NCBI GenBank assembly: GCA_017651515.1
Contig: JAGCCU010000001.1
Coordinates: 1 to 64,000 of the forward strand
Direction: 5' to 3'
Source: Muribaculaceae bacterium
GTDB taxonomy: Bacteria > Bacteroidota > Bacteroidia > Bacteroidales > Muribaculaceae
DNA: 64,000 bases
The translations under genes and the position numbers were made by a program. Positions 1 through 64,000 of this stretch are shown piece by piece. Under the pieces are notes generated by a model, which worked only from the letters and a program-made list of their open reading frames with translations, did no database searches and had not been told where the DNA came from. Numbering within the stretch: position 1 is the first letter of the stretch; every line of letters starts with the position of its first letter.

Positions 1-400
1 GGCTGACTTGGCTTTGACAGCGTGTAGAAGTGGTAAGCAAGCATGCAGAGCGATGATGGCAATGCTCTTTAATATCAGTCATTACTAAACTTAACTGGCG
101 AAAACAATTACGCTCTCGCTGCCTGATCGAAGTATAGTAGATCTGCTTTATCTTAGCCCAAGGTTGGTTAAGACGAGACATCACCCGATTGCCCTCGCTC
201 CGAGGCGTTTCGAAACGGTGGTGCTGGAATATCGGAGATAGGGTGAGGCAAGCCTCGGGCCAAACCCGAAATTTAGAGGATAAGCCTCAGGTTGGTAGTC
301 TTGAGCCTGCCTGGAGTCGAAAAACAAGTCGAGACTAAGCATGTAGAAACCTTATTGTTTCCACGTTTGGACGAGGGTTCAAACCCCTCCAGCTCCACAA
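1..400 (+). ncRNA. ssrA: tmRNA (transfer-messenger RNA), 5' end clipped by about 2 nt
   Basis: tmRNA rescues stalled ribosomes and tags the nascent chain for proteolysis. The resume frame at 97-126 reads GGC GAA AAC AAT TAC GCT CTC GCT GCC TGA, giving the tag GENNYALAA and a stop. The 3' end carries the T-arm (GGGTTCAAACCCC, around 376-388) and an acceptor strand AGCTCC at 391-396. That strand pairs with a 5' GGGGCT, of which only GGCT lies in the window. The discriminator is followed by CAA rather than CCA, so CCA is probably added after transcription. The tag is a Bacteroidetes-like sequence and TGA is used as a stop here. Confidence 0.96.
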
Positions 401-505
401 CTTGTTAATCGCAAGCGACTACTTGAAAAGTCCCTTGCGATTCTTGTTTTGCTCTTGTCAGATTTATGATTATCGTTGTTGTGGTGCTTTGATTTTAGTG
501 AATTG

Positions 506-535
506 TTGGGAAGATGAGATTTTTTTGTAATTTTG
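506..535 (+). promoter_or_regulatory. Bacteroidetes-type promoter for the M48 gene
   Basis: TAATTTTG at 528-535 matches the TAnnTTTG -7 element. A TTG at 506-508 lies about 19 nt upstream and can serve as the -33. Transcription would begin near 542, about 28 nt before the original ATG at 570. The rest of 401-569 shows no gene. Confidence 0.55.
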
Positions 536-632
536 CAGCATTGCAAAACTACATTAAAACCAAATATCTATGACTAAACTCAATCCTACACTGAAACTGG
601 AAAAGCAGTTGGGTGCATAAATCTATAATGCC

Positions 633-1778
633 TTGCAGGGGCATGTTGTGGAAGACGTGTTGCGCAAGACTCGTATTTCAAGCAGCGACGCATACTGGCG
701 AAGCAATATGGAAGGGCACAGCCTGAGAGTGCAGAAGGAACTGTTGCCCGATATGTATAAGTTATGCCAGAAGGTGAAGAAACGCTTAAAAGTTGAAGAT
801 CCGGTTGACTTCTATATCACTGGCGACTCAGAGGTTAACGCATTCTCGCTTGCAGCAGAAGATAAAGGTGAGCCACACATCGTTAACATCAATTCGGGTC
901 TTTTTGACCTGATGACAGAGGAAGAGCTGTGTTTCGTGATAGGTCATGAGTTGGGACACCTTATAAATAAGGATACTGCACTGACGCGACTGATAAATTT
1001 CGTATTCCCAGCCGAGGCGGCAGTGCCGGTTACATTGCAATACAAAATCAGGCTACACGAGCAGCTGGCCGAACTGGTAGCCGACCGTTATGGATATTTG
1101 GCCACCAGAGATCTGGGAGTGTGCGTGACGGCATTCTTCAAGATGGCTTCGGGGCTCGACCTTGCTAAGATGAATGTGAGCATTGATGCCTTGATTGCCG
1201 ATAACACCCGCCGACTGCAATACTTCCTTAGGGACAGAGGCGTGAGCCGTTCATCACATCCAGTGAATCCTATCAGGGTACAGGCTCTCAACCTCTTTGC
1301 CACTTGCAAAACGCAAAAAGAATTGCAGCAAGGCATGGACGAGCTCATTTCCATACTTCTTAAAGTGGGCGACTCGGAACTTGATGAGCACATGGCACGT
1401 TTCATTGCATCTGCTGGACTTATCGTGGCACATAGCGATCAGTCGGTGAGTAAAGACGAAATTAACCAGATTATTGAGACACTGGCTGCACTCAAGATAT
1501 TCCCCCGCAAGTACCTTGAAGAAATAGCACGTGGCAACGTTGCACAGACATTTAATGAGGCTGTGGAAGGCATTCTCAAGATTAATCCAGGCCTGCGTAT
1601 GGGCATGCTTGATTACATGATTCACATTGTGCTCAGTGACAAGATTATCGCCAACCCAGAGCTGGATTTGCTCTATAAGTTCGGTGAGAGCATCAATTTG
1701 AGTGAACGTGAAGTGGCTGAAGCTATTGCCGTATCGATTCAGAAGAATTACATGCCTAGCCTGGAGTCAATCTGCTAA
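633..1778 (+). CDS. M48-family metallopeptidase with TerB-like C-terminal half; 5' end broken by an in-frame TAA
   Basis: Zinc-dependent peptidase. Counting from the alternative start TTG-633 (381 aa), the zinc motif HELGH has H105, E106 and H109, and ELVAD supplies E147 as the likely third ligand. The last ~120 residues are helical and resemble a TerB/tellurite-resistance domain (IASAGLIVAHSDQSVSKDE). The reading frame really begins at ATG-570: MTKLNPTLKLEKQLGA is followed by TAA at 618-620 and then continues in frame as IYNALQGHV. One C-to-T change (CAA to TAA) would explain the stop. Expression from 633 or a later codon is possible but no convincing start signal is visible, so this may be a recent pseudogene. 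The next gene begins 12 nt downstream. Confidence 0.75.
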   Translation: MQGHVVEDVLRKTRISSSDAYWRSNMEGHSLRVQKELLPDMYKLCQKVKKRLKVEDPVDFYITGDSEVNAFSLAAEDKGEPHIVNINSGLFDLMTEEELCFVIGHELGHLINKDTALTRLINFVFPAEAAVPVTLQYKIRLHEQLAELVADRYGYLATRDLGVCVTAFFKMASGLDLAKMNVSIDALIADNTRRLQYFLRDRGVSRSSHPVNPIRVQALNLFATCKTQKELQQGMDELISILLKVGDSELDEHMARFIASAGLIVAHSDQSVSKDEINQIIETLAALKIFPRKYLEEIARGNVAQTFNEAVEGILKINPGLRMGMLDYMIHIVLSDKIIANPELDLLYKFGESINLSEREVAEAIAVSIQKNYMPSLESIC

Positions 1779-1790
1779 AAGATTATTGAT

Positions 1791-3878
1791 ATGAAGAAGC
1801 TATTGATGACGGTGGTGGTCATTGCCATAGGCGCTGCTCAGTCCTATGCGTGTACCAGTATCATTGTGGGCAAAAGTGCGAGTGCCGATGGCTCGGTGAT
1901 GTGTACTTATAACATCGACACTTGGGGAGCATTTCACAAGATGTGTCGTTTTGAGGCAGGGACACATCCAGCAGGCACGATGCGTAAGATATATGACCGT
2001 GACGATCGCACCTATCATGGCCAGATTCCTGAAGCCCCAGTCACTTACCTTGTTACTGGCAATATCAATGAATGGCAAGTAGCAATATCGGAGACAACTT
2101 TTGAAGGCCGTGACGAGCTGATTGACAGCAAGGGTGTCATTGACTACGGCTCGCTGATGGATCTCGGTTTGCAACGTTCTAAAACAGCACGCGAGGCTAT
2201 TGTTGTGATGACTTCGCTTGCTGAGAAGTATGGCTATTGCAGTCCAGGTGAGTCATTCACTGTTTGCGACCCAAACGAAGCCTGGATTTTGGAGATGGCA
2301 GGCTGTGGAACTGGTAGCAAAAATGTTGTGTGAATAGCTGTGCGTGTGCCTGATAATGCTGTATTGGCTCATGCCAATCAGAGCCGCATCCGCTGTGTCG
2401 ACCTTTCCGACACCACAAATGTCATGATTTCTAAAAATTGCATCAGTTTTGCTCGAAAACGTGGCTATTTAAAAGGGAACGACAGCGAATTCAGCTTTTG
2501 CGATGCTTACAATCCTCTCTCCTTCGGAGGTCGTCGGCTCAGCGATTCGCGCGTATGGGCCATTTATCGCCGTTTGACCAACGGCATGGATCGCTATCTG
2601 CCGTATGTTGAGGGCAAAAAGCCTATGAGCCAGGTGGAGCCACTGCCCATGTGGATTGTCCCTGACAAGAAACTGACCGTCAACGATGTGATAGAGTGTC
2701 TGCGTGACCACTTCGAAGGCACGGCTTTGGCAATGGATAATGACCCTGGTGCTGGATTGTATGATAGTTCTTTCCGCCCGCAGCCACTACGCTATGATGA
2801 CGGAGGAACCACGATGTTCAACGAGCGACCGGTGGCTACCACACACACAGCATTCACGTGGGTGTGCCAGTTGCGCAGTTTCATGCCTCGCGAAGTGGGT
2901 GGTGTGATATGGTGGGGCAACGACGACAGCGGAATGGTGGCCTACACGCCTGTGTATTGCTGTGCCAACCGCTACGGCTCGCGTCAGAGAAATTGGCAAA
3001 TAGCCCCGTTGCTTACTGCAATTGCCAAGAACTACAAGGCCAAGAGTGAACACACTACTACCCAGCTTCGAATCACCGTCGCTGTTATCAGTATTCTTGC
3101 GCTCTTGTTACTGGGCGCTCTACTCTTCCTCCACCGCCGTCACAAGCAGCTCACGGCAGCCAGAAATGTGCTTCATCAAACTAATAGCCAACTGGAATTG
3201 CTAAACAATGAGCTGAAAACGGCCAATAACCAGTTGTCGGAGAAGAATGAGCAGTTCTCCGTTCTCAACTCACAGCTTTCAGAGAGTAACCGTGTTAAAG
3301 AAGAATACATTGGACGCTTTATGAGCCTGTGCTCGCAATATATCGATAAGCTTGACGCCTATCGAAAGATGGTGAACAAGAAAATGAAAAACAAAGAGTT
3401 TGACGAGTTGTTCCGAATTTCAAAATCTACTGAACTCAAGGAAACCGAACTTGAAGAACTCTACGAGAACTTCGACAGCGTGTTCCTGCACCTGTTCCCT
3501 AGTTTTGTTGATGATTTCAATGCCTTGCTGCAGCCGGAGGCGCAAGTGCATCCAAAACAAGAAAACCGACTCACAACCGAGATGCGTATCTTCGCTCTCA
3601 TCCGGCTGGGTATCGAGGACTCTTCGAAGATTGCAGAATTCCTACACTACAGTGTCAACACCATCTATAACTACCGGGCACGCATCAAGAACGGAGCCAT
3701 AGCTAGTCGGGAACACTTTGAGCAAGACGTTAAGAAACTCGGGCAAATACAATATAGTTTTCTATTATTCTATAGAAAAATAAGAAAACCAAAAAAGAAT
3801 GAAAGCGCTAATATTCTATTGGCGTTTTTTTGTGCTTTTGTGGCGTGCCGTTATCTGATCTGGAATGATTTCGATTAA
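1791..3878 (+). pseudogene. C69-family peptidase joined to TM segment, coiled coil and HTH (DUF6377-like); interrupted by in-frame TGA
   Basis: Residues 1-20 are a signal peptide ending SYA, followed by Cys21, the expected N-terminal nucleophile of C69 (Ntn-hydrolase) dipeptidases. The frame stops at TGA 2331-2333 and continues in the same frame (IAVRVPDNAVLAHANQSRI), which is the next conserved C69 block; a Trp codon (TGG) is expected at that place. After the peptidase come a membrane helix (nt ~3068-3130), a long coiled coil (~3140-3310) and a C-terminal HTH with LTTEMRIFALIRLG and YSVNTIYNYR (~3565-3700). This would be a membrane one-component regulator with a periplasmic peptidase domain. 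The last ~40 codons cross a terminator hairpin, so the natural stop also seems lost. Two separate open frames (1791-2333 and 2340-3878) result. Most likely a decayed gene or a sequencing error. Confidence 0.75.
3802..3831 (+). terminator. Rho-independent terminator inside the 3' end of the C69-HTH frame
   Basis: CGCTAATA (3806-3813) pairs with TATTGGCG (3817-3824) around a 3-nt loop and is followed by seven T (3825-3831). It closes the M48/C69 unit. It sits inside the open frame, which suggests the true stop codon lay upstream. Between here and the next promoter (3832-4121) I see no further gene. Confidence 0.75.
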
Positions 3879-4121
3879 AAAGTTTGTCTGGAATTGATGT
3901 TGTTGTATTTATAGTTTCAACAGTGCGAAATATACAATAAGTGGTGTCGTGGAATCGGGGTGAATTAATGTGACTGCCTGATGCGGCATGGCAGGGTGTT
4001 ATTGTGTGCAATACAATAAGGTGGGTTGTTGTAAGGATGACAAAATGTTTTCTGTTGATTATAAATGAGTTATAATATGATAAAAAATGTTTTGGTGTTA
4101 GGAAATGTGATTTCTATTGAC

Positions 4122-4129
4122 TATATTTG
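4122..4129 (+). promoter_or_regulatory. Promoter -7 element for the Nudix-xyl operon
   Basis: TATATTTG matches the TAnnTTTG -7 consensus and lies 23 nt before the ATG at 4152. No good TTTG is seen at -33. It falls inside the longer open frame that begins at 4065, which argues against that upstream start. Confidence 0.5.
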
Positions 4130-4151
4130 CAAAAAATTCATAGGTCTAAGA

Positions 4152-4892
4152 ATGAAAACGACTTCTTCTTTTTCAGCATCTCAGTCTCTTGCTCTGAATC
4201 ACATTTCTGTGGATTGTGTGATTTTGGGTTTTGATGGCAAGAAATTGCATGTGTTGCTCATTAATCGCGCTGTTGAAATAGACGGCGAAATCGTTCACGA
4301 CATGAAACTGCCAGGTGATTTGATCTATGAGGATGAAAACCTTGACGATGCTGCCGGCAGGGTGTTGCGCGACCTCACTGGAATCAAAAATATCAACCTT
4401 CTTCAGTTCAAAGCCTATGGCTCGAAAGACCGCACTAAAAACCATAAGGATCTGTTATGGCTGGAGCACACTACACATGTTAAGGTTGAACGCATTGTCA
4501 CTGTGGCATATTTGTCGCTTGTGCGCATTAGCCGTCAACTCAGTATGCAGAATCTGGACGACGAAGCCTGTTGGGTGGCTATTGACGAGTTGGACACTCT
4601 TCCGTTTGACCACAATGCCATAATTCAAGATGCCTTAGAGGTAGTCAGGAGTCATGCCGATGCCGACCCATCGTATCTGTTCAATCTGCTTCCGCATAAA
4701 TTCACGGCGCTGCAGTTGCGCACGCTTTGTGAACGTGTATATGGCAAGCAGCTTGATGTGCGCAATTTCCAGAAGAAAATCAACCAACTAGACTATGTGG
4801 TTGCTATTGATGAGTATGAGCGTGACGTTGCCCATAGGGCAGCGCGTCTGTATCGGTTCGACCGCAAGATATTCAAGCGGTCGCGCCGATAA
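4152..4892 (+). CDS. xylR: NrtR/AraR-type Nudix transcription regulator of the xylose operon
   Basis: Predicted DNA-binding regulator (246 aa): N-terminal Nudix fold used as a sugar sensor and C-terminal winged helix (LFNLLPHKFTALQLRTLCER onward). The Nudix box is degenerate: the helix expected to read REUxEExGU reads RVLRDLTGI, so the catalytic glutamates are missing and hydrolysis is unlikely, as in NrtR-type regulators. I chose ATG-4152 over 4065 because the only plausible -7 element sits between them. It is first in an operon with xylulokinase (42-nt gap), xylose isomerase and a sugar symporter. The same order is known in Bacteroides, where the Nudix regulator is predicted to control xylose genes. 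The symbol rests on that synteny. Confidence 0.82.
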   Translation: MKTTSSFSASQSLALNHISVDCVILGFDGKKLHVLLINRAVEIDGEIVHDMKLPGDLIYEDENLDDAAGRVLRDLTGIKNINLLQFKAYGSKDRTKNHKDLLWLEHTTHVKVERIVTVAYLSLVRISRQLSMQNLDDEACWVAIDELDTLPFDHNAIIQDALEVVRSHADADPSYLFNLLPHKFTALQLRTLCERVYGKQLDVRNFQKKINQLDYVVAIDEYERDVAHRAARLYRFDRKIFKRSRR

Positions 4893-4934
4893 TTAAAACG
4901 ATATAATTCTATAACCAAATCAACTATAATCAAT

Positions 4935-6431
4935 ATGTTTTTATTAGGATATGACATAGGTAGTTCATCGGTGAAAGGCAGCTTGGTTGATGCCCAATCG
5001 GGACAATGTGTGGCGCAGGCTTTTTACCCGCCGCACGAAGCTCCTATATCGGCTCCCAAACGAGGTTGGGCTGAGCAAGATCCCAATGACTGGTGGCACT
5101 ATACCCAAATCGTTACAAGGCAATTATTGCAACAGTCCAATATCTTGCCAGAGTCAATTGGCGCTATTGGAATTTCCTATCAAATGCACGGGTTAGTGTG
5201 TGTGGATGAACAGCAACAAGTGCTGCGCCCAGCAATAATTTGGTGTGACTCGCGTGCCGTGCCCTACGGCAACGCTGCTTACGAAGCGTTGGGTAATGAT
5301 TTCTGTTTAAATCACCTGCTCAACTCTCCTGGCAATTTCACAGCTGCAAAATTGGCATGGATTAAGCATAATGAGCCTGAAATCTTCAGTCGTATTCACA
5401 AGATAATGCTTCCCGGTGAGTATATCGCCATGCGATTAAGCGGTACAATTGCAACTACCGTGTCGGGGTTGTCGGAAGGAATATTCTGGGATTTTAAGCT
5501 TAATGCCGTTTCAAATGAATTATTAGACTACTTTGGTTTCTCAAATGAGTTGCTTGGAGATATCAAGCCAACTTTCGGTCATCAGGGCGAGGTGAGCGCT
5601 ATTGCAGCCCAGGAGCTGGGACTGAGAGCCGGCACGCCAATCACTTATCGTGCCGGTGACCAGCCAAACAATGCGCTGTCGCTCAACGTGCTGCGACCAG
5701 GCGAGATTGCTTCGACGGCGGGCACGTCGGGTGTGGTGTATGGTGTGTTGGGAGAGGTAAACCATGACTCTCTGTCGCGTGTCAATCCTTTTGCCCACGT
5801 CAATCATACGGTAAATTCACCCCGCATTGGCGTTTTGTTATGTATTAACGGCACTGGCATTCTGAACTCATGGATAAAACGAAACGTGGCTGACCGAGGC
5901 ATGACTTACCAGCAAATCAACGATATGGCCTCACAGGTGCCGGTGGGCTGCGAGGGTTTGAGCATCATTCCGTTTGGCAACGGAGCAGAGAGGATGCTTG
6001 AAAATCGTGAAATAGGTTGTTCCATTGGAGGCCTTGACTTTAACCATCACGGCAAGGCTCACCTAATGAGAGCCGCACAGGAGGGCATTGTGTTCTCGTT
6101 TAAGTATGGAATTGAAATCATGCAGCAAATGGGAATGAACGTGAGCCGTATTCGTGCAGGGCATACCAATATGTTTCTTAGCCCATTATTCCGCTCTACA
6201 CTTGCCACTATAACAAATGCTCCAATTGAACTATATGACACCGACGGATCGGTGGGAGCAGCACGTGGAGCCGGAATAGGCGCTGGAATATACCATTCGG
6301 CCGAAGAAGCTTTTTCAACGCTAAACAGAATTGCCGTGGTTGAGCCCGACGTAAAACATCAACAACAGTGTGTAGAAGCCTACGAACTGTGGAAAAAACG
6401 TCTGGTCTTACTTTTGTCAAATAATAATTAA
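4935..6431 (+). CDS. xylB: Xylulokinase
   Basis: FGGY-family kinase (498 aa) that phosphorylates D-xylulose to xylulose 5-phosphate for the pentose phosphate pathway, in the cytosol. The N-terminal phosphate-binding loop GYDIGSSSVKG and the FGGY signatures (ISYQMHGLV; C-terminal GAARGAGIGAG) are present and the length is normal. It lies between the Nudix regulator and xylose isomerase, which supports xylulose over other FGGY substrates. Confidence 0.93.
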   Translation: MFLLGYDIGSSSVKGSLVDAQSGQCVAQAFYPPHEAPISAPKRGWAEQDPNDWWHYTQIVTRQLLQQSNILPESIGAIGISYQMHGLVCVDEQQQVLRPAIIWCDSRAVPYGNAAYEALGNDFCLNHLLNSPGNFTAAKLAWIKHNEPEIFSRIHKIMLPGEYIAMRLSGTIATTVSGLSEGIFWDFKLNAVSNELLDYFGFSNELLGDIKPTFGHQGEVSAIAAQELGLRAGTPITYRAGDQPNNALSLNVLRPGEIASTAGTSGVVYGVLGEVNHDSLSRVNPFAHVNHTVNSPRIGVLLCINGTGILNSWIKRNVADRGMTYQQINDMASQVPVGCEGLSIIPFGNGAERMLENREIGCSIGGLDFNHHGKAHLMRAAQEGIVFSFKYGIEIMQQMGMNVSRIRAGHTNMFLSPLFRSTLATITNAPIELYDTDGSVGAARGAGIGAGIYHSAEEAFSTLNRIAVVEPDVKHQQQCVEAYELWKKRLVLLLSNNN

Positions 6432-6459
6432 TTGATAAATAATAAATATGTAAATGATT

Positions 6460-7776
6460 ATGGAAACAAAAAGAGAATTCTTTCCCGGAATTGGAAAAAT
6501 CAAGTTTGAAGGCCTTGAGAGCCGTAACCCGCTTGCTTATCGCTACTATGATGCAGAAAAAGTGGTGATGGGCAAAAAAATGAAAGACTGGTTCAAATTT
6601 GCCATGGCTTGGTGGCACACACTGTGTGCTCAAGGAACCGATCAGTTTGGAGGTGATACAAAATTGTTCCCTTGGAACGCATCGACCGACAGAATGCAAG
6701 CTGCCCGCGACCGAGTGGATGCCGGCTTTGAATTTATGACAAAAATGGGCATCGAGTATTTCTGCTTCCACGATGTTGACTTAGTGTCTGAAGCTGATAC
6801 TATCGAAGAGTATGAGGCAAACCTGAAGAGCATAGTGGCATATGTCAAGGAAAAACAAGCAGAGACAGGCATCAAGAATCTGTGGGGAACAGCCAACGTA
6901 TTCGGCCATAAGCGTTATATGAACGGAGCAGCTACCAATCCTGACTTCGATGTCGTTGCCCGCGCAATCGTTCAAATCAAGAATGCCATCGACGCGACAA
7001 TTGAGCTTGGCGGCACAAGCTATGTGTTCTGGGGTGGTCGTGAAGGCTATATGAGCGTACTCAATACCGACCAAAAGCGTGAAAAGGAACACTTGGCACG
7101 CATGCTTATCATGGCTCGCGATTATGGTCGTGCAAAAGGCTTCAAGGGTACTTTCCTCATCGAGCCAAAGCCAATGGAGCCCACAAAGCACCAGTATGAC
7201 GTTGATACCGAGACTGTAATCGGCTTCCTCAAGGCTCACAATCTGGACAAGGATTTCAAGGTGAATGTTGAGGTGAATCATGCCACACTGGCTGGCCACA
7301 CCTTTGTTCACGAGCTTGCAGTGGCCGTTGATAACGGCATGCTTGGCTCGATAGACGCAAACCGCGGAGACCACCAAAACGGCTGGGACACCGATCAGTT
7401 TCCAATCAATCACCGCGAATTGACCATGGCAATGCTCCAGATTATCCGTAACGGAGGATTTGTAGATGGCGGAACCAATTTTGACGCCAAGGTGCGCCGT
7501 AACTCCACCGATCTGGAAGACATCTTCATTGCCCACATCGCAGCAATGGACGTAATGGCTCACGCTCTGGAAAGCGCAGCAGCAGTCATCGAGCAGTCGC
7601 CCTATTGTGAGATGTTCAAGAATCGCTACGCTTCGTTCGACAGCGGCATGGGCAAGGAATTTGAGGAAGGTCATCTTACCCTTGAGCAGGCTTATGAATA
7701 CGGCAAGGCTGTAGGTGAGCCCAAGCAAACGAGCGGCAAGCAAGAGTTGTATGAGGCAATATTAAATATGTATTGA
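6460..7776 (+). CDS. xylA: Xylose isomerase
   Basis: Converts D-xylose to D-xylulose (438 aa from ATG-6460). The family signature FHDVD gives catalytic His104 and Asp107. Metal-binding blocks IEPKPMEPTKHQYD, EVNHATLAGH and DANRGD are intact. An alternative ATG at 6454 would add Met-Ile; the family normally starts just before the TKxFFPG block. It follows xylB by 28 nt and precedes the symporter by 15 nt. Confidence 0.96.
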   Translation: METKREFFPGIGKIKFEGLESRNPLAYRYYDAEKVVMGKKMKDWFKFAMAWWHTLCAQGTDQFGGDTKLFPWNASTDRMQAARDRVDAGFEFMTKMGIEYFCFHDVDLVSEADTIEEYEANLKSIVAYVKEKQAETGIKNLWGTANVFGHKRYMNGAATNPDFDVVARAIVQIKNAIDATIELGGTSYVFWGGREGYMSVLNTDQKREKEHLARMLIMARDYGRAKGFKGTFLIEPKPMEPTKHQYDVDTETVIGFLKAHNLDKDFKVNVEVNHATLAGHTFVHELAVAVDNGMLGSIDANRGDHQNGWDTDQFPINHRELTMAMLQIIRNGGFVDGGTNFDAKVRRNSTDLEDIFIAHIAAMDVMAHALESAAAVIEQSPYCEMFKNRYASFDSGMGKEFEEGHLTLEQAYEYGKAVGEPKQTSGKQELYEAILNMY

Positions 7777-7791
7777 TAAATTCACTGTCAC

Positions 7792-9288
7792 ATGAATAAT
7801 CCAGAACAAGGCAGCAAAGCCTATTTGTTTTCTATCGTGCTCATAGCGGTGCTTGGAGGTTTGCTGTTTGGTTATGACACCGCAGTCATCTCAGGAGCCG
7901 AGAAAGGTCTTCAAGCGTTCTTTATTGGAGCCAACGACTTCCAATATACCGATATTTCACATGGCTTCACATCGGCAAGTGCGCTGATTGGCTGCATTAT
8001 TGGCAGCGCCCTGTCGGGTTTTTTTGCTTCACGACTAGGCCGTAAACGCTCGTTGATTTTTGCCGGTATATTATTTTTCTTGTCAGCCTTAGGTTCTTTC
8101 TATCCTGAGTTCCTGCTTTATGAGTATGGCAAGCCCACTCGCGCCCTGTTAGCCGCATTCAATATCTACCGCATTATAGGAGGAATGGGCGTAGGTCTGG
8201 CCTCGGCAATCTGTCCAATGTATATTGCCGAAGTGGCACCGAGCAATATGCGCGGCACGCTGGTGTCGTGGAACCAGTTTGCCATCATCTTCGGCCAGTT
8301 GGTGGTGTACTTCGTAAATTTCATGATTCTTGGTGAGCACACCAACCCAGTGATTGAACGAATTGCCAGTGGAATTTACAGTGTTGGCGTCGAAAGTGAC
8401 CCGTGGACCATCACCACTGGCTGGCGGTATATGTTTGTCAGCGAAGCCGTTCCAGCAGCATTGTTCATGATACTGGTGTGCTTTGTGCCAGAGTCACCCC
8501 GTTATCTGGTGATGTCAGGTCGCGACGAAAAAGCTCTGCATGTGCTAAGCCGCATCAACGGAATGGAACGTGCCCGCGAGATTCTAAAAGAAATCAAGAA
8601 CACCGTCAAACAACGCACCGAGCGTCTGTTTACCTATGGCGTGCTAGTCATTTTCATAGGTATCATGCTCAGTGTGTTCCAGCAAATTGTCGGTATTAAT
8701 GCAGTGCTCTACTTCGCCCCTCGCATCTTTGACTCCATAAATATGGGTGACCCGATGATGCAGACGGTCATTATGGGTGTCGTAAACATCCTGTACACTC
8801 TTGTCGCTATTTTCACCGTCGAGCGTTGGGGCCGCAAGCGACTTCTCATCAGTGGTTCTCTGGGTATGGCATTGGGAGCCTTCGGCGTAGCGCTGTTCAA
8901 CCTGATTGACGGTCTGCCGCCCATTATCGCAGTAATAAGCATCATGGCCTACAGCGCCTCGTTCATGTTCTCGTGGGGTCCCATCTGCTGGGTGCTTATC
9001 AGTGAGATTTTTCCAAACACTATCCGTGGTGCCGCTATGGCGATTGCCGTGGCGTTCCAGTGGATCTTTAACTTCATTGTGTCGTCATCGTTCCTGCCCA
9101 TGTACAACATGAGTGCTGGCGACATGGGCGAGAAATTTGGCCACATGTTCGTCTATGCGCTGTATGGTGTCATGTGTGTGATAGCAGCCATCTTTGTGTG
9201 GCGCATGGTGCCCGAGACCAAAGGCAAGACGCTTGAAGATATGAATAAGTTGTGGCGTAAAGATTCACATCAAGAGACTAAAGAATGA
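7792..9288 (+). CDS. xylT: MFS sugar/proton symporter (xylose transporter)
   Basis: Inner-membrane sugar porter (498 aa, about 12 helices). Diagnostic motifs are FGYDTAVISG in TM1, RLGRKRS in loop 2-3, PESPRYLV before the central loop, QQIVGINAVLYFAP in TM7 and PETKGKTLE at the C-terminus. Position directly after xylA makes xylose the likely substrate. Its stop codon overlaps the start of the alpha-galactosidase (ATGA), so the two are translationally coupled. Confidence 0.9.
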   Translation: MNNPEQGSKAYLFSIVLIAVLGGLLFGYDTAVISGAEKGLQAFFIGANDFQYTDISHGFTSASALIGCIIGSALSGFFASRLGRKRSLIFAGILFFLSALGSFYPEFLLYEYGKPTRALLAAFNIYRIIGGMGVGLASAICPMYIAEVAPSNMRGTLVSWNQFAIIFGQLVVYFVNFMILGEHTNPVIERIASGIYSVGVESDPWTITTGWRYMFVSEAVPAALFMILVCFVPESPRYLVMSGRDEKALHVLSRINGMERAREILKEIKNTVKQRTERLFTYGVLVIFIGIMLSVFQQIVGINAVLYFAPRIFDSINMGDPMMQTVIMGVVNILYTLVAIFTVERWGRKRLLISGSLGMALGAFGVALFNLIDGLPPIIAVISIMAYSASFMFSWGPICWVLISEIFPNTIRGAAMAIAVAFQWIFNFIVSSSFLPMYNMSAGDMGEKFGHMFVYALYGVMCVIAAIFVWRMVPETKGKTLEDMNKLWRKDSHQETKE

Positions 9289-11432
9289 AACACACGTTAA
9301 TAATAATTGTGGCTCTTGCGTCATTGTGCTTCAACTCAATGGCGCAAGACCGCTACATCAACATTAATTCCGACAATGTGTCGCTTATCTATCACGTTGG
9401 TGACAACGGACGTCTTTACCAAGCCTACCTAGGACCACGTCTGTCCCACAAAAGTGACTATGCCAACCTGACGGGAGATATAGAGGCATATCTCACTCAC
9501 GGCATGGAAGACTACTTCGAGCCAGCACTGCATATAGAACACAGCGACGGCAACTCGTCGACCGAACTGAAATATGTGTCACACAGCGTGGCCAGTGCTG
9601 CCGACGGAGCAAGCCGCACGACAATTTCCCTTGCCGACGACCAGTACCCTACTACTGTGGAATTGATATTCGATGTCTATGCCCATCAAGACGTGATAGT
9701 AGAACACGCGGAAATCACTAATGGCGAGAAACGTCCAGTGAAACTGCACAGTTATGCGTCAAGCCTGTTGAGTATAAACCGTAGCCACTACTTCCTCACT
9801 GAGTTCTCCGGCGATTGGGCCAACGAAGTGAATATGAGTGAGAGTGAGCTGAATTTCGGCAAGAAGGTGCTCGACACCAAGCTTGGCAGTCGTGCCAGTA
9901 TGTTCATGCCATCGTTCTTTCAGCTGTCACTCGATGCTCCAGCTACCGAGACTAGTGGCAACGTGCTTGTGGGCACACTGGCGTGGACAGGTAACTACAG
10001 ATTCACTTTTGAGATTGATCAGCACCATAGACTGCGCGTGATTTCGGGCATTAATCCCTATTTCTCGACCTATGAGCTGAAGTCTGCCGAAAAGTTTGTC
10101 ACTCCCGATTTCATTTTTACTTATAGCACCGGCGGCCGCGGCAAAGCCAGCCGGAATCTTCACTCTTGGGCTCGCAATTATCGGCTTAAGAATGGCACCG
10201 GCAACCGCATGACACTGCTGAACAACTGGGAAGCCACATATTTTGACTTCAATGAGGAGAAGCTTGTTGGCCTTATGGACGATGCTGTGCGATTGGGTGT
10301 GGACATGTTCTTGCTCGATGACGGATGGTTTGGCAACAAGTATCCTCGCAGTAGTGACCACCAGGGGTTGGGCGACTGGCAGGAAACTGAGTCAAAGTTG
10401 CCGCATAAAGTGGGCTACCTGTGTGAACAAGCTGCCAAGAAGGGCATTAAATTTGGAATCTGGATTGAGCCTGAGATGGTCAATCCCAAGAGCGAACTTT
10501 ATGAGAGACATAAAGACTGGGTCATTCATCTGCCCAATCGCAAGGTGTATTACTTCCGCAATCAGATGGTGCTTGACCTGAGTAATCCAGCCGTACAAGA
10601 CCACGTATTCGGAGTGGTAGACCGCCTGATGACAGCCTATCCCCAGATTGCCTTCTTCAAGTGGGATTGCAATAGTCCCATCACCAACATCTTCTCGCCT
10701 TATCTCAAGGACAAGCAGACGCATTTGTATGTGGACTACGTGCGTGGGCTATACAAAGTTCTGGAACGTATCCGTGCAAAATACCCTGACCTGCCTATGA
10801 TGTTGTGCTCGGGTGGGGGAGGACGTATTGACTACGAAGCTCTTAAGTATTTTACAGAGTTTTGGCCCAGCGACAATACCGACCCTGTGGAACGCCTCTA
10901 TATCCAGTATGGCTTTTCTAGTGTCTATCCCGCCAAGGCGCAATGTGCCCACGTCACAACATGGAACAAAAACGCCAGTATCAAGTTTCGTGTCGACGTA
11001 GCAAGTATGGGAAAATTAGGATTTGACATCAAGTGCAGCGACCTGAAAGAAGACGAAATCAAGTTCTGCCGTGAAGCTATAGGCAATTATAATCGCTTGA
11101 AACCTGTGATACTCGACGGTGACATGTATCGCCTGGTGTCGCCCTACGAGGGTAATCATGCCTCAACCATGATGGTTGACGATGCAAAGGACCATGCCGT
11201 GCTTTTTGCTTTTGACATCAATCCACGTTACAGTGAACACCTGCTACCCGTGAAGCTGCAAGGCTTGGATCCCAACCGCAACTATCGTATCACCGAAATC
11301 AATCGTATGGGAGATTGGCCACTAGGGTGTGACGGTAAGACTTACAGTGGCGAATTCCTCATGACTGTTGGTCTGCACTTGTTTAGTACCAGCCGTCTCA
11401 AGAGCCATGTTTTGGAACTGACAGTTCAATAA
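9285..11432 (+). CDS. GH36 alpha-galactosidase, exported
   Basis: Removes terminal alpha-galactose from oligosaccharides (715 aa). A signal peptide (to about residue 20, ending SMAQ) suggests periplasmic location. GH36 signatures are clear: DDGWFGNKYPRSSD, IWIEPEMVNP, nucleophile Asp in FFKWDCN (the family usually has KWDMN) and acid/base Asp in FWPSDNTDP. It overlaps the xylose transporter by 4 nt and ends before a strong terminator, so it belongs to the xylose operon. That suggests the natural source carries both xylose and alpha-galactose, for example galactosylated hemicellulose side chains (inference). Confidence 0.92.
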   Translation: MKHTLIIIVALASLCFNSMAQDRYININSDNVSLIYHVGDNGRLYQAYLGPRLSHKSDYANLTGDIEAYLTHGMEDYFEPALHIEHSDGNSSTELKYVSHSVASAADGASRTTISLADDQYPTTVELIFDVYAHQDVIVEHAEITNGEKRPVKLHSYASSLLSINRSHYFLTEFSGDWANEVNMSESELNFGKKVLDTKLGSRASMFMPSFFQLSLDAPATETSGNVLVGTLAWTGNYRFTFEIDQHHRLRVISGINPYFSTYELKSAEKFVTPDFIFTYSTGGRGKASRNLHSWARNYRLKNGTGNRMTLLNNWEATYFDFNEEKLVGLMDDAVRLGVDMFLLDDGWFGNKYPRSSDHQGLGDWQETESKLPHKVGYLCEQAAKKGIKFGIWIEPEMVNPKSELYERHKDWVIHLPNRKVYYFRNQMVLDLSNPAVQDHVFGVVDRLMTAYPQIAFFKWDCNSPITNIFSPYLKDKQTHLYVDYVRGLYKVLERIRAKYPDLPMMLCSGGGGRIDYEALKYFTEFWPSDNTDPVERLYIQYGFSSVYPAKAQCAHVTTWNKNASIKFRVDVASMGKLGFDIKCSDLKEDEIKFCREAIGNYNRLKPVILDGDMYRLVSPYEGNHASTMMVDDAKDHAVLFAFDINPRYSEHLLPVKLQGLDPNRNYRITEINRMGDWPLGCDGKTYSGEFLMTVGLHLFSTSRLKSHVLELTVQ

Positions 11433-11457
11433 ACAGTAGTTTAGTTCATATAGAGTT

Positions 11458-11485
11458 GGGGCATTATGGAATTCCATAATGCCCC
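11458..11485 (+). terminator. Perfect 28-nt palindromic terminator of the xylose operon
   Basis: GGGGCATTATGGAA is followed directly by its own reverse complement and then TTTTA. It ends the plus-strand xylose operon and faces the end of the minus-strand GH2 gene at 11512. Little T-tract exists on the minus side, so action is mainly for the plus strand. Confidence 0.85.
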
Positions 11486-11511
11486 TTTTAAATCTATATG
11501 CAAGAATTGAC

Positions 11512-14500
11512 TTATAAGGTAATGCGAAATGTACGACTGTTTTTATTATTAGATACTATTGCAAAATAGATGCCGTGAGGCAACGAGGTGGCTATGAAGC
11601 CGCTTCCGCTAATGCTGGAGTGCAATAGTTGAGTGCCTTTCACATCATAGACAGTAATCATCTGTGTGCCTTCGACAGTGTAGGATATATGCCCGTTAAT
11701 TGCGGTGACCTCTACGGTTTCTTTTTTTTTAATCGAGCTTAACCCCGTATTCTTAGTCGAAACTCTACCTGTTGCAAAGCCGCTTGCCTGCTTGCCGTTG
11801 TCAATAGCTTGAATACCCCACAAGTAGTAATCTTCAGGATTGCTGAGTTTCATCTTGTATTGTGTCCCAACTATAGCTCCTGCAAGTTCATCTACGCGCA
11901 ATCTACCTGTAGTGCGATCGGCGGGAATTGTCATGAATACTGGCGATTTTTCCTCGGCCTGCACCCAGATATTGTAGTGCAGTGCCTCGGCAGGTGTAAC
12001 ATCGTCGGTCGAGCGATTCCAAGTGAAAATGAGTTCCTTAGTCGAAGCATTATACTCTGCTTTGATTCCCTGTGGCACTGTTGGAGCAGCATTTGGCGCG
12101 ATGCCTTCTTTTACCGACTCGTTGTGATATAGTAACGCTGCGCATCCCTTGCTGCACACATTGCTCTGTGCCCATCCCATGCTCCATGCGTCAAGATAGC
12201 CATCACTGTCGTAGTCCACTAAGTGATTGTTGCCGTGACTGACGCGGGCGAACGCCCACAGCTTTCCAAATGGATCATTGTAATATGGACCGAATTCAGT
12301 AAAGGCAAAGTCGCCACGGTTCAGATATAACCATGTAGTGATTTCATGCTCCTGGCCATGACCACCAATGAATATATCGACAAGGCCATCGTGATTGACG
12401 TCGGCAACTGCCGGAGTAGCACCATCCACTCCTTCGAAGCCACAATAAGAGTCGCTCAACATGGCAAAGTTGCGATTTCCGCAGTTGCGATAGATGAACA
12501 CCGACTTGTCGTTTCCACCTTTATTGCCTGAAAATCCAGTTACAAGAATGTCGGTTAGACCATCTCCATCGAAGTCTGCTGGCACTGTGCATGAATCATA
12601 AGAGCCTTGCAAGCCTTTAACAGTTAGTGAGAATGTGCCGTCACCATTATTCCAGTAAACGTACATTGCTCCACGATTTGCTTCGTAGCCCGATGCAACG
12701 ATGTCGAGCAAGCCGTCACTGTCCATGTCGGCAAAGTTGACCGATCCGCGTGCCAACTCGGCAAAAGGAAGTGTACCATCAAGTGGAGTTGTTTGTTCGA
12801 TGAATCGCTGGCCCCGATCATTGCGATAAAGTTTCACCATTCGTCGGTCGGTAGCGAGTAGTCCTTCGGAATTGAGATATGCTTCACGGCCACAAACAAT
12901 GATATCGATCCATCCGTCACGGTCATAATCACCTACGCTCACCCAGTGACGGCCTCGGCCTCCATCGGTATCATTGTAAATCTCTCCGATACCCATTGCT
13001 CCATCAATGTTGACATCTTCAAACTGCATGTTACCCAGGTTATGGTACAGATGAGCTACTACGTCTTGCGGGCTGCTGAGTGTTTTTTTGCTCAAGCCAG
13101 GAACAAAGAGGTCGAGTTGACCGTCATTGTCATAATCTAACCAAACAGGGCAAGCGTAGTAGGTTACCGCAAAAGGGCTCATCTCGCGACGAAAGGTATT
13201 GTCGTCGGTCAATCTATAGAGCAAAGATGCTATGCTTGACTGATGATCGTTGAATCCCGAATAAACAAGCTCCCACTTGTTATCGCCATCGGCATCACCC
13301 CATGCCACATTGCTGCGGTCGGAAGTGTGAATGAACTGGCCAGGATTCAGGGCATTCTGTCGTGGTTCATCAGGTACTGGTTTAGCCACTCTTTCAAACT
13401 GAGGTTCTATAACAGTGCCAGGCTCTTCGCTTGAAGCATATGGAGCATCATTACTCTCAGTGAAGTCTTCAATGTAATCGAAATCTTCCTCGGTGAATAC
13501 AGTGAGACCAACGTCCATAACTTGCCCACCAGAACCTTGCTTACCTGCCAAGGCAATCAAGTTCCATTCGCCTGGTCGTAATGTGGCCCTAGCCTCAGCG
13601 CTGATGTCCAGTGGAACGTAACTATTGGTCCAACCCGATTCTGTGGCTGCCCACACGCCATTTATATAGATTTCCACATCGTCGTCATGGAAAACCATGA
13701 AGCGTAGTTTGGCTATATTTTCAGGAGAGATGTCGCCCAATTTAAACCAACGACGCATGTGGATTTGGTTAGTGTTCCAATCAGTGCCCACAATGCTATT
13801 CCAGTTGCTGCCGAGATTACGTGCAAACGCAGCTTGTCCTTGGCTCCACGAACTGTCGTCGAAATTCTTGTCGCTCCAGTGGCGTGGCACATCAGGCGTA
13901 GTGATATATCGCCATATGTAGTGATGTGTCAGAGCCGTGGAAAGAATTGGTTTTAGAATAGTAGTGCTATTTGGTAGATCGATACACTCTTGAATTTTAC
14001 TGCGGATAGCAGTGTATGGCTCATAGGGTTTAAGTATGCGGCGGTCGTAGGTATAGAAACCATTTTTCTCAATTTCCACATCACTCAACTGTGTGTAAAC
14101 TGCAGCGTTGAGTCCCACAGGATAAAGATCTTTGATTTTGTCACATAAGCCATTGAAATAGGTTGTAAAGTCGGTTGCCGATTCCACCACAATGTACTGG
14201 AAATCGCCACCAGGCCAGATGTGCCCTGGTACTTTAAGGGTAATTCCTCCATATTCGCCACACACAGCAGCGCGGTTGGCATTTTGAGGACAACTTGGAT
14301 TGGGATAACTATGAGTGTCAATAATGTTTCCCACTTCGCTGTCAGTCCATCCACTGGCACAGCAAATCAGAGAAGCTTTTCCATAGCGTGCTGGTGTCAG
14401 TGAGTTTACCTTGCCATCCACGTGACGGGTCATGCGGTCGGTGTCGAATTGTCCCCAACCTTCGTTGAAGACCACCCAGTGTACGACACTTGGGAAGTTC

Positions 14501-15771
14501 TTGACGGCAGGAATAATATGATCGACTTCCTGCTCAAAGTTGGCCTTGGCGAATTCTTCGCTACCTTGAGGCAGATTAGGACTGGGTAAATCTTGCCACA
14601 CCAGCAGACCTAACTTATCGCACCAGTAGTACCAGCGTGCTGGCTCAATCTTGATGTGCTTGCGCACCATGTTGAAGCCAAGATCCTTCATTGCCTTGAC
14701 ATCAAACCACAATGCTTCGTCACTTGCTGGCATATAGAGACCATCGGGCCACCATCCCTGATCCAGTGGACCCATCTGGAAAATTTGCTCATTATTTAGA
14801 TAAATGCGAGGAATCTTGTTGATATCTTGCTTTACTTCAATCTTACGCATACCACAATAACTCTTCACTTCATCTTTCAGGGAGCCATTATGTAGTACCT
14901 TTAATTTTACATCGTAGAGGTATGGGTCATTGGGCGACCATGTGTGTACATCGCCATTAAACGTAAGACGAAAAACAGTTCCATTAGTACCGTTACCCGA
15001 AGCCACGATATTGCCCTCGGTGTCGGTTACTTCGGCTTCGAGTATCACTCCGTCTGCAACATTTGTTGTAGCCTTTAGGCTCAGCCACTTGCGGTCGAGG
15101 CATGGCTCGATTTCTAAATGCTGAACATATACATCGGGAACCGATTCAATCCATACCGTCTGCCAAATGCCACTCACTGCTGTGTACCAACAAATGGATG
15201 GATTTTTAGACTGTTTGCCCGTTGGCTGTCCTTGTGCACCGGTGTTATCGTAAATGTAAACCGCCACTTCTTGATTGCCTGTCGCATTCAGAGCATTTGT
15301 AATATCAAAATAGAATGGATCGTAGCCGCCAGTGTGCCTTCCCACCAGATTGCCGTTGACATACACGACAGTTTCCCAATCGACAGCGCCAAAATGCAGC
15401 AGGACATTCTTGCCCGTCATTGAGGCTGGCAAGTTGAATGTGCGGCGATACCAATATATCTGTTCGTCGCTTTTTTCCATTACCCCCGACAGGGCTGACT
15501 CAATGGGGAACGGCACAAGTATCTTTTTGTCGTAGGAGAATGAACTTGAATAGACTTCATCTTTCACGCCTTTACGCAAGTCCCACACTCCATTCAGGTT
15601 CATCCAAGAGTCACGCACCATCTGTGGACGTGGATACTCAGGCAAAACATTGTTAGGATCAAGTGATTCGCTCCAAGGCGTCATCATAGGGCCTTCTTTC
15701 ATCTGCCAGTCATCTGCCGAAGCATTTAGGGCAATCACAATTCCAATAATGCAAAATAATAATTTCTTCAT
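11512..15771 (-). CDS. GH2 glycosidase fused to a jelly-roll domain, FG-GAP/VCBS propeller and T9SS C-terminal domain
   Basis: Large secreted enzyme (1419 aa) with a signal peptide (1-19). Residues ~45-610 are a GH2 sugar-binding, immunoglobulin-like and TIM-barrel core with acid/base Glu437 (VVFNEGWGQ) and nucleophile Glu506 (CGEYGG), so it is probably active as a beta-galactosidase-like exo-enzyme. Residues ~650-790 form a jelly-roll module (NFDDSSWSQGQAAF). Residues ~830-1230 hold FG-GAP/VCBS repeats (DADGDN, DYDNDGQLDLF, DFDGDGLTDIL), then a fibronectin-like stretch and a type A T9SS tail ending FRITL. The part after ~800 is paralogous to the stand-alone protein at 29486-31465. It is second in a two-gene unit behind the GH3 gene (35-nt gap). 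Confidence 0.88.
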   Translation of the reverse strand: MKKLLFCIIGIVIALNASADDWQMKEGPMMTPWSESLDPNNVLPEYPRPQMVRDSWMNLNGVWDLRKGVKDEVYSSSFSYDKKILVPFPIESALSGVMEKSDEQIYWYRRTFNLPASMTGKNVLLHFGAVDWETVVYVNGNLVGRHTGGYDPFYFDITNALNATGNQEVAVYIYDNTGAQGQPTGKQSKNPSICWYTAVSGIWQTVWIESVPDVYVQHLEIEPCLDRKWLSLKATTNVADGVILEAEVTDTEGNIVASGNGTNGTVFRLTFNGDVHTWSPNDPYLYDVKLKVLHNGSLKDEVKSYCGMRKIEVKQDINKIPRIYLNNEQIFQMGPLDQGWWPDGLYMPASDEALWFDVKAMKDLGFNMVRKHIKIEPARWYYWCDKLGLLVWQDLPSPNLPQGSEEFAKANFEQEVDHIIPAVKNFPSVVHWVVFNEGWGQFDTDRMTRHVDGKVNSLTPARYGKASLICCASGWTDSEVGNIIDTHSYPNPSCPQNANRAAVCGEYGGITLKVPGHIWPGGDFQYIVVESATDFTTYFNGLCDKIKDLYPVGLNAAVYTQLSDVEIEKNGFYTYDRRILKPYEPYTAIRSKIQECIDLPNSTTILKPILSTALTHHYIWRYITTPDVPRHWSDKNFDDSSWSQGQAAFARNLGSNWNSIVGTDWNTNQIHMRRWFKLGDISPENIAKLRFMVFHDDDVEIYINGVWAATESGWTNSYVPLDISAEARATLRPGEWNLIALAGKQGSGGQVMDVGLTVFTEEDFDYIEDFTESNDAPYASSEEPGTVIEPQFERVAKPVPDEPRQNALNPGQFIHTSDRSNVAWGDADGDNKWELVYSGFNDHQSSIASLLYRLTDDNTFRREMSPFAVTYYACPVWLDYDNDGQLDLFVPGLSKKTLSSPQDVVAHLYHNLGNMQFEDVNIDGAMGIGEIYNDTDGGRGRHWVSVGDYDRDGWIDIIVCGREAYLNSEGLLATDRRMVKLYRNDRGQRFIEQTTPLDGTLPFAELARGSVNFADMDSDGLLDIVASGYEANRGAMYVYWNNGDGTFSLTVKGLQGSYDSCTVPADFDGDGLTDILVTGFSGNKGGNDKSVFIYRNCGNRNFAMLSDSYCGFEGVDGATPAVADVNHDGLVDIFIGGHGQEHEITTWLYLNRGDFAFTEFGPYYNDPFGKLWAFARVSHGNNHLVDYDSDGYLDAWSMGWAQSNVCSKGCAALLYHNESVKEGIAPNAAPTVPQGIKAEYNASTKELIFTWNRSTDDVTPAEALHYNIWVQAEEKSPVFMTIPADRTTGRLRVDELAGAIVGTQYKMKLSNPEDYYLWGIQAIDNGKQASGFATGRVSTKNTGLSSIKKKETVEVTAINGHISYTVEGTQMITVYDVKGTQLLHSSISGSGFIATSLPHGIYFAIVSNNKNSRTFRITL

Positions 15772-15806
15772 ATCTAATAGTTTTTAAAATAATTATCACC
15801 AGAATA

Positions 15807-18608
15807 TTATTTAATCAAAACCTTGTAGGTGTGGCGTGCACTGCCATTCATTACTTCAATTAAATAGAAACCTTGACTCAATTCTATTTGACTAGTACCT
15901 TTAATCTGTAATGCTGTGGAAATCAACCGTCCGTCGGTAGTGTAAGCTCTCACATTCACTGGTTGCAACAGAGAAACTATCTCGACTGCGCCATTCAAAG
16001 GTCTAACACTCACCCCATCCATTTCAATATTCTTCATCTCAGTAATCACGTCATAACCACCCACTTGAACCATTTGTTGCAAGCGAATGTCGGCCGATGA
16101 TGCACCCACCATCACAGTATAAAGTCCTTCGGGGGTGTAAAACTCCTTATTGTCATCGTCCCAAAGACGCAATTCATTGAGAGGTATTTGAAACTCAAAA
16201 TTTTGAGTCGTAGCTTGTGGTATAGTTACTCGATCAAAGCCATGCAGTTGTTTGATGGGCAAGGTACGAGACTGCGCTGGGAAACGTAAGTAAACCTGTG
16301 GAACTTCGTCTCCATCAGTGTGTCCGACGTTGCGAACATCAAATGATACATTCAAGACTTCATCTTCAAGATTTACACGAAGTCCTGAATATCGGAACGA
16401 CGTGTAACTCAATCCATGCCCGAACACATACAGCGGATTACCTTGATAATACATATAGGTGCGATTGTTGGTAATGTTATAGTCATCAAAGGCGGGCAAT
16501 TCATTTGTTGATCTGTAGAAAGTGAAGGGTAGTCGTCCGGCGGGATTGTAGTTGCCAAACAGCACGTCAGCCACTGCTGTGCCACCTTGCTCGCCTGGAT
16601 ACCACGCATAGATTACTCCCGGCACGGTTTCTTTAACCCATTCACTGGCAAGAGGACTGCCTGACACAAACACCACCACTAGGTTGGGGTTTGCCTGGTA
16701 GGCTAATTGGAGGAAGTTGAGTTGCTCTGCCGGCAGTTCAATTGCATTACGGTCGAGTGCTTCACGTTCGATGTCCTTGTTAAGGCCCATTACGGCAATC
16801 GTCAGGTCGCTACTCCTGATTATCTGTCCTGCTTTGCCATAGGCATCCAGGGGATCGGCACCTTCGATTGCGGGAGTTTTCCACATGAAAGTTGCTACTG
16901 CATCGCCACCATTGTCGAAATACTCAACCTCTATGTGATATGTTTGTCCTTCATGCAATCCTATACTTGAATATGTGGTAGTGGCTGCATGCACGTTCCA
17001 GTCATTGATGATAGTTCTTCCGTCAACTTTTAATCGGCAGCCATCATCACTGGTGAAAGCAAAGAGATATCTTCCTGTTACCGGTGCCACTAAGTCGCCG
17101 CTCCATCGAATCGACATAGGTGCACTTGGAACCATGGGATTGGGAGGTTGGTTGCTGGGATCGAAATAGAAGAAATCGGTCTGGGTTGTTGCTACAGGTG
17201 TTCCGCTTAGGTCGGCGTTGTCAAAGTATTCCATCGTGACACCATCTGGGAAAAAAGTGTCATTCATAAGTGCGTATGATGAATTGCTTTTTACCCATGG
17301 AGCATATGACACTACCACATCGTCGCCACACTCATTCATGATGCCCTCCAGAACAGAGACAGGTTGGTTGATGGGTGTGCCGCTATAGTCGCCATACACA
17401 TATTTTGCAGCATTAATGCCCACCACCGCTATCGAGTCTATCTGACTTTTGTCGATGGGCAGAATTCCGTTGTTCTGCATCAATACGATACTTTGGCGTG
17501 CCGCTTCGGCAGCCAGTTCCTGATGCTCGGCACATCCCACTACTGATGGCTGGATGGTGTTATATGGACTGCCGTTCACACGGTCAAGCAGTCCCAGTCG
17601 CAGTCGCAGTCGCATCACGCGATACACCGCTGAGTCGATATCCGCACTTGTCACCAAACCGGAATTATAGGCATTACGCAGCGGTGAGCCATATACGTAG
17701 TCTCCACATTCCAGATCCAAACCAGCTTTTATGCTGACTCTGGCTGACTCTTCGTAACTCGACACGAAGTGATGATTGCTCACATCCTCACTCAATGCGC
17801 CGCAGTCGCTTACCACGTATCCGTTAAAGCCCCAGTCGTCACGCAGCACATCGGTAAGGAGCCACTTGTTAGCTGAGCACGGCACTCCGTTAAGTGCGTT
17901 GTAGGCACTCATGACGCTCTGAACATTAGCTTTCTTAATTGCCATTTCATAGGGCACAAAGTAATACTCCCGCAGGTCTTGCTCACTCACTTGTGAACTG
18001 ATGCCTGACCGGTTCTCCTCGATGTTGTTAGCAACAAAGTGCTTCACCGTTGCGCCCACTTTCAAGTAGTGCTCATCGTCGCCTTGCAGGCCACGCACAA
18101 AGGCAATTGCGTTCTCCGAAGTCAGATAAGGGTCTTCACCGTAAGTTTCCGGTGTGCGTCCCCATCTTGGGTCGCGTGCCATATTCACAGTAGGGGAGAA
18201 GAAGGAAAGCAAGTCACTTGCACTGTCGTGCTGATATTGACCCCAACCGAGTTCTGTCCAGCGGCCTCTAGCTTCATCGCTTATAGCAATAGCCACTTGA
18301 TGCATCAAGTCAGTATTCCACATGCTCGCCAGTCCTGAAGACTGTGGAAACACGGTGAACCGTCCTGGGCGTACCACCCCATGCAGCGCTTCGTTGCCGA
18401 AGTAATACTTTGGCAACCCCAATCTAGGAATGGCTGGCTGATTATGCCGTAAGAGTGAAATCTTTTCGTCTAGAGTGAGTCGGTTGAGCAGGTCGTTAAG
18501 GCGTTGCTGTTCACTTAGGTTTGGATTATTGAACGGATAGTATTGTGCGAATGAAATATTTGTCGCAAGACAACATACTAATAATCCGACTAAGCGTAGT
18601 AATTTCAT
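15807..18608 (-). CDS. GH3 beta-glycosidase (xylosidase/glucosidase type) with PA14 insert and T9SS tail
   Basis: Secreted exo-acting GH3 enzyme (933 aa). A signal peptide (1-21) precedes the barrel, whose blocks GNEALHGVVRPG, RDPRWGRTPETYGEDPYL and YVVSDCGAL place the nucleophile at Asp268. A PA14 module (~455-600, FTSDDGCRLKVDGR) is inserted in the C-terminal domain, followed by an FnIII-like domain and a T9SS tail ending YKVLIK. The sequence resembles beta-xylosidase/beta-glucosidase-type GH3, but substrate cannot be set by eye. It has its own promoter with the shared operator and precedes the GH2-propeller gene. A close paralogue without the T9SS tail is at 55993-58542. Confidence 0.88.
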   Translation of the reverse strand: MKLLRLVGLLVCCLATNISFAQYYPFNNPNLSEQQRLNDLLNRLTLDEKISLLRHNQPAIPRLGLPKYYFGNEALHGVVRPGRFTVFPQSSGLASMWNTDLMHQVAIAISDEARGRWTELGWGQYQHDSASDLLSFFSPTVNMARDPRWGRTPETYGEDPYLTSENAIAFVRGLQGDDEHYLKVGATVKHFVANNIEENRSGISSQVSEQDLREYYFVPYEMAIKKANVQSVMSAYNALNGVPCSANKWLLTDVLRDDWGFNGYVVSDCGALSEDVSNHHFVSSYEESARVSIKAGLDLECGDYVYGSPLRNAYNSGLVTSADIDSAVYRVMRLRLRLGLLDRVNGSPYNTIQPSVVGCAEHQELAAEAARQSIVLMQNNGILPIDKSQIDSIAVVGINAAKYVYGDYSGTPINQPVSVLEGIMNECGDDVVVSYAPWVKSNSSYALMNDTFFPDGVTMEYFDNADLSGTPVATTQTDFFYFDPSNQPPNPMVPSAPMSIRWSGDLVAPVTGRYLFAFTSDDGCRLKVDGRTIINDWNVHAATTTYSSIGLHEGQTYHIEVEYFDNGGDAVATFMWKTPAIEGADPLDAYGKAGQIIRSSDLTIAVMGLNKDIEREALDRNAIELPAEQLNFLQLAYQANPNLVVVFVSGSPLASEWVKETVPGVIYAWYPGEQGGTAVADVLFGNYNPAGRLPFTFYRSTNELPAFDDYNITNNRTYMYYQGNPLYVFGHGLSYTSFRYSGLRVNLEDEVLNVSFDVRNVGHTDGDEVPQVYLRFPAQSRTLPIKQLHGFDRVTIPQATTQNFEFQIPLNELRLWDDDNKEFYTPEGLYTVMVGASSADIRLQQMVQVGGYDVITEMKNIEMDGVSVRPLNGAVEIVSLLQPVNVRAYTTDGRLISTALQIKGTSQIELSQGFYLIEVMNGSARHTYKVLIK

Positions 18609-18637
18609 TGTTTGTTTCCTTTTTTATTTTACAATTG

Positions 18638-18688
18638 CAAAATTACTTCATCAGCACAAGAATAAATAACAATCTCGTATCAAAAGAT
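18638..18688 (-). promoter_or_regulatory. Promoter with shared operator box for the GH3-GH2 unit
   Basis: On the minus strand the -7 element TAATTTTG lies at 18645-18638. The box ATCTTTTGATACGAGATTG runs from 18688 to 18670, with its first 8 bases ending 35 nt before the -7. No good -33 TTTG is seen, which fits an activator-dependent promoter. Compare 20704-20754, 24490-24540, 31504-31554 and 41161-41211. Confidence 0.6.
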
Positions 18689-18724
18689 AAAAAAAAGAGC
18701 TTGCCCCAAATGGAGCAAGCCCTC
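18689..18724 (-). terminator. Rho-independent terminator of the CBM-module gene
   Basis: On the minus strand GAGGGCTTGC pairs with GCAAGCTCTT across a short loop (18724 down to ~18697), followed by a run of eight U (18696-18689). It ends the gene at 18759-20657 and abuts the operator of the next promoter. Confidence 0.8.
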
Positions 18725-18758
18725 ACTCTAACTGAATATATTGTTGCGTATGTTATGA

Positions 18759-20657
18759 TTACTTCACAATCTTAGTTACCTTGTTGCCTTCGATCACGAT
18801 GTTAATGCCCTCGAATGGACGATCGCTCACCTGGCCCATGGTATTGACATACTTCACTGGAACGTTGCCAGCTACGTTGATGTCGGTTACTGCAGTAGAT
18901 AATTCAGCCTCAATAGTAACATTTACTGTTACAGCTTCAGCTGGCATCTCAAATGTATAAGTGTCGTCACCGTTGTCAACTACATCTACCGAAGCACGAC
19001 CTCCTTCAGCAGTAGTCACAGTAACTTCAGCCACCTTGAAACCATCGGCGGGAGTAACAACCACGGTTACTTCAGTGCCTTCGGCAACTTCGTCACCGCT
19101 TTCGATGGGCTCGTTGTCAACCAGCACCTCAACAGTAGCATTCTCCAACTCAGCCTCGAAGTTGATTGCGCTCTTCACAGTGGGAGCGGGGCCATCTAGA
19201 TAGATATCCTTAACATTGGCACCATCTGATGCAGTATATATAATGTATAGGTTGTGAACGCCAGTCACCTCGCTCAGGTCGCCCTTAGTGGTATATTCGT
19301 TGCCCCAGCCTCCTGTAGCTTGCATCCATACTGTAGCGATGGGTTCTACATCGGCAAATGCAGCCTGGGCTTCACCCCAGTTTACGCCTTCTTCGTTAAG
19401 ATCGATATAGAACTTGAAGTTTGCATCATTTATATATCCTAACCAGCTGCTGCCGGTAGCGTGATTTACGAGAATTTCGTTGAATCGGCCGTCTTCGAAG
19501 TCAACATCGGTAATCTTGAGAACTGTGTGACCACCGGTCCAACCAACGTTATTATCTTCCCATTGGCCTTGATTCAAAATAGTGGTACGACCGCTATCGC
19601 GACCTATGTAAACCACATTGTCTGCTTGGGTCCCATTAAATTCATTACGGAATGAGTAGCGCACAGCGTTCTCGCTTGGCTGTTCGTTTATTTTATTCAA
19701 TATCACGGGGTCAACAATATTACCTAAAGAGTAGAGATAATCTTTCACAAAATGAACGTTGGCGATGTTGCAGCTGCCACCATGCCACTTCAGATAAATG
19801 GTGTGTGTGCCACTAATTGCCTCAATATTGCGGGCAAGATAAAGTTTATCTTTAACGTCGATACCACACCATACGTTGGCAATCTTGTTTGCATCGCTAT
19901 TATAGTCATCGATGTAGACATCTACACTGTGGTTGGTCTGGTCACCTTGCCAGTGCGAAGCCAGCTCGAGTACAACCTGTTTGTAGTCACCATTACCGAA
20001 GTCCAGAGTACCATAAGTTACGATGACGCCTTCTCCGGTCCAGCCCCAAGAACCATTATCAATGCGAGTTTCAGGATTAGAGGAATAAACCAGCGTAGAA
20101 TTATTGATGTCGAGCACAGTAGCCATGTCGGCATATCCATCCCAGTTGCACGGCTCCTTGAGCATCGAGCCGTCCTGGAACTGTTCAGCTGTGAACTCTT
20201 CGGTGTAGAAACGCACATCCTGAATATTACCTGCGCGGCCTTCAAAGCTCAAGAATACTTTATGAATACCTTCAGGAAGTACCTCACCGAAATTGGCAGC
20301 TATCGAACGGAAGTTGGTATAACTGTCATGAAAATTAATGAGATCAATGCGACACAGTTCTTCAGCGGTTTCCAAATCATCGCCAACTGAGAGAATAGCC
20401 TGGCCGCCTCCGCCCCATCCATTGGCGAAACGAATGCTTGCAGCCTTGTAAACATCTCCTTGTCCGAAATCAACTTCACCTACTTGGATTTTAGTGTTTT
20501 CATTGGTGTTGCCAATAAAACAACCAAGTGGATTGAACTTACCATTTTCAAGTATGACGGCACCATCATTAGCTCCCATTTGGAAGGTCAGTGTCTCGGC
20601 TTGTGCGGTGAGCGTCATAGCTGCCGCAACTGCCAAAAAAGTAAAAATCTTTTTCAT
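18759..20657 (-). CDS. Secreted multi-module carbohydrate-binding protein, no catalytic domain
   Basis: 632 aa. A signal peptide (1-20) is followed by three CBM6/CBM35-like beta-sandwich modules (about 22-155, 165-310 and 330-490). Each has an F/W-rich 'VDFGNG...YKxVxLxxA' strand pattern and a closing 'GxHxxYLxF.G..gNIxxVxF' motif. Next come an InlB/Big-type repeat (~500-590, ending MPAEAVTVNVTIEAE) and a C-terminal tail (KYVNTMGQVSDRPFEGINIV...KIVK) like a T9SS sorting domain. It is a likely surface glycan-binding protein. Closest relative in the window is 22647-24440. It is monocistronic, with its own promoter and terminator. I cannot assign a ligand. Confidence 0.72.
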   Translation of the reverse strand: MKKIFTFLAVAAAMTLTAQAETLTFQMGANDGAVILENGKFNPLGCFIGNTNENTKIQVGEVDFGQGDVYKAASIRFANGWGGGGQAILSVGDDLETAEELCRIDLINFHDSYTNFRSIAANFGEVLPEGIHKVFLSFEGRAGNIQDVRFYTEEFTAEQFQDGSMLKEPCNWDGYADMATVLDINNSTLVYSSNPETRIDNGSWGWTGEGVIVTYGTLDFGNGDYKQVVLELASHWQGDQTNHSVDVYIDDYNSDANKIANVWCGIDVKDKLYLARNIEAISGTHTIYLKWHGGSCNIANVHFVKDYLYSLGNIVDPVILNKINEQPSENAVRYSFRNEFNGTQADNVVYIGRDSGRTTILNQGQWEDNNVGWTGGHTVLKITDVDFEDGRFNEILVNHATGSSWLGYINDANFKFYIDLNEEGVNWGEAQAAFADVEPIATVWMQATGGWGNEYTTKGDLSEVTGVHNLYIIYTASDGANVKDIYLDGPAPTVKSAINFEAELENATVEVLVDNEPIESGDEVAEGTEVTVVVTPADGFKVAEVTVTTAEGGRASVDVVDNGDDTYTFEMPAEAVTVNVTIEAELSTAVTDINVAGNVPVKYVNTMGQVSDRPFEGINIVIEGNKVTKIVK

Positions 20658-20703
20658 GTTCTGAATTTTTTAAGTTAACAAAAAACAATAAAATCATCTG
20701 TGG

Positions 20704-20754
20704 CAAAGTTACTTGTGATAATTGTAAACAAATAAAACTCTCGTTTCAAAAAAT
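20704..20754 (-). promoter_or_regulatory. Promoter with shared operator box for the 632-aa CBM protein
   Basis: Minus-strand -7 element TAACTTTG at 20711-20704. Operator ATTTTTTGAAACGAGAGTT runs from 20754 to 20736, 35 nt separating its first 8 bases from the -7. A TTTG at 20732-20729 is a poorly spaced -33 (17 nt). Confidence 0.65.
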
Positions 20755-20771
20755 AGAAAAATCATTTCCAT

Positions 20772-22571
20772 TTATTGTATTCTGAGTATAATATTTATAA
20801 TGGCGTTTACATCATCCACATCCACAATGCCGTCACCAGTCAAGTCGTAGTCCGAATGCCATTCGGTTATGCCTAAGATGGCATTGATAATTGCATTGAC
20901 ATCGTCAATATCTACAAGCCCGTCGCCATTAACATCGCCTTGCAAATGCTGCTGATCTTTTGTGAGCCCTAATAGTAGTGTCACTACCGATCGTGCGGGT
21001 ATCTCAACTTCTTGCCCCGACACATAGGTCTCTGGCAAATTGCGATCAAAATGTAAAGCCAAACTTTCACTTGTGGTATATTTCTTTATAGTTGATATAA
21101 CGCGACCATCATCGGCTTCGGCCGTCAGCGTCACTGTGCTTGGAGAATTAGCCATGTTAACATATACCACTACTACTTCATTGCCATCGGGTGAAACATA
21201 AGCTGATCCCATAAGTGCGTTAAGGTTGTCGGCTCCACTTAGTTCCACCCGTGTGTAACCTGGACGGATGAAACGAGAGTAATTGCCTAGTACCCAAAGA
21301 TTGCGGTTGTCCAAAATAGTGCCGCCGTTTGTCAAATCGCCGTAACTCTCTGGGCCGGAATCACCATTAGCTAATACACGCAACAGATAGAAACGGTTTT
21401 TCTGCCCCCACTGTTCTTGTGCAAATGCTGTCCAATAGCTCCACGACGATGCGTTGGCATAAACCATATCACAATAGATCACTTTGCCCATATATAGCGC
21501 AATATCCATATAGGTAGCTTCTTCGTAACCTCCTGAGGGGAAGCCAGCGCTGGCAGTGGGTGGCTCGTCAAGCATACTCCATTCAGTTTGGTAGACTTGT
21601 ACGCCCATCTGGGCGGCAGCTGTAGCTACGGCAGTACGACGATTGACAAGTTCTGTGTTAGTGCGAAAAGTCCAGTAACTATGCCCTGCCACTGCATTAG
21701 CCACATGAGCCAGATTGCCTACATAAGTTGAAGTTTGCGATGGGTTGAAAAACTGGTTTATCTGATCGTAGCCATAGTTGTTGATAATAGCATTTGACTC
21801 AGTCAGATAGTTCCATTTCCCTGCTTCGGGAATAAGTATTTTTGTTGATAAACCATGGCGTGTGAGTGCTTCATCAAGTTCCTTAACGAGCTGTGTGACT
21901 TCGGTGTTATACCACGGAGAGCCCTCTTGCCCACTTGTCCACTCATATTGCGGCTCATTGACAGGTGATATATATGAAATGGGATATCCCAAGTCAACGA
22001 AATGCTTAGTCACAGTGGCCATATACTCGGCAAAATCATCGTAGGCATCATCGCGCAGGTTGGCACCCCAAGGAAGCATATTAACTTTATTGGCCTTGCC
22101 ATTGGCTGTATAATAAATAGGTGCCGAATTTGAGAAAAACAGGATGTTCTCTACTCCATAATCCAAGGCTTTCTGCATGAAATACTGCTGGCCTGCAGAG
22201 TGTGACCAGTTATATGTAACGCCATCATCATTAAGATAGCACTCAGTGCGGCGAGTGGGATCATCGATATTGCTATCACTGCCCTGTGTTGCACTGCCTG
22301 CTCCCAGATTAACACGCCAGTTGCTAAGGCCGATGCCTTCGGGATTCCCTCCACGGTCAAACGAACGCGCGAAGAGCATTTTAGCTGCACGTTCTTTCAT
22401 GGTTGATGAGAAATAGCGTCCCACATAATCTCCCAACCAGCAGTCTGACGCACCAAAATCGACTATTACCTGATGTGTTCTATCGAGCCGTACAACCGTA
22501 GCTGACGGATCAGCTAACAGTGTTGTAGCCACCACTACCAAGATGCAACATAGAAGCAAGTATCGTTTCAT
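20772..22571 (-). CDS. GH30 endo-1,6-galactanase-like enzyme with C-terminal dockerin-like repeats
   Basis: Secreted GH30 (599 aa): signal peptide (1-20), (beta/alpha)8 barrel beginning VDFGASDCWLGDYVG, with acid/base Glu206 (ISPVNEPQYEW) and nucleophile Glu330 (VYQTEWSML). The GNPEGIGLSNWRVNLGAGS block is typical of proteins annotated endo-beta-1,6-galactanase. The C-terminal beta domain is followed by two EF-hand-like dockerin repeats (GDVNGDGLVDIDDVNAIINA and DLTGDGIVDVDDVNAIINI). It starts 17 nt after a hairpin downstream of the 597-aa CBM gene and has no clear promoter of its own, so it may depend on read-through from 24490. Likely target is a galactan such as arabinogalactan side chains (inference). 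Confidence 0.82.
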   Translation of the reverse strand: MKRYLLLCCILVVVATTLLADPSATVVRLDRTHQVIVDFGASDCWLGDYVGRYFSSTMKERAAKMLFARSFDRGGNPEGIGLSNWRVNLGAGSATQGSDSNIDDPTRRTECYLNDDGVTYNWSHSAGQQYFMQKALDYGVENILFFSNSAPIYYTANGKANKVNMLPWGANLRDDAYDDFAEYMATVTKHFVDLGYPISYISPVNEPQYEWTSGQEGSPWYNTEVTQLVKELDEALTRHGLSTKILIPEAGKWNYLTESNAIINNYGYDQINQFFNPSQTSTYVGNLAHVANAVAGHSYWTFRTNTELVNRRTAVATAAAQMGVQVYQTEWSMLDEPPTASAGFPSGGYEEATYMDIALYMGKVIYCDMVYANASSWSYWTAFAQEQWGQKNRFYLLRVLANGDSGPESYGDLTNGGTILDNRNLWVLGNYSRFIRPGYTRVELSGADNLNALMGSAYVSPDGNEVVVVYVNMANSPSTVTLTAEADDGRVISTIKKYTTSESLALHFDRNLPETYVSGQEVEIPARSVVTLLLGLTKDQQHLQGDVNGDGLVDIDDVNAIINAILGITEWHSDYDLTGDGIVDVDDVNAIINIILRIQ

Positions 22572-22587
22572 TGTTTTTTTTCAAAAT

Positions 22588-22625
22588 GAATTACGCAAGC
22601 TCCATTACAGATGCTTGCGTAATTC
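22588..22625 (-). terminator. Perfect 13-bp hairpin between the CBM gene and the GH30 gene
   Basis: GAATTACGCAAGC (22588-22600) pairs with GCTTGCGTAATTC (22613-22625) around a 12-nt loop. On the minus strand it follows the 597-aa gene by about 20 nt but has only a weak U-tract (ATTTTG) afterwards. It may be a partial terminator or a 3'-end processing hairpin setting the ratio of the two products. Confidence 0.55.
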
Positions 22626-22646
22626 CTAATTATAATTTGAAATGAA

Positions 22647-24440
22647 TTAATTGACTTTTTTCAAAATTATATTGATTACAGCGTTCACGTCTTCAACGTC
22701 AATAATGCCGTCACCAGTTATGTCGGAATTGCCAGGATATTCGTCGGCAGTCTTGACTTTAAGGATGATATTGATTACGGCGTTCACATCTTCAACGTCA
22801 ACGATATTATCGCCTGTAACATCTCCAGTTGTGAGTTGAGGGGCTCCACTGTTGGGATCCAGCCAGATGTCGAACACGTTTGCGCCAGTGCTCGAACTTG
22901 GAGTGTTGTAAACCATGAACAAGTCGTGTTTGCCAGTAACATTCACAAGGAACTCACCTGCAGTGCGTTTGCGTACGCTCCATGCTCCTGTTCCTTGGAG
23001 ACGCACCACAGCGATTGGCTCATGTCCTTCAAGAATAGCGGGCAAGTTCTGTTCCCAGTCTTCTGGTGTGTATGTGAAATCTGGATCAAGGTCAAGATAG
23101 AATGAGAAGTTCGAACGGTCAATGTCGCCAATCCATGATGGCTCACTCGAGTGGTTCACAATAATGCGCTTCCAGCCGCCTTCGCCAAAGTCAACTCCTT
23201 CACCGTCACCATAGAAGTCAATCACAGTACCATTTCCAGTGTAGCCGATGTTACCGGCTGCTTCATACTGCCCGTGGCACATCACCTGATATCCCCAAGG
23301 ATCACCTTGTCCTTCTGGACAATTTAAGAATGTAAAGTGGAAAGCGTCGGGCGATGGCTCAACGTCTTCAAGAACGACACCGCAATCTACGTGCAGAGGC
23401 CACAACTCTTGCTCGCAGAACTCAACAGCCTGCAAGTTGGTGCTACCACCAAGCCACTTAACAATTACACGGTGTTGACCAGTTATGTTGGGAAGATTCT
23501 TGGCGAAAGGATATGGACCATTATTGCCCAAGTCGAGACCTGACCATACGGTGAGAAATTTGTTGGCTGGAGTAGCGTCGTCAAGGTAGAACTCCAGATA
23601 ATCGTAGATGTTTGATGCCCAGTGGGTCATGTAGAGGATAATCTGTTTGTACTTACCATTGTCGAAATCGATAGTGCCATAGTCGGCAATGAAACCTTCA
23701 TGGGTCCATCCCCAGGCATTATGTCCAGCTGCCGATGTGTCGATGCGTGTGTCAGGGAAATCTGTACCCTCACCGATTGGCACCAGTGGTTCAGAGTCGA
23801 TTGAATAAACCTTGGTCGAAATCAGCTCATAGCCAGGCTTCTCATTTGGATCCAACAGACGGATGCCGCTGTCCCAATCACTCTCGTCGTTCACAAAGTC
23901 GGAAGGGAGCAAAGCATTCTCATAGAAATTGATTGCACGGATGTTACCTGCACCGCCCACGAATGTCAGCCAAACTTTCTTCTTGCCAGTTGGCTTGGTG
24001 AAAGTAATGCCTTCCATGGCAGGACCACCGCCCGACAACTCACTTGGGTCAACTGCATTATAAGCCATGTTTGCTGCGAACACGCGATAAAATTGGTAAC
24101 CGCCAGTCTCATTGATACCCATCTGAGTGAATGGTTCAGAAGACTCATAAGTGTCACCTGCATGTAAGATTGCCCATCCGTCGACATACCATCCATTACC
24201 TAGAATGATACCAGTTGCTTGGAAGTTGTCACCAGTGGTTCCGAAGTCCACTTCACCGAGATACACGCGAGTGTTCGCACTGGTATTACCAATGTTCTGA
24301 TTCAGGCGGTCAAACACACCGTCCTGCTCAATTACGACTCCGCTGTTCTCGTTGGTCTGAATAACCAGATTACTTGCCTGTAGCGCCATGGGAGCTATAA
24401 ACGCTGCAAAGGCTGTCATTAATGTAAAGATTTTTTTCAT
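22647..24440 (-). CDS. Secreted multi-module carbohydrate-binding protein with dockerin-like tail
   Basis: 597 aa. A signal peptide (1-22, ending LQAS) is followed by three CBM6/35-like modules (~23-175, 200-345 and 350-530), parallel to those in the 632-aa protein: VDFGTTGDNFQATGIILGNGW matches its paralogue's VDFGQGDVYKAASIRFANGW. There is no recognisable active site. Residues ~540-597 are two dockerin-like repeats (GDVTGDNIVDVEDVNAVINI and DITGDGIIDVEDVNAVINI) in place of the paralogue's InlB repeat and T9SS-like tail. Probably a surface or extracellular glycan-binding scaffold. Promoter at 24490; the GH30 gene follows. Confidence 0.72.
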   Translation of the reverse strand: MKKIFTLMTAFAAFIAPMALQASNLVIQTNENSGVVIEQDGVFDRLNQNIGNTSANTRVYLGEVDFGTTGDNFQATGIILGNGWYVDGWAILHAGDTYESSEPFTQMGINETGGYQFYRVFAANMAYNAVDPSELSGGGPAMEGITFTKPTGKKKVWLTFVGGAGNIRAINFYENALLPSDFVNDESDWDSGIRLLDPNEKPGYELISTKVYSIDSEPLVPIGEGTDFPDTRIDTSAAGHNAWGWTHEGFIADYGTIDFDNGKYKQIILYMTHWASNIYDYLEFYLDDATPANKFLTVWSGLDLGNNGPYPFAKNLPNITGQHRVIVKWLGGSTNLQAVEFCEQELWPLHVDCGVVLEDVEPSPDAFHFTFLNCPEGQGDPWGYQVMCHGQYEAAGNIGYTGNGTVIDFYGDGEGVDFGEGGWKRIIVNHSSEPSWIGDIDRSNFSFYLDLDPDFTYTPEDWEQNLPAILEGHEPIAVVRLQGTGAWSVRKRTAGEFLVNVTGKHDLFMVYNTPSSSTGANVFDIWLDPNSGAPQLTTGDVTGDNIVDVEDVNAVINIILKVKTADEYPGNSDITGDGIIDVEDVNAVINIILKKVN

Positions 24441-24489
24441 ACCTTTAATTATTTAAAGTTAAACTTGTATTTCGGAATTTTATCATTTG

Positions 24490-24540
24490 CAAAGTTAAAC
24501 TTAAGTATATAAACAAAATAAAACAATTGTTTCAAAAAAT
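24490..24540 (-). promoter_or_regulatory. Promoter with shared operator box for the 597-aa CBM protein and GH30
   Basis: Minus-strand -7 element TAACTTTG at 24497-24490. Operator ATTTTTTGAAACAATTGTT runs from 24540 to 24522, again 35 nt from its first 8 bases to the -7. This is the best match with the 20704 copy (first 12 bases identical). Confidence 0.65.
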
Positions 24541-24604
24541 GGAAATTTTGAACAATATAATGCCAATGATGTAAAACATCAAAGTTCTAAAGACTATATA
24601 TGAC

Positions 24605-26560
24605 TTAACGATATGAATCGGTGCGGAATGGAGCTACGGGTAAATTGTCAACTCCTTTCAAATTGTTGGGCGGATTATTAGCCCAGGCATAGCGCACAGC
24701 AACCGGCATTTTTACCATTGGTGAGAACACTACAAGCTTGTTCCCATTGACCGTGGCTTGAGCCTGATGAAATACCATGTCAGGACCGGCAATGACCAGA
24801 CCCTCGGCTGATTCACCGGCTATGGTTATGTGCTGATTGAAGGTTAGTATCACACGGTCGCCCTCAACACGATGTCCCACGCATTGTGGAACTTGGTATT
24901 TGCCTTTGCCATAAGTGTCGGCAAGAGCGGCGAGTGCCAGACGTCGACCCACTTCCTGTTTGTTCTTTGGGTGGATGTCATAGGCCTCACCTATGTCGAT
25001 GGCAACGGCCATTCCTGTATGATCGAGAGCCAAAGCATTGGCTTGAGCCTCGCGCAAATGAGCCCAAGCCGAGCCGGGCTGAACCAGTGCGCTTTCTTGC
25101 CAGCTGGCAAGCTGTACAAAGTAGAACGGCATCTCATTGTTGTGCCAAGTTTGTCTCCAGTCATGAATCAGTGCTTGGAACAAAGGTGTATAACCTTCCC
25201 AACGTGAGGCATTTTCTTCGCCTTGATACCATATTGCTCCTTTCACTTTAAAGTTTCGGAACGGATACACCATGGCATTGTATAGATTGGCAGGATAATT
25301 TTGATGGTCGGGATGTATTGCTCTGTAAGGTAATGACTCTTGTGCGACACCTATGTGCCATTTCCATTCTCCAGCAAGAGAAATAATATCATCGCCTATG
25401 CCTATTGACATGTCGCTTGCATCACCACAGATACCTCCCAGGCCACTGCCATCTTTCACTTTTACGGTAATAATGGCTTTACCTGCTTTTACCATCGATG
25501 CCGGTACTTGATAGTTACGCACAATCCAATAGCCATCGGTGCTGCCCACCTGCTGCCCATTGAACCAAGTTATATCGATGTCATCCACTTTACCCACCTT
25601 CAGAGTCAAGTCTTTGCCTGCCCAACATTCAGGCAGGTCAATTGTTTTCTGGAACCATACAATACCATCGAAATTGTCAAGTCCACACCATTCCCATGCA
25701 TTAGGCAACTGCATTGTTTTCCAGTCATTGCCTGTCTGCTCATCGTTTATCCATATTGGGGTGCTACCAAACATTCCGGCGTCGGCACGGTCGTAGGCTG
25801 TCTGCCATTCGATGACGTCTTGCTCATATTTTTTACACAAAGCATCGCGGTCGCCATTGGCTGCCAGCACTGCTTGTGCATTGCGCTGATGTTCTGTGAC
25901 ATGTGTCAGAGTTGAGGCACTGGTCCATGCTTCAGCAGGAGTGCCACCCCAAGAACAGTCGATAACCCCCACTGGCACATGCAGTTGTTCACTGATTTGT
26001 CGTGCGAAGAAATATGCCACTGCTGAAAAATTTTCTACCGTTGATGCCGAGCAAACCGCCCAGCCATCACCTGTAACCTGAGGCTCGGCAAGTGGAACAA
26101 TAGATGTGACGCGTTTTGACTGCAACAAGCGAATGTTGGGGTGTGAGGCATTGGCAAGTTCCTGCTCATAGTCTTTTACTTTCCCCCAACCTTTGATAGG
26201 CATTTCCATATTGCTTTGTCCAGAGCAAAACCAAACTTCACCCGAAAGTACGTTATTCAGCACGCGTTCGTCACCATCGTTGATACTGATTTTGAATGGC
26301 CCTCCAGCTTTGGGCGTAGGCAAGGTCACCATAAATGCACCATCTGAACCAATGGTCGCACTAAATTTCTGCTTTGTCCATGAGGCAGATACCTGCACTT
26401 GGCCACTATGATTGGAGTGCCCGGAAATTTGCAGTGTGGACTGCTGTTGCACAACCATATTGTCGCTCAGATAGGCTGGCAATTTTACCGTGGCACTCAA
26501 ACTCATAGTTGCAATTAACATAAGTGCTATCGACAACTTACGCATAGATTCAATGTTCAT
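24605..26560 (-). CDS. SGNH-family carbohydrate acetylesterase (sialate O-acetylesterase-like)
   Basis: Exported esterase (651 aa) with a signal peptide (to about residue 22) and an SGNH hydrolase core: GQSNMEMP carries the nucleophile Ser, CSWGGTPAEAW the oxyanion glycine, and AIDIGEAYDIHP the C-terminal Asp/His block. A jelly-roll domain (~265-400, WKTMQLPNAWEW...) is inserted in the core, as in many sialate O-acetylesterase-like proteins of Bacteroidetes. It probably removes acetyl groups that block glycosidases; the sugar cannot be read from sequence. Last gene of the propeller-GH2-esterase operon (17-nt gap). Confidence 0.85.
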   Translation of the reverse strand: MNIESMRKLSIALMLIATMSLSATVKLPAYLSDNMVVQQQSTLQISGHSNHSGQVQVSASWTKQKFSATIGSDGAFMVTLPTPKAGGPFKISINDGDERVLNNVLSGEVWFCSGQSNMEMPIKGWGKVKDYEQELANASHPNIRLLQSKRVTSIVPLAEPQVTGDGWAVCSASTVENFSAVAYFFARQISEQLHVPVGVIDCSWGGTPAEAWTSASTLTHVTEHQRNAQAVLAANGDRDALCKKYEQDVIEWQTAYDRADAGMFGSTPIWINDEQTGNDWKTMQLPNAWEWCGLDNFDGIVWFQKTIDLPECWAGKDLTLKVGKVDDIDITWFNGQQVGSTDGYWIVRNYQVPASMVKAGKAIITVKVKDGSGLGGICGDASDMSIGIGDDIISLAGEWKWHIGVAQESLPYRAIHPDHQNYPANLYNAMVYPFRNFKVKGAIWYQGEENASRWEGYTPLFQALIHDWRQTWHNNEMPFYFVQLASWQESALVQPGSAWAHLREAQANALALDHTGMAVAIDIGEAYDIHPKNKQEVGRRLALAALADTYGKGKYQVPQCVGHRVEGDRVILTFNQHITIAGESAEGLVIAGPDMVFHQAQATVNGNKLVVFSPMVKMPVAVRYAWANNPPNNLKGVDNLPVAPFRTDSYR

Positions 26561-26577
26561 ATAACCGTTTTATTTAA

Positions 26578-29481
26578 CTATTTACATTTTATTGATGAAG
26601 TACAGACTTTGCCAGAAAACAGTCCTGGCGATGAAACCCGTACACAAATATTTCCTGGGTTGAATGTAGTGCGAACAGCCACACGCATCAAGCCTCCTTC
26701 AGCCTGCAACTCATGGTCGCCAGGTGCATGATATGAAAGCGGCTTACCTTCTGTCACATAGAAATTATAAGACCCTTTATACACTCCATCGCCTTCAACT
26801 TCGAAGTGTAACAAGTTGTCGGCCAGCGGGCACCAGTGCCCTTGCTCGTCAACAATAGTCGCAGTAACGATAAAGGCATCTGAAGCATTGGCACGTAACT
26901 CGAATGCTTCGCCTGTTGTCTTGCTTCCCATAGGTTCAACAGTCACTTCAATGTGGTGGGGCTCTCCAGCAGAATGAATGATTTCTTCACACATAGGCCT
27001 GTGATTATAATCTAAGCCTATGGCACGCAATTCGCCCGCTTCCCATGAAATGCCTTTCCACTCACATTCATGTGTGGCAGGATCGGGAGTAACAACGCCT
27101 TGTGACACACCATTGAGCAGTAATTCCACTTCGGGACAATTGCTCCAGGCGTTTACATCTTGCACCCCGCTATAGTTCCAATGGCTTTGCAGAGCCACAC
27201 CTGGACGCTCGTCAAATGGTACCCATAGGGCTTTTTCGTAGATGCGATAGGTGAGTTTCGGGAATCTGTTGCCGTCCATTGCACACGATCCGAGGCTTTT
27301 CTGGTTGCGTCGGCCATTCAAATAAATTGTGTATCCTTCGCCATAAGTTTCAGCCAACATCCAATTGATCCATCCAGAAGCTTGATGGCTTAGGTCATCG
27401 AGATAATTCTGAACATAGAACCTGGCGAAACGTTTCTCGTTGTCATAATCGTCGCGGGCTATGCACCAACTGGGGTTTCCATTCCAATTAGTACCATAGA
27501 CCTCTGTATTAATCGACGGATATCCTGCTTGTTTTTCATATCGATTGGTATATCCGATGACAATGTTTTTATCCCGTTCCCAACCTGGTGGAAAACCATC
27601 GCGGTTGAGAACGATGCGCGGTGCAATGAAATCTACCTGTTCGGCAATTTGCCGAGTGTAAATAGGCAGGTATTTCTCTCCTTCATAGGCCAGACCGTTA
27701 TTTGACTCCCATACAATAACAGACGGGCGATTACGGTAGGCATACATAAGGTCACGGTCATATTCCCGTTTATATGTAAGAGCGGGCTCGTTCTTGAGTG
27801 CCCATTCATTGTCGCCGCTATTGACGATTAGCATCACGCCCAAGGCATCACAAGCGTTAAAAGCTTCTGGAAATGGTGCCTGATGACCCACTCGCAACAC
27901 ATTAGCTCCGCATTGTGCCATACGACGAATGTCGGCCCATTGCATCCAGTCGGGTACTGCTGCCCCCAGGCCAGGATAGATGTTACGGTTACCAAATCCT
28001 CGCAAGATACATTTTTCTCCGTTTACGTAACAGTAGTTTTCGTCCCATTCAACGGTGCGCAACCCCATTGTTTCGGTGTGCACATCTGTGAGGCGGCCGT
28101 CGGAATAGACTTTGCGTTCCACACTATATAAATATGGTGTACCTTTCATTCCCACTGGATACCATAGTGTAGGATTGCTTATAGAATCGGTATGATCGAA
28201 AACCACTGTTGCACCAGGCCTTGCAACCTGCTGTTGTGCAAATGTAAGTACTTTTTTTCCTCGATGGTCCTTTATAGTGGTTTTCAACTCTATGCGATGT
28301 GTTTGTGATGTGCCATTTTCCACCTGGGTAAGCCAGCGTGCTATTGCTTGATGTTCGTCAATACGTACTGTGCCTTGATAGGTGCCCCATTTCTCCATAG
28401 GTGAAAAAGCATTGAGAGGAATGTGCACAGGGTCGACAAAGTGCATGAAAACTGATGCAACGATTCCTCCCATAGCTTGCCCAAAACCTTCGTTCTCGGC
28501 AAATTGCGGCCAAGTGAAAAATGTGCTACGTGCATTGGACACTTTCACTGCTAGAAGATTGTCGGTGTCCCAATTGAGCCATTCAGTAATATCTACCACA
28601 AATGGTAATGAACTTCCCACGTGAGTCACCGGACCTGGTTGAGAGACCCGTGTGTTTCCATTAATGGCATGCCCATTAATAAATACGGTAGCACCAATAT
28701 TCACGCTTTGAAAAGCGATTAGAACGCGTTTGCCTCGTTCATTGCGTGGCAAGACCAGATGTTTCCGATACCATGCCTCACCACGCCAGCAACGTTCGCC
28801 GGTTGTGGCATTGAGATAGGTGTCCTGCTCATTATAACAGTGAGGTATTCCCACCTCATTCCACTGAGAGTCGTCTGTGCTTGCTGAATAGTAATAAGAA
28901 TCGGGATAAGTAGTACTGCTAGGGTGAATTAAGAGTTCGCTCAAGTATGGTTTCAGCAATCTATGATTAGTGTCTTCAAGCATCACTAGGTGTACGCGCA
29001 CGTACCGACATGAGTCGTCTATTGTCAGAAGACATGAACTGCTTACCACTACTGCAGCATAGCCCACAGTATTGTTTACTGTGGTAATGTCGTTTTCTTT
29101 ATTCGGGATACATGCATGTGATTCATTTTCGTTGGTGATAGTGGTCCATGACAGTCGGTCACGACTGAGTTCTACAACTAGACTGGCCATATGGACAGAA
29201 TCGCCTGAAAATTGTAACTCAACACTGCTGAGATGTTTTACAGAAAGCAAATCAATTTCCAGTGTCTTGTTGGCGTCAACTGTCCAGCGTGTGTCGTTTT
29301 TACCATCGTTCACCTCATTGATACGATGGCTCCCACACATTACATCAAGCCCTGTGGCTAGATTAGATTCAGGTTTGACTACTTTAGTAAACCGCCAGGG
29401 GGTGTTTCCTAGATTGACAACACTACCGTAAGCCCATAATGAACTTATGGTTATGGCCATATATAGCCAGCGGCATCTCAT
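26578..29481 (-). CDS. GH2-family glycosidase with inserted discoidin (CBM32-like) domain and atypical acid/base motif
   Basis: Exported GH2 (967 aa): weak signal peptide (1-20), F5/8-type discoidin module (~41-190) inserted in the N-terminal sugar-binding domain, immunoglobulin-like domain (~350-475) and TIM barrel from ~485. The nucleophile is likely Glu660 (NTEVYG). At the usual acid/base site, where GH2 enzymes read 'W-S-x-G-N-E', this protein reads W591-E-S-N-N-G596, so the expected Glu is Gly and a Glu sits directly after the Trp. C-terminal Ig-like domains (DUF4982-like) follow. Beta-galactosidase-like by overall shape; activity is uncertain. It lies 4 nt downstream of the propeller gene. 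Confidence 0.8.
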   Translation of the reverse strand: MRCRWLYMAITISSLWAYGSVVNLGNTPWRFTKVVKPESNLATGLDVMCGSHRINEVNDGKNDTRWTVDANKTLEIDLLSVKHLSSVELQFSGDSVHMASLVVELSRDRLSWTTITNENESHACIPNKENDITTVNNTVGYAAVVVSSSCLLTIDDSCRYVRVHLVMLEDTNHRLLKPYLSELLIHPSSTTYPDSYYYSASTDDSQWNEVGIPHCYNEQDTYLNATTGERCWRGEAWYRKHLVLPRNERGKRVLIAFQSVNIGATVFINGHAINGNTRVSQPGPVTHVGSSLPFVVDITEWLNWDTDNLLAVKVSNARSTFFTWPQFAENEGFGQAMGGIVASVFMHFVDPVHIPLNAFSPMEKWGTYQGTVRIDEHQAIARWLTQVENGTSQTHRIELKTTIKDHRGKKVLTFAQQQVARPGATVVFDHTDSISNPTLWYPVGMKGTPYLYSVERKVYSDGRLTDVHTETMGLRTVEWDENYCYVNGEKCILRGFGNRNIYPGLGAAVPDWMQWADIRRMAQCGANVLRVGHQAPFPEAFNACDALGVMLIVNSGDNEWALKNEPALTYKREYDRDLMYAYRNRPSVIVWESNNGLAYEGEKYLPIYTRQIAEQVDFIAPRIVLNRDGFPPGWERDKNIVIGYTNRYEKQAGYPSINTEVYGTNWNGNPSWCIARDDYDNEKRFARFYVQNYLDDLSHQASGWINWMLAETYGEGYTIYLNGRRNQKSLGSCAMDGNRFPKLTYRIYEKALWVPFDERPGVALQSHWNYSGVQDVNAWSNCPEVELLLNGVSQGVVTPDPATHECEWKGISWEAGELRAIGLDYNHRPMCEEIIHSAGEPHHIEVTVEPMGSKTTGEAFELRANASDAFIVTATIVDEQGHWCPLADNLLHFEVEGDGVYKGSYNFYVTEGKPLSYHAPGDHELQAEGGLMRVAVRTTFNPGNICVRVSSPGLFSGKVCTSSIKCK

Positions 29482-29485
29482 TTTG

Positions 29486-31465
29486 CTAAAGCACTACTTT
29501 GAAACTTCTACACTCAGTCTTACTTTCGGCTTTTACGATATAGATACCCAATGAATCAATGGGTAGTATGCCCTCGCCCGAAACAATTGCATGGGCTACC
29601 ACACTTCCCGATGGCTGATATATAGTTAGTTTTGTTTCTCCGTTCAATTTGTAACGTATTCCGCCAACTGCACCTTCCACTTTTACATCATCTTCAGCTA
29701 CAGCCTCGAGTCCCGATAAATCATTATTAAATTCTGCAATGGCAAAAGTGCTTGCCAGATTCCCGTTGTCAATCGTCTGAACACCCCATTCATATTGCTT
29801 GTTTGGAGTCAATTTCATCCGATAAATACAAGTGTTGAGGGTTCCGTTTAATGCGCTCACTTTTAGAAAACCTGTAGTGAGATCGGCGGGGATGACCATG
29901 AAAGCATTGGAGGCATCTTTTTCGCGCACAAAGATATTGTAGCGTAAAGCCGAGGTGGGAGTAACTTCGTCGCTGCCTGCTTGCCAGTTGAACTCCACTT
30001 CGCCGTCTTTGTTTATGTGTTGTACACTGAGGCCAGTTGGTGGTGTTGGAGCTACATTTGCAGTAGCGCCTTTCTTTTCACTGTCATTGTGCCACAATTG
30101 AGTGGCACATCCGTGTGAACACACACCGTTACTCCAACCAGTCATCCAGGCATCGAGGAAACCATCATTATCCACATCTATAAGGTGATGACTTCCGTGG
30201 GTTATGCGAGAAAAACTGCCCAATTTGCCAAATGGGTCATCATAGTAGGCTCCCAAGACACTGAAGGTGAAGTCGCCCTGATTGAGATATAGCCAAGTAG
30301 TATGCTCATGCGTTTCTCCATGGCCTCCTACAAAAATATCAGCCCAGCCATCATTGTTAACATCGCCAAATGCAATTTGACCTCCGTCGACGCCTTCCAG
30401 GTTGTCAATTTCCATTTTGGTAAAAGAACGGTTTCCGTCGTTGCGACACACAAAGAAATGTTTCTTGCCTGTATCGCTATACACACCGGTAAGGACAAGG
30501 TCAAGAAGTCCGTCATTATTCAAGTCGACCACACTGCTCGACGCATCGGTGAGCGGACGTGAGGGAATTGAATCGCCTTCGGTGAATGTGCCATGAGTAT
30601 TATTCCAGTATATGTAAGCCTCAGCATTGCGAGTGCTACCATAGCCAGTAGTGAATAAATCTAGCCATCCATCACCGTCTAAATCACACATAACCATACT
30701 GCCATCGGTAAGACCGTGAAATGCGGCATTACCGTTTAACGGATTTTCAACCAGCTCAAAGCGTTGCCCTTCTATATTTTTGTAAAGGCGCACAACTCGC
30801 ACTGCCTCTTCGGGGTGCTCCGTATTCATTCGACTGATGTCATCAAATCCAGCAATAGCAAGGTCGGCATAACCATCATGGTCAAAATCACCTGTTGATA
30901 CCCAGTTATGTGCCTTGCCGCCTGTCATTCCGTTAAACAGTGGAGATACACCATGGTCGTTTATTTGCTCAAATGTTCCGTCACCATTGCCAAGATATAG
31001 GCACGAGTGGATGGTTGACACATTGGTTTGGGCATCGTTCCAGCCATAACCGCCTTGACCTATACCTGAGACAAACATATCCAAATTCCCATCATTATTC
31101 ATATCAAACCAAGCAGGACTGGAGAATGACAATGCAGTAAATGGCGAAAAAGCTATACGCGCAAAGGTGCCATTCTGATTGTTATGATAAAGATTACTAT
31201 AGGTAGTAGTATTATTTATCATTGGATTATTATGACTATAGAACAAATCTAGATATCCATCTCCATCATAATCACCCCAAGCCGAACCTGTATACATTGC
31301 ATGATAAAATTCACCGGCCGGATTACCACCCTGACTACTCTGATTTGGCACAGGGGCATCTACTTTTGTGAATTTCACATTAGCGGGCGAACCTGGTGTC
31401 TGAGCACATATCATAATGCCGCATGCACACATGGCTACTATTGATAATAGGTAATGTTTTTTCAT
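29486..31465 (-). CDS. Secreted FG-GAP/VCBS propeller protein with T9SS C-terminal domain
   Basis: 659 aa. The signal peptide (1-21) is followed by repeated calcium-loop blades (DYDGDGYLDLF, DMNNDGNLDMF, DFDHDGYADLA, DLDGDGWLDLF, DLNNDGLLDLV, DVNNDGWADIF, DVDNDGFLDAW) spaced ~45-70 residues apart, which build a beta-propeller over residues ~30-460. A fibronectin-like domain and a T9SS type A tail ending FKVVL follow. No catalytic site is recognised. It matches the C-terminal half of the GH2 fusion at 11512-15771 blade by blade (both have GGHGxxHExTTWLYLN). First gene of the operon driven from 31504; possibly a surface glycan-binding or adhesion protein. Confidence 0.78.
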   Translation of the reverse strand: MKKHYLLSIVAMCACGIMICAQTPGSPANVKFTKVDAPVPNQSSQGGNPAGEFYHAMYTGSAWGDYDGDGYLDLFYSHNNPMINNTTTYSNLYHNNQNGTFARIAFSPFTALSFSSPAWFDMNNDGNLDMFVSGIGQGGYGWNDAQTNVSTIHSCLYLGNGDGTFEQINDHGVSPLFNGMTGGKAHNWVSTGDFDHDGYADLAIAGFDDISRMNTEHPEEAVRVVRLYKNIEGQRFELVENPLNGNAAFHGLTDGSMVMCDLDGDGWLDLFTTGYGSTRNAEAYIYWNNTHGTFTEGDSIPSRPLTDASSSVVDLNNDGLLDLVLTGVYSDTGKKHFFVCRNDGNRSFTKMEIDNLEGVDGGQIAFGDVNNDGWADIFVGGHGETHEHTTWLYLNQGDFTFSVLGAYYDDPFGKLGSFSRITHGSHHLIDVDNDGFLDAWMTGWSNGVCSHGCATQLWHNDSEKKGATANVAPTPPTGLSVQHINKDGEVEFNWQAGSDEVTPTSALRYNIFVREKDASNAFMVIPADLTTGFLKVSALNGTLNTCIYRMKLTPNKQYEWGVQTIDNGNLASTFAIAEFNNDLSGLEAVAEDDVKVEGAVGGIRYKLNGETKLTIYQPSGSVVAHAIVSGEGILPIDSLGIYIVKAESKTECRSFKVVL

Positions 31466-31503
31466 AATGTCGACTATTTATAAATACATTTTTATCAATG
31501 ATG

Positions 31504-31554
31504 CAAAATTACTGTTTACTATTTCCACTCTATAACTCAATTGTCGCAATTAAT
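31504..31554 (-). promoter_or_regulatory. Promoter with a degenerate shared operator box for the propeller-GH2-esterase operon
   Basis: Minus-strand -7 element TAATTTTG at 31511-31504. The box ATTAATTGCGACAATTGAG (31554 to 31536) is a weaker match to the ATTTTTTGAAAC consensus but sits at the identical 35-nt distance and shares ACAATTG with the 24490 copy. Confidence 0.5.
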
Positions 31555-31576
31555 AACAAAATAATCTCCTACATTG

Positions 31577-32602
31577 TTACAGTGCCCAAGAATCGAGCCA
31601 TGGGATAGTCATAGTGTCGCCATCAAAATGGATGGGCAACCATACGTAGCGTGATGTTATGAGATCCTTTTTGTTCCAGCGATCAAACATCATGATATAT
31701 TTGTCGGTACCTTCTATAGGGATTACAAATGTCGATTGGGAATAGAATGTTTTGTCGGCATGGAGCCCCTGGCAAGGATTGCCCATAGTAGTGTAAGGCC
31801 CCATTACATTATCCGCTACTGCCCACTCTGCTTCGTTTGGATCCCAACCTGTGCAACCCGACGTGATTATATAGTATTTTCCACCTCGCTTGAATACTGC
31901 AGGTGCTTCACGCGACTCACCTATAAACTGACGAGTGTAGTTAGAAGTCACGTGACGATAATCATCACTGAGCATTGCAATGTGGATGGTGGTGTTATTC
32001 TCCGAAGAATAGAACAAATAGGCCTTTTGGTCATCGTCTTTAAACAATGTCATATCCCGACTCATCTGCCCATTTGGACGTCCAGACTCAATGAAACGGA
32101 ATTTGCCGTTAGGCGTATCACAAACTGCTACTCCAGCCACAGCCTTCTCGTAATTGTGATTATCTATGTGCATCCACATTACAAACTGATGTGTGGTGGC
32201 ATTGTAGATAACTTTTGGCCGCTCAATGACCATGGTGGGATGAATATCCGAAAAAGTGTGTAATGTGTCGGGCTCAAGCACTATACCCTCATATTTCCAG
32301 TTGCACAAATCGCGTGATGAGTAACACGCCACTCCACCGGCATCTGTTCGATAGCAATCCCATCCCACGCCTGGCGAGCGGTAAGTATAGTCACCCTTTG
32401 CCTCGCCATACCAATAGTAAACACCTTCATGATATAGAACCCCTCCACCATGCGCATTTATGAACATTCCATCATTATCAAGCCATTCGGCTCCGGGGAC
32501 AATGACGCCAGTGGCTAATGCAGGCAGAACAGATGCCAATGCAAAAAGCCACATCCCCAACTGTTTGATAACACTATACTTCATTGATTTCATTTTTGTC
32601 AT
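31577..32602 (-). CDS. GH43-family glycosidase (subfamily 24/34-like)
   Basis: Exported five-bladed propeller enzyme (341 aa) with a signal peptide (to about residue 30). The opening block INAHGGGVLYHEGVYYWYGE is characteristic of GH43_24/34 proteins, where the usual catalytic-base Asp of the first blade is absent. RPKVIYN, MSRDMTLFKDDD and REAPAVFKRGGKYYIITSG provide the conserved Asp and Glu. Characterised relatives include exo-beta-1,3-galactanases and arabinofuranosidases acting on arabinogalactan. The gene overlaps the 3' end of the hybrid two-component gene by 29 nt, or 11 nt if it starts at Met7 (32584), so the two are co-transcribed. Confidence 0.82.
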   Translation of the reverse strand: MTKMKSMKYSVIKQLGMWLFALASVLPALATGVIVPGAEWLDNDGMFINAHGGGVLYHEGVYYWYGEAKGDYTYRSPGVGWDCYRTDAGGVACYSSRDLCNWKYEGIVLEPDTLHTFSDIHPTMVIERPKVIYNATTHQFVMWMHIDNHNYEKAVAGVAVCDTPNGKFRFIESGRPNGQMSRDMTLFKDDDQKAYLFYSSENNTTIHIAMLSDDYRHVTSNYTRQFIGESREAPAVFKRGGKYYIITSGCTGWDPNEAEWAVADNVMGPYTTMGNPCQGLHADKTFYSQSTFVIPIEGTDKYIMMFDRWNKKDLITSRYVWLPIHFDGDTMTIPWLDSWAL

Positions 32603-35600
32603 TCTTTTTTATTTCATCTCGCAACTGTCGTTGCTGTTTTTCGAATTCCTTTGGAGTCATCCCAAATTGTTTTTGGAACAATTTAATAAAATATGAGGGA
32701 GAATTGATACCGACCAAGTAACACACTTCACCGACACGATAACTACCTTCACTAATTAGCTCGGATGCTTTCTTGAGTCGAACCATGCGAATAAAATCGG
32801 TGGGTGAAGTGTCACTGATAGCTTTAATTTTACGGTGTAGGCTTGAGCGGCTCATGCATACCAGTTCTGATAGCATTTCCACACCGAAATTAGTGTTGTC
32901 GATGTTTTCCTCAATAACTTCTACAATACGATCCATCAATTTCTCATCAGCCTTGCTCATACCTATTGTCTGAGTAGGAACGAAAGGCTTACGCATGAAC
33001 GCATCCATACCACGACGTCGATTCTCAAATATTGAAATAATCTGTGCTAACAGATACTTAAACGCAAATGGTTTTTCTATATATGCATCAGCACCTATCT
33101 GTAGACCTGTGACTTTGCTATTAAGGTCATTCTTTGCTGTAAGTAGTATAACAGGTATGTGACTCAATTCGATGTCTTCTTTTATACGTCGGCAAAGTTC
33201 TAGTCCATCCATCTCGGGCATCATAATGTCGCTTAATACAAGATCAACATTCTTTTCCATAAGCAACTCCATAGCCTGAACTCCATTTTGTGCAGTTTCT
33301 ACCGCATAGTTGTTACGCAACTTGTCGGCTATCAGATTAAGCATTTCAACATTGTCTTCGACAAGTAGTATTAGAGCCGATTGTAATGACTCAGGAACAA
33401 TATCGTCGTCAGCAATAATCATTTCATCGGAGAGGGGAGTCACTTCAATCTTCTTTTCCTCTTTAATCATCTTGAGTAAAAACCTATTGAGACCTTGGTG
33501 ATCATCATAGGTAAGCGAGCCTCCCATCATCTCGGTGAGCGATCGTGCCAGATAGAGTCCAATGCCTGAACTTGATAGTGCATTCTCATTTTTTTGTAGC
33601 TGATAAAATGGAGTGAATATCTTTTCGCGTTCAGTGAGTGGAATTATGGGACCATCATTTTCGAAATGGGCCATCACATAATTGTTTTCAACGCTTAACG
33701 AAATCATGAAGTCTTTTTCTGAATACTTAAGAGCATTGGAAAACAGGTTGTTAAGCACTTTTATCAGCGCATTGCGGTCGGCTCTTACATATAGGTCGTC
33801 ACCATCTGGCAAAGCTAAAGTTACATGGCGTTCTTTTGCCAGAGGCATATCGCTAAACTTTTTCACCCATTCACGCAAAATGCTGGATAAATTCACCGAG
33901 ACTAAATGCATATCCATCTTGTTGCTGTCCATTTTGCGGAAATCAAGCAACTGATTAATGAGGTTCATTAAGTCGTTGGTATTACGGCTCATCGTATTAA
34001 GATTGCGACGTATTTCTGGGTCGGCAATTGACATTTCCTGTAGGTTCTCAAGCGGCCCGTTAATAAGTGTCAGCGGTGTGCGAATTTCGTGAGCAATGCT
34101 AGTGAAAAAGTCTATTTTGTTCTGATACAGTTCTTTTTCCTTTTCGGCTTCAAAAAGACGTTGTGCCTCAAAGGTCTTTTGCAAGGTACGCTTTTTATAT
34201 ACGTTAAATACACCATATATTGCAGCTCCCAATAGTGATAAATATGCTAACCAAGCCCAAATGGAATTCCACCATGGCGGCAAAACAACTATTTCGAGCG
34301 TAGCTTCTTCTTTGCACCACACCCCATCATTGTTGGAACCCTTGACGTGGAAGACATATTTCCCCGGGGCTAGATTGCCATAGGACACTCGCTGGCTTTT
34401 GTCAGCAGCTATCCAGTTATCATCGATACCATCCATTTTGTAATAATATTGGTTGGCATGAGGTAAAACATAACTCAGGGCTGTGAACTCCAGAATTATA
34501 TTTGACTGGTCATGGCTTAGCTCAATCCGTTTGGTTGATAGCATACTCTCTGTTAACAATGAGTTCTCTTGGTTTGGAAGCACTTCATTGTTGTTAATCC
34601 ATAATCGTGTTATATAGACTGGAGGAGCATAGGTGTTCTTGTTATTATCATAGGGATTAAACGAGATGAGACCTTCGCTGCTGCCAAAGTAGAAAGTACC
34701 ATTACGGGTTTTAAGTGCCGATTTATAATTAAACTGATTGCCAGGCAGTCCATTACTTGTGGTATATACTTGGCACTTGCCTGTGGTGGGATTTAGTTTG
34801 ACCAGACCGTTGTTGGTGCCAAACCACAACATCCCGTTGCGGTCTTCAAGAATTTTGTAACCGGTATCATCGGGCAGCCCTTGCTCAATACTGAATGTTG
34901 TGAATGTATTGTTGTTTTTATTGAAACGACATACTCCACCACGATCGGTAGAGAACCAAATCTCGCCCCTGCTTGTTTCAATCACATTGCTCACCGAATT
35001 GGAGCTGATTGTGGTGGAATCGCCTTCTTCGTGTATAAAATGTTTGATCTGATGGTTCTCTGGAGTATAGCGATAGACTCCATTACCCATTGTCACTACC
35101 CAAATGTTATGCTCGCTGTCTTCCATCAGGTCGTAGATGTAATGAAATCCGAATTCATCCATTCGTTTGAACTCCATGCTGCCTTTTGAGGCAACGTATA
35201 CGCCCCAGCCATTACCAATCCACACGTTACCCTGCGAATCTTCGCACATGGCGTAAATGCTATATTCGTTTATATGGAGCGTCTCGCCCGTGTAGTGACG
35301 TGTTTGATATGTAGTTGGTGAAACAATATCAAGACCATCTTTGAAGAAGCCCACCCACATATGGCTGTCACAAGGCATTATGGCGAGGATTTTTTCGCTA
35401 TGCAGCGACGAGCCGAAGTCTTTTCCCAGCACTTTAAAAGTGCCAGTGTTTGGGTTGTAAATATTAATGCCTGAATCATCGGTGCCAATCCATACATTAC
35501 CTTGAGCATCTTCGGCCATTTCACGAATGCGCTTACTCGATATAGTAAATGGCTTAGTGAGCGGAACATATCGCATAAACTCCATGCCTTTCTGAGGCAA

Positions 35601-36605
35601 ATAGTTTACACCACCTAAATTAGTACCTATCCAAATTCCTCCTTCGCGGTCACGGTAGATTCGGCCTATCTGATTGTCAGTTAACGAATAGGCACACATA
35701 GCATCATTCTCAATGTGCTGTATTGTTCCTTGATGCTCATTTATCACATAGACTCCTCGTTGCGTACCTACCCATAATTCTTCATTATAGCATTTCACAT
35801 CACGAATAATGGAATAGTGAACCTCGGGAGCGTTGAAGTCAGAGACTGTGTTACTACGTTTATTTAGCCTACGCAACTTACCTTCATGTATTCCCAGCAC
35901 CAAATCATCTCCATAATCACACATTGAGTAGATATTTTCTCCTTCAAGTGTGTTGCCGTCTTTATTGCCAAGATACTGTACGAATTTGTCCTGAACTTTA
36001 TTATATAAAAAAACGCCGCTGCCATTAGTCCCCACCCATAGTCGGCCGCTATTATCTAAGCACATGCATTGAGGATTGCCGAAATCGGGATGGTTCGAAC
36101 TGCCAAACGAATACATGCGCAACTTTTCGCCATTTTTATAACGGAATAAGCCCTGATTTGGCACTACTATCCAGATTTGACCATCTGAGTCACTCTTTAT
36201 GTCGGCCACCCAATCCAGCATTTGTGTGCCTTGGGGTGTTTTTTCATCCACAAAACGGAACTGCTCGGTTGTTGAATTATAAATAAACACACCCTTGTCT
36301 GTGCCCACCCACAGCTTCTGTTCGCTGTCTTCGAAAATTGAAGAGATATTGTTGTTTTTTTTGCCAGCCTTCGTGTCAACACAATCAAACACCCTTATTG
36401 TATGGCCGTCATATCGGTTAAGACGGTTGCGAGTGCCAAACCACATAAAACCTCGACTATCCTGCAGTATGGCTTTTATGTCGGTTTGTGAGAGACCGTC
36501 GTTTTTGTTTATGCTCCTGAAATAGTATTTATATGGGTAGTTTTGGGCGTTTGAAATGCCCGTAAATGCCAATATAATCAATAATATAAAGTTTATCCTT
36601 TTCAT
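32574..36605 (-). CDS. Hybrid two-component system regulator (HTCS), sensor kinase and AraC-type activator in one chain
   Basis: Membrane-bound sensor-regulator (1343 aa) typical of Bacteroidetes glycan loci. Signal peptide (1-20); two seven-blade Reg_prop propellers with 'GxMWFGTxxGL' repeats (~25-690); Y_Y_Y domain (~690-770); TM helix (~778-798); histidine kinase with phospho-acceptor His839 (AHEIRTPL), N-box NLFSNALKYS and G-box SSGIGLYLARS; receiver domain with phospho-acceptor Asp1126 (LSDIMMPEMDG); AraC-type HTH (~1235-1335, SPSYFIKLFQKQFGMTPKEF). It should bind an oligosaccharide in the periplasm and activate nearby operons; the operator box at five promoters is the natural candidate target. 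Divergent from the GH2-GH92 operon. Confidence 0.95.
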   Translation of the reverse strand: MKRINFILLIILAFTGISNAQNYPYKYYFRSINKNDGLSQTDIKAILQDSRGFMWFGTRNRLNRYDGHTIRVFDCVDTKAGKKNNNISSIFEDSEQKLWVGTDKGVFIYNSTTEQFRFVDEKTPQGTQMLDWVADIKSDSDGQIWIVVPNQGLFRYKNGEKLRMYSFGSSNHPDFGNPQCMCLDNSGRLWVGTNGSGVFLYNKVQDKFVQYLGNKDGNTLEGENIYSMCDYGDDLVLGIHEGKLRRLNKRSNTVSDFNAPEVHYSIIRDVKCYNEELWVGTQRGVYVINEHQGTIQHIENDAMCAYSLTDNQIGRIYRDREGGIWIGTNLGGVNYLPQKGMEFMRYVPLTKPFTISSKRIREMAEDAQGNVWIGTDDSGINIYNPNTGTFKVLGKDFGSSLHSEKILAIMPCDSHMWVGFFKDGLDIVSPTTYQTRHYTGETLHINEYSIYAMCEDSQGNVWIGNGWGVYVASKGSMEFKRMDEFGFHYIYDLMEDSEHNIWVVTMGNGVYRYTPENHQIKHFIHEEGDSTTISSNSVSNVIETSRGEIWFSTDRGGVCRFNKNNNTFTTFSIEQGLPDDTGYKILEDRNGMLWFGTNNGLVKLNPTTGKCQVYTTSNGLPGNQFNYKSALKTRNGTFYFGSSEGLISFNPYDNNKNTYAPPVYITRLWINNNEVLPNQENSLLTESMLSTKRIELSHDQSNIILEFTALSYVLPHANQYYYKMDGIDDNWIAADKSQRVSYGNLAPGKYVFHVKGSNNDGVWCKEEATLEIVVLPPWWNSIWAWLAYLSLLGAAIYGVFNVYKKRTLQKTFEAQRLFEAEKEKELYQNKIDFFTSIAHEIRTPLTLINGPLENLQEMSIADPEIRRNLNTMSRNTNDLMNLINQLLDFRKMDSNKMDMHLVSVNLSSILREWVKKFSDMPLAKERHVTLALPDGDDLYVRADRNALIKVLNNLFSNALKYSEKDFMISLSVENNYVMAHFENDGPIIPLTEREKIFTPFYQLQKNENALSSSGIGLYLARSLTEMMGGSLTYDDHQGLNRFLLKMIKEEKKIEVTPLSDEMIIADDDIVPESLQSALILLVEDNVEMLNLIADKLRNNYAVETAQNGVQAMELLMEKNVDLVLSDIMMPEMDGLELCRRIKEDIELSHIPVILLTAKNDLNSKVTGLQIGADAYIEKPFAFKYLLAQIISIFENRRRGMDAFMRKPFVPTQTIGMSKADEKLMDRIVEVIEENIDNTNFGVEMLSELVCMSRSSLHRKIKAISDTSPTDFIRMVRLKKASELISEGSYRVGEVCYLVGINSPSYFIKLFQKQFGMTPKEFEKQQRQLRDEIKKNDKNEINEV

Positions 36606-36633
36606 CTAAAAATGACTTAAAATATAACACTTG

Positions 36634-36641
36634 CAAAATTA
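36634..36641 (-). promoter_or_regulatory. Possible -7 element for the HTCS gene
   Basis: TAATTTTG on the minus strand, 29 nt upstream of the HTCS start. A CAAAAAAT (operator core in minus orientation) occurs at 36667-36674, but at 25 nt from the -7 instead of 35, so it is not counted as a clear member of the operator set. Confidence 0.4.
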
Positions 36642-36780
36642 ATACTTATTGTCAAAATAGATATTTCAAAAAATAGCAATTTGGTAGTAAAAAGTGTCAA
36701 GTTTAATGCAAAATAATGTATCGCGCACGATTCTTATATATTAATGGACGAAAATTATTTTTAATCACAATAATTAGAAG

Positions 36781-36788
36781 TATTTTTG
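36781..36788 (+). promoter_or_regulatory. Promoter -7 element for the GH2-GH92 operon
   Basis: TATTTTTG matches TAnnTTTG and lies 18 nt upstream of ATG-36807. No shared operator box is found at the expected place (36738-36745). Confidence 0.5.
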
Positions 36789-36806
36789 CGCAATAATAAA
36801 CTAATT

Positions 36807-38822
36807 ATGTATCTCAGGATTTACATCGCATTTTTATCTTTCATTTTAACCGCGGCAGTTGGAGCGGCACGTACAAGTGTTCCTCTGGTCAATGGCTGGT
36901 CGTTTGCCAAGGTTGAAGGTGAAAAAACTTATCAGTGGGAAAATGTTGCCATTCCACACACATGGAATGATGCCGACGGAACGACACCTAATTATTACCG
37001 TGGCAAGGCTGCGTACCGTTGTCGTTTTGATGCGCCACCTGTACAATTGCACACACAGCGCACTTTTGTGCGATTTGAGGCCGTAAGCCAAGATGCAACG
37101 GTGTGGCTAAACGGCAAGAGGCTTGGGAGACATCAAGGCGCTTTCACTGCATTTTGCTATGAGATTACACATGTTTTAAAAGAGAAAAATAACGAACTTG
37201 TTGTAAAAGTTACCAATGCTGCTGACAGCCTTGTCATGCCTCTAGAGGGTGACTTCACCATATTTGGTGGCATTTATCGTCCTGTGGCTCTGCTAATCTT
37301 GCCAAATGTGTGCTTCACTCCACAAGACTTTGCTTCATGTGGCATATATGTGAGTCAGAGTAAAGTTAACAACGAAATTGCGCATCTCAACATTATAGCC
37401 AAAGTAGATGGGGCAAAAGATAGTGACGGCCCTTATGGGCTTCGTACAACCGTTTTTGCTCCCGAAGGTCATATTGTGGTTACTGCGACCAACAGCAATT
37501 CAGTCAAAGATGGCTCTTTTCTGACTCTAAATCAATCCGTTGATATTTCAAATCCACAGTTGTGGGGCGGCGTCGGCAATCCTGCAATGCACCGCTTCTT
37601 CTTTGAACTTATTCATAACGGGCAAGTAATCGACACCTTGTCACAAAATATAGGTGTAAGATACTTTGAAGTTAATCCACATCAAGGCTTCTTTTTGAAC
37701 GGAAAGGAATTTCCTCTGAGAGGAGTGAATCGCCATCAAGATCGCGATGGTATGGGGTGGGCGATAACTCATCGTGAGCATTGTCAAGATATGGAACTTA
37801 TTAAGGAAATCGGAGCCAATTGCATTCGCCTTGCTCACTATCCACATTCCGATGAATTCTACACCTTGTGTGATGAAGCAGGTATGCTAGTGTGGGCAGA
37901 GATACCATATATTGGGCATGGTACACGTCATTATGCGTTTGATGCCAACGCACGGCAGCAGCTAACCGAACTCATTCGTCAAAACTATAATCACTGCTCA
38001 ATATTTTGCTGGAGCTTATTTAACGAATTGGGAGGCTCGGGCAGGCCCCATGAACTAGTAGAGCAGCTAAATGAACTAGCCCACCGTGAAGACCCCACGC
38101 GACTAACCGTAGCTGCCGCCAACAATGATGGCAGGCCAGAGAATGATATGACCGACATAATGGCTTATAACACGTACCCTGGCTGGTATTGGGCTGACCC
38201 TGGCACCATGCAATGGGCCATCGATTGGAAATATGACCCAAATAAAAACCGTGCGATAGGAATCAGCGAGTATGGTGCTGGGGCAAGTATTAATCAGCAT
38301 GACCAGCACATTGTCAAGGCTCCGAAGACCGATGGAAGCTGGCATCCAGAGGAGTGGCAAGCGCTCGTTCATGAAGGCAATTACCGTGAAATAAGAAAGC
38401 GTCCGTATGTTTGGGGATCATTTGTGTGGAATATGTTCGACTTTGCCAGTGCATCACGCCACGAAGGGGACAGGCAGGGCATTAATGACAAAGGACTTGT
38501 GACCTATGACCGCCAGACACGTAAAGATGCATTCTATTTCTATCAAGCCAATTGGTCGAAAAAGCCTATGATTCACATCACTAGCAAGAGGCACACTACA
38601 CGCAACGAAGCCTTAACTGATATCAAGGTATATAGCAATTGCCCTGAAGTAAGTATTGAGGTTAATGGCAAATACGTGCATGTTGAAAGGCTAGAACATT
38701 GCATATTTGTGGCACACGACGTGAAACTCACAAGCGGCGAGAACCAGATTGAGGCTTTTGGCATCACGACAGATAATGATGTAGCGATAACCGATAAATG
38801 TAGTTGGACTCTTAACAACTGA
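36807..38822 (+). CDS. GH2 beta-galactosidase/beta-glucuronidase-type glycosidase
   Basis: Exported retaining glycosidase (671 aa from ATG-36807; the frame is open 21 nt further up, but that part overlaps the promoter). Signal peptide (~1-20), sugar-binding domain (NGWSFAKVEGE, RFEAVSQDATVWLNG), immunoglobulin domain, and TIM barrel opened by RGVNRHQDRDGMGWA. The acid/base Glu is in CWSLFNELGG and the nucleophile Glu in IGISEYGAGAS, both intact. It is compact compared with lacZ. It precedes GH92 by 5 nt. Confidence 0.9.
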   Translation: MYLRIYIAFLSFILTAAVGAARTSVPLVNGWSFAKVEGEKTYQWENVAIPHTWNDADGTTPNYYRGKAAYRCRFDAPPVQLHTQRTFVRFEAVSQDATVWLNGKRLGRHQGAFTAFCYEITHVLKEKNNELVVKVTNAADSLVMPLEGDFTIFGGIYRPVALLILPNVCFTPQDFASCGIYVSQSKVNNEIAHLNIIAKVDGAKDSDGPYGLRTTVFAPEGHIVVTATNSNSVKDGSFLTLNQSVDISNPQLWGGVGNPAMHRFFFELIHNGQVIDTLSQNIGVRYFEVNPHQGFFLNGKEFPLRGVNRHQDRDGMGWAITHREHCQDMELIKEIGANCIRLAHYPHSDEFYTLCDEAGMLVWAEIPYIGHGTRHYAFDANARQQLTELIRQNYNHCSIFCWSLFNELGGSGRPHELVEQLNELAHREDPTRLTVAAANNDGRPENDMTDIMAYNTYPGWYWADPGTMQWAIDWKYDPNKNRAIGISEYGAGASINQHDQHIVKAPKTDGSWHPEEWQALVHEGNYREIRKRPYVWGSFVWNMFDFASASRHEGDRQGINDKGLVTYDRQTRKDAFYFYQANWSKKPMIHITSKRHTTRNEALTDIKVYSNCPEVSIEVNGKYVHVERLEHCIFVAHDVKLTSGENQIEAFGITTDNDVAITDKCSWTLNN

Positions 38823-38827
38823 CAACA

Positions 38828-41074
38828 ATGAAACGACTGTTTTTTGTAACTATTAGCTTAATATTGTTTTTGGGCAATACGCAGGCCAGGTCGCTCACCG
38901 ACTATGTGAACCCATTCATCGGTACCGCTGTAAAAGGCGAAGGAGGGACAGCACCATTTGTGGGGCCGCCACATGCCATGACAAAGATGATGCCTCAGAC
39001 TCGTGAAAACAAGATGGGCACCATGGCCTACGTTTACGACGATACCCACTTGATGGGGCTAATGGCTTCGCATCAGCCCACTGTGTGGATGGGTGATTAT
39101 GGCTACGTAAGCATAATGCCTCAACAGGGTGAACGCATACTGACGTTACCCAATGAGCGTAAACTTCCATTTAGTCACAAGAATGAACAGGGCTCACCAT
39201 ATTTCTATAGTGTTTCTCTGGATTCACAAGAAGGGAAACAAATGAGTGTTAAGATGACTGCTTCGAGCAGATGTGCTTTGCTTCAATTTACATTCGAACC
39301 GGCTGCTCATTCTCGAATAGTAGTGCAAGGCATTAACCTCAATCCAGATCTGAGTGATTGGTGTAATGATTATAATGAACGTCTTCGATCGTTGAAGGGG
39401 TGGATAAAAATCGACTTGCAGCATAATGAAATAATAGGATACAATCCTGACCGTCAGTCGGCACAACTGGGACCTCCACTTAATAACTTCAAGGGTTATT
39501 TCGTCATAAGATTTAACAAGCCAATCACATTGTTTGGAACATGGAATCAAAGCGAAATATATTCACAGACAACCGAGCAAGTGGGGACACGTATGGGCGC
39601 TTACGTGGAATTTGCTACTCCCCGCAAGACGACCGTTATAGCACAACTCGGAACATCGTTCATTAGTATAGAACAGGCTCGGGCCAATATGGAACAGGAA
39701 TTGCCACAATGGGACTTTTTCTCTTTGCAAAAATCTACCCATGATAAGTGGGAAGAAAAACTGAGCAAAATTAAGATTGAAGGAGCTAGTCTTGACGATA
39801 AAGTCAACTTCTATACGGCTATGTATCACAGTTATTTATTCCCAAGAGAATTCAATGAGGGCACACGTTACTATAGTGCTTTTGATGATCAGGTGCATGA
39901 CGGCATCAGTCACAACGATTTCTCTTTATGGGACACTTTCAGAGCCTTGCATCCACTTATGACTATACTCGAACCAGATCTCACCTGTAGCTGGATTACT
40001 TCTCTTTTGCAAATGTATCAACAAGGTGGATGGATGCCCATATGGCCTAATCCTTCCTATACTAATATAATGATAGGCACTCATGCTGATGCGGTTATTG
40101 CTGATGCATATATGAAAGGACTTCGCAATTTTGACGTTCGCTTGGCCTACGAGGCTATGCGCAAGGATGCAATGATACCACCTGATGGTGACACTTTCCG
40201 CCGTTATGGCGACCGTGACCGGTGGACTGCATTCCAGGCTCGTGCAGGGGCTAGTTACTATCATACAATTGGATATGTGCCTGACGACAAAACGGCTGAG
40301 TCGCTTTCTCGCACTCTAGAATATGCCTATGATGACTGGTGCGTGGCACAATTGGCAAAAGATTTGGGTTCTGAACGGGATTATCGGCAGCTTATGAACT
40401 GGAGCCAGAATTATCGTAACGTATATAATGCAGATGAAGGATTCATGCTCCCTCGGAAATTTAATGGCGACTGGATTATATTAGACGACCATAATCGACA
40501 GGGACTCACTGAAGGTTCTAAATGGACCTATCTTTTCTGTGTGCTTCACGATATTAAAGGTATGATTGATTTAATGGGTGGAACTGCCAATTTCGCAAAA
40601 AAACTGGATAAAAACTTCAATGAAAACCATTATCGTCACGACAATGAACCTGGACACCACTATATATATCTTTACGATTATTGCGGACAACCTTGGAAAT
40701 GCCAGGAACTGGTGCGTAAGCACACTTCCATAAATTACCGCAACGCTCCTGATGGAATCAACGGCAATGATGATTGTGGACAAATGTCGGCATGGTACAT
40801 TTTTTCGGTAATGGGATTTTACCCTGTAACACCTGGTAGCAACACTTTTGCCTTAGGTGCACCACAGTTTAAGCAAATAACGTTGCATATTGAGCGTAAC
40901 TCCCCACATGACTTGGTCATCAGGGCACAAAACTTATCAGCTGACAATCGTTATGTGGAACGCGTCCTGATTGATGGCAAGCCAATTAATGTAGCCGAAA
41001 TCACATACGATCAATTAATCAATGCTCATAATTTGACCTTTGTTATGGTTGGCCAGCCCCATTTGGAGCAGTAA
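38828..41074 (+). CDS. GH92 exo-alpha-mannosidase
   Basis: Calcium-dependent inverting alpha-mannosidase (748 aa), exported (signal peptide to ~21). Family blocks are YVNPFIGT near the N-terminus, HSYLFPREF, DFSLWDTFRALHPL, DNEPGHHYIYLYDYCGQPWK carrying the catalytic-acid region, and NGNDDCGQMSAWYIFSVMGFYPVTPG with the base Asp pair. All are intact. Terminal alpha-mannose from N-glycans or fungal mannan is the expected product; linkage cannot be predicted by eye. A second GH92 of another subgroup is at 50858. Confidence 0.92.
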   Translation: MKRLFFVTISLILFLGNTQARSLTDYVNPFIGTAVKGEGGTAPFVGPPHAMTKMMPQTRENKMGTMAYVYDDTHLMGLMASHQPTVWMGDYGYVSIMPQQGERILTLPNERKLPFSHKNEQGSPYFYSVSLDSQEGKQMSVKMTASSRCALLQFTFEPAAHSRIVVQGINLNPDLSDWCNDYNERLRSLKGWIKIDLQHNEIIGYNPDRQSAQLGPPLNNFKGYFVIRFNKPITLFGTWNQSEIYSQTTEQVGTRMGAYVEFATPRKTTVIAQLGTSFISIEQARANMEQELPQWDFFSLQKSTHDKWEEKLSKIKIEGASLDDKVNFYTAMYHSYLFPREFNEGTRYYSAFDDQVHDGISHNDFSLWDTFRALHPLMTILEPDLTCSWITSLLQMYQQGGWMPIWPNPSYTNIMIGTHADAVIADAYMKGLRNFDVRLAYEAMRKDAMIPPDGDTFRRYGDRDRWTAFQARAGASYYHTIGYVPDDKTAESLSRTLEYAYDDWCVAQLAKDLGSERDYRQLMNWSQNYRNVYNADEGFMLPRKFNGDWIILDDHNRQGLTEGSKWTYLFCVLHDIKGMIDLMGGTANFAKKLDKNFNENHYRHDNEPGHHYIYLYDYCGQPWKCQELVRKHTSINYRNAPDGINGNDDCGQMSAWYIFSVMGFYPVTPGSNTFALGAPQFKQITLHIERNSPHDLVIRAQNLSADNRYVERVLIDGKPINVAEITYDQLINAHNLTFVMVGQPHLEQ

Positions 41075-41160
41075 TACTTTTCCACATTGCTAGAACCTGC
41101 ATGTGTAATGTTTTTCTAGTTCACTTTGAGAGTGCTAAATCATTGTGAACCGATTTTGCT

Positions 41161-41211
41161 ATTTTTTGGGAGATGCGTGCCATTGATTGTTGACGGTTTA
41201 GAATAATTTTG
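41161..41211 (+). promoter_or_regulatory. Promoter with shared operator box for the 21-kb SusCD operon
   Basis: The -7 element TAATTTTG lies at 41204-41211 and the box ATTTTTTGGGAGATGCGTG at 41161-41179. Its first 8 bases end 35 nt before the -7, exactly as on the minus strand. A TTG at 41183-41185 may serve as -33. The rest of 41075-41229 is without a gene. Confidence 0.6.
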
Positions 41212-41229
41212 CAGTGTGACATAATATAG

Positions 41230-43356
41230 ATGACAAAAACCAACAATATGATGAAAAAGGAATATCGACTGAGAAAAACGCTGGTTGTCGCCATGACTCT
41301 AGTTTCAGCCACATTCACCTATGCTGGAATAACCAATGTTAATTGCGGCAAATGGACGGTGGCTTACGATGATGAGGCGCAGACAATTTCGTTGCTCAAA
41401 AATGGTGAAAATGTACTCACCGATGTAAGCTCAAAATTTAAATTTAACTCAACTATTTATCAAACGTCATCCTACGGAAATGGAACTCTGTCTGAGACTC
41501 CGCTCAACGATGCGGTAGGCAGTGGCAAAAAAGTCGTCATCACTTACGATAATGGCAGCCTACCAACTGTGGAACAATGTTTTTACTTGTACGATAATGC
41601 CGATTACTTGCTAGCCGATGTCACATTGTCGCTTAAAAGTGGTGCTCAGTTGTCTAGTAATTACATTGCGCCAATTTTCAGTGAGGCTAATAATCTGTTT
41701 TTGCCTCAAAATGCCAACAATCGTTTTTTGACGGTACCATTTGATAACGATGGTTTTGTTACCTATGGATCCTATCCACTGAGTCGAGCCACCAATCCAA
41801 GCTCGTCGGCTAGTGGCCGATTTGCACGTGACTCAATTTCGTTTGAGGTAACTTCAATCTTTAATGGTGAGACTCAAAAAGGAATGGTAATAGGCTCAGT
41901 TACTCATGACACGTGGAAATCTGCAATACGTCTGACGGGCAGTCCTCTCACTCAAGGTCACATTTCACGCCTGGAATGTTTCAGTGGAGTAACCCACGCT
42001 GCCACTCGTGATGAATATAATGGTGTTTTACAACCTCATGGTGCTGTTAAAGGTGTGCGTGTGAGTTCGGCCAAGATGATGGTGGGCTTGTTTGATGATT
42101 GGCGTATAGGCATGGAAACGTATGCCGACGTGAACAATATTTTTGCTCCACGACGTGAACTTAACGTGAAATCGATATGGGGCTGGAACAGTTGGGGTGG
42201 AATGGCTCAAAGTTGTAACTACGAAGGAGTTCTCACTGTGTCAGATTTTATTAAGGAACACTTTCAAGATAAAGCTCATTTTGCTCCCGATGGAATTATC
42301 TACGTAGGATTGGATTCCTGGGACAACATGAACTGGGACGAGCGCAAGAAATTTGTGCAGCACTGCAAGGCTAACGGCCAGGAGGCTGGAGTCTACTGGA
42401 CCCCGTGGAATGATTGGTCGGGTTCAGACAGCCGTGCTGTGGAAGGCAACAATGGCTACACCTATAGTCAGGCACGAGTGAAGGTAAACGGCCGCATTCA
42501 GACTGGTCGCGTTGATCCCACCGCCCCAGCAACATTGTCGCGGATAAATTATTATATCGATAAGTTTAAGGATTGTGGATTCAAATATATTAAACTTGAT
42601 TTCGTGAATGTGGGTGCTCAAGAGGCTGACAGCTATTACAACCCCGATATTACGACAGGCATCCAGGCCTACAACTATGGTATGAATTACCTGCGCGAAC
42701 GCTGTGGAGAAGACATTATTCTGGATTTGTCAATTTCGCCACTCTTCCCGGCCAACTATTGTGATGCGAGGCGTATCAGCTGCGATGCCTGGGGCGAAAT
42801 GTGGCACACTAGTTACATGATGAACAGTTATTCATTTGGTTGGTGGCTGAATCGTGTCTATTCATTCAATGATCCCGATCACCTGGTGATGGGAAACCGC
42901 AGTGAAGGCGAAAACATTTCGCGCGTAACAACAGCTATTGTGACGAGCTATTGCATTCTGGGTGATAATTTGAGCACTGGGGGGTCTGCAATAGGCGATC
43001 CGGGATCTCAGGTAAAAGCTGCAAAATACTTTACATATGAGAAAATTAATGACTTGATTAATATGCGTCTTAATTTCCGTCCGGCATACGGACACAAACT
43101 TTTTGGAGCCAACAAGTCTGTTGACCTTTTCTCGGCTGAGGCTGAAGACTCATATGTAATCGTGCACTTCAACTATAGTGTCGGTAATAATAATGTTGAG
43201 CTCGATCTTTCCACCTTGGGAATAGATGCTTCTACTATTGACACCGAGCGTAGTGAGGAATGCTGGACAAATGCATCAATTAACTTGCAAGATGGGAAAC
43301 TAATCTACACTTCTCCCAACGATATGGCTCGTGTGTTCCGTTTGTATAAAAAATAA
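41230..43356 (+). CDS. Clan GH-D glycosidase (GH36/GH27-like, alpha-galactosidase-type)
   Basis: Exported (708 aa; signal peptide to ~33 from this start; Met7 and Met8 are alternative starts). The N-terminal beta-sandwich is followed by a (beta/alpha)8 barrel: IWGWNSWGG opens the barrel, FKYIKLDFVNVG carries the probable nucleophile Asp, and RRISCDAWGEMWH the probable acid/base Asp. These fit retaining alpha-galactosidase-type enzymes, but the sequence is distant from the GH36 enzyme at 9285. It could act on another alpha-linked sugar such as N-acetylgalactosamine. First gene of the SusCD operon, 19 nt before the IPT lipoprotein. Confidence 0.75.
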   Translation: MTKTNNMMKKEYRLRKTLVVAMTLVSATFTYAGITNVNCGKWTVAYDDEAQTISLLKNGENVLTDVSSKFKFNSTIYQTSSYGNGTLSETPLNDAVGSGKKVVITYDNGSLPTVEQCFYLYDNADYLLADVTLSLKSGAQLSSNYIAPIFSEANNLFLPQNANNRFLTVPFDNDGFVTYGSYPLSRATNPSSSASGRFARDSISFEVTSIFNGETQKGMVIGSVTHDTWKSAIRLTGSPLTQGHISRLECFSGVTHAATRDEYNGVLQPHGAVKGVRVSSAKMMVGLFDDWRIGMETYADVNNIFAPRRELNVKSIWGWNSWGGMAQSCNYEGVLTVSDFIKEHFQDKAHFAPDGIIYVGLDSWDNMNWDERKKFVQHCKANGQEAGVYWTPWNDWSGSDSRAVEGNNGYTYSQARVKVNGRIQTGRVDPTAPATLSRINYYIDKFKDCGFKYIKLDFVNVGAQEADSYYNPDITTGIQAYNYGMNYLRERCGEDIILDLSISPLFPANYCDARRISCDAWGEMWHTSYMMNSYSFGWWLNRVYSFNDPDHLVMGNRSEGENISRVTTAIVTSYCILGDNLSTGGSAIGDPGSQVKAAKYFTYEKINDLINMRLNFRPAYGHKLFGANKSVDLFSAEAEDSYVIVHFNYSVGNNNVELDLSTLGIDASTIDTERSEECWTNASINLQDGKLIYTSPNDMARVFRLYKK

Positions 43357-43375
43357 GAACAAAAATATATTCACT

Positions 43376-44707
43376 ATGAAAATTCTCAACCAAATGAAAC
43401 TAGTATTGGGCGTTGCAGCCACTTTGTTGCTGCTATGTACGTCATCTTGCAAAGACGAAAAGGATGAGTCTTATGCACCTTATGACCCCAATCAGCCCAT
43501 CACACTCACCGATTTCTATCCTGAATCGGGTGGTGTGGCTACGAAACTGATTTTGAACGGTCACAATTTCGGCACTGATGCCGAAAAGGTGAAGGTGTTT
43601 ATCAATGACAAGGAAGCCGCTGTTATTGAGACTATCGGCGACAAGATTTATGCCATCTGTCCTCGTAAACCTGGCGATGGTGACGAAAACAACATTGTGA
43701 AATGCACTGTTGCAGTGCAGATAGGCGATAAACGTGTGGAATATCCCACACCATTCTCCTATCAAATTCAGACTGTGGTGACTACCGTGTGTGGTATTCT
43801 CGGCGCACCAGATGATGTCGTTACAGGTAACCTGGCTCAGACATCAATGCCGTTAGTAACCTATCTGGCTGTTGATAACGACAATAATATTTTCGCCAGT
43901 CTGCGTAACCGAAACAATTACTACCACGAGAACAAAGTTATCCTTGTGAATGAAGATGAAGACCTGAGTCGTTTGCTAATCCCCGACACTGGAGCACCAC
44001 TCAACCAGCCTTGTATGCTCGATGATGGCAAGACTGTGTATATCCCCACCGACAATGGCTTGGAATACTGGACCATGTCGAGCGAGAATATGTGGAGTCC
44101 CATTAAGCAGCAAATGAAGCCCAATACCGGTGAAACTATTACAATCGATTTCAAGCACTCGTTTGCAATGTGTTATGATGATGGACATATGTATATCCGT
44201 GCTAAGAACGGTATTCTGTTCAAGGTACATCCTGAGACTGGTCTTACAACTCAAGTAACTAATGGCCTGATGAGTGGTAGTGACTCATATATGGCTTTCA
44301 GTCGCAATAATCCCAACCTGCTCTATCTGGCTTACACCAACAACCACTGCGTATATACCTATAATTTAAGGACTGGTGAGCACAAGTTGCTAGCCGGTAT
44401 CTCAGGTCAACCTGGATACATCGATGGTGTGGGACCAGCTGCTATGTTCAACGAGCCTCGACAACTCATTTTGGATGAGAACGACGATATGTATATCGCC
44501 GATACCAATAACCACATCATCCGAAAAGTCACCCCAGATGGAAAAGTGAGCACCGTAATTGGACAACCAGGCAAGTCGGGCTATCAGGACGGTAGTCCCG
44601 AAGATGCTTTGTTCAATCGTCCGTTTGGCGTGTGCATAAATCGTGACGGCATAATTTATATTGCTGATTATGAGAATCAGTGCATCCGTCGCCTCGCCAT
44701 TGAGTAA
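43376..44707 (+). CDS. Surface lipoprotein with IPT/TIG domain and NHL-type propeller
   Basis: 443 aa from ATG-43376, chosen because the lipoprotein signal (MKLVLGVAATLLLLCTSSC) then lies at the N-terminus; the longer frame starts inside the previous gene. The IPT/TIG domain (ITLTDFYPESGGVATKLILNGHNFG) is followed by NHL repeats (~150-443, e.g. FNEPRQLILDENDDMYIADTNNHIIRKV). Proteins of this type often sit directly before SusC in Bacteroidetes glycan loci and are thought to be surface glycan-binding partners of SusCD. The ligand is unknown. Confidence 0.82.
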   Translation: MKILNQMKLVLGVAATLLLLCTSSCKDEKDESYAPYDPNQPITLTDFYPESGGVATKLILNGHNFGTDAEKVKVFINDKEAAVIETIGDKIYAICPRKPGDGDENNIVKCTVAVQIGDKRVEYPTPFSYQIQTVVTTVCGILGAPDDVVTGNLAQTSMPLVTYLAVDNDNNIFASLRNRNNYYHENKVILVNEDEDLSRLLIPDTGAPLNQPCMLDDGKTVYIPTDNGLEYWTMSSENMWSPIKQQMKPNTGETITIDFKHSFAMCYDDGHMYIRAKNGILFKVHPETGLTTQVTNGLMSGSDSYMAFSRNNPNLLYLAYTNNHCVYTYNLRTGEHKLLAGISGQPGYIDGVGPAAMFNEPRQLILDENDDMYIADTNNHIIRKVTPDGKVSTVIGQPGKSGYQDGSPEDALFNRPFGVCINRDGIIYIADYENQCIRRLAIE

Positions 44708-44742
44708 ATTTACTATTAGCAATCAAGACATATACATTTTCT

Positions 44743-47700
44743 ATGAAAAAAATACTTATCCTTATCCTGCTGATGGCCAACGTTCTCACGACGATGGCTC
44801 AACAGCTTGCCGTATCGGGTACAGTCTTAGACGAGAGTGGAGAGACGTTCCCGGGCGTGGTCGTGTTTGCTAAGGACCGACCGGGTGCCGGAACTACCAC
44901 TGATGCCGACGGTAAGTTCAGCATCAAAGTAAGCAAGAACGACGTACTCGTGTTCTCTTTTGTAGGCTATGAAAAGCAAGAAATAGCTATAACGAAAGAA
45001 GAAAGCGATCTTGTTATTAATATGGCCATAGGTACACAGATGTTGCAAGAGACTGTGGTCGTAGGTCTGGGACGACAGCGTAAAATCAGCACTGTAGGTG
45101 CAATCACTGCTGTCAACACCAAGGATTTACAAGTTCCAGCAACCAATATCCAAAATATGCTTGGTGGACGTGTGCCTGGTGTGATTTCAATTCAGCGAAG
45201 TGGTGAGCCTGGTAAGAATATTTCTGAATTCTGGGTGCGCGGTATCGGCACATTTGGTGCTAACAGTAGTGCTTTAGTGCTCATTGATGGTCTGGAAGGT
45301 AACTTAAGTGAGATTGACCCTGCCGATATCGAGTCATTCTCAGTTCTCAAGGATGCATCTGCAACTGCCGTGTATGGTGTTCGTGGTGCTAATGGTGTTG
45401 TACTTGTTACAACCAAGCGTGGAACTACCGATCGTTTACAAATCACTGGCCGTGCCAATTTTACAGTTTCACACCTTACTAATATGCCAAAATATCTTGG
45501 CTCCTACGAGTATGCTAAGCTTGCAAATGAGGCACGAGTCGTGCGTGGCAACTCGCCGTTATATAGCGATATAGAGTTGGATATTATTAGATACCACCTA
45601 GATCCTGACCTGTATCCCGATGTTAAATGGCAGAAGGAATTGCTCCATAAGAATTCATTGTCACAGACCTACTTTATTAATGCACGAGGCGGTGGTAGTC
45701 TGGCTCGTTATTACCTGAGTCTTGGTACCAGCTACGAAAGTGCAGCCTATCGTCAGGACAAGAGCTCTAAATACTCTACTAGTGTGGGGTACCGTACTAT
45801 TAATTATCGTGCCAATCTGGACATCAACCTGACGAAGACCACCCAGCTTTACTTTGGTGCCGACGGCTTCGTGTCCATAAAGAAAGAGCCAGGTAATAAC
45901 GATACCGATGCCTTGTGGGCAACGCAGCGCAACCTTACTCCAATCACTATACCGACGAAGTATTCTACAGGCGAATTGCCTGCATATGGAGCCAATAATG
46001 CCTATTCTCCGTATGTGATGCTCAACAATACTGGTATGACCAACATACGTCACTTCCGCGGCAAGGCTACTTTAGAAATCAAACAAGACTTGTCAATGCT
46101 TCTTGATGGCTTAAAACTGCGTGCACAAGGTGCATATGATAACTCGTCAAATCTAAAAGAGATTCGTTCTATTCTGCCCGAGATGTACTATGCATCCACT
46201 CGTAAGTATACTGGTGAATTGGGTCTCGTTAAGCGAGTAGAAGCGCAACCCGCTACCTATCGTCATGAAGATGCTCAATATTATAAATGGCATTTTGAGA
46301 CTACAGCTACCTGGGACAAGGTAATTCGTGAGGATCACCGATTGGGATTGCTGGGTTACTACTATATGAGTAGTGAACAAACGATGAACGGTGATATTGA
46401 TGCACATGACGCCACCCTGCGCAGTATGTATGCTATTCCAATCCGTTATCAAGGACTCTCGGGTCGCATCACCTACGGTTTCAAGGATACTTATTTCATG
46501 GATGCCAACTTTGGTTATACAGGTTCGGAGAACTTCCAGTCTGGTCACCGTTTTGGTTTCTTCCCTTCAGTGGGTCTTGGCTGGGTTCCTACTAGTTACA
46601 ATTGGGTACATGAAAAGATGCCATGGCTCAGTTTCTTGAAGATTCGTGCTTCTTATGGTTCTGTGGGTAATGACCGTCTTACAAATGAACGCTTCCCTTA
46701 TCTAACTTTGATGCAAGTATCTGGCGGTGGTGGCGGCTGGGGTAGCACCAATGGTTATATCACCGAAGAACGTGTTGGCGCAGACAATCTGCGTTGGGAG
46801 CGCGCCAAGAAAGCCGACATCGGTATTGAAGCAAAAATGTTTAACGAGCGTCTGGAATTTATTATCGACTTCTTCCGCGACCGCCGTGACGGAATCTATC
46901 AGCGTCGCTCACAGATTCCTGGTTATGCTGGACTTATGCAGATGCCTTTTGGTAACGTGGGTAAGATGAAGAGTTACGGTTCCGACGGCAATTTCTCTTA
47001 TCGCCACAATTTTGGTCAAGATTGGTCACTCACCGTGAGAGGCAACTTTACCTATTCTGCCAACAAAGTGGAGAACTGGGAGCAAGCTGAACAACCTTAC
47101 GATTACCAGAATTACACGGGTTACGTGAATAACGCATTCCGAGGTTACATAGCATTAGGACTCTTCCGCGATGAGCAAGATGTAAAGCAAAGTCCAAAAC
47201 AGACATTTGGATCCTATATGCCTGGTGATATTAAGTATAAAGATGTGAACGGCGATGGTATAATTGATGATGACGATAAAGTCCCCTTGTCATACCCTAA
47301 CTATCCTAAGCTTATGTACGGCTTCGGCTTTGAGGCACAATACAAGTCACTTACTCTGGGTGTGCTGTTTAAGGGTACTGGCAATACCGATTACTACTAT
47401 GTGAACGGTACTACAAACGGGCAAGGTTACATCCCATTCTACAATGGAGAAACAGGAAATGTGCTTTCTATTGTAGCCGATCCAAGCAATCGCTGGATAC
47501 CGGCTTCATACTCGGGAGATCCATCTACAGAGAATCCCAATGCGCGATTCCCACGTCTGAGTTATGGCCGCAATGAGAACAACACTCAGTATTCAACTTT
47601 CTGGCATGCAAATTCACGATATTTGCGCTTGCAAGAAATCAACTTAAACTACCACATTGATTCGGGTAAGTTCTTCAAGCAACTTGGCCTGAAATCTATT

Positions 47701-47835
47701 GACGCGCAGTTTGTGATTTCCAATTTGGCAGTGTGGAGTCCAATGAAACTATGGGATCCTGAGCAGGCCGAGTATAACGGTGGAGCTTACCCAATCCCCA
47801 CTTCCTATGCTCTGCAGTTGTATCTTAACTTCTAA
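44743..47835 (+). CDS. SusC-like TonB-dependent outer-membrane transporter
   Basis: 1030 aa. Signal peptide (1-20), carboxypeptidase-regulatory-like domain (~22-95, SGTVLDESGETFPGVVVFAK), TonB box ETVVVG, plug domain with the SusC signatures GRVPGVISIQRSGEPG and DASATAVYGVRGANGVVLVTTK, then the 22-strand barrel to the C-terminal aromatic (YLNF). Imports oligosaccharides bound by the SusD partner encoded 35 nt downstream. Confidence 0.96.
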   Translation: MKKILILILLMANVLTTMAQQLAVSGTVLDESGETFPGVVVFAKDRPGAGTTTDADGKFSIKVSKNDVLVFSFVGYEKQEIAITKEESDLVINMAIGTQMLQETVVVGLGRQRKISTVGAITAVNTKDLQVPATNIQNMLGGRVPGVISIQRSGEPGKNISEFWVRGIGTFGANSSALVLIDGLEGNLSEIDPADIESFSVLKDASATAVYGVRGANGVVLVTTKRGTTDRLQITGRANFTVSHLTNMPKYLGSYEYAKLANEARVVRGNSPLYSDIELDIIRYHLDPDLYPDVKWQKELLHKNSLSQTYFINARGGGSLARYYLSLGTSYESAAYRQDKSSKYSTSVGYRTINYRANLDINLTKTTQLYFGADGFVSIKKEPGNNDTDALWATQRNLTPITIPTKYSTGELPAYGANNAYSPYVMLNNTGMTNIRHFRGKATLEIKQDLSMLLDGLKLRAQGAYDNSSNLKEIRSILPEMYYASTRKYTGELGLVKRVEAQPATYRHEDAQYYKWHFETTATWDKVIREDHRLGLLGYYYMSSEQTMNGDIDAHDATLRSMYAIPIRYQGLSGRITYGFKDTYFMDANFGYTGSENFQSGHRFGFFPSVGLGWVPTSYNWVHEKMPWLSFLKIRASYGSVGNDRLTNERFPYLTLMQVSGGGGGWGSTNGYITEERVGADNLRWERAKKADIGIEAKMFNERLEFIIDFFRDRRDGIYQRRSQIPGYAGLMQMPFGNVGKMKSYGSDGNFSYRHNFGQDWSLTVRGNFTYSANKVENWEQAEQPYDYQNYTGYVNNAFRGYIALGLFRDEQDVKQSPKQTFGSYMPGDIKYKDVNGDGIIDDDDKVPLSYPNYPKLMYGFGFEAQYKSLTLGVLFKGTGNTDYYYVNGTTNGQGYIPFYNGETGNVLSIVADPSNRWIPASYSGDPSTENPNARFPRLSYGRNENNTQYSTFWHANSRYLRLQEINLNYHIDSGKFFKQLGLKSIDAQFVISNLAVWSPMKLWDPEQAEYNGGAYPIPTSYALQLYLNF

Positions 47836-47870
47836 TTATTGTATCACCTATCAAAATCAATATATAGATT

Positions 47871-49880
47871 ATGAACCGAATGAAAAATCTGCTTTGGCTT
47901 ACACTATTGGCGATAGTGGTGATAGCCAGTTCGTGCGAAGATTTTTTAGATGTTGATGAATACTTCGACGATACGTTAAAATATGACTCGGTGTTTGTTT
48001 CTCGACAGAATCTTGAACGATACCTGTGGGGAGCTGCTGGCCAATTACCCGACGAAAGTGCTATTTTCGGTAACGATGTCTTGCCGGGTGAGACTGCCAC
48101 CGATGAAATTTTCACACTTATGACTGAGGATTTGTTCCATGGCAAGTGCCTGACACTGAATTTAGTGAGCTCGAGTAATCTGAGAGGTATGAATGCCTGG
48201 GATCCTTGTTACCGCGTGATTCGCAAAGCCAATACCGTTTTGGCTCGCATTAATGAGTGCAAGGACATTACCTCGCTTCAACGTAGTGAGCTTGTAGGCT
48301 ATGCACACTTCCTGCGTGGTTATGCCTATTCCATGATATTGATGAGCTACGGCCCTGCAGTGTTGCTTGGTGACGAAGTACTCGATACTAACCGTGACGC
48401 CGACTATTACGAGCGTGGTCGCGCAACATTTGATGAAACTGTAGAATATATCTGCAACGAGCTTGAAATCGCAGCCGATTTCATTCCCGACGATGTGCCA
48501 ATCCTCAACTTTGGTCGTCCAACCAAAGGTGCAGCATATGCCATAATTGCCCGAATCCGCCTTCACGCTGCAAGTCCGGCATTTAATGGTGGTGCTGCTG
48601 CACATCGTTACTTTGGCAACTGGAAACGTTCTTCCGATGGTGTGTTCTACGTCTCTCAAGACTATGACGAGAATAAATGGGCATTGGCTGCTGCCGCCTG
48701 CAAGCGAGTGATAGACATGAATCGTTATCGCCTGCATACAGTGGAGAAAACAACTTCGGCATCAGGCGATGCTACCGAAATAACTCCGACACTTCCTGAT
48801 AATGTGAGCGATGCTGATTTCCCCAATGGAGCTGGTGACATCGACCCACTAAAGTCTTACACCAATATGTTTAACGGCAGTACTTACCCTGTTCAGAACA
48901 AAGAGTTGATCTGGGGTAAGACCTCTGGATCTATTCAAGCTTTTACGCAGCAATCGTTCCCCATCTTTATGGGAGGCTTTAATGGCATGTGTATACCACA
49001 AAAGATAATCGACGAATATCGCATGCGTGACGGCAAGACCATTGATGAAGCTCGTGCTGCCGGTGAGTATAGTGAAACTGGCAACTCGCGTGTGCTGCAA
49101 TACTTTTCGGGCTATCGTGTTTTGCGAGGTACGAACAATATGTATGTGAACCGAGAAATGCGTTTCTATGCTTGCGTTGGTTATAGCGGATGCTATTGGC
49201 CAGCCACTTCTTGTTCGAACCAAAACTTCCGTCAGCAGACCATTTATTATTACAATGGAGCAAATGCTGGACGTGACAAGGCTATTCAGGAACCCAGAAA
49301 CCAGTGTATTACTGGCTATGTGCTTAAAAAGTACATCCACCCCGAAGACAACTGGTATAACGGTGATGGCTCTACGCGCACATCAAAAACATTCCCCATA
49401 ATACGCTATGCCGAAATCTTATTGTCATATGCTGAGGCTATCAATCACTTATCATCGCCACATACAGTAGAGCTGCCAAACGGACAGTCATATACTCTTT
49501 CGCGTGCCGGTAACCTGCAAGAAGCGATTTCTGCCATTAATCAGGTGCGTTTCCGTTCTGGACAACCTGCCGTGAGTGATGATGAAACTGCGAATGAGAA
49601 CTCGTTTGATAATGCAATTCGTCATGAGCGTTTTATTGAGTTCATGGCGGAAGGACGACGTTATTATGATGTGCGTCGTTGGGGCATACTTGAGGAAGTA
49701 GAGAGTGAACCCATCACGGGTATGAACGTTGAGGCTGATGCCTCTAACTACTTTGTGAGAACCATCATTAACCATAGTGATTATCGCAACCGAACTTGTG
49801 ATCGTAAGATGGTGCTACTACCACTGGAACGAAACGAGGTGCGTAAATCCAAATCTCTTGACCAAAATCCCGGATGGTAA
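47871..49880 (+). CDS. SusD-like (RagB/SusD) glycan-binding lipoprotein
   Basis: 669 aa with a lipoprotein signal (VVIASSC), the N-terminal TPR-like SusD region (RKANTVLARINECKD, YAHFLRGYAYSMILMSYGPAVLL) and the C-terminal SusD domain (ISAINQVRFRSGQPAV, IRHERFIEFMAEGRRYYDVRRWG, LPLERNEVRKSKSLDQNPGW). It caps the SusC barrel on the cell surface. Confidence 0.96.
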   Translation: MNRMKNLLWLTLLAIVVIASSCEDFLDVDEYFDDTLKYDSVFVSRQNLERYLWGAAGQLPDESAIFGNDVLPGETATDEIFTLMTEDLFHGKCLTLNLVSSSNLRGMNAWDPCYRVIRKANTVLARINECKDITSLQRSELVGYAHFLRGYAYSMILMSYGPAVLLGDEVLDTNRDADYYERGRATFDETVEYICNELEIAADFIPDDVPILNFGRPTKGAAYAIIARIRLHAASPAFNGGAAAHRYFGNWKRSSDGVFYVSQDYDENKWALAAAACKRVIDMNRYRLHTVEKTTSASGDATEITPTLPDNVSDADFPNGAGDIDPLKSYTNMFNGSTYPVQNKELIWGKTSGSIQAFTQQSFPIFMGGFNGMCIPQKIIDEYRMRDGKTIDEARAAGEYSETGNSRVLQYFSGYRVLRGTNNMYVNREMRFYACVGYSGCYWPATSCSNQNFRQQTIYYYNGANAGRDKAIQEPRNQCITGYVLKKYIHPEDNWYNGDGSTRTSKTFPIIRYAEILLSYAEAINHLSSPHTVELPNGQSYTLSRAGNLQEAISAINQVRFRSGQPAVSDDETANENSFDNAIRHERFIEFMAEGRRYYDVRRWGILEEVESEPITGMNVEADASNYFVRTIINHSDYRNRTCDRKMVLLPLERNEVRKSKSLDQNPGW

Positions 49881-49901
49881 TAAATATAAAGCATTACAGC
49901 T

Positions 49902-50831
49902 ATGAAAATAAATAAAATATACCTTTTGCCGCTGCTATTGTTGCCATTGCTGATGGCCAGCTGTGACGAAAACGAACAATTCCGTGGCGAGCTATACAAA
50001 AAAGTTATTTACTTGCTCAGTAACGACGATTATACGTTTGAATCTGAACATGCTTTTGGCGAGCAAACCATAGGCTATGTGACTGTGTATTGTGGTGGTA
50101 CAGAGCATATTACTAACGATGTGACCGTTGAGGTAGAACATGACCCTGATGCCATTTATGAGTACAACTATATGTACTTTGACATCGACGAATCAAGATA
50201 TGCGCATGAACTCACTCCCGACAAGTATAACATCGCAAGTTATAAAACGGTGCTCAAGGCTGATAGCAAAGACAACTATAGCCTACTACCAATTACCATT
50301 AATCCTGATGGTTTGAGTCCTGATTCAATCTATTTTATTCCATTGCGAATCAAGTCAGTCTCAGATTATGAGGTGAATCCTGACAAGCAACGTGTGCTAT
50401 ACAGAGTGATTCTGAAAAACGATTATGCTACAATGGCTACCACGACATATTATCAGGTGACTGGCACTGAAACCCGCCTGATAGGGGATGATAGCTCTGC
50501 CAGTGGTATTTCCGTTACGCGTATCTTTGCTCCTTTGAGTAAGAATCAGGTGCGTTGCTTTGCAGGCACTCACACCTATAATCCGTCGAATGTTAATAAG
50601 AGCGAAATTGACACTTATGCAATGACGCTTACCATTAACAATGACAAGTCTATCACCATTACTCCATTTGTTGACCTTGAAGTGGAAATGCTGGGCGGCA
50701 GTGATGATAACTACTGTACCGCCGACAAGCGTGGCAGGATTGTCTTCAATCTGCACTACCGTTTCAAGGATGTTGTGAACGGTGAAAGTATTTGGATTGA
50801 AATGGTAGAAACGTGCATACAGCGCAATTAA
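49902..50831 (+). CDS. DUF1735/DUF4361-type surface lipoprotein (putative glycan-binding protein)
   Basis: 309 aa with lipoprotein signal (LLMASC). The N-terminal half resembles DUF1735 (KKVIYLLSNDDYTFE... VEVEHDPDAIYEYN) and the C-terminal half DUF4361. Such lipoproteins follow SusD in many glycan loci and act as surface glycan-binding proteins. 21 nt after susD. Confidence 0.78.
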   Translation: MKINKIYLLPLLLLPLLMASCDENEQFRGELYKKVIYLLSNDDYTFESEHAFGEQTIGYVTVYCGGTEHITNDVTVEVEHDPDAIYEYNYMYFDIDESRYAHELTPDKYNIASYKTVLKADSKDNYSLLPITINPDGLSPDSIYFIPLRIKSVSDYEVNPDKQRVLYRVILKNDYATMATTTYYQVTGTETRLIGDDSSASGISVTRIFAPLSKNQVRCFAGTHTYNPSNVNKSEIDTYAMTLTINNDKSITITPFVDLEVEMLGGSDDNYCTADKRGRIVFNLHYRFKDVVNGESIWIEMVETCIQRN

Positions 50832-50857
50832 TTTTGGGTTCATTAATATAGTAGAAA

Positions 50858-53107
50858 ATGAATGGCATGAGCAAATTGATAACGACTTTCATATTATTGG
50901 TCTCATGGTTGAGCGCCTGGTGTGAAAGTACTCCCGTGGATATGGTCAATCCTTACATGGGTAACATCAGTCATTTGCTCATGCCCACATTTCCTACTGT
51001 GCACGTGCCTTATGGTATGCTAAGGATTTATCCTCAGCGCAGCAGTTATGTAGACAATTATGTTAATGGTCTTCCCGTTGTGGTCGTGAACCATCGTGAG
51101 AATTGTTGCTTCAATTTTTCGGCCACTCATAATCCTAATGGCAAGTTGGAGGCGGTAATGCGTAGCGATTTTGACAATGAGGTAATAACACCCTATTACT
51201 ACAAGACCGACATCGACAAACAGCGCATAGAGGCCGAATTCACGCCCAGTGAGCATGCTGCAATCTATCGTTTACATTTTTTACACGATACTCAAGGCTA
51301 CATGTTGCTCAATTCTGGTAACGGAGAAATGACAGTTGAGCAAAATCGAATTAGTGGCTACCAAAACACTTGGGGAGGTGTCAAGGTTTATCTTTATGCA
51401 GAAACTGATGTCGTGCCTAATGCAACGGGCATTCTAAGAGACCATAGCCTTGATGCAACGTCGGCAACATCTCGAGGTAATAATGCATGCGTTGTACTCA
51501 AATTCCCTGGTAAGTCAACAGTGATATTGCGATATGCGATTTCATTTATCAGTGTGGAGCAAGCGCATAATAATTTTCTGGAGGAAGTGTCAGCACAGTC
51601 GTTTGACCAAGTGATGACACAAGCTCGTGACAGGTGGAACCATGAGTTGGGTAAAATAACGGTCAGCGGTGGTCGTGCTGATGATTTGAAAGTGTTCTAT
51701 ACTTCGCTGTATCGATGTATGGAGCGTCCCGTATGCATTAGCGAACAAGGGCGCTACTTCTGTCCCGCCGACCACCAAATTCATAGCGATGAAGGAAGGC
51801 CATTCTATACCGATGACTGGTTATGGGACACCTATCGAGCCACACATCCGTTACGAACACTGATTGATCCTGAACGTGAAGCTGATATAATACATTCATT
51901 GGTGCGCACCGCTCAGCACGACCCAAGACACTGGTTCCCAACATTCCCGGCTGTTACTGGCGACTCGCGACGTATGAATTGCAACCATGGTGTTGCTGTT
52001 GTTGCCGATGCATGGATTAAAGGTATAAATGGTTTTGACCTAAATTTAGCGTACGAATACACTAAGCGTGCCATTGAAGAAAAAACTCTGGCTCCTTGGT
52101 CAAGTCACGATGCCTCATGGCTTGATACATTCTATCACGATCAGGGTTACATACCAGCGCTTAAACCCGATGAAAAAGAGACAGTAAAAGGGGTTAACGG
52201 TTTTGAAAAGCGACAAGCAGTGGCTGTCACTTTAGGTACTAGTTATGACCAATGGTGTCTTTCGCAAATAGCTTCGGCTTTAGGAAGAAAAGATGAAGCA
52301 GAATACTATTTGCGCTGTTCCTACAATTATCGTAATCTGTTTAATGAGCAAACTGGATTCTTCCATCCCAAAGACAAGGATGGAAACTGGATTGAACCCT
52401 TTGATTACCGTTTTTCTGGAGGTTTGGGCGCTCGTGACTATTATGACGAAAACAATGGATGGACCTATCGATGGGATGTCCAGCATAATCCTGCAGATTT
52501 GATAGCGCTTATGGGTGGTCGGGAAAAGTTTGTAAATAACCTTGATCAGACATTTGATGAGTGGCTTGGGCGAAACAAATATGAGTTTTATTCACAATTG
52601 CCCGACCAAACGGGAAATGTGGGGCAATTCTCAATGGCAAACGAGCCTTCTCTTCACATACCTTATCTTTACAACTATGCCGGACAGCCTTGGAAAACTC
52701 AAAAGCGCATTCACTCTCTAATTAACCAGTGGTTCCGAAACGACCTGATGGGTGTGCCTGGCGATGAAGACGGAGGAGGACTGTCGGGGTTTGTAGTTTT
52801 CTCTATGATGGGATTATATCCGGTCACTCCAGGACTACCAATATACAATCTTAGTAGTCCGTTCTTCGACAGCATCACTATCAAGCTGAGCAATGGCAAG
52901 AAGTGGCACATTAATGCTTTAAGAACTGATATTGAAGCTAAATATATTCAGAATGCCACTGTCAACGGACAATCATGGAATCAGCCATGGATTGAACATG
53001 CTCTCATGTTGGAAGGCGGTACCATACAATTTGACTTAGGCAACAAGCATAGCTTATGGGGTAGTGAGGCAAAGAGCTCTCCAGCCTCAGCAATGCCTAT
53101 GCCTTAA
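50858..53107 (+). CDS. GH92 exo-alpha-mannosidase, second subgroup
   Basis: 749 aa, exported. Family blocks: VDMVNPYMGNISH, DDWLWDTYRATHPL, ANEPSLHIPYLYNYAGQPWKTQ and VPGDEDGGGLSGFVVFSMMGLYPVTPG. The last block differs from GNDDCGQMSAW in the other GH92 (38828) and marks a different GH92 subgroup, so the pair probably cleaves different mannosidic linkages or contexts. Confidence 0.9.
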   Translation: MNGMSKLITTFILLVSWLSAWCESTPVDMVNPYMGNISHLLMPTFPTVHVPYGMLRIYPQRSSYVDNYVNGLPVVVVNHRENCCFNFSATHNPNGKLEAVMRSDFDNEVITPYYYKTDIDKQRIEAEFTPSEHAAIYRLHFLHDTQGYMLLNSGNGEMTVEQNRISGYQNTWGGVKVYLYAETDVVPNATGILRDHSLDATSATSRGNNACVVLKFPGKSTVILRYAISFISVEQAHNNFLEEVSAQSFDQVMTQARDRWNHELGKITVSGGRADDLKVFYTSLYRCMERPVCISEQGRYFCPADHQIHSDEGRPFYTDDWLWDTYRATHPLRTLIDPEREADIIHSLVRTAQHDPRHWFPTFPAVTGDSRRMNCNHGVAVVADAWIKGINGFDLNLAYEYTKRAIEEKTLAPWSSHDASWLDTFYHDQGYIPALKPDEKETVKGVNGFEKRQAVAVTLGTSYDQWCLSQIASALGRKDEAEYYLRCSYNYRNLFNEQTGFFHPKDKDGNWIEPFDYRFSGGLGARDYYDENNGWTYRWDVQHNPADLIALMGGREKFVNNLDQTFDEWLGRNKYEFYSQLPDQTGNVGQFSMANEPSLHIPYLYNYAGQPWKTQKRIHSLINQWFRNDLMGVPGDEDGGGLSGFVVFSMMGLYPVTPGLPIYNLSSPFFDSITIKLSNGKKWHINALRTDIEAKYIQNATVNGQSWNQPWIEHALMLEGGTIQFDLGNKHSLWGSEAKSSPASAMPMP

Positions 53108-53150
53108 TCTTTTTCCTTTTAACTTTTATCGTATAATTGATTAAAACGCG

Positions 53151-54563
53151 ATGAAGACAAGACACTTGATTACATACTTATTACTCACATTGATTGTGGC
53201 ACAGACTCATGCCATAGAAGTGAAATGGTTTTTTTCAACTTCACAGCTACAATGGCAAGAGGCCACTGATTTTCAAGTGACTGCATTCCAGCAAGACCAG
53301 GTGTATGATGCCCTCATCACTCGTTACAAGGAGCAGAAAATGTTAGGTTTTGGCGGATGTTTCGGTGAATTGGGATGGGATGCATTGAAACCGCTCAATA
53401 ATCGCGAGCGAATACAGGTGCTAAACCAGCTGTTTAATACAACCGAAGGGGCCAACCTAAATTTTTGTCGCACACCTATAGGAGCTAATGATTTTGCGCG
53501 AGATTATTATAGCTTGAATGACTATGATGGCGATTTTGCGATGAAGCATTTTAGCGTGAATCGCGACAAGAAAGGACTTATACCGTATATCAAGGCTGCT
53601 CTAGAAGTGAACCCGAATCTGCGCCTCTGGGCTTGCCCATGGACGCCGCCTACATGGATGAAGATTAATCATCACTATGCTACGAAAGCAGGAAACGGTA
53701 ACGGTTATCCTGGTTCCGAAATGGTGCAGGGTCAAGATCAGTTTATCATGCAAGACAATTATCTGGCTGCCTATGCTTCCTATTTCTCGAAATACCTAAC
53801 AGCATATAGTAAAGAAGGAATCAACATAAATATGATTATGTTTCAAAATGAGCCATACACTATAAATATATGGCCTAACTGCTCATGGTCAGCTCAAGGC
53901 TCGGCTCGTTTTATTGGATCCTTTTTAGGCCCGATGCTCAAAAGGGAACACAAAAATGTAGAACTGTGGCATGGCACAATGAATACCGATCATGAACAAG
54001 AGGTTCTGCAAGTGATCGACGACGCCACAGCTGGAAAATATATAACTGGGGCTGGTTTCCAATGGGAAGGGAAAGACATTGTGGGCAAAATTCACCGCTT
54101 GCATCCCGATATGCCACTTATGTGCACCGAAAATGAATGTGGTGATGGAAGCAACGATTGGGCTTCGGCAGAGCGCACTTTCGACTCAATGAAGCACTAC
54201 ATTGATAATGGTGCGAGTTCTTATATGTATTTTAATATGGTACTCAAACTAAATGGTACCAGTTCATGGGGGTGGAAGCAAAACTCCCTTGTAGTAGTAG
54301 ATACTCACACACATCAAGTGACATACACGCCAGAATACTACCTGATGAAACACATGAGTCGCTATTTGCAGGCTGGCTCGTACAAGCTAAAGACGATGGG
54401 TAATGACCAAGGCATGCTTGCTTTCCGGAACCCTGATGGATCCACAATAGTGATAGTAGCTAACAAACGCCATCACGACAGAGATATAAGCATCGCTTTG
54501 AACGATAATGTAATTAAGGTGAAACTACAGGCTAAATCGTTTAACACATTTATTATAAACTAA
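53151..54563 (+). CDS. GH30 glycosidase (subfamily 3-like, beta-1,6-glucanase/beta-glucosidase type), first of a tandem pair
   Basis: 470 aa, exported (signal peptide to ~21). The barrel starts LGFGGCFGELGWDAL; acid/base Glu234 (MFQNEPYT) and nucleophile Glu327 (MCTENECGDGSNDW) are in place. The C-terminal beta domain ends SFNTFIIN. The GGxFNELGWDAL/CRxPIGAxDFA pattern is that of GH30_3, which includes endo-beta-1,6-glucanases of gut Bacteroides and glucosylceramidases. A homologous GH30 follows 2 nt later. Confidence 0.87.
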   Translation: MKTRHLITYLLLTLIVAQTHAIEVKWFFSTSQLQWQEATDFQVTAFQQDQVYDALITRYKEQKMLGFGGCFGELGWDALKPLNNRERIQVLNQLFNTTEGANLNFCRTPIGANDFARDYYSLNDYDGDFAMKHFSVNRDKKGLIPYIKAALEVNPNLRLWACPWTPPTWMKINHHYATKAGNGNGYPGSEMVQGQDQFIMQDNYLAAYASYFSKYLTAYSKEGININMIMFQNEPYTINIWPNCSWSAQGSARFIGSFLGPMLKREHKNVELWHGTMNTDHEQEVLQVIDDATAGKYITGAGFQWEGKDIVGKIHRLHPDMPLMCTENECGDGSNDWASAERTFDSMKHYIDNGASSYMYFNMVLKLNGTSSWGWKQNSLVVVDTHTHQVTYTPEYYLMKHMSRYLQAGSYKLKTMGNDQGMLAFRNPDGSTIVIVANKRHHDRDISIALNDNVIKVKLQAKSFNTFIIN

Positions 54564-54565
54564 TC

Positions 54566-55978
54566 ATGATACTTTACTGTCGCTTACTTGTGATACTGTT
54601 ATTGTCAGTACCGATTGCAGGAAACGCTATCGAGTGGTATAGCTCTACAAACAATTCTTGCTGGAAGCATGAAAAAGCTCCCAAATGGACTTCCAACGCG
54701 TCTGCTTCTACAATTATCAATATCAGTCATGAGCATGCACAGGTCATAGATGGTCTAGGCGGGACATTCAACGAGTTAGGCTGGGATGCATTGTGTTATC
54801 TTGGCGAGAAACAGCGACAAGAAGTTATCTATAAGCTTTTTTCACCTTTGGAATCTAACTATACATATTGTAGAATGCCAATAGGTGCAAGTGATTTTGC
54901 GATGAATTTCTATTCGCTTAACGATGTTGCCGACGACTTTGAAATGATCAACTTTAGTATTGATAGGGACCGTCATATTTTGATGAAATATATTAAATGT
55001 GCTCAAGCCATGCAGCCTAAGCTAAAGATGTGGGCGTCACCATGGAGCCCTCCGGCTTGGATGAAGACAAATAATCATTATGCCAGTAGTTACGATAACG
55101 ATCAGCCTAATCATAACGGATTACCTCGTGAAAAGGAACTTGAATTACCAACCACAGGCTTTAAGATGCAACAAGGTTACTTGCAAGCCTATGCACTATA
55201 TTTTGCTAAGTTTGTAGAAGCTTACTCAGCTAATGGTATTCACATTAATGCAATTTGTATTCAAAATGAACCGTGCTCTAATCACAAGTTTCCCAGCTGC
55301 ACTTGGCGACCAGAAGATATGGCCTATTTTGTTGGGAAATTCCTTGGGCCTACTTTTGAGCAACGCAATATCGACACAGGTATATTTTTTGGCACTATCA
55401 ACCGTGACAACCCTGACTTTACGCGTGTAGCACTCAATGACACACAAGCTAAAAAATATTTCAAAGGAGCTGGTTTCCAGTGGGACGGCAAAGGAGCAAT
55501 ACCATATATTAGCAAGGAGTATCCTCACTTGAAGATGATGCACACTGAGGCTGAGTGCGGTAATGGCAGTAACGACTGGGCTGCAGCTGAACACACATGG
55601 TGGCAGATGAGCCATTATATGCGAAATGGCGCCAATGTCTTCACTTATTGGAATATGGTTTTGGACCAAAATGCGACCGGTCCTTGGGGCTGGAAGCAGA
55701 ACTCTTTAATTACTATCAATACTGAGGAAAAAACGGTTACTTATAATCCAGAGTTCTTCTTGATGAAGCACCTGTGCCATAGTGTAATGCCTGGTGCATA
55801 TCGCCTCGTAACACCTGAGGACAATGAAGATGTGCTTGCCTTTGTCAATCCAGACGGGCATAGGACAATAATTATAGCAAACTGTCACGACACAAATTTA
55901 AGTATATCCTTACTCATGGATGGAAAATACTTGAACATGGAAATAAAACCACATTCATTTCACACGATAATCATTTAA
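54566..55978 (+). CDS. GH30 glycosidase (subfamily 3-like), second of the tandem pair
   Basis: 470 aa, the same length as its neighbour and clearly paralogous but diverged. Signal peptide to ~21; DGLGGTFNELGWDAL; acid/base Glu235 (CIQNEPCSN); nucleophile Glu328 (MHTEAECGNGSNDW). A loop at ~175-200 (DNDQPNHNGLPREKELELP) differs from the first copy and lies near the substrate cleft in GH30 folds, so the two may divide endo and exo or chain-length roles. Confidence 0.87.
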   Translation: MILYCRLLVILLLSVPIAGNAIEWYSSTNNSCWKHEKAPKWTSNASASTIINISHEHAQVIDGLGGTFNELGWDALCYLGEKQRQEVIYKLFSPLESNYTYCRMPIGASDFAMNFYSLNDVADDFEMINFSIDRDRHILMKYIKCAQAMQPKLKMWASPWSPPAWMKTNNHYASSYDNDQPNHNGLPREKELELPTTGFKMQQGYLQAYALYFAKFVEAYSANGIHINAICIQNEPCSNHKFPSCTWRPEDMAYFVGKFLGPTFEQRNIDTGIFFGTINRDNPDFTRVALNDTQAKKYFKGAGFQWDGKGAIPYISKEYPHLKMMHTEAECGNGSNDWAAAEHTWWQMSHYMRNGANVFTYWNMVLDQNATGPWGWKQNSLITINTEEKTVTYNPEFFLMKHLCHSVMPGAYRLVTPEDNEDVLAFVNPDGHRTIIIANCHDTNLSISLLMDGKYLNMEIKPHSFHTIII

Positions 55979-55992
55979 TCAAAATAATTGCT

Positions 55993-58542
55993 ATGAAGCA
56001 TTTCTGTAAATTCATCTTTATAATATTTGTTAGTATCGCAAATACTAGCATTGCTCAAGAGTTGTTCCGCGACATGAACGCTCCAATGCACGATCGCATT
56101 ATGGATCTGTTAGGACGCATGACAGTCGAAGAAAAGGTCTCGATGATGACGAATACGGCTCCTGCCATACCAAGGCTTGGTATTGACAAGTATTACCATG
56201 GCAACGAAGCATTGCATGGTATCGTAAGACCTGGAAAATTTACAGTATTTCCTCAAGCAATAGGAATGGCGGCAACATGGAATCCTGATTTGCTGTTTCG
56301 TGTCACAACAGCTATCAGCGATGAGGCTCGCGGAAAGTGGAATTATTTTGAACTGGGTAAGAAACAGTTTGACGGTTCAAGTGATCTACTCACCTTTTGG
56401 TCTCCTACAATTAACATGGCTCGCGATCCACGTTGGGGTCGTACTCCTGAAACCTATGGTGAAGACCCCTACCTCACTGGCATGCTTGGTTGTGCTTTTG
56501 TAAAAGGATTACAAGGTGATCACCCACGATATTTAAAAGTTGTATCTACAACAAAACATTTTGCAGCAAACAATGAAGAACACAATCGCGCGTTTTGTAA
56601 TGCTATAATTAGTGAGCGTGATTTAAGGGAATATTATCTTCCCGCATTTGAACGTTGCGTAATCGACGGCAAGGTGCAATCAGTCATGAGTGCATATAAT
56701 GCTGTGAACAACGTACCCTGTACTGTTAATAACTATTTGCTTCGTAAAGTATTACGCGAAGACTGGGGTTTTAAAGGATATATCGTGAGTGACTGCAGTG
56801 CACCTGAATGGATGGTAACTCAACATAAATATGTTCGTGATCGAGAAACAGCTGCAGTTTTGGCGATGAATGCAGGCCTTGATTTAGAATGTGCCGACAA
56901 TGTTTATACCAAGCCTCTACTCAATGCCTATCATGACTACCGTGTTACTGATGCTGATATTGACTCTGCTGCATATCACTTGCTGAGAGGTCGTTTCTTG
57001 CTAGGATTGTTTGATGATCCAAATGCAAATCCATACAACAAAATCAGTCCTGATGTCGTTGGATGCAAAGAACACCAGCAATTAGCCCTTGAGACTGCAC
57101 GGCAAAGCCTTGTTCTTCTCAAAAATGAAAGCAACATGTTACCGCTTGACTCTAAAAAAATCAAGTCAATTGCCGTAGTTGGACCAAACGCTGCACACTG
57201 CGAGTTTGGAGATTATAGCGGTACTCCAGTTAATGCGCCTGTAACAATTCTTGAAGGCATCCAGAAACGTGTAGGTAACGATGTGAAGATTGTGCATGCA
57301 CCATGGGTTTCGTTTGCTAGTGGTAATGAACCTGTTAACAAGAGTTTCTTCCCTAATGGTATTAAAGCAGAATACTTTGATAATCTTGAATTGGCTGGAA
57401 CTCCACGCACACGTATTGAAGAGGAAATCTACTACGATCCTGCGAATCAACCACCCGATCCAGTTATCCCTAAAGCACCATTTTCGGCTCGATGGACAAC
57501 AGAGCTCTGTCCCACTGTTAGTGGCAATTACATTATCAATTTACGCACCGATGATGGCTGCCGCATGTGGATTGATGACAAGCAAGTGCTTGACGCATGG
57601 GTATCACACGCTGCAACCGATAATAAAACTGAAGTGGTACTTGAAGCAGGCCGTAAATACAAGGTTGTTATTGAGTATTACGATGGAGGTGGTGAAGCAT
57701 TTGCACGCCTATATTGGACGGCCCCCGATGTAAGCAAGAGTCGCATTGAATATTTCGGAGATGCTGGTAAGGCTGCACGTAACTGCGATGTAGTTGTTGC
57801 TGTCTTAGGCATTGATAAGAGCATAGAACGCGAAGGTCAAGACAGATATACCCTCGAACTTCCAGCCGACCAACGCGAATTCATTCAGGAAATATACAAA
57901 ATCAATCCTCGCACTGTGGTAGTACTTGTTGCAGGTAGCTCAATAGCCATAAACTGGATTAATGAACATATTCCTGCTGTGCTTGATGCTTGGTATCCTG
58001 GAGAACAAGGTGGAAATGCAGTCGCCGAAGCCCTGTTTGGCGATTATAACCCTGGAGGGAGATTGCCATTGACTGTTTATCGCTCACTTGAAGATCTGCC
58101 TGCATTTGACGACTATTCACTAACAAATGGACCTGGTCGCACCTACCAATATTTCACAGGCAAGCCATTATATGAGTTTGGCTATGGACTGAGTTATACT
58201 ACATTCAAATATAGTAATCTAACCACCAAGATTGACAATGATAACGTAGTAGTTAATTTCAATATCACCAACACGGGCAAGCGTGATGGAGATGAAGTCG
58301 CTCAAGTATATGTGCACTATCCAGAGACTGGTACTTATATGCCCATTAAGCAACTTCGGGGCTTTGAACGTGTAAATATTTCACGAGGCAAAACTAAAAC
58401 AATGAATATTAGCATTCCAAAGAAAGAATTACGCTATTGGGACGAATCAAATCGCTGTTTTGTAACACCCTCAGGTGAATATAAAATTATGGTAGGATCA
58501 TCATCCGAAAAAATACACCTGACAAGTAAAATTGTTCTTTAA
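55993..58542 (+). CDS. GH3 beta-glycosidase with PA14 insert
   Basis: 849 aa, exported (signal peptide to ~21). GNEALHGIVRPG, RDPRWGRTPETYGEDPYL and YIVSDCSAP with nucleophile Asp267. The PA14 module (~455-600, LRTDDGCRMWIDDKQ) lies in the C-terminal half and an FnIII-like domain ends the protein; there is no T9SS tail, unlike the paralogue at 15807, so it is more likely periplasmic. Next to two GH30_3-like genes, a beta-glucosidase finishing GH30 products is plausible. Confidence 0.88.
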   Translation: MKHFCKFIFIIFVSIANTSIAQELFRDMNAPMHDRIMDLLGRMTVEEKVSMMTNTAPAIPRLGIDKYYHGNEALHGIVRPGKFTVFPQAIGMAATWNPDLLFRVTTAISDEARGKWNYFELGKKQFDGSSDLLTFWSPTINMARDPRWGRTPETYGEDPYLTGMLGCAFVKGLQGDHPRYLKVVSTTKHFAANNEEHNRAFCNAIISERDLREYYLPAFERCVIDGKVQSVMSAYNAVNNVPCTVNNYLLRKVLREDWGFKGYIVSDCSAPEWMVTQHKYVRDRETAAVLAMNAGLDLECADNVYTKPLLNAYHDYRVTDADIDSAAYHLLRGRFLLGLFDDPNANPYNKISPDVVGCKEHQQLALETARQSLVLLKNESNMLPLDSKKIKSIAVVGPNAAHCEFGDYSGTPVNAPVTILEGIQKRVGNDVKIVHAPWVSFASGNEPVNKSFFPNGIKAEYFDNLELAGTPRTRIEEEIYYDPANQPPDPVIPKAPFSARWTTELCPTVSGNYIINLRTDDGCRMWIDDKQVLDAWVSHAATDNKTEVVLEAGRKYKVVIEYYDGGGEAFARLYWTAPDVSKSRIEYFGDAGKAARNCDVVVAVLGIDKSIEREGQDRYTLELPADQREFIQEIYKINPRTVVVLVAGSSIAINWINEHIPAVLDAWYPGEQGGNAVAEALFGDYNPGGRLPLTVYRSLEDLPAFDDYSLTNGPGRTYQYFTGKPLYEFGYGLSYTTFKYSNLTTKIDNDNVVVNFNITNTGKRDGDEVAQVYVHYPETGTYMPIKQLRGFERVNISRGKTKTMNISIPKKELRYWDESNRCFVTPSGEYKIMVGSSSEKIHLTSKIVL

Positions 58543-58552
58543 ATTGCTTATA

Positions 58553-58957
58553 ATGATTACATTGAGAATTTACTGCATAATATTATTTCTCTGTAGTTCA
58601 GTATGTATATTTGCCAATGACAATAATGGACTGGAGTTTACTGATACTATTTGCGATTTAGGCTATCTGACTGTGGATGGTGGTAATCGAATTGGCTACT
58701 TTGAATGTATAAATCGCAGCAATTCATCAATCTCAATTGTAGGTGCATTATCAACTTGTGGTTGCACAGTACCCACCTATCCGAAATCACCAATTGAACC
58801 AGGACAAAAAGGTGTTATTACAGTATCCTACGATCCTGCGGGGCGACCTATTGGAGAATTTGAAAAGATACTTACAATAATTACTACAGGTTCTCCTCGA
58901 GAAATAAAACTATATTTAAGAGGAGAAACAATCTCAATTCACTCAACCACATATTGA
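58553..58957 (+). CDS. DUF1573-domain exported protein
   Basis: 134 aa from ATG-58553 (an upstream ATG at 58532 would overlap the GH3 gene). Signal peptide (to ~20), then a single Ig-like DUF1573 domain with the typical CGCTVP and PGQKGVITVSYDPAGRPIGEF blocks. Function unknown; often found as small surface or periplasmic proteins in Bacteroidetes. Embedded in the glycan operon. Confidence 0.75.
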   Translation: MITLRIYCIILFLCSSVCIFANDNNGLEFTDTICDLGYLTVDGGNRIGYFECINRSNSSISIVGALSTCGCTVPTYPKSPIEPGQKGVITVSYDPAGRPIGEFEKILTIITTGSPREIKLYLRGETISIHSTTY

Positions 58958-58990
58958 CTTTTTATGTCATAACTTAATTTCTCAAAATCA

Positions 58991-59962
58991 ATGTTGACAA
59001 AACCATTCAAATTCAGACCACAATTAAAGAGCGTTCTTTGGGGTGGACATCGCATTGCCGCACTAAAGAACATTCCTAACGACAGCAGATTAATTGGTGA
59101 AAGTTGGGAAATATCTTCTATTCCTGGTAAAGAATCGGTTGTTGTTGGTGGTGAATACGATGGGCTTACAATAACCGAGCTTATTACGACTCGTCGTGAA
59201 GAGATTGTTGGTAATGAAAATTATGAACTATATGGAAATAAATTCCCTCTTCTAGTAAAAATTATTGATGCCCATCAGAACCTTTCTATACAGGTTCATC
59301 CGAACGATGAATTAGCCCTAGTACGCCATAACAGTCCAGGAAAAACAGAAATGTGGTATATAGTTGCCACCGAAGCACAGTCAACAATATTAGCTGGTCT
59401 TAATCAGCCTCTTACTCCTACACATTTTGAATTATTGGCAAACAACGGTCTATTACCAGAATGTTTAACACACTATATGTCAAAGCCAGGAGATGTGTTT
59501 TATCTACCAGCTGGTACAATTCACAGCATTGGCGCTGGCAATCTACTGGTTGAGATACAACAAGCAAGTGATATCACATATCGGCTTTATGACTATGATC
59601 GGTTAGATGCTGAAGGACAACCGCGTGAGTTACACATTGAACAGGCAAAAGACGCAATTAATTATACTACATCCGCCAATATTTATTCACATAGCGATCA
59701 GCACAAAGTGGGTATTAGTAAACTGGCAAAATGTGAATACTTTGATGTTTGTCACCTAGCTGTTGACAACTTCTATGAATTGCCATGGCAATCCATGAAA
59801 TCCTTTATGATAATGGTGTGTATTGATGGCAATCTCGATATTATAACAAATTGTGAATATCACACTCCCCTACGTATGGGTGAAAGCTTGCTTATACCAG
59901 CAAGTGTATGTAAAGTAGCAATTAAAGGTCAAGGTAAAGTTGTTACTGCTCAAGTAAATTAA
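58991..59962 (+). CDS. manA: Mannose-6-phosphate isomerase, class I
   Basis: 323 aa cytosolic zinc enzyme that converts mannose 6-phosphate to fructose 6-phosphate. WGGHRIA and IGESWEISS at the N-terminus, metal-binding QVHPNDE, and LPAGTIHSIGAGNLLVEIQQASDITYRLYDYDR are diagnostic of the short Bacteroidetes/Bacillus form. Its place between GH92-containing genes and a GH43 gives the operon a route from released mannose into glycolysis, so mannose is likely a real product of this locus. Confidence 0.93.
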   Translation: MLTKPFKFRPQLKSVLWGGHRIAALKNIPNDSRLIGESWEISSIPGKESVVVGGEYDGLTITELITTRREEIVGNENYELYGNKFPLLVKIIDAHQNLSIQVHPNDELALVRHNSPGKTEMWYIVATEAQSTILAGLNQPLTPTHFELLANNGLLPECLTHYMSKPGDVFYLPAGTIHSIGAGNLLVEIQQASDITYRLYDYDRLDAEGQPRELHIEQAKDAINYTTSANIYSHSDQHKVGISKLAKCEYFDVCHLAVDNFYELPWQSMKSFMIMVCIDGNLDIITNCEYHTPLRMGESLLIPASVCKVAIKGQGKVVTAQVN

Positions 59963-59988
59963 AGTAATAATTATAATAAGTCACGAAT

Positions 59989-61644
59989 ATGAAATCAATT
60001 AAAACAAAAACCATCTGGTTTCTTGCCGCATTTGTTTTTTTTGTAAACCCTCTCCTATCAAATGCCCAGAAACGCCTATTTGTGCTTTCCGATCCTCACT
60101 TAATTGCCAAGGGCTTGTTTCAATCATATAGCAGTGCATTTCAAAATGCTCTTGCCAATGACAACAAGATGTTTGACCTATCAAATGAAATAATGCAGTC
60201 GGTGGTTAATACTATTCTCGAGGAACAACCCGATGCAGTCCTCATTCCAGGCGATCTTACAAAACAAGGCGCCAAACTCAGTCATATTGAGATGTCGACT
60301 ATACTCAAACAGATAACTGATGCTGGAATCAAAGTGTTTGTAATCCCAGGTAATCACGATGTAAACAACACTCAAGCGGTTCGTTATGATGGTAATAACA
60401 CCTATCCAGCTGCCACTGTCACAAGTAGTGAGTTTGTTGAGTTATATAATGAAATGGGATTTGCCAATGCTTTAGCTCGCGATAATAATTCTTTAAGCTA
60501 CGTTGTCGAGCCTATTCCTGGACTACGACTTATTGCTGTCGATGATAGCCGCTGTACAGCCCGAGATAATAATCCATATCTTAACGCCAATGGCCTCACA
60601 ATGAGTACTCGTTCATGGATATGCAATCAAATTGACGATGCACGCCAGCATGACAAGCAGGTAATGGTAATGATGCATCACAATTTGATTGAGCACATTG
60701 ACGAGCAATCATCATTTACTGGAGATGCTCGCCTGACGTTAGCCGATGCCGTACGTGATGAGATGTTGCAGCATGGTGCTCGTTTTTTTCTCACAGGACA
60801 TATGCATATCTCAAATATCAGCACTTGGTATAATGAAGAATTAACCGATTCTGTCGTAGAAATTTCCACTGGCTCGGCTATAGCCTATCCGTGTCATTAT
60901 CGTATAATTGAAGTGTCTCCAGATTTAGGGACGTTCACCGTAACCACCCATTCTATTACTGATGTTGAGGGAATTGAGAATTTTCCCGAATATGCCCTAG
61001 AACGAATGAATGGCAGTACCCGAGCAACAATAAGCAGTATCGTTTATAACAACTGGGATGCCCTAAGTGAGCGACTTGAAGAATACCAGTCATATTTAGG
61101 AAATGTCGAGCTTACTCCTGAAAACATAACTAATATTGCGTACCGCAACATGTCGGAGTCCGTATCCGAGCTAAATCAAGTAATGGCCGAAGGAAATGAA
61201 AATGAAAAAGACGGTCAAGCTATTAGAAACCGACTGAATACTGCGATAACTAATTTTGCAAACGACATTCTGTCGGATGCTAATATCTTTATTCAGTTAA
61301 TTGCAGCACCACTTATCACAGAGCAGTTCAATCAAATGCTTGACGTACCCCTGAAAAGTGCACTAAACGATTGCACAAACTATGGCAGTTATCGCGCAAA
61401 TGTGACAGATGATTTGCACCCCATTTTACACTTCACATCTGTAGAAATACCTAGCGATACCATTCGTGGTGATCTTAACGGCGATACAATTGTCGATGTG
61501 TCAGATGTCAACATTTTAATAAACATCATCTTGGGTTATGAAACAAATAATGAACTTATTGTTGCAGCCGATCTGACAGGTGATAATCTGCCCGATGTCA
61601 GTGATGTTAATGCCTTAATAAATATAATACTGCATAAAGAATAA
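59989..61644 (+). CDS. Exported calcineurin-like metallophosphoesterase with dockerin-like tail
   Basis: 551 aa. Signal peptide (to ~26), then the binuclear-metal motifs in order: LSDPHL, IPGDLTKQG, IPGNHDVNN, MMHHN and LTGHMHI. A helical region (~330-490) follows, and then two dockerin-like repeats (GDLNGDTIVDVSDVNILINI and DLTGDNLPDVSDVNALINI). The substrate is unknown. In an operon with alpha-mannosidases and ManA, removal of phosphate from phosphorylated mannan is one possibility (speculative). Confidence 0.82.
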   Translation: MKSIKTKTIWFLAAFVFFVNPLLSNAQKRLFVLSDPHLIAKGLFQSYSSAFQNALANDNKMFDLSNEIMQSVVNTILEEQPDAVLIPGDLTKQGAKLSHIEMSTILKQITDAGIKVFVIPGNHDVNNTQAVRYDGNNTYPAATVTSSEFVELYNEMGFANALARDNNSLSYVVEPIPGLRLIAVDDSRCTARDNNPYLNANGLTMSTRSWICNQIDDARQHDKQVMVMMHHNLIEHIDEQSSFTGDARLTLADAVRDEMLQHGARFFLTGHMHISNISTWYNEELTDSVVEISTGSAIAYPCHYRIIEVSPDLGTFTVTTHSITDVEGIENFPEYALERMNGSTRATISSIVYNNWDALSERLEEYQSYLGNVELTPENITNIAYRNMSESVSELNQVMAEGNENEKDGQAIRNRLNTAITNFANDILSDANIFIQLIAAPLITEQFNQMLDVPLKSALNDCTNYGSYRANVTDDLHPILHFTSVEIPSDTIRGDLNGDTIVDVSDVNILINIILGYETNNELIVAADLTGDNLPDVSDVNALINIILHKE

Positions 61645-61649
61645 ATTCA

Positions 61650-62585
61650 ATGAATAAATTAATTCTCATAATCGCCATTGCTGCTCTGATTATCACAACT
61701 TCATGCTCTTCAAAGAAGCAGTCATTAGGCCCGAATCCATTTATCACCCATATGTACACAGCCGACCCCTCAGGGCATGTGTGGAATGATGGTCGTCTTT
61801 ATGTGTATGCATCGCATGACATTGACCCTCCTCGAGGCTGCGACTTAATGGATCAATATCATGTGTTTTCAACTGACGATTTGCAACACTGGACTGATCA
61901 TGGTGAAATAGTACGTGCAAGTCAAGTGCCATGGGGTCGTCCTGAAGGCGGTTTCATGTGGGCTCCTGACTGTGCATATAAAAACGGCAAGTATTATTTC
62001 TATTTTCCACATCCATCTGAAAGCAATGTTTCACCATCATGGAAAGTTGGAATTGCAGTAAGTGATAACCCAGCCAGTGGTTTTACTGTTCTTGAAAAAC
62101 CATTGGAAGGTGCTGGCGGTTGGGATATGATTGACCCTGCAATATTTATTGATGATGATGGTCAGGCATATTTTTACTATGGTGGCGGCAGTCACTGTTA
62201 TGGCGCACGAATGAATGATAATATGATATCTCTGGCAGAACCATTACGTGATATGGAGGGGTTGGTAGATTTTCATGAAGCAGCTTGGGTTCACAAGTAT
62301 AACGGGAAATACTATCTATCTTATGCTGACAATCGCAATGGAGCCAATCAAATGCGTTATGCCATGAGCGATTCACCATTGGGCCCATGGGATTATAAAG
62401 GGGTTATACTAAATCCAACTAGTTGCTCAATGAGTCATGGCTCAATTGTAGAGTATAAAGGACAATGGTATCTGCTCTATCACAACAGTGACCTTTCTAG
62501 TGGCCGTCCTGAGTTGCGATCAATATGCATCGACCCTCTCTATTATAATCCCGACGGCACAATTCAACGCGTCATCCAGCACTGA
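61650..62585 (+). CDS. GH43-family lipoprotein glycosidase (arabinofuranosidase/xylosidase type)
   Basis: 311 aa lipoprotein (ITTSC, Cys19) with a five-bladed propeller: base Asp in YTADPSGHVW, pKa-modulating Asp in DMIDPAIFIDDDG and acid Glu in DFHEAAWVHKYNGKYYLSY. All three catalytic residues are present, unlike the GH43 at 31577. Last gene of the operon, 5 nt after the phosphoesterase and followed by a terminator. Fungal or plant arabinose/xylose/galactose decorations are possible targets. Confidence 0.88.
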   Translation: MNKLILIIAIAALIITTSCSSKKQSLGPNPFITHMYTADPSGHVWNDGRLYVYASHDIDPPRGCDLMDQYHVFSTDDLQHWTDHGEIVRASQVPWGRPEGGFMWAPDCAYKNGKYYFYFPHPSESNVSPSWKVGIAVSDNPASGFTVLEKPLEGAGGWDMIDPAIFIDDDGQAYFYYGGGSHCYGARMNDNMISLAEPLRDMEGLVDFHEAAWVHKYNGKYYLSYADNRNGANQMRYAMSDSPLGPWDYKGVILNPTSCSMSHGSIVEYKGQWYLLYHNSDLSSGRPELRSICIDPLYYNPDGTIQRVIQH

Positions 62586-62656
62586 CGTTCATCACAGAGC
62601 AAATGTTAATCGGCTCAGTCATACATCTCCTGTTCTGTAAGATTATTTTTTATTCA

Positions 62657-62695
62657 AATAAAGAGTGACACCCAATCTAAGTGTCGCTCTTTATT
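62657..62695 (+). terminator. Rho-independent terminator closing the SusCD operon
   Basis: AATAAAGAGTGACAC pairs with GTGTCGCTCTTTATT (one G-U pair) around a 9-nt loop, followed by a T-rich stretch. Between the GH43 stop (62585) and the next promoter I see nothing else coding. Confidence 0.85.
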
Positions 62696-62867
62696 CTTCT
62701 TCGTGCTGTCATCTCATATCTTTGAACTCATAGAATACCCAGTCATCGAGGGCTTAAATTGCTTGGTTTTTTGCCACGAAATAGGTCAAGGCTGCAAAAA
62801 CGGCAAACTCACTTCCCAAATAACGAAAATACTAGACAATTTGTGAGCCGAGTTGCTAGAAAAATAT

Positions 62868-62875
62868 TACTTTTG
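62868..62875 (+). promoter_or_regulatory. Promoter -7 element for the fatty-acid transporter gene
   Basis: TACTTTTG matches TAnnTTTG, with TTTG at 62840-62843 as a loosely spaced -33 (24 nt). It lies inside the longest open frame (from 62853), so translation must start later, at ATG-62895 or 62901. Confidence 0.5.
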
Positions 62876-62894
62876 CGTCATCAATCTAAAAAGA

Positions 62895-63671
62895 ATGCCC
62901 ATGATTAAATTTTGCGTGCGATTAGTGCAACGATGGTTGCCAGATCCGTTTATTTTCGCAATACTACTCACCTTCATTGCTGCGGCGGTAGCAATGCCAT
63001 TGTGTCACCAGACCCCCCTCGAGGTGATTGAGCACTGGGGGGGAGGAATATGGAATTTGCTGGCATTTGCCATGCAGATGGCTCTGATTCTTGTGTGTGG
63101 ATCGACCTTGGCTGCGGCACCGGTTGTCAAGCGCGCTATCGATTCAATGGCTCGCTTACCTCAGAGTGCCCCCGCTGCAATTGCTCTAGTGACCGTCGTG
63201 TCGGCATTATCCTGCTGTCTCAACTGGGGCTTTGGTCTTATTGTTGGTGTCGTGTTTGCAAAGGCAATAGCACGTCGCCGACGTGACGTGGACTATCGGC
63301 TTCTTATTGCATCGGCCTACAGTGGCTTTGTAGTGTGGCATGCCGGCATCTCAGGTTCCATCCCTCTCACAATGGCAACACCTGGCGAAGCACTCGCGTT
63401 GGCTACCAATGGTGCGTTGACCGCCCCTGTGCCATTAGCTCAAACCATCTTCGACTGGCACAATGTGGTGACTGTGCTGTTTGTGATAATCGGCATCACC
63501 ATCACTAACACCTTAATGCACCCCAAACAGGGCATCCTCACCATTGACCCAGCGCTACTGGAGGACAATGAGAATATTACGCCCGATGTTTCCTCCTCGG
63601 CCAAGACACCGGCACAGAGGCTCGAACACAGCAAATTAGGTGGACGAGAAGGAAATCAGGCGACAGGGTGA
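62895..63671 (+). pseudogene. atoE: AtoE-type short-chain fatty acid transporter, truncated at the C-terminus
   Basis: Inner-membrane transporter of the TIGR00366/AtoE family. Membrane helices are clear (e.g. FIFAILLTFIAAAVAMPL, LAFAMQMALILVCGSTLAAA) and blocks CCLNWGFGLIVGVVFAKAIARR and YSGFVVWHAGISGSIPLT are family-like. Normal members exceed 430 aa; this one keeps ~247 conserved residues to AKTPAQRLEHSK and then ends after 11 unrelated residues at TGA 63669-63671. The C-terminal half is missing, and an unrelated frame follows directly. Either a rearrangement or an assembly join near 63636. Confidence 0.8.
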
Positions 63672-64000
63672 CATCGACCCTGACTATCAACGCTGGAATG
63701 CCATTGGCAATTTGGGGCACCTTCCAGCTAGTGACCCTAACCGTATCGAGCGCCTCAGCGAGATGGCCAACGAACTGTACAAGCAGCTGGGACGAGGCGA
63801 ATATGACGAAAACCCGAGTTACCACATTCAGATGGTGGTGGCAGAATACTTCGACAGCAATCCCCAGACCTTGCTGCAATGGATTTACAACAACCGCAAC
63901 AAGAAGAAAAACCTGATTGTTGAGCACTTTGAGCAAATCTTTGCCAACGGCTGGCGAAACAAGTACTCCCTGGTCAAGGCCATAGAGCAAATGCGCGACC
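63640..64000 (+). CDS. Unknown open frame running off the window
   Basis: 120 codons without a stop from GTG-63640 to the window end, with codon use like normal genes. The product is hydrophilic (RRQGDIDPDYQRWNAIGNLG ... YFDSNPQTLLQWIYNNRNKK) and mainly helical in look; I recognise no family. The codon just upstream (63637-63639) is TAG in the transporter part, and no ribosome-binding or promoter signal is seen, so the 5' end was probably cut off at the junction. Its function cannot be stated. Confidence 0.45.
   Translation, partial: MDEKEIRRQGDIDPDYQRWNAIGNLGHLPASDPNRIERLSEMANELYKQLGRGEYDENPSYHIQMVVAEYFDSNPQTLLQWIYNNRNKKKNLIVEHFEQIFANGWRNKYSLVKAIEQMRD

Follow-up and report, generated by a model that had tools for sequence, protein, structure and literature searches.

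In AraC of Escherichia coli, the tandem half-sites are about 21 bp apart, the proximal one touches the -35 element, and the regulator represses its own gene. In class-II AraC-type activators, the proximal site overlaps the -33/-35 place of the promoter. For the hybrid two-component regulators (HTCS) of Bacteroides thetaiotaomicron, the predicted motifs are direct repeats, on average 21 bp apart, according to the accessible sections of Ravcheev et al. 2013 (PMC3878776); that paper uses the string 'autoregul' a single time, with regard to the Crp-like regulator BT4338. The HTCS BT0366 activates its own polysaccharide utilization locus (PUL) and represses distant PULs (Lynch and Sonnenburg 2012, PMC3404733, in the sections available). 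The response-regulator parts of the HTCS BT4124 and BT4663 were shown by Gao et al. 2024 (PMC11253607) to bind susCD promoters in vitro; no self-operator or spacing rule was found in the sections available, and the text lacks the strings 'direct repeat', 'tandem' and 'autoregul'. In the open-licence literature on HTCS operators and self-control, as far as its texts were accessible, no description was found of an HTCS that has an operator at its own gene, and the accessible parts of PMC12125979, PMC11697453 and PMC5967196 hold nothing on HTCS self-control.

The locus and its operator sites

The window, i.e. the whole stretch of 64,000 nucleotides that was analysed (contig C48), originates from an uncultured gut bacterium with a genome of 2.49 Mb in 85 contigs (87%-complete). 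A two-sided polysaccharide utilization locus spans 11.5-62.6 kb of the window (51 kb). Its minus-strand arm encodes GH2, GH3, CBM6, GH30, CBM6-like, SASA esterase, GH2, FG-GAP, GH43 and HTCS proteins. The plus-strand arm starts with GH2, GH92, a 708-aa protein without Pfam match, TIG/NHL, SusC, SusD and a BT_3044-like protein, and continues with GH92, two GH30, GH3, mannose-6-phosphate isomerase, phosphoesterase and GH43. All genes of this arm from SusC to the final GH43 were assigned to a 21-kb SusCD operon (41230..62585, plus strand), which is presumably co-transcribed and driven by the operator at 41161. The HTCS gene (32574..36605, minus strand) encodes Reg_prop propeller, Y_Y_Y, HisKA, HATPase, receiver and HTH_18 domains, and its product is the putative binding protein; the closest named match is from the Muribaculaceae MAG RGIG8902 (84% identical). 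Since the GH43 gene (31577..32602, minus strand) overlaps the 3' end of the HTCS gene, both are probably co-transcribed. With regard to the glycan, GH92 and mannose-6-phosphate isomerase suggest mannose, and GH30 and GH43 leave several options.

The original prediction comprised five boxes, at 18688, 20754, 24540 and 31554 on the minus strand and 41161 on the plus strand, with exactly 35 nt (gap 35) between the first 8 bases of the box and the TAnnTTTG motif. All five are present, and the spacing holds for each. TAnnTTTG is the -7 consensus of the Bacteroides primary sigma factor (PMC7366714, available part), and the -7 elements of the locus promoters were taken as matches to it. The bare 12-mer box shows no enrichment in the window: when 2 mismatches were allowed, 14 matches were counted vs 11.5 expected, and exact copies among the five are those at 20754 and 24540 only. 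It was therefore dropped as evidence on its own. When position was included, boxes with up to 2 mismatches were found at gap 35 before 5 of the 56 TAnnTTTG cores of the window, the highest number for all gaps of 10-79, followed by gaps 14, 16 and 43 with 4 boxes each. When no more than 1 mismatch was allowed, gap 35 had 4 boxes vs 1 at most for every other gap. No gap in 200 Markov-shuffled windows had more than 4 boxes with up to 2 mismatches (4 being reached in 11 windows) or more than 2 with up to 1 mismatch (2 being reached in 15 windows).

Operator scores were calculated with a matrix from 34 sites of relatives, none of them from the window. Genome-wide E-values were obtained with sequence model R1, built from 32 of the relatives' sites (G133 41230 and G051 GH43b were omitted), and 150 of 835 first-look candidates were scored. 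Among these, the best site in the genome is the CBM6 operator (20730..20768, minus; score 36.0, E 6e-5), which has two half-sites spaced by 21 bp and precedes the gene of the CBM6 protein (20657-18759); its central sequence ATTTTTTGAAAC starts at 20754, and the -7 element is located at 20711-20704. The SusCD operator (41147..41185, plus; seam 41161, -7 element 41204-41211) precedes the first gene at 41230 with score 33.2 and E 1.7e-4, and is found at gap 35 or 36 in 13/13 loci that hold the SusCD promoter. The operator of the CBM6-like/dockerin-like gene (24440-22647) and of GH30 (24516..24554, minus; seam 24540, -7 element 24497-24490) has score 30.5 and E 3.8e-4. The propeller operator (31530..31568, minus; seam 31554, -7 element 31511-31504; E 0.028) stands before the FG-GAP propeller / GH2 / SASA-esterase operon (31465-24605). 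This copy had been called weak, which was not borne out: it is conserved, and its score is 24.2 vs 12.2 for the best non-operator. The GH3-GH2 operator (18664..18702, minus; seam 18688, -7 element 18645-18638) precedes GH3-GH2 (18608-11512) and ranks seventh genome-wide (score 25.5, E 0.70). Here, as in locus G003, the T-run of an upstream terminator-like hairpin stands in for the distal half-site.

A sixth copy, which the five-promoter list had lacked, was found before the HTCS gene at gap 25 (36650..36688, minus; seam 36674, -7 element 36641-36634). It has score 23.1 and E 0.0039, fourth in the genome. The original prediction had also stated that the box is absent from the xylose, M48, atoE and GH2-GH92 promoters. 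This was found for xylose, atoE and GH2-GH92 (best scores 1.2, -4.4 and -0.4); for M48, none lies at the promoter among the 20 matches listed from the whole-window scan. In three relatives (G004, G008, L004), a one-mismatch box precedes GH2 at gap 35.

Operator anatomy and conservation

Fifteen further contigs, which represent at least four genera, are wholly or partly syntenic, giving 16 loci with the window. Five of the others (G003, G004, G008, L004, L020) were found through the HTCS, so their possession of an HTCS results from selection; ten were found through the first gene of the SusCD operon. Counts over loci are not independent because related loci share ancestry. In these 16 Muribaculaceae loci, ATTTTTTG with up to 1 mismatch stands before TAnnTTTG 34 times at gap 35, 7 times at gap 36 and 12 times at gap 25, and at most twice at every other gap of 15-60. 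In this count, a box in a longer T-run can score twice (GH2 of G008 at 35/36, HTCS of G133 at 34/35), and two gap-35 boxes have no assigned gene. All 12 gap-25 boxes precede the HTCS gene. Spacers and flanks have diverged between promoters and species, and half-sites and register are kept.

For position frequencies, 39 target sites of 8 genes from the 16 loci were used. To be chosen, a site had to have the ATTTTTTG part at gap 35 or 36 with no more than one mismatch (two were allowed for FGGAP); the gap-35 HTCS sites of G004 and G133 and two GH2 sites with 2 mismatches (G037, G093) were left out. Since the choice required ATTTTTTG, the conservation of its 8 columns is by construction; the remaining columns were free. 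Conserved columns reach well outside the box. When columns were compared with one another, the similarity peaked once, at lag 21 (0.108; mean -0.001 and sd 0.019 after shuffling), a value reached in 0 of 2000 column shuffles. The operator thus described consists of tandem half-sites with consensus GAGACGATTGTGTTATTT that repeat every 21 bp (about two helix turns), and ATTTTTTGAAAC is the seam at which the end of the distal half-site joins the start of the proximal one. The box had been placed correctly and drawn too short: counted from its first A, the operator runs from about -13 to +25. The second half-site had been missed.

With leave-one-gene-out models, only two positions at target promoters had positive mean half-site scores, 43 nt (8.2 bits) and 22 nt (3.6 bits) before the -7 T. 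The proximal half-site scored below 0 in 9 of the 39 target sites and was positive in all five targets of the window (5.8-16.4). It occupies the stretch 36 to 19 nt upstream of the -7 T, i.e. the -33/-35 place, as in class-II AraC-type sites. Among 109 TAnnTTTGC cores of the stretches examined, TTG is enriched at gaps 19-20 (9 and 10) and also, exact ATTTTTTG operators left out, at gaps 35-36 (12 and 7).

Specificity of the operator and its probable binding protein

The T-run part of the box is commonplace upstream of promoters in the genome, which had been overlooked. TTTTTTG upstream of TAnnTTTGC is common in three genomes (59, 54 and 31 occurrences vs 2, 2 and 2 for the reversed pattern). 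In the own genome, the gaps of the 59 matches (2 reversed) cluster at 20-21, 30-35 and 41-43. Pooled gaps (n = 144, own genome and locus operators included) peak at 20, 32 and 42-43, with a shoulder at 35-36 that holds 16 of the 144, five of them operators of this locus. TTTTTTG as a unique mark of the regulon is thus ruled out, and the tests rest on bases outside the T-run, on the exact register and on other species.

With the relatives-only matrix, the six window promoters scored 23.1-36.0 and the next site 12.2; the maximum in 20 Markov windows was 18.0. The genome-wide R1 ranking of the 150 scored candidates (of 835) is led by 20754, 41161, 24540, 36674 and 31554 (E 6e-5 to 0.028); the sixth is an off-locus site, C80:17978-18011 (E 0.23), ahead of 18688. 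The bipartite pattern has three matches in the own genome with up to 1 mismatch, all in the window, and seven with up to 2 mismatches, of which five are in the window; with up to 3 mismatches, 22 matches were obtained genome-wide vs 8 for the reversed pattern. Equally good boxes at the same spacing before unrelated housekeeping genes had been named as grounds for rejecting the regulon. One was found as a bare box, at C29:37989-38041, which is the genome's one other exact gap-35 copy and stands before an unrelated long membrane-protein-like gene (judged by eye). Within the surrounding 5.5 kb nothing scores above 6.7, and the 6.7 is not at the box, so it was rejected as an operator. As off-locus members, a box on C24 was rejected with a score of 5.9, which is not operator-like, and the boxes on C66 and C29 were rejected as they are not among the three matches listed for their stretches.

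Among 297 family genomes, the exact 35-nt pattern occurs in 11/11 with an orthologue of the first SusCD-operon gene (at least 55% identity) vs 28/286 others, and at least two copies occur in 10/11 vs 2/286. The exact copy lies in the syntenic contig in 8 of the 11; in G093, G214 and G193 exact gap-35 copies lie elsewhere, and the locus sites have gap 36, are one mismatch away, or are without the final C. When 20 genomes were searched with R1, the best E-values ranged from 1.6e-5 to 7.0e-4 in the 8 that have the locus (sites largely contained in the model) and were 0.0035 or worse in the 12 that lack it, two of which had no match. Since 18 of the 20 genomes yield at least one match with E of 1 or lower, weak matches are regarded as background. 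A search for operators near more distant HTCSs (31 loci) returned six weak matches (best E 0.012), which are not counted as operators.

The HTCS unites propeller/Y_Y_Y sensor, kinase, receiver and AraC-type HTH in one polypeptide, as in other HTCS-controlled PULs; its gene lies near susC/susD and glycoside hydrolase genes, tandem direct-repeat operators of about 21 bp precede the target operons, and the operator is conserved along with the orthologous HTCS. It is the only Y_Y_Y-domain (PF07495) protein detected in the 87%-complete genome, of which about 13% may be missing, and one of seven HTH_18 proteins. A scan of 33 window proteins revealed only one other DNA-binding family, represented by an NrtR/AraR-like protein (4065-4892) that is located beside xylose genes and outside the block common with relatives. 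Of the ten loci found through SusCD, two (G214 and G090) stop short of the HTCS position; the 8 that span it all have an HTCS orthologue. A new HTCS regulon with a real, conserved operator set is a well-supported prediction. Footprinting in syntenic loci from other species and genera, together with the relatives-only model, sustains the originally proposed regulon joining two opposed clusters. The resident HTCS likewise stands as its predicted binding protein, with good indirect support from the 21-bp tandem repeat, the only Y_Y_Y protein detected, synteny and the operator at its own promoter.

Three other explanations were weighed. The box could be a general T-rich Bacteroidota promoter element spaced by helix turns and no specific operator, as might be expected from the abundance of TTTTTTG before TAnnTTTGC in three genomes with its shoulder at 35-36, and from the 28 of 286 genomes that have at least one exact gap-35 copy without a close first-gene orthologue. 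However, the syntenic loci use gaps 25, 35 and 36 and not 20, 32 and 42-43, half-site bases outside the T-run are conserved, and the relatives-only model sets six promoters apart from the rest of the window; spacing, half-site and model results largely exclude this explanation, which we regard as very unlikely. Copying of one promoter by recent duplication would make the likeness of the five boxes functionally meaningless. A longer stretch is indeed common to the GH3 and the two CBM6-like promoters, but spacers and flanks vary among promoters and species while half-sites and spacing stay, and duplication as the cause is scarcely credible. A real operator might also be bound by another regulator of AraC-type or unidentified type, with the HTCS acting indirectly or not at all. 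Although six further HTH_18 proteins exist in the genome, hardly any strong operators lie outside the locus of the HTCS, the orthologue is present in every SusCD-found locus spanning its position, the HTCS promoter itself bears an operator, and the 21-bp tandem layout matches HTCS motifs reported in the available part of PMC3878776. Binding by a different protein is thus improbable, if somewhat less so than the other two explanations.

The HTCS promoter and comparison with known systems

Compared with the target promoters, that of the HTCS gene has its operator shifted by 10 bp (about one helix turn) towards the -7 element (gap 25 vs 35). Gap 25 is kept in 12 of the 14 loci that include this promoter; the HTCS box stands at gap 35 in G004 and, less clearly, in G133 (one-mismatch box). 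A strong half-site lies 33 nt before the -7 T (11.4 bits). For the second half-site, a proximal model built without HTCS promoters was applied to 12 of them. Of 73 offsets besides 0, +21 has the best mean (2.1 bits), and every offset but 0 and +21 has a negative mean; an upstream second half-site (-21) was ruled out. Taken singly, +21 is the best offset in only 2 of the 12 promoters, and in the window's HTCS promoter two other offsets outscore it (3.9 and 3.0 vs 2.0). The combined half-site model gave a slightly higher score to an offset 2 nt away from the main one than to the proximal half-site (0.7 vs 0.28).

We consider it probable from these sequence comparisons that the box is the seam of an HTCS tandem operator, from which the HTCS would activate at 35 nt and probably repress its own gene at 25 nt. 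A sugar ligand would lead to phosphorylation of the HTCS, and its AraC-type domains would bind the two half-sites side by side. At the five target promoters, bound HTCS could recruit polymerase as class-II AraC-type activators do, because the proximal half-site takes the -33 place and ends 18 nt before the -7 element. At the promoter of HTCS and GH43, 8 nt separate the end of the proximal half from the -7 element, so that binding would more likely block polymerase and cause negative feedback; this is the least certain step. Alternatively, the operator may activate the HTCS gene (positive feedback) or serve as a high-affinity store, without repression. The gap-35 boxes in 2 of 14 loci (in G133 with one mismatch), the face of the helix, which a shift of 10 bp or about one turn keeps, and the weakness of the proximal half-site at HTCS promoters would fit activation or storage. 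Against it, 8 nt leave scant room for polymerase, and exactly 25 is retained in 12 of 14 loci. We give activation or storage without repression somewhat less than an even chance. The G004 and G133 boxes in the activating position speak against universal self-repression. Tentatively, the operator register may act as a switch that activates the whole glycan locus at 35 nt and shuts the HTCS gene at 25 nt, with a feedback kept across genera and G004-like lineages in the activating register. Both arms of the 51-kb two-sided locus would be tied to one sensor. Two ideas become testable: the code would include the distance to the -7 element, and an HTCS may control its own level.

The one-turn operator shift at the regulator's own gene is the unusual part of the regulon. 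AraC of Escherichia coli is a one-component regulator with looping, whereas a hybrid two-component HTCS is found here. Like the HTCS operators of Bacteroides thetaiotaomicron described in the accessible sections of PMC3878776, the present set combines an AraC-type HTCS beside a SusCD locus, tandem 21-bp repeats and footprinting. It differs from these in belonging to Muribaculaceae, in its motif, in the fixed distance to the -7 element and in the own-promoter operator placed 10 bp closer. As for BT0366 (PMC3404733, available sections), activating and repressing effects of one HTCS are proposed, but the candidate repressed gene is the regulator's own, whereas BT0366 represses other PULs. For BT4124 and BT4663, the excerpts of PMC11253607 describe HTCS DNA-binding parts on their own SusCD promoters; the corresponding binding here is predicted from sequence. 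The printed HTCS operators that were found, in the texts as far as accessible, are mostly Bacteroides predictions, and the present locus adds a precisely positioned, multi-genus set outside that genus.

First protein of the SusCD operon

The 708-aa protein encoded first in the 21-kb SusCD operon (41230-43356, plus strand) had no Pfam or NCBIfam match at E 0.001. Relatives at E 1e-80 or better were found in 31 of the 297 genomes of the family, the genome under study included. In the Muribaculaceae genome G193, which holds a syntenic copy of the locus, this type of gene occurs twice on contig C12 (120118-122226 and 166752-168908, approximately 45 kb apart). Boxes were located close to the two genes, 35 and 36 nt before the TAnnTTTG -7 element, which suggests that the regulon is larger in G193.

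Other proteins of the window

Weak C-terminal matches to dockerin type I, near the Pfam cut-off, were obtained for the proteins 20772-22571 and 22647-24440 (both minus strand) and 59989-61644 (plus strand). A single C69 peptidase match is divided between two neighbouring plus-strand reading frames (1791-2333 and 2340-3878), the second of which is closed by DUF6377.

Operator-like sites and promoter elements

A terminator-like hairpin lies 3' of the CBM6 gene, and its T-run forms the immediate start of the predicted GH3 operator, so that the two elements share bases (18664-18740, minus strand). The same overlap of T-run and operator is present in the syntenic locus of G003. Among 31 loci around more distant HTCSs, weak operator-like matches at L045:14597-14629 (E 0.012) and L006:15360-15395 (E 0.078) were positioned at or just past the 3' ends of the HTCS genes; these are perhaps related operators.

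In whole genomes (the genome under study, G191 and G022), TTTTTTG favours gaps of approximately 20, 32 and 42-43 nt before TAnnTTTGC, recurring about every 11 bp, as if a T-rich element could lie further upstream than the -33 position by one or two turns of the helix.
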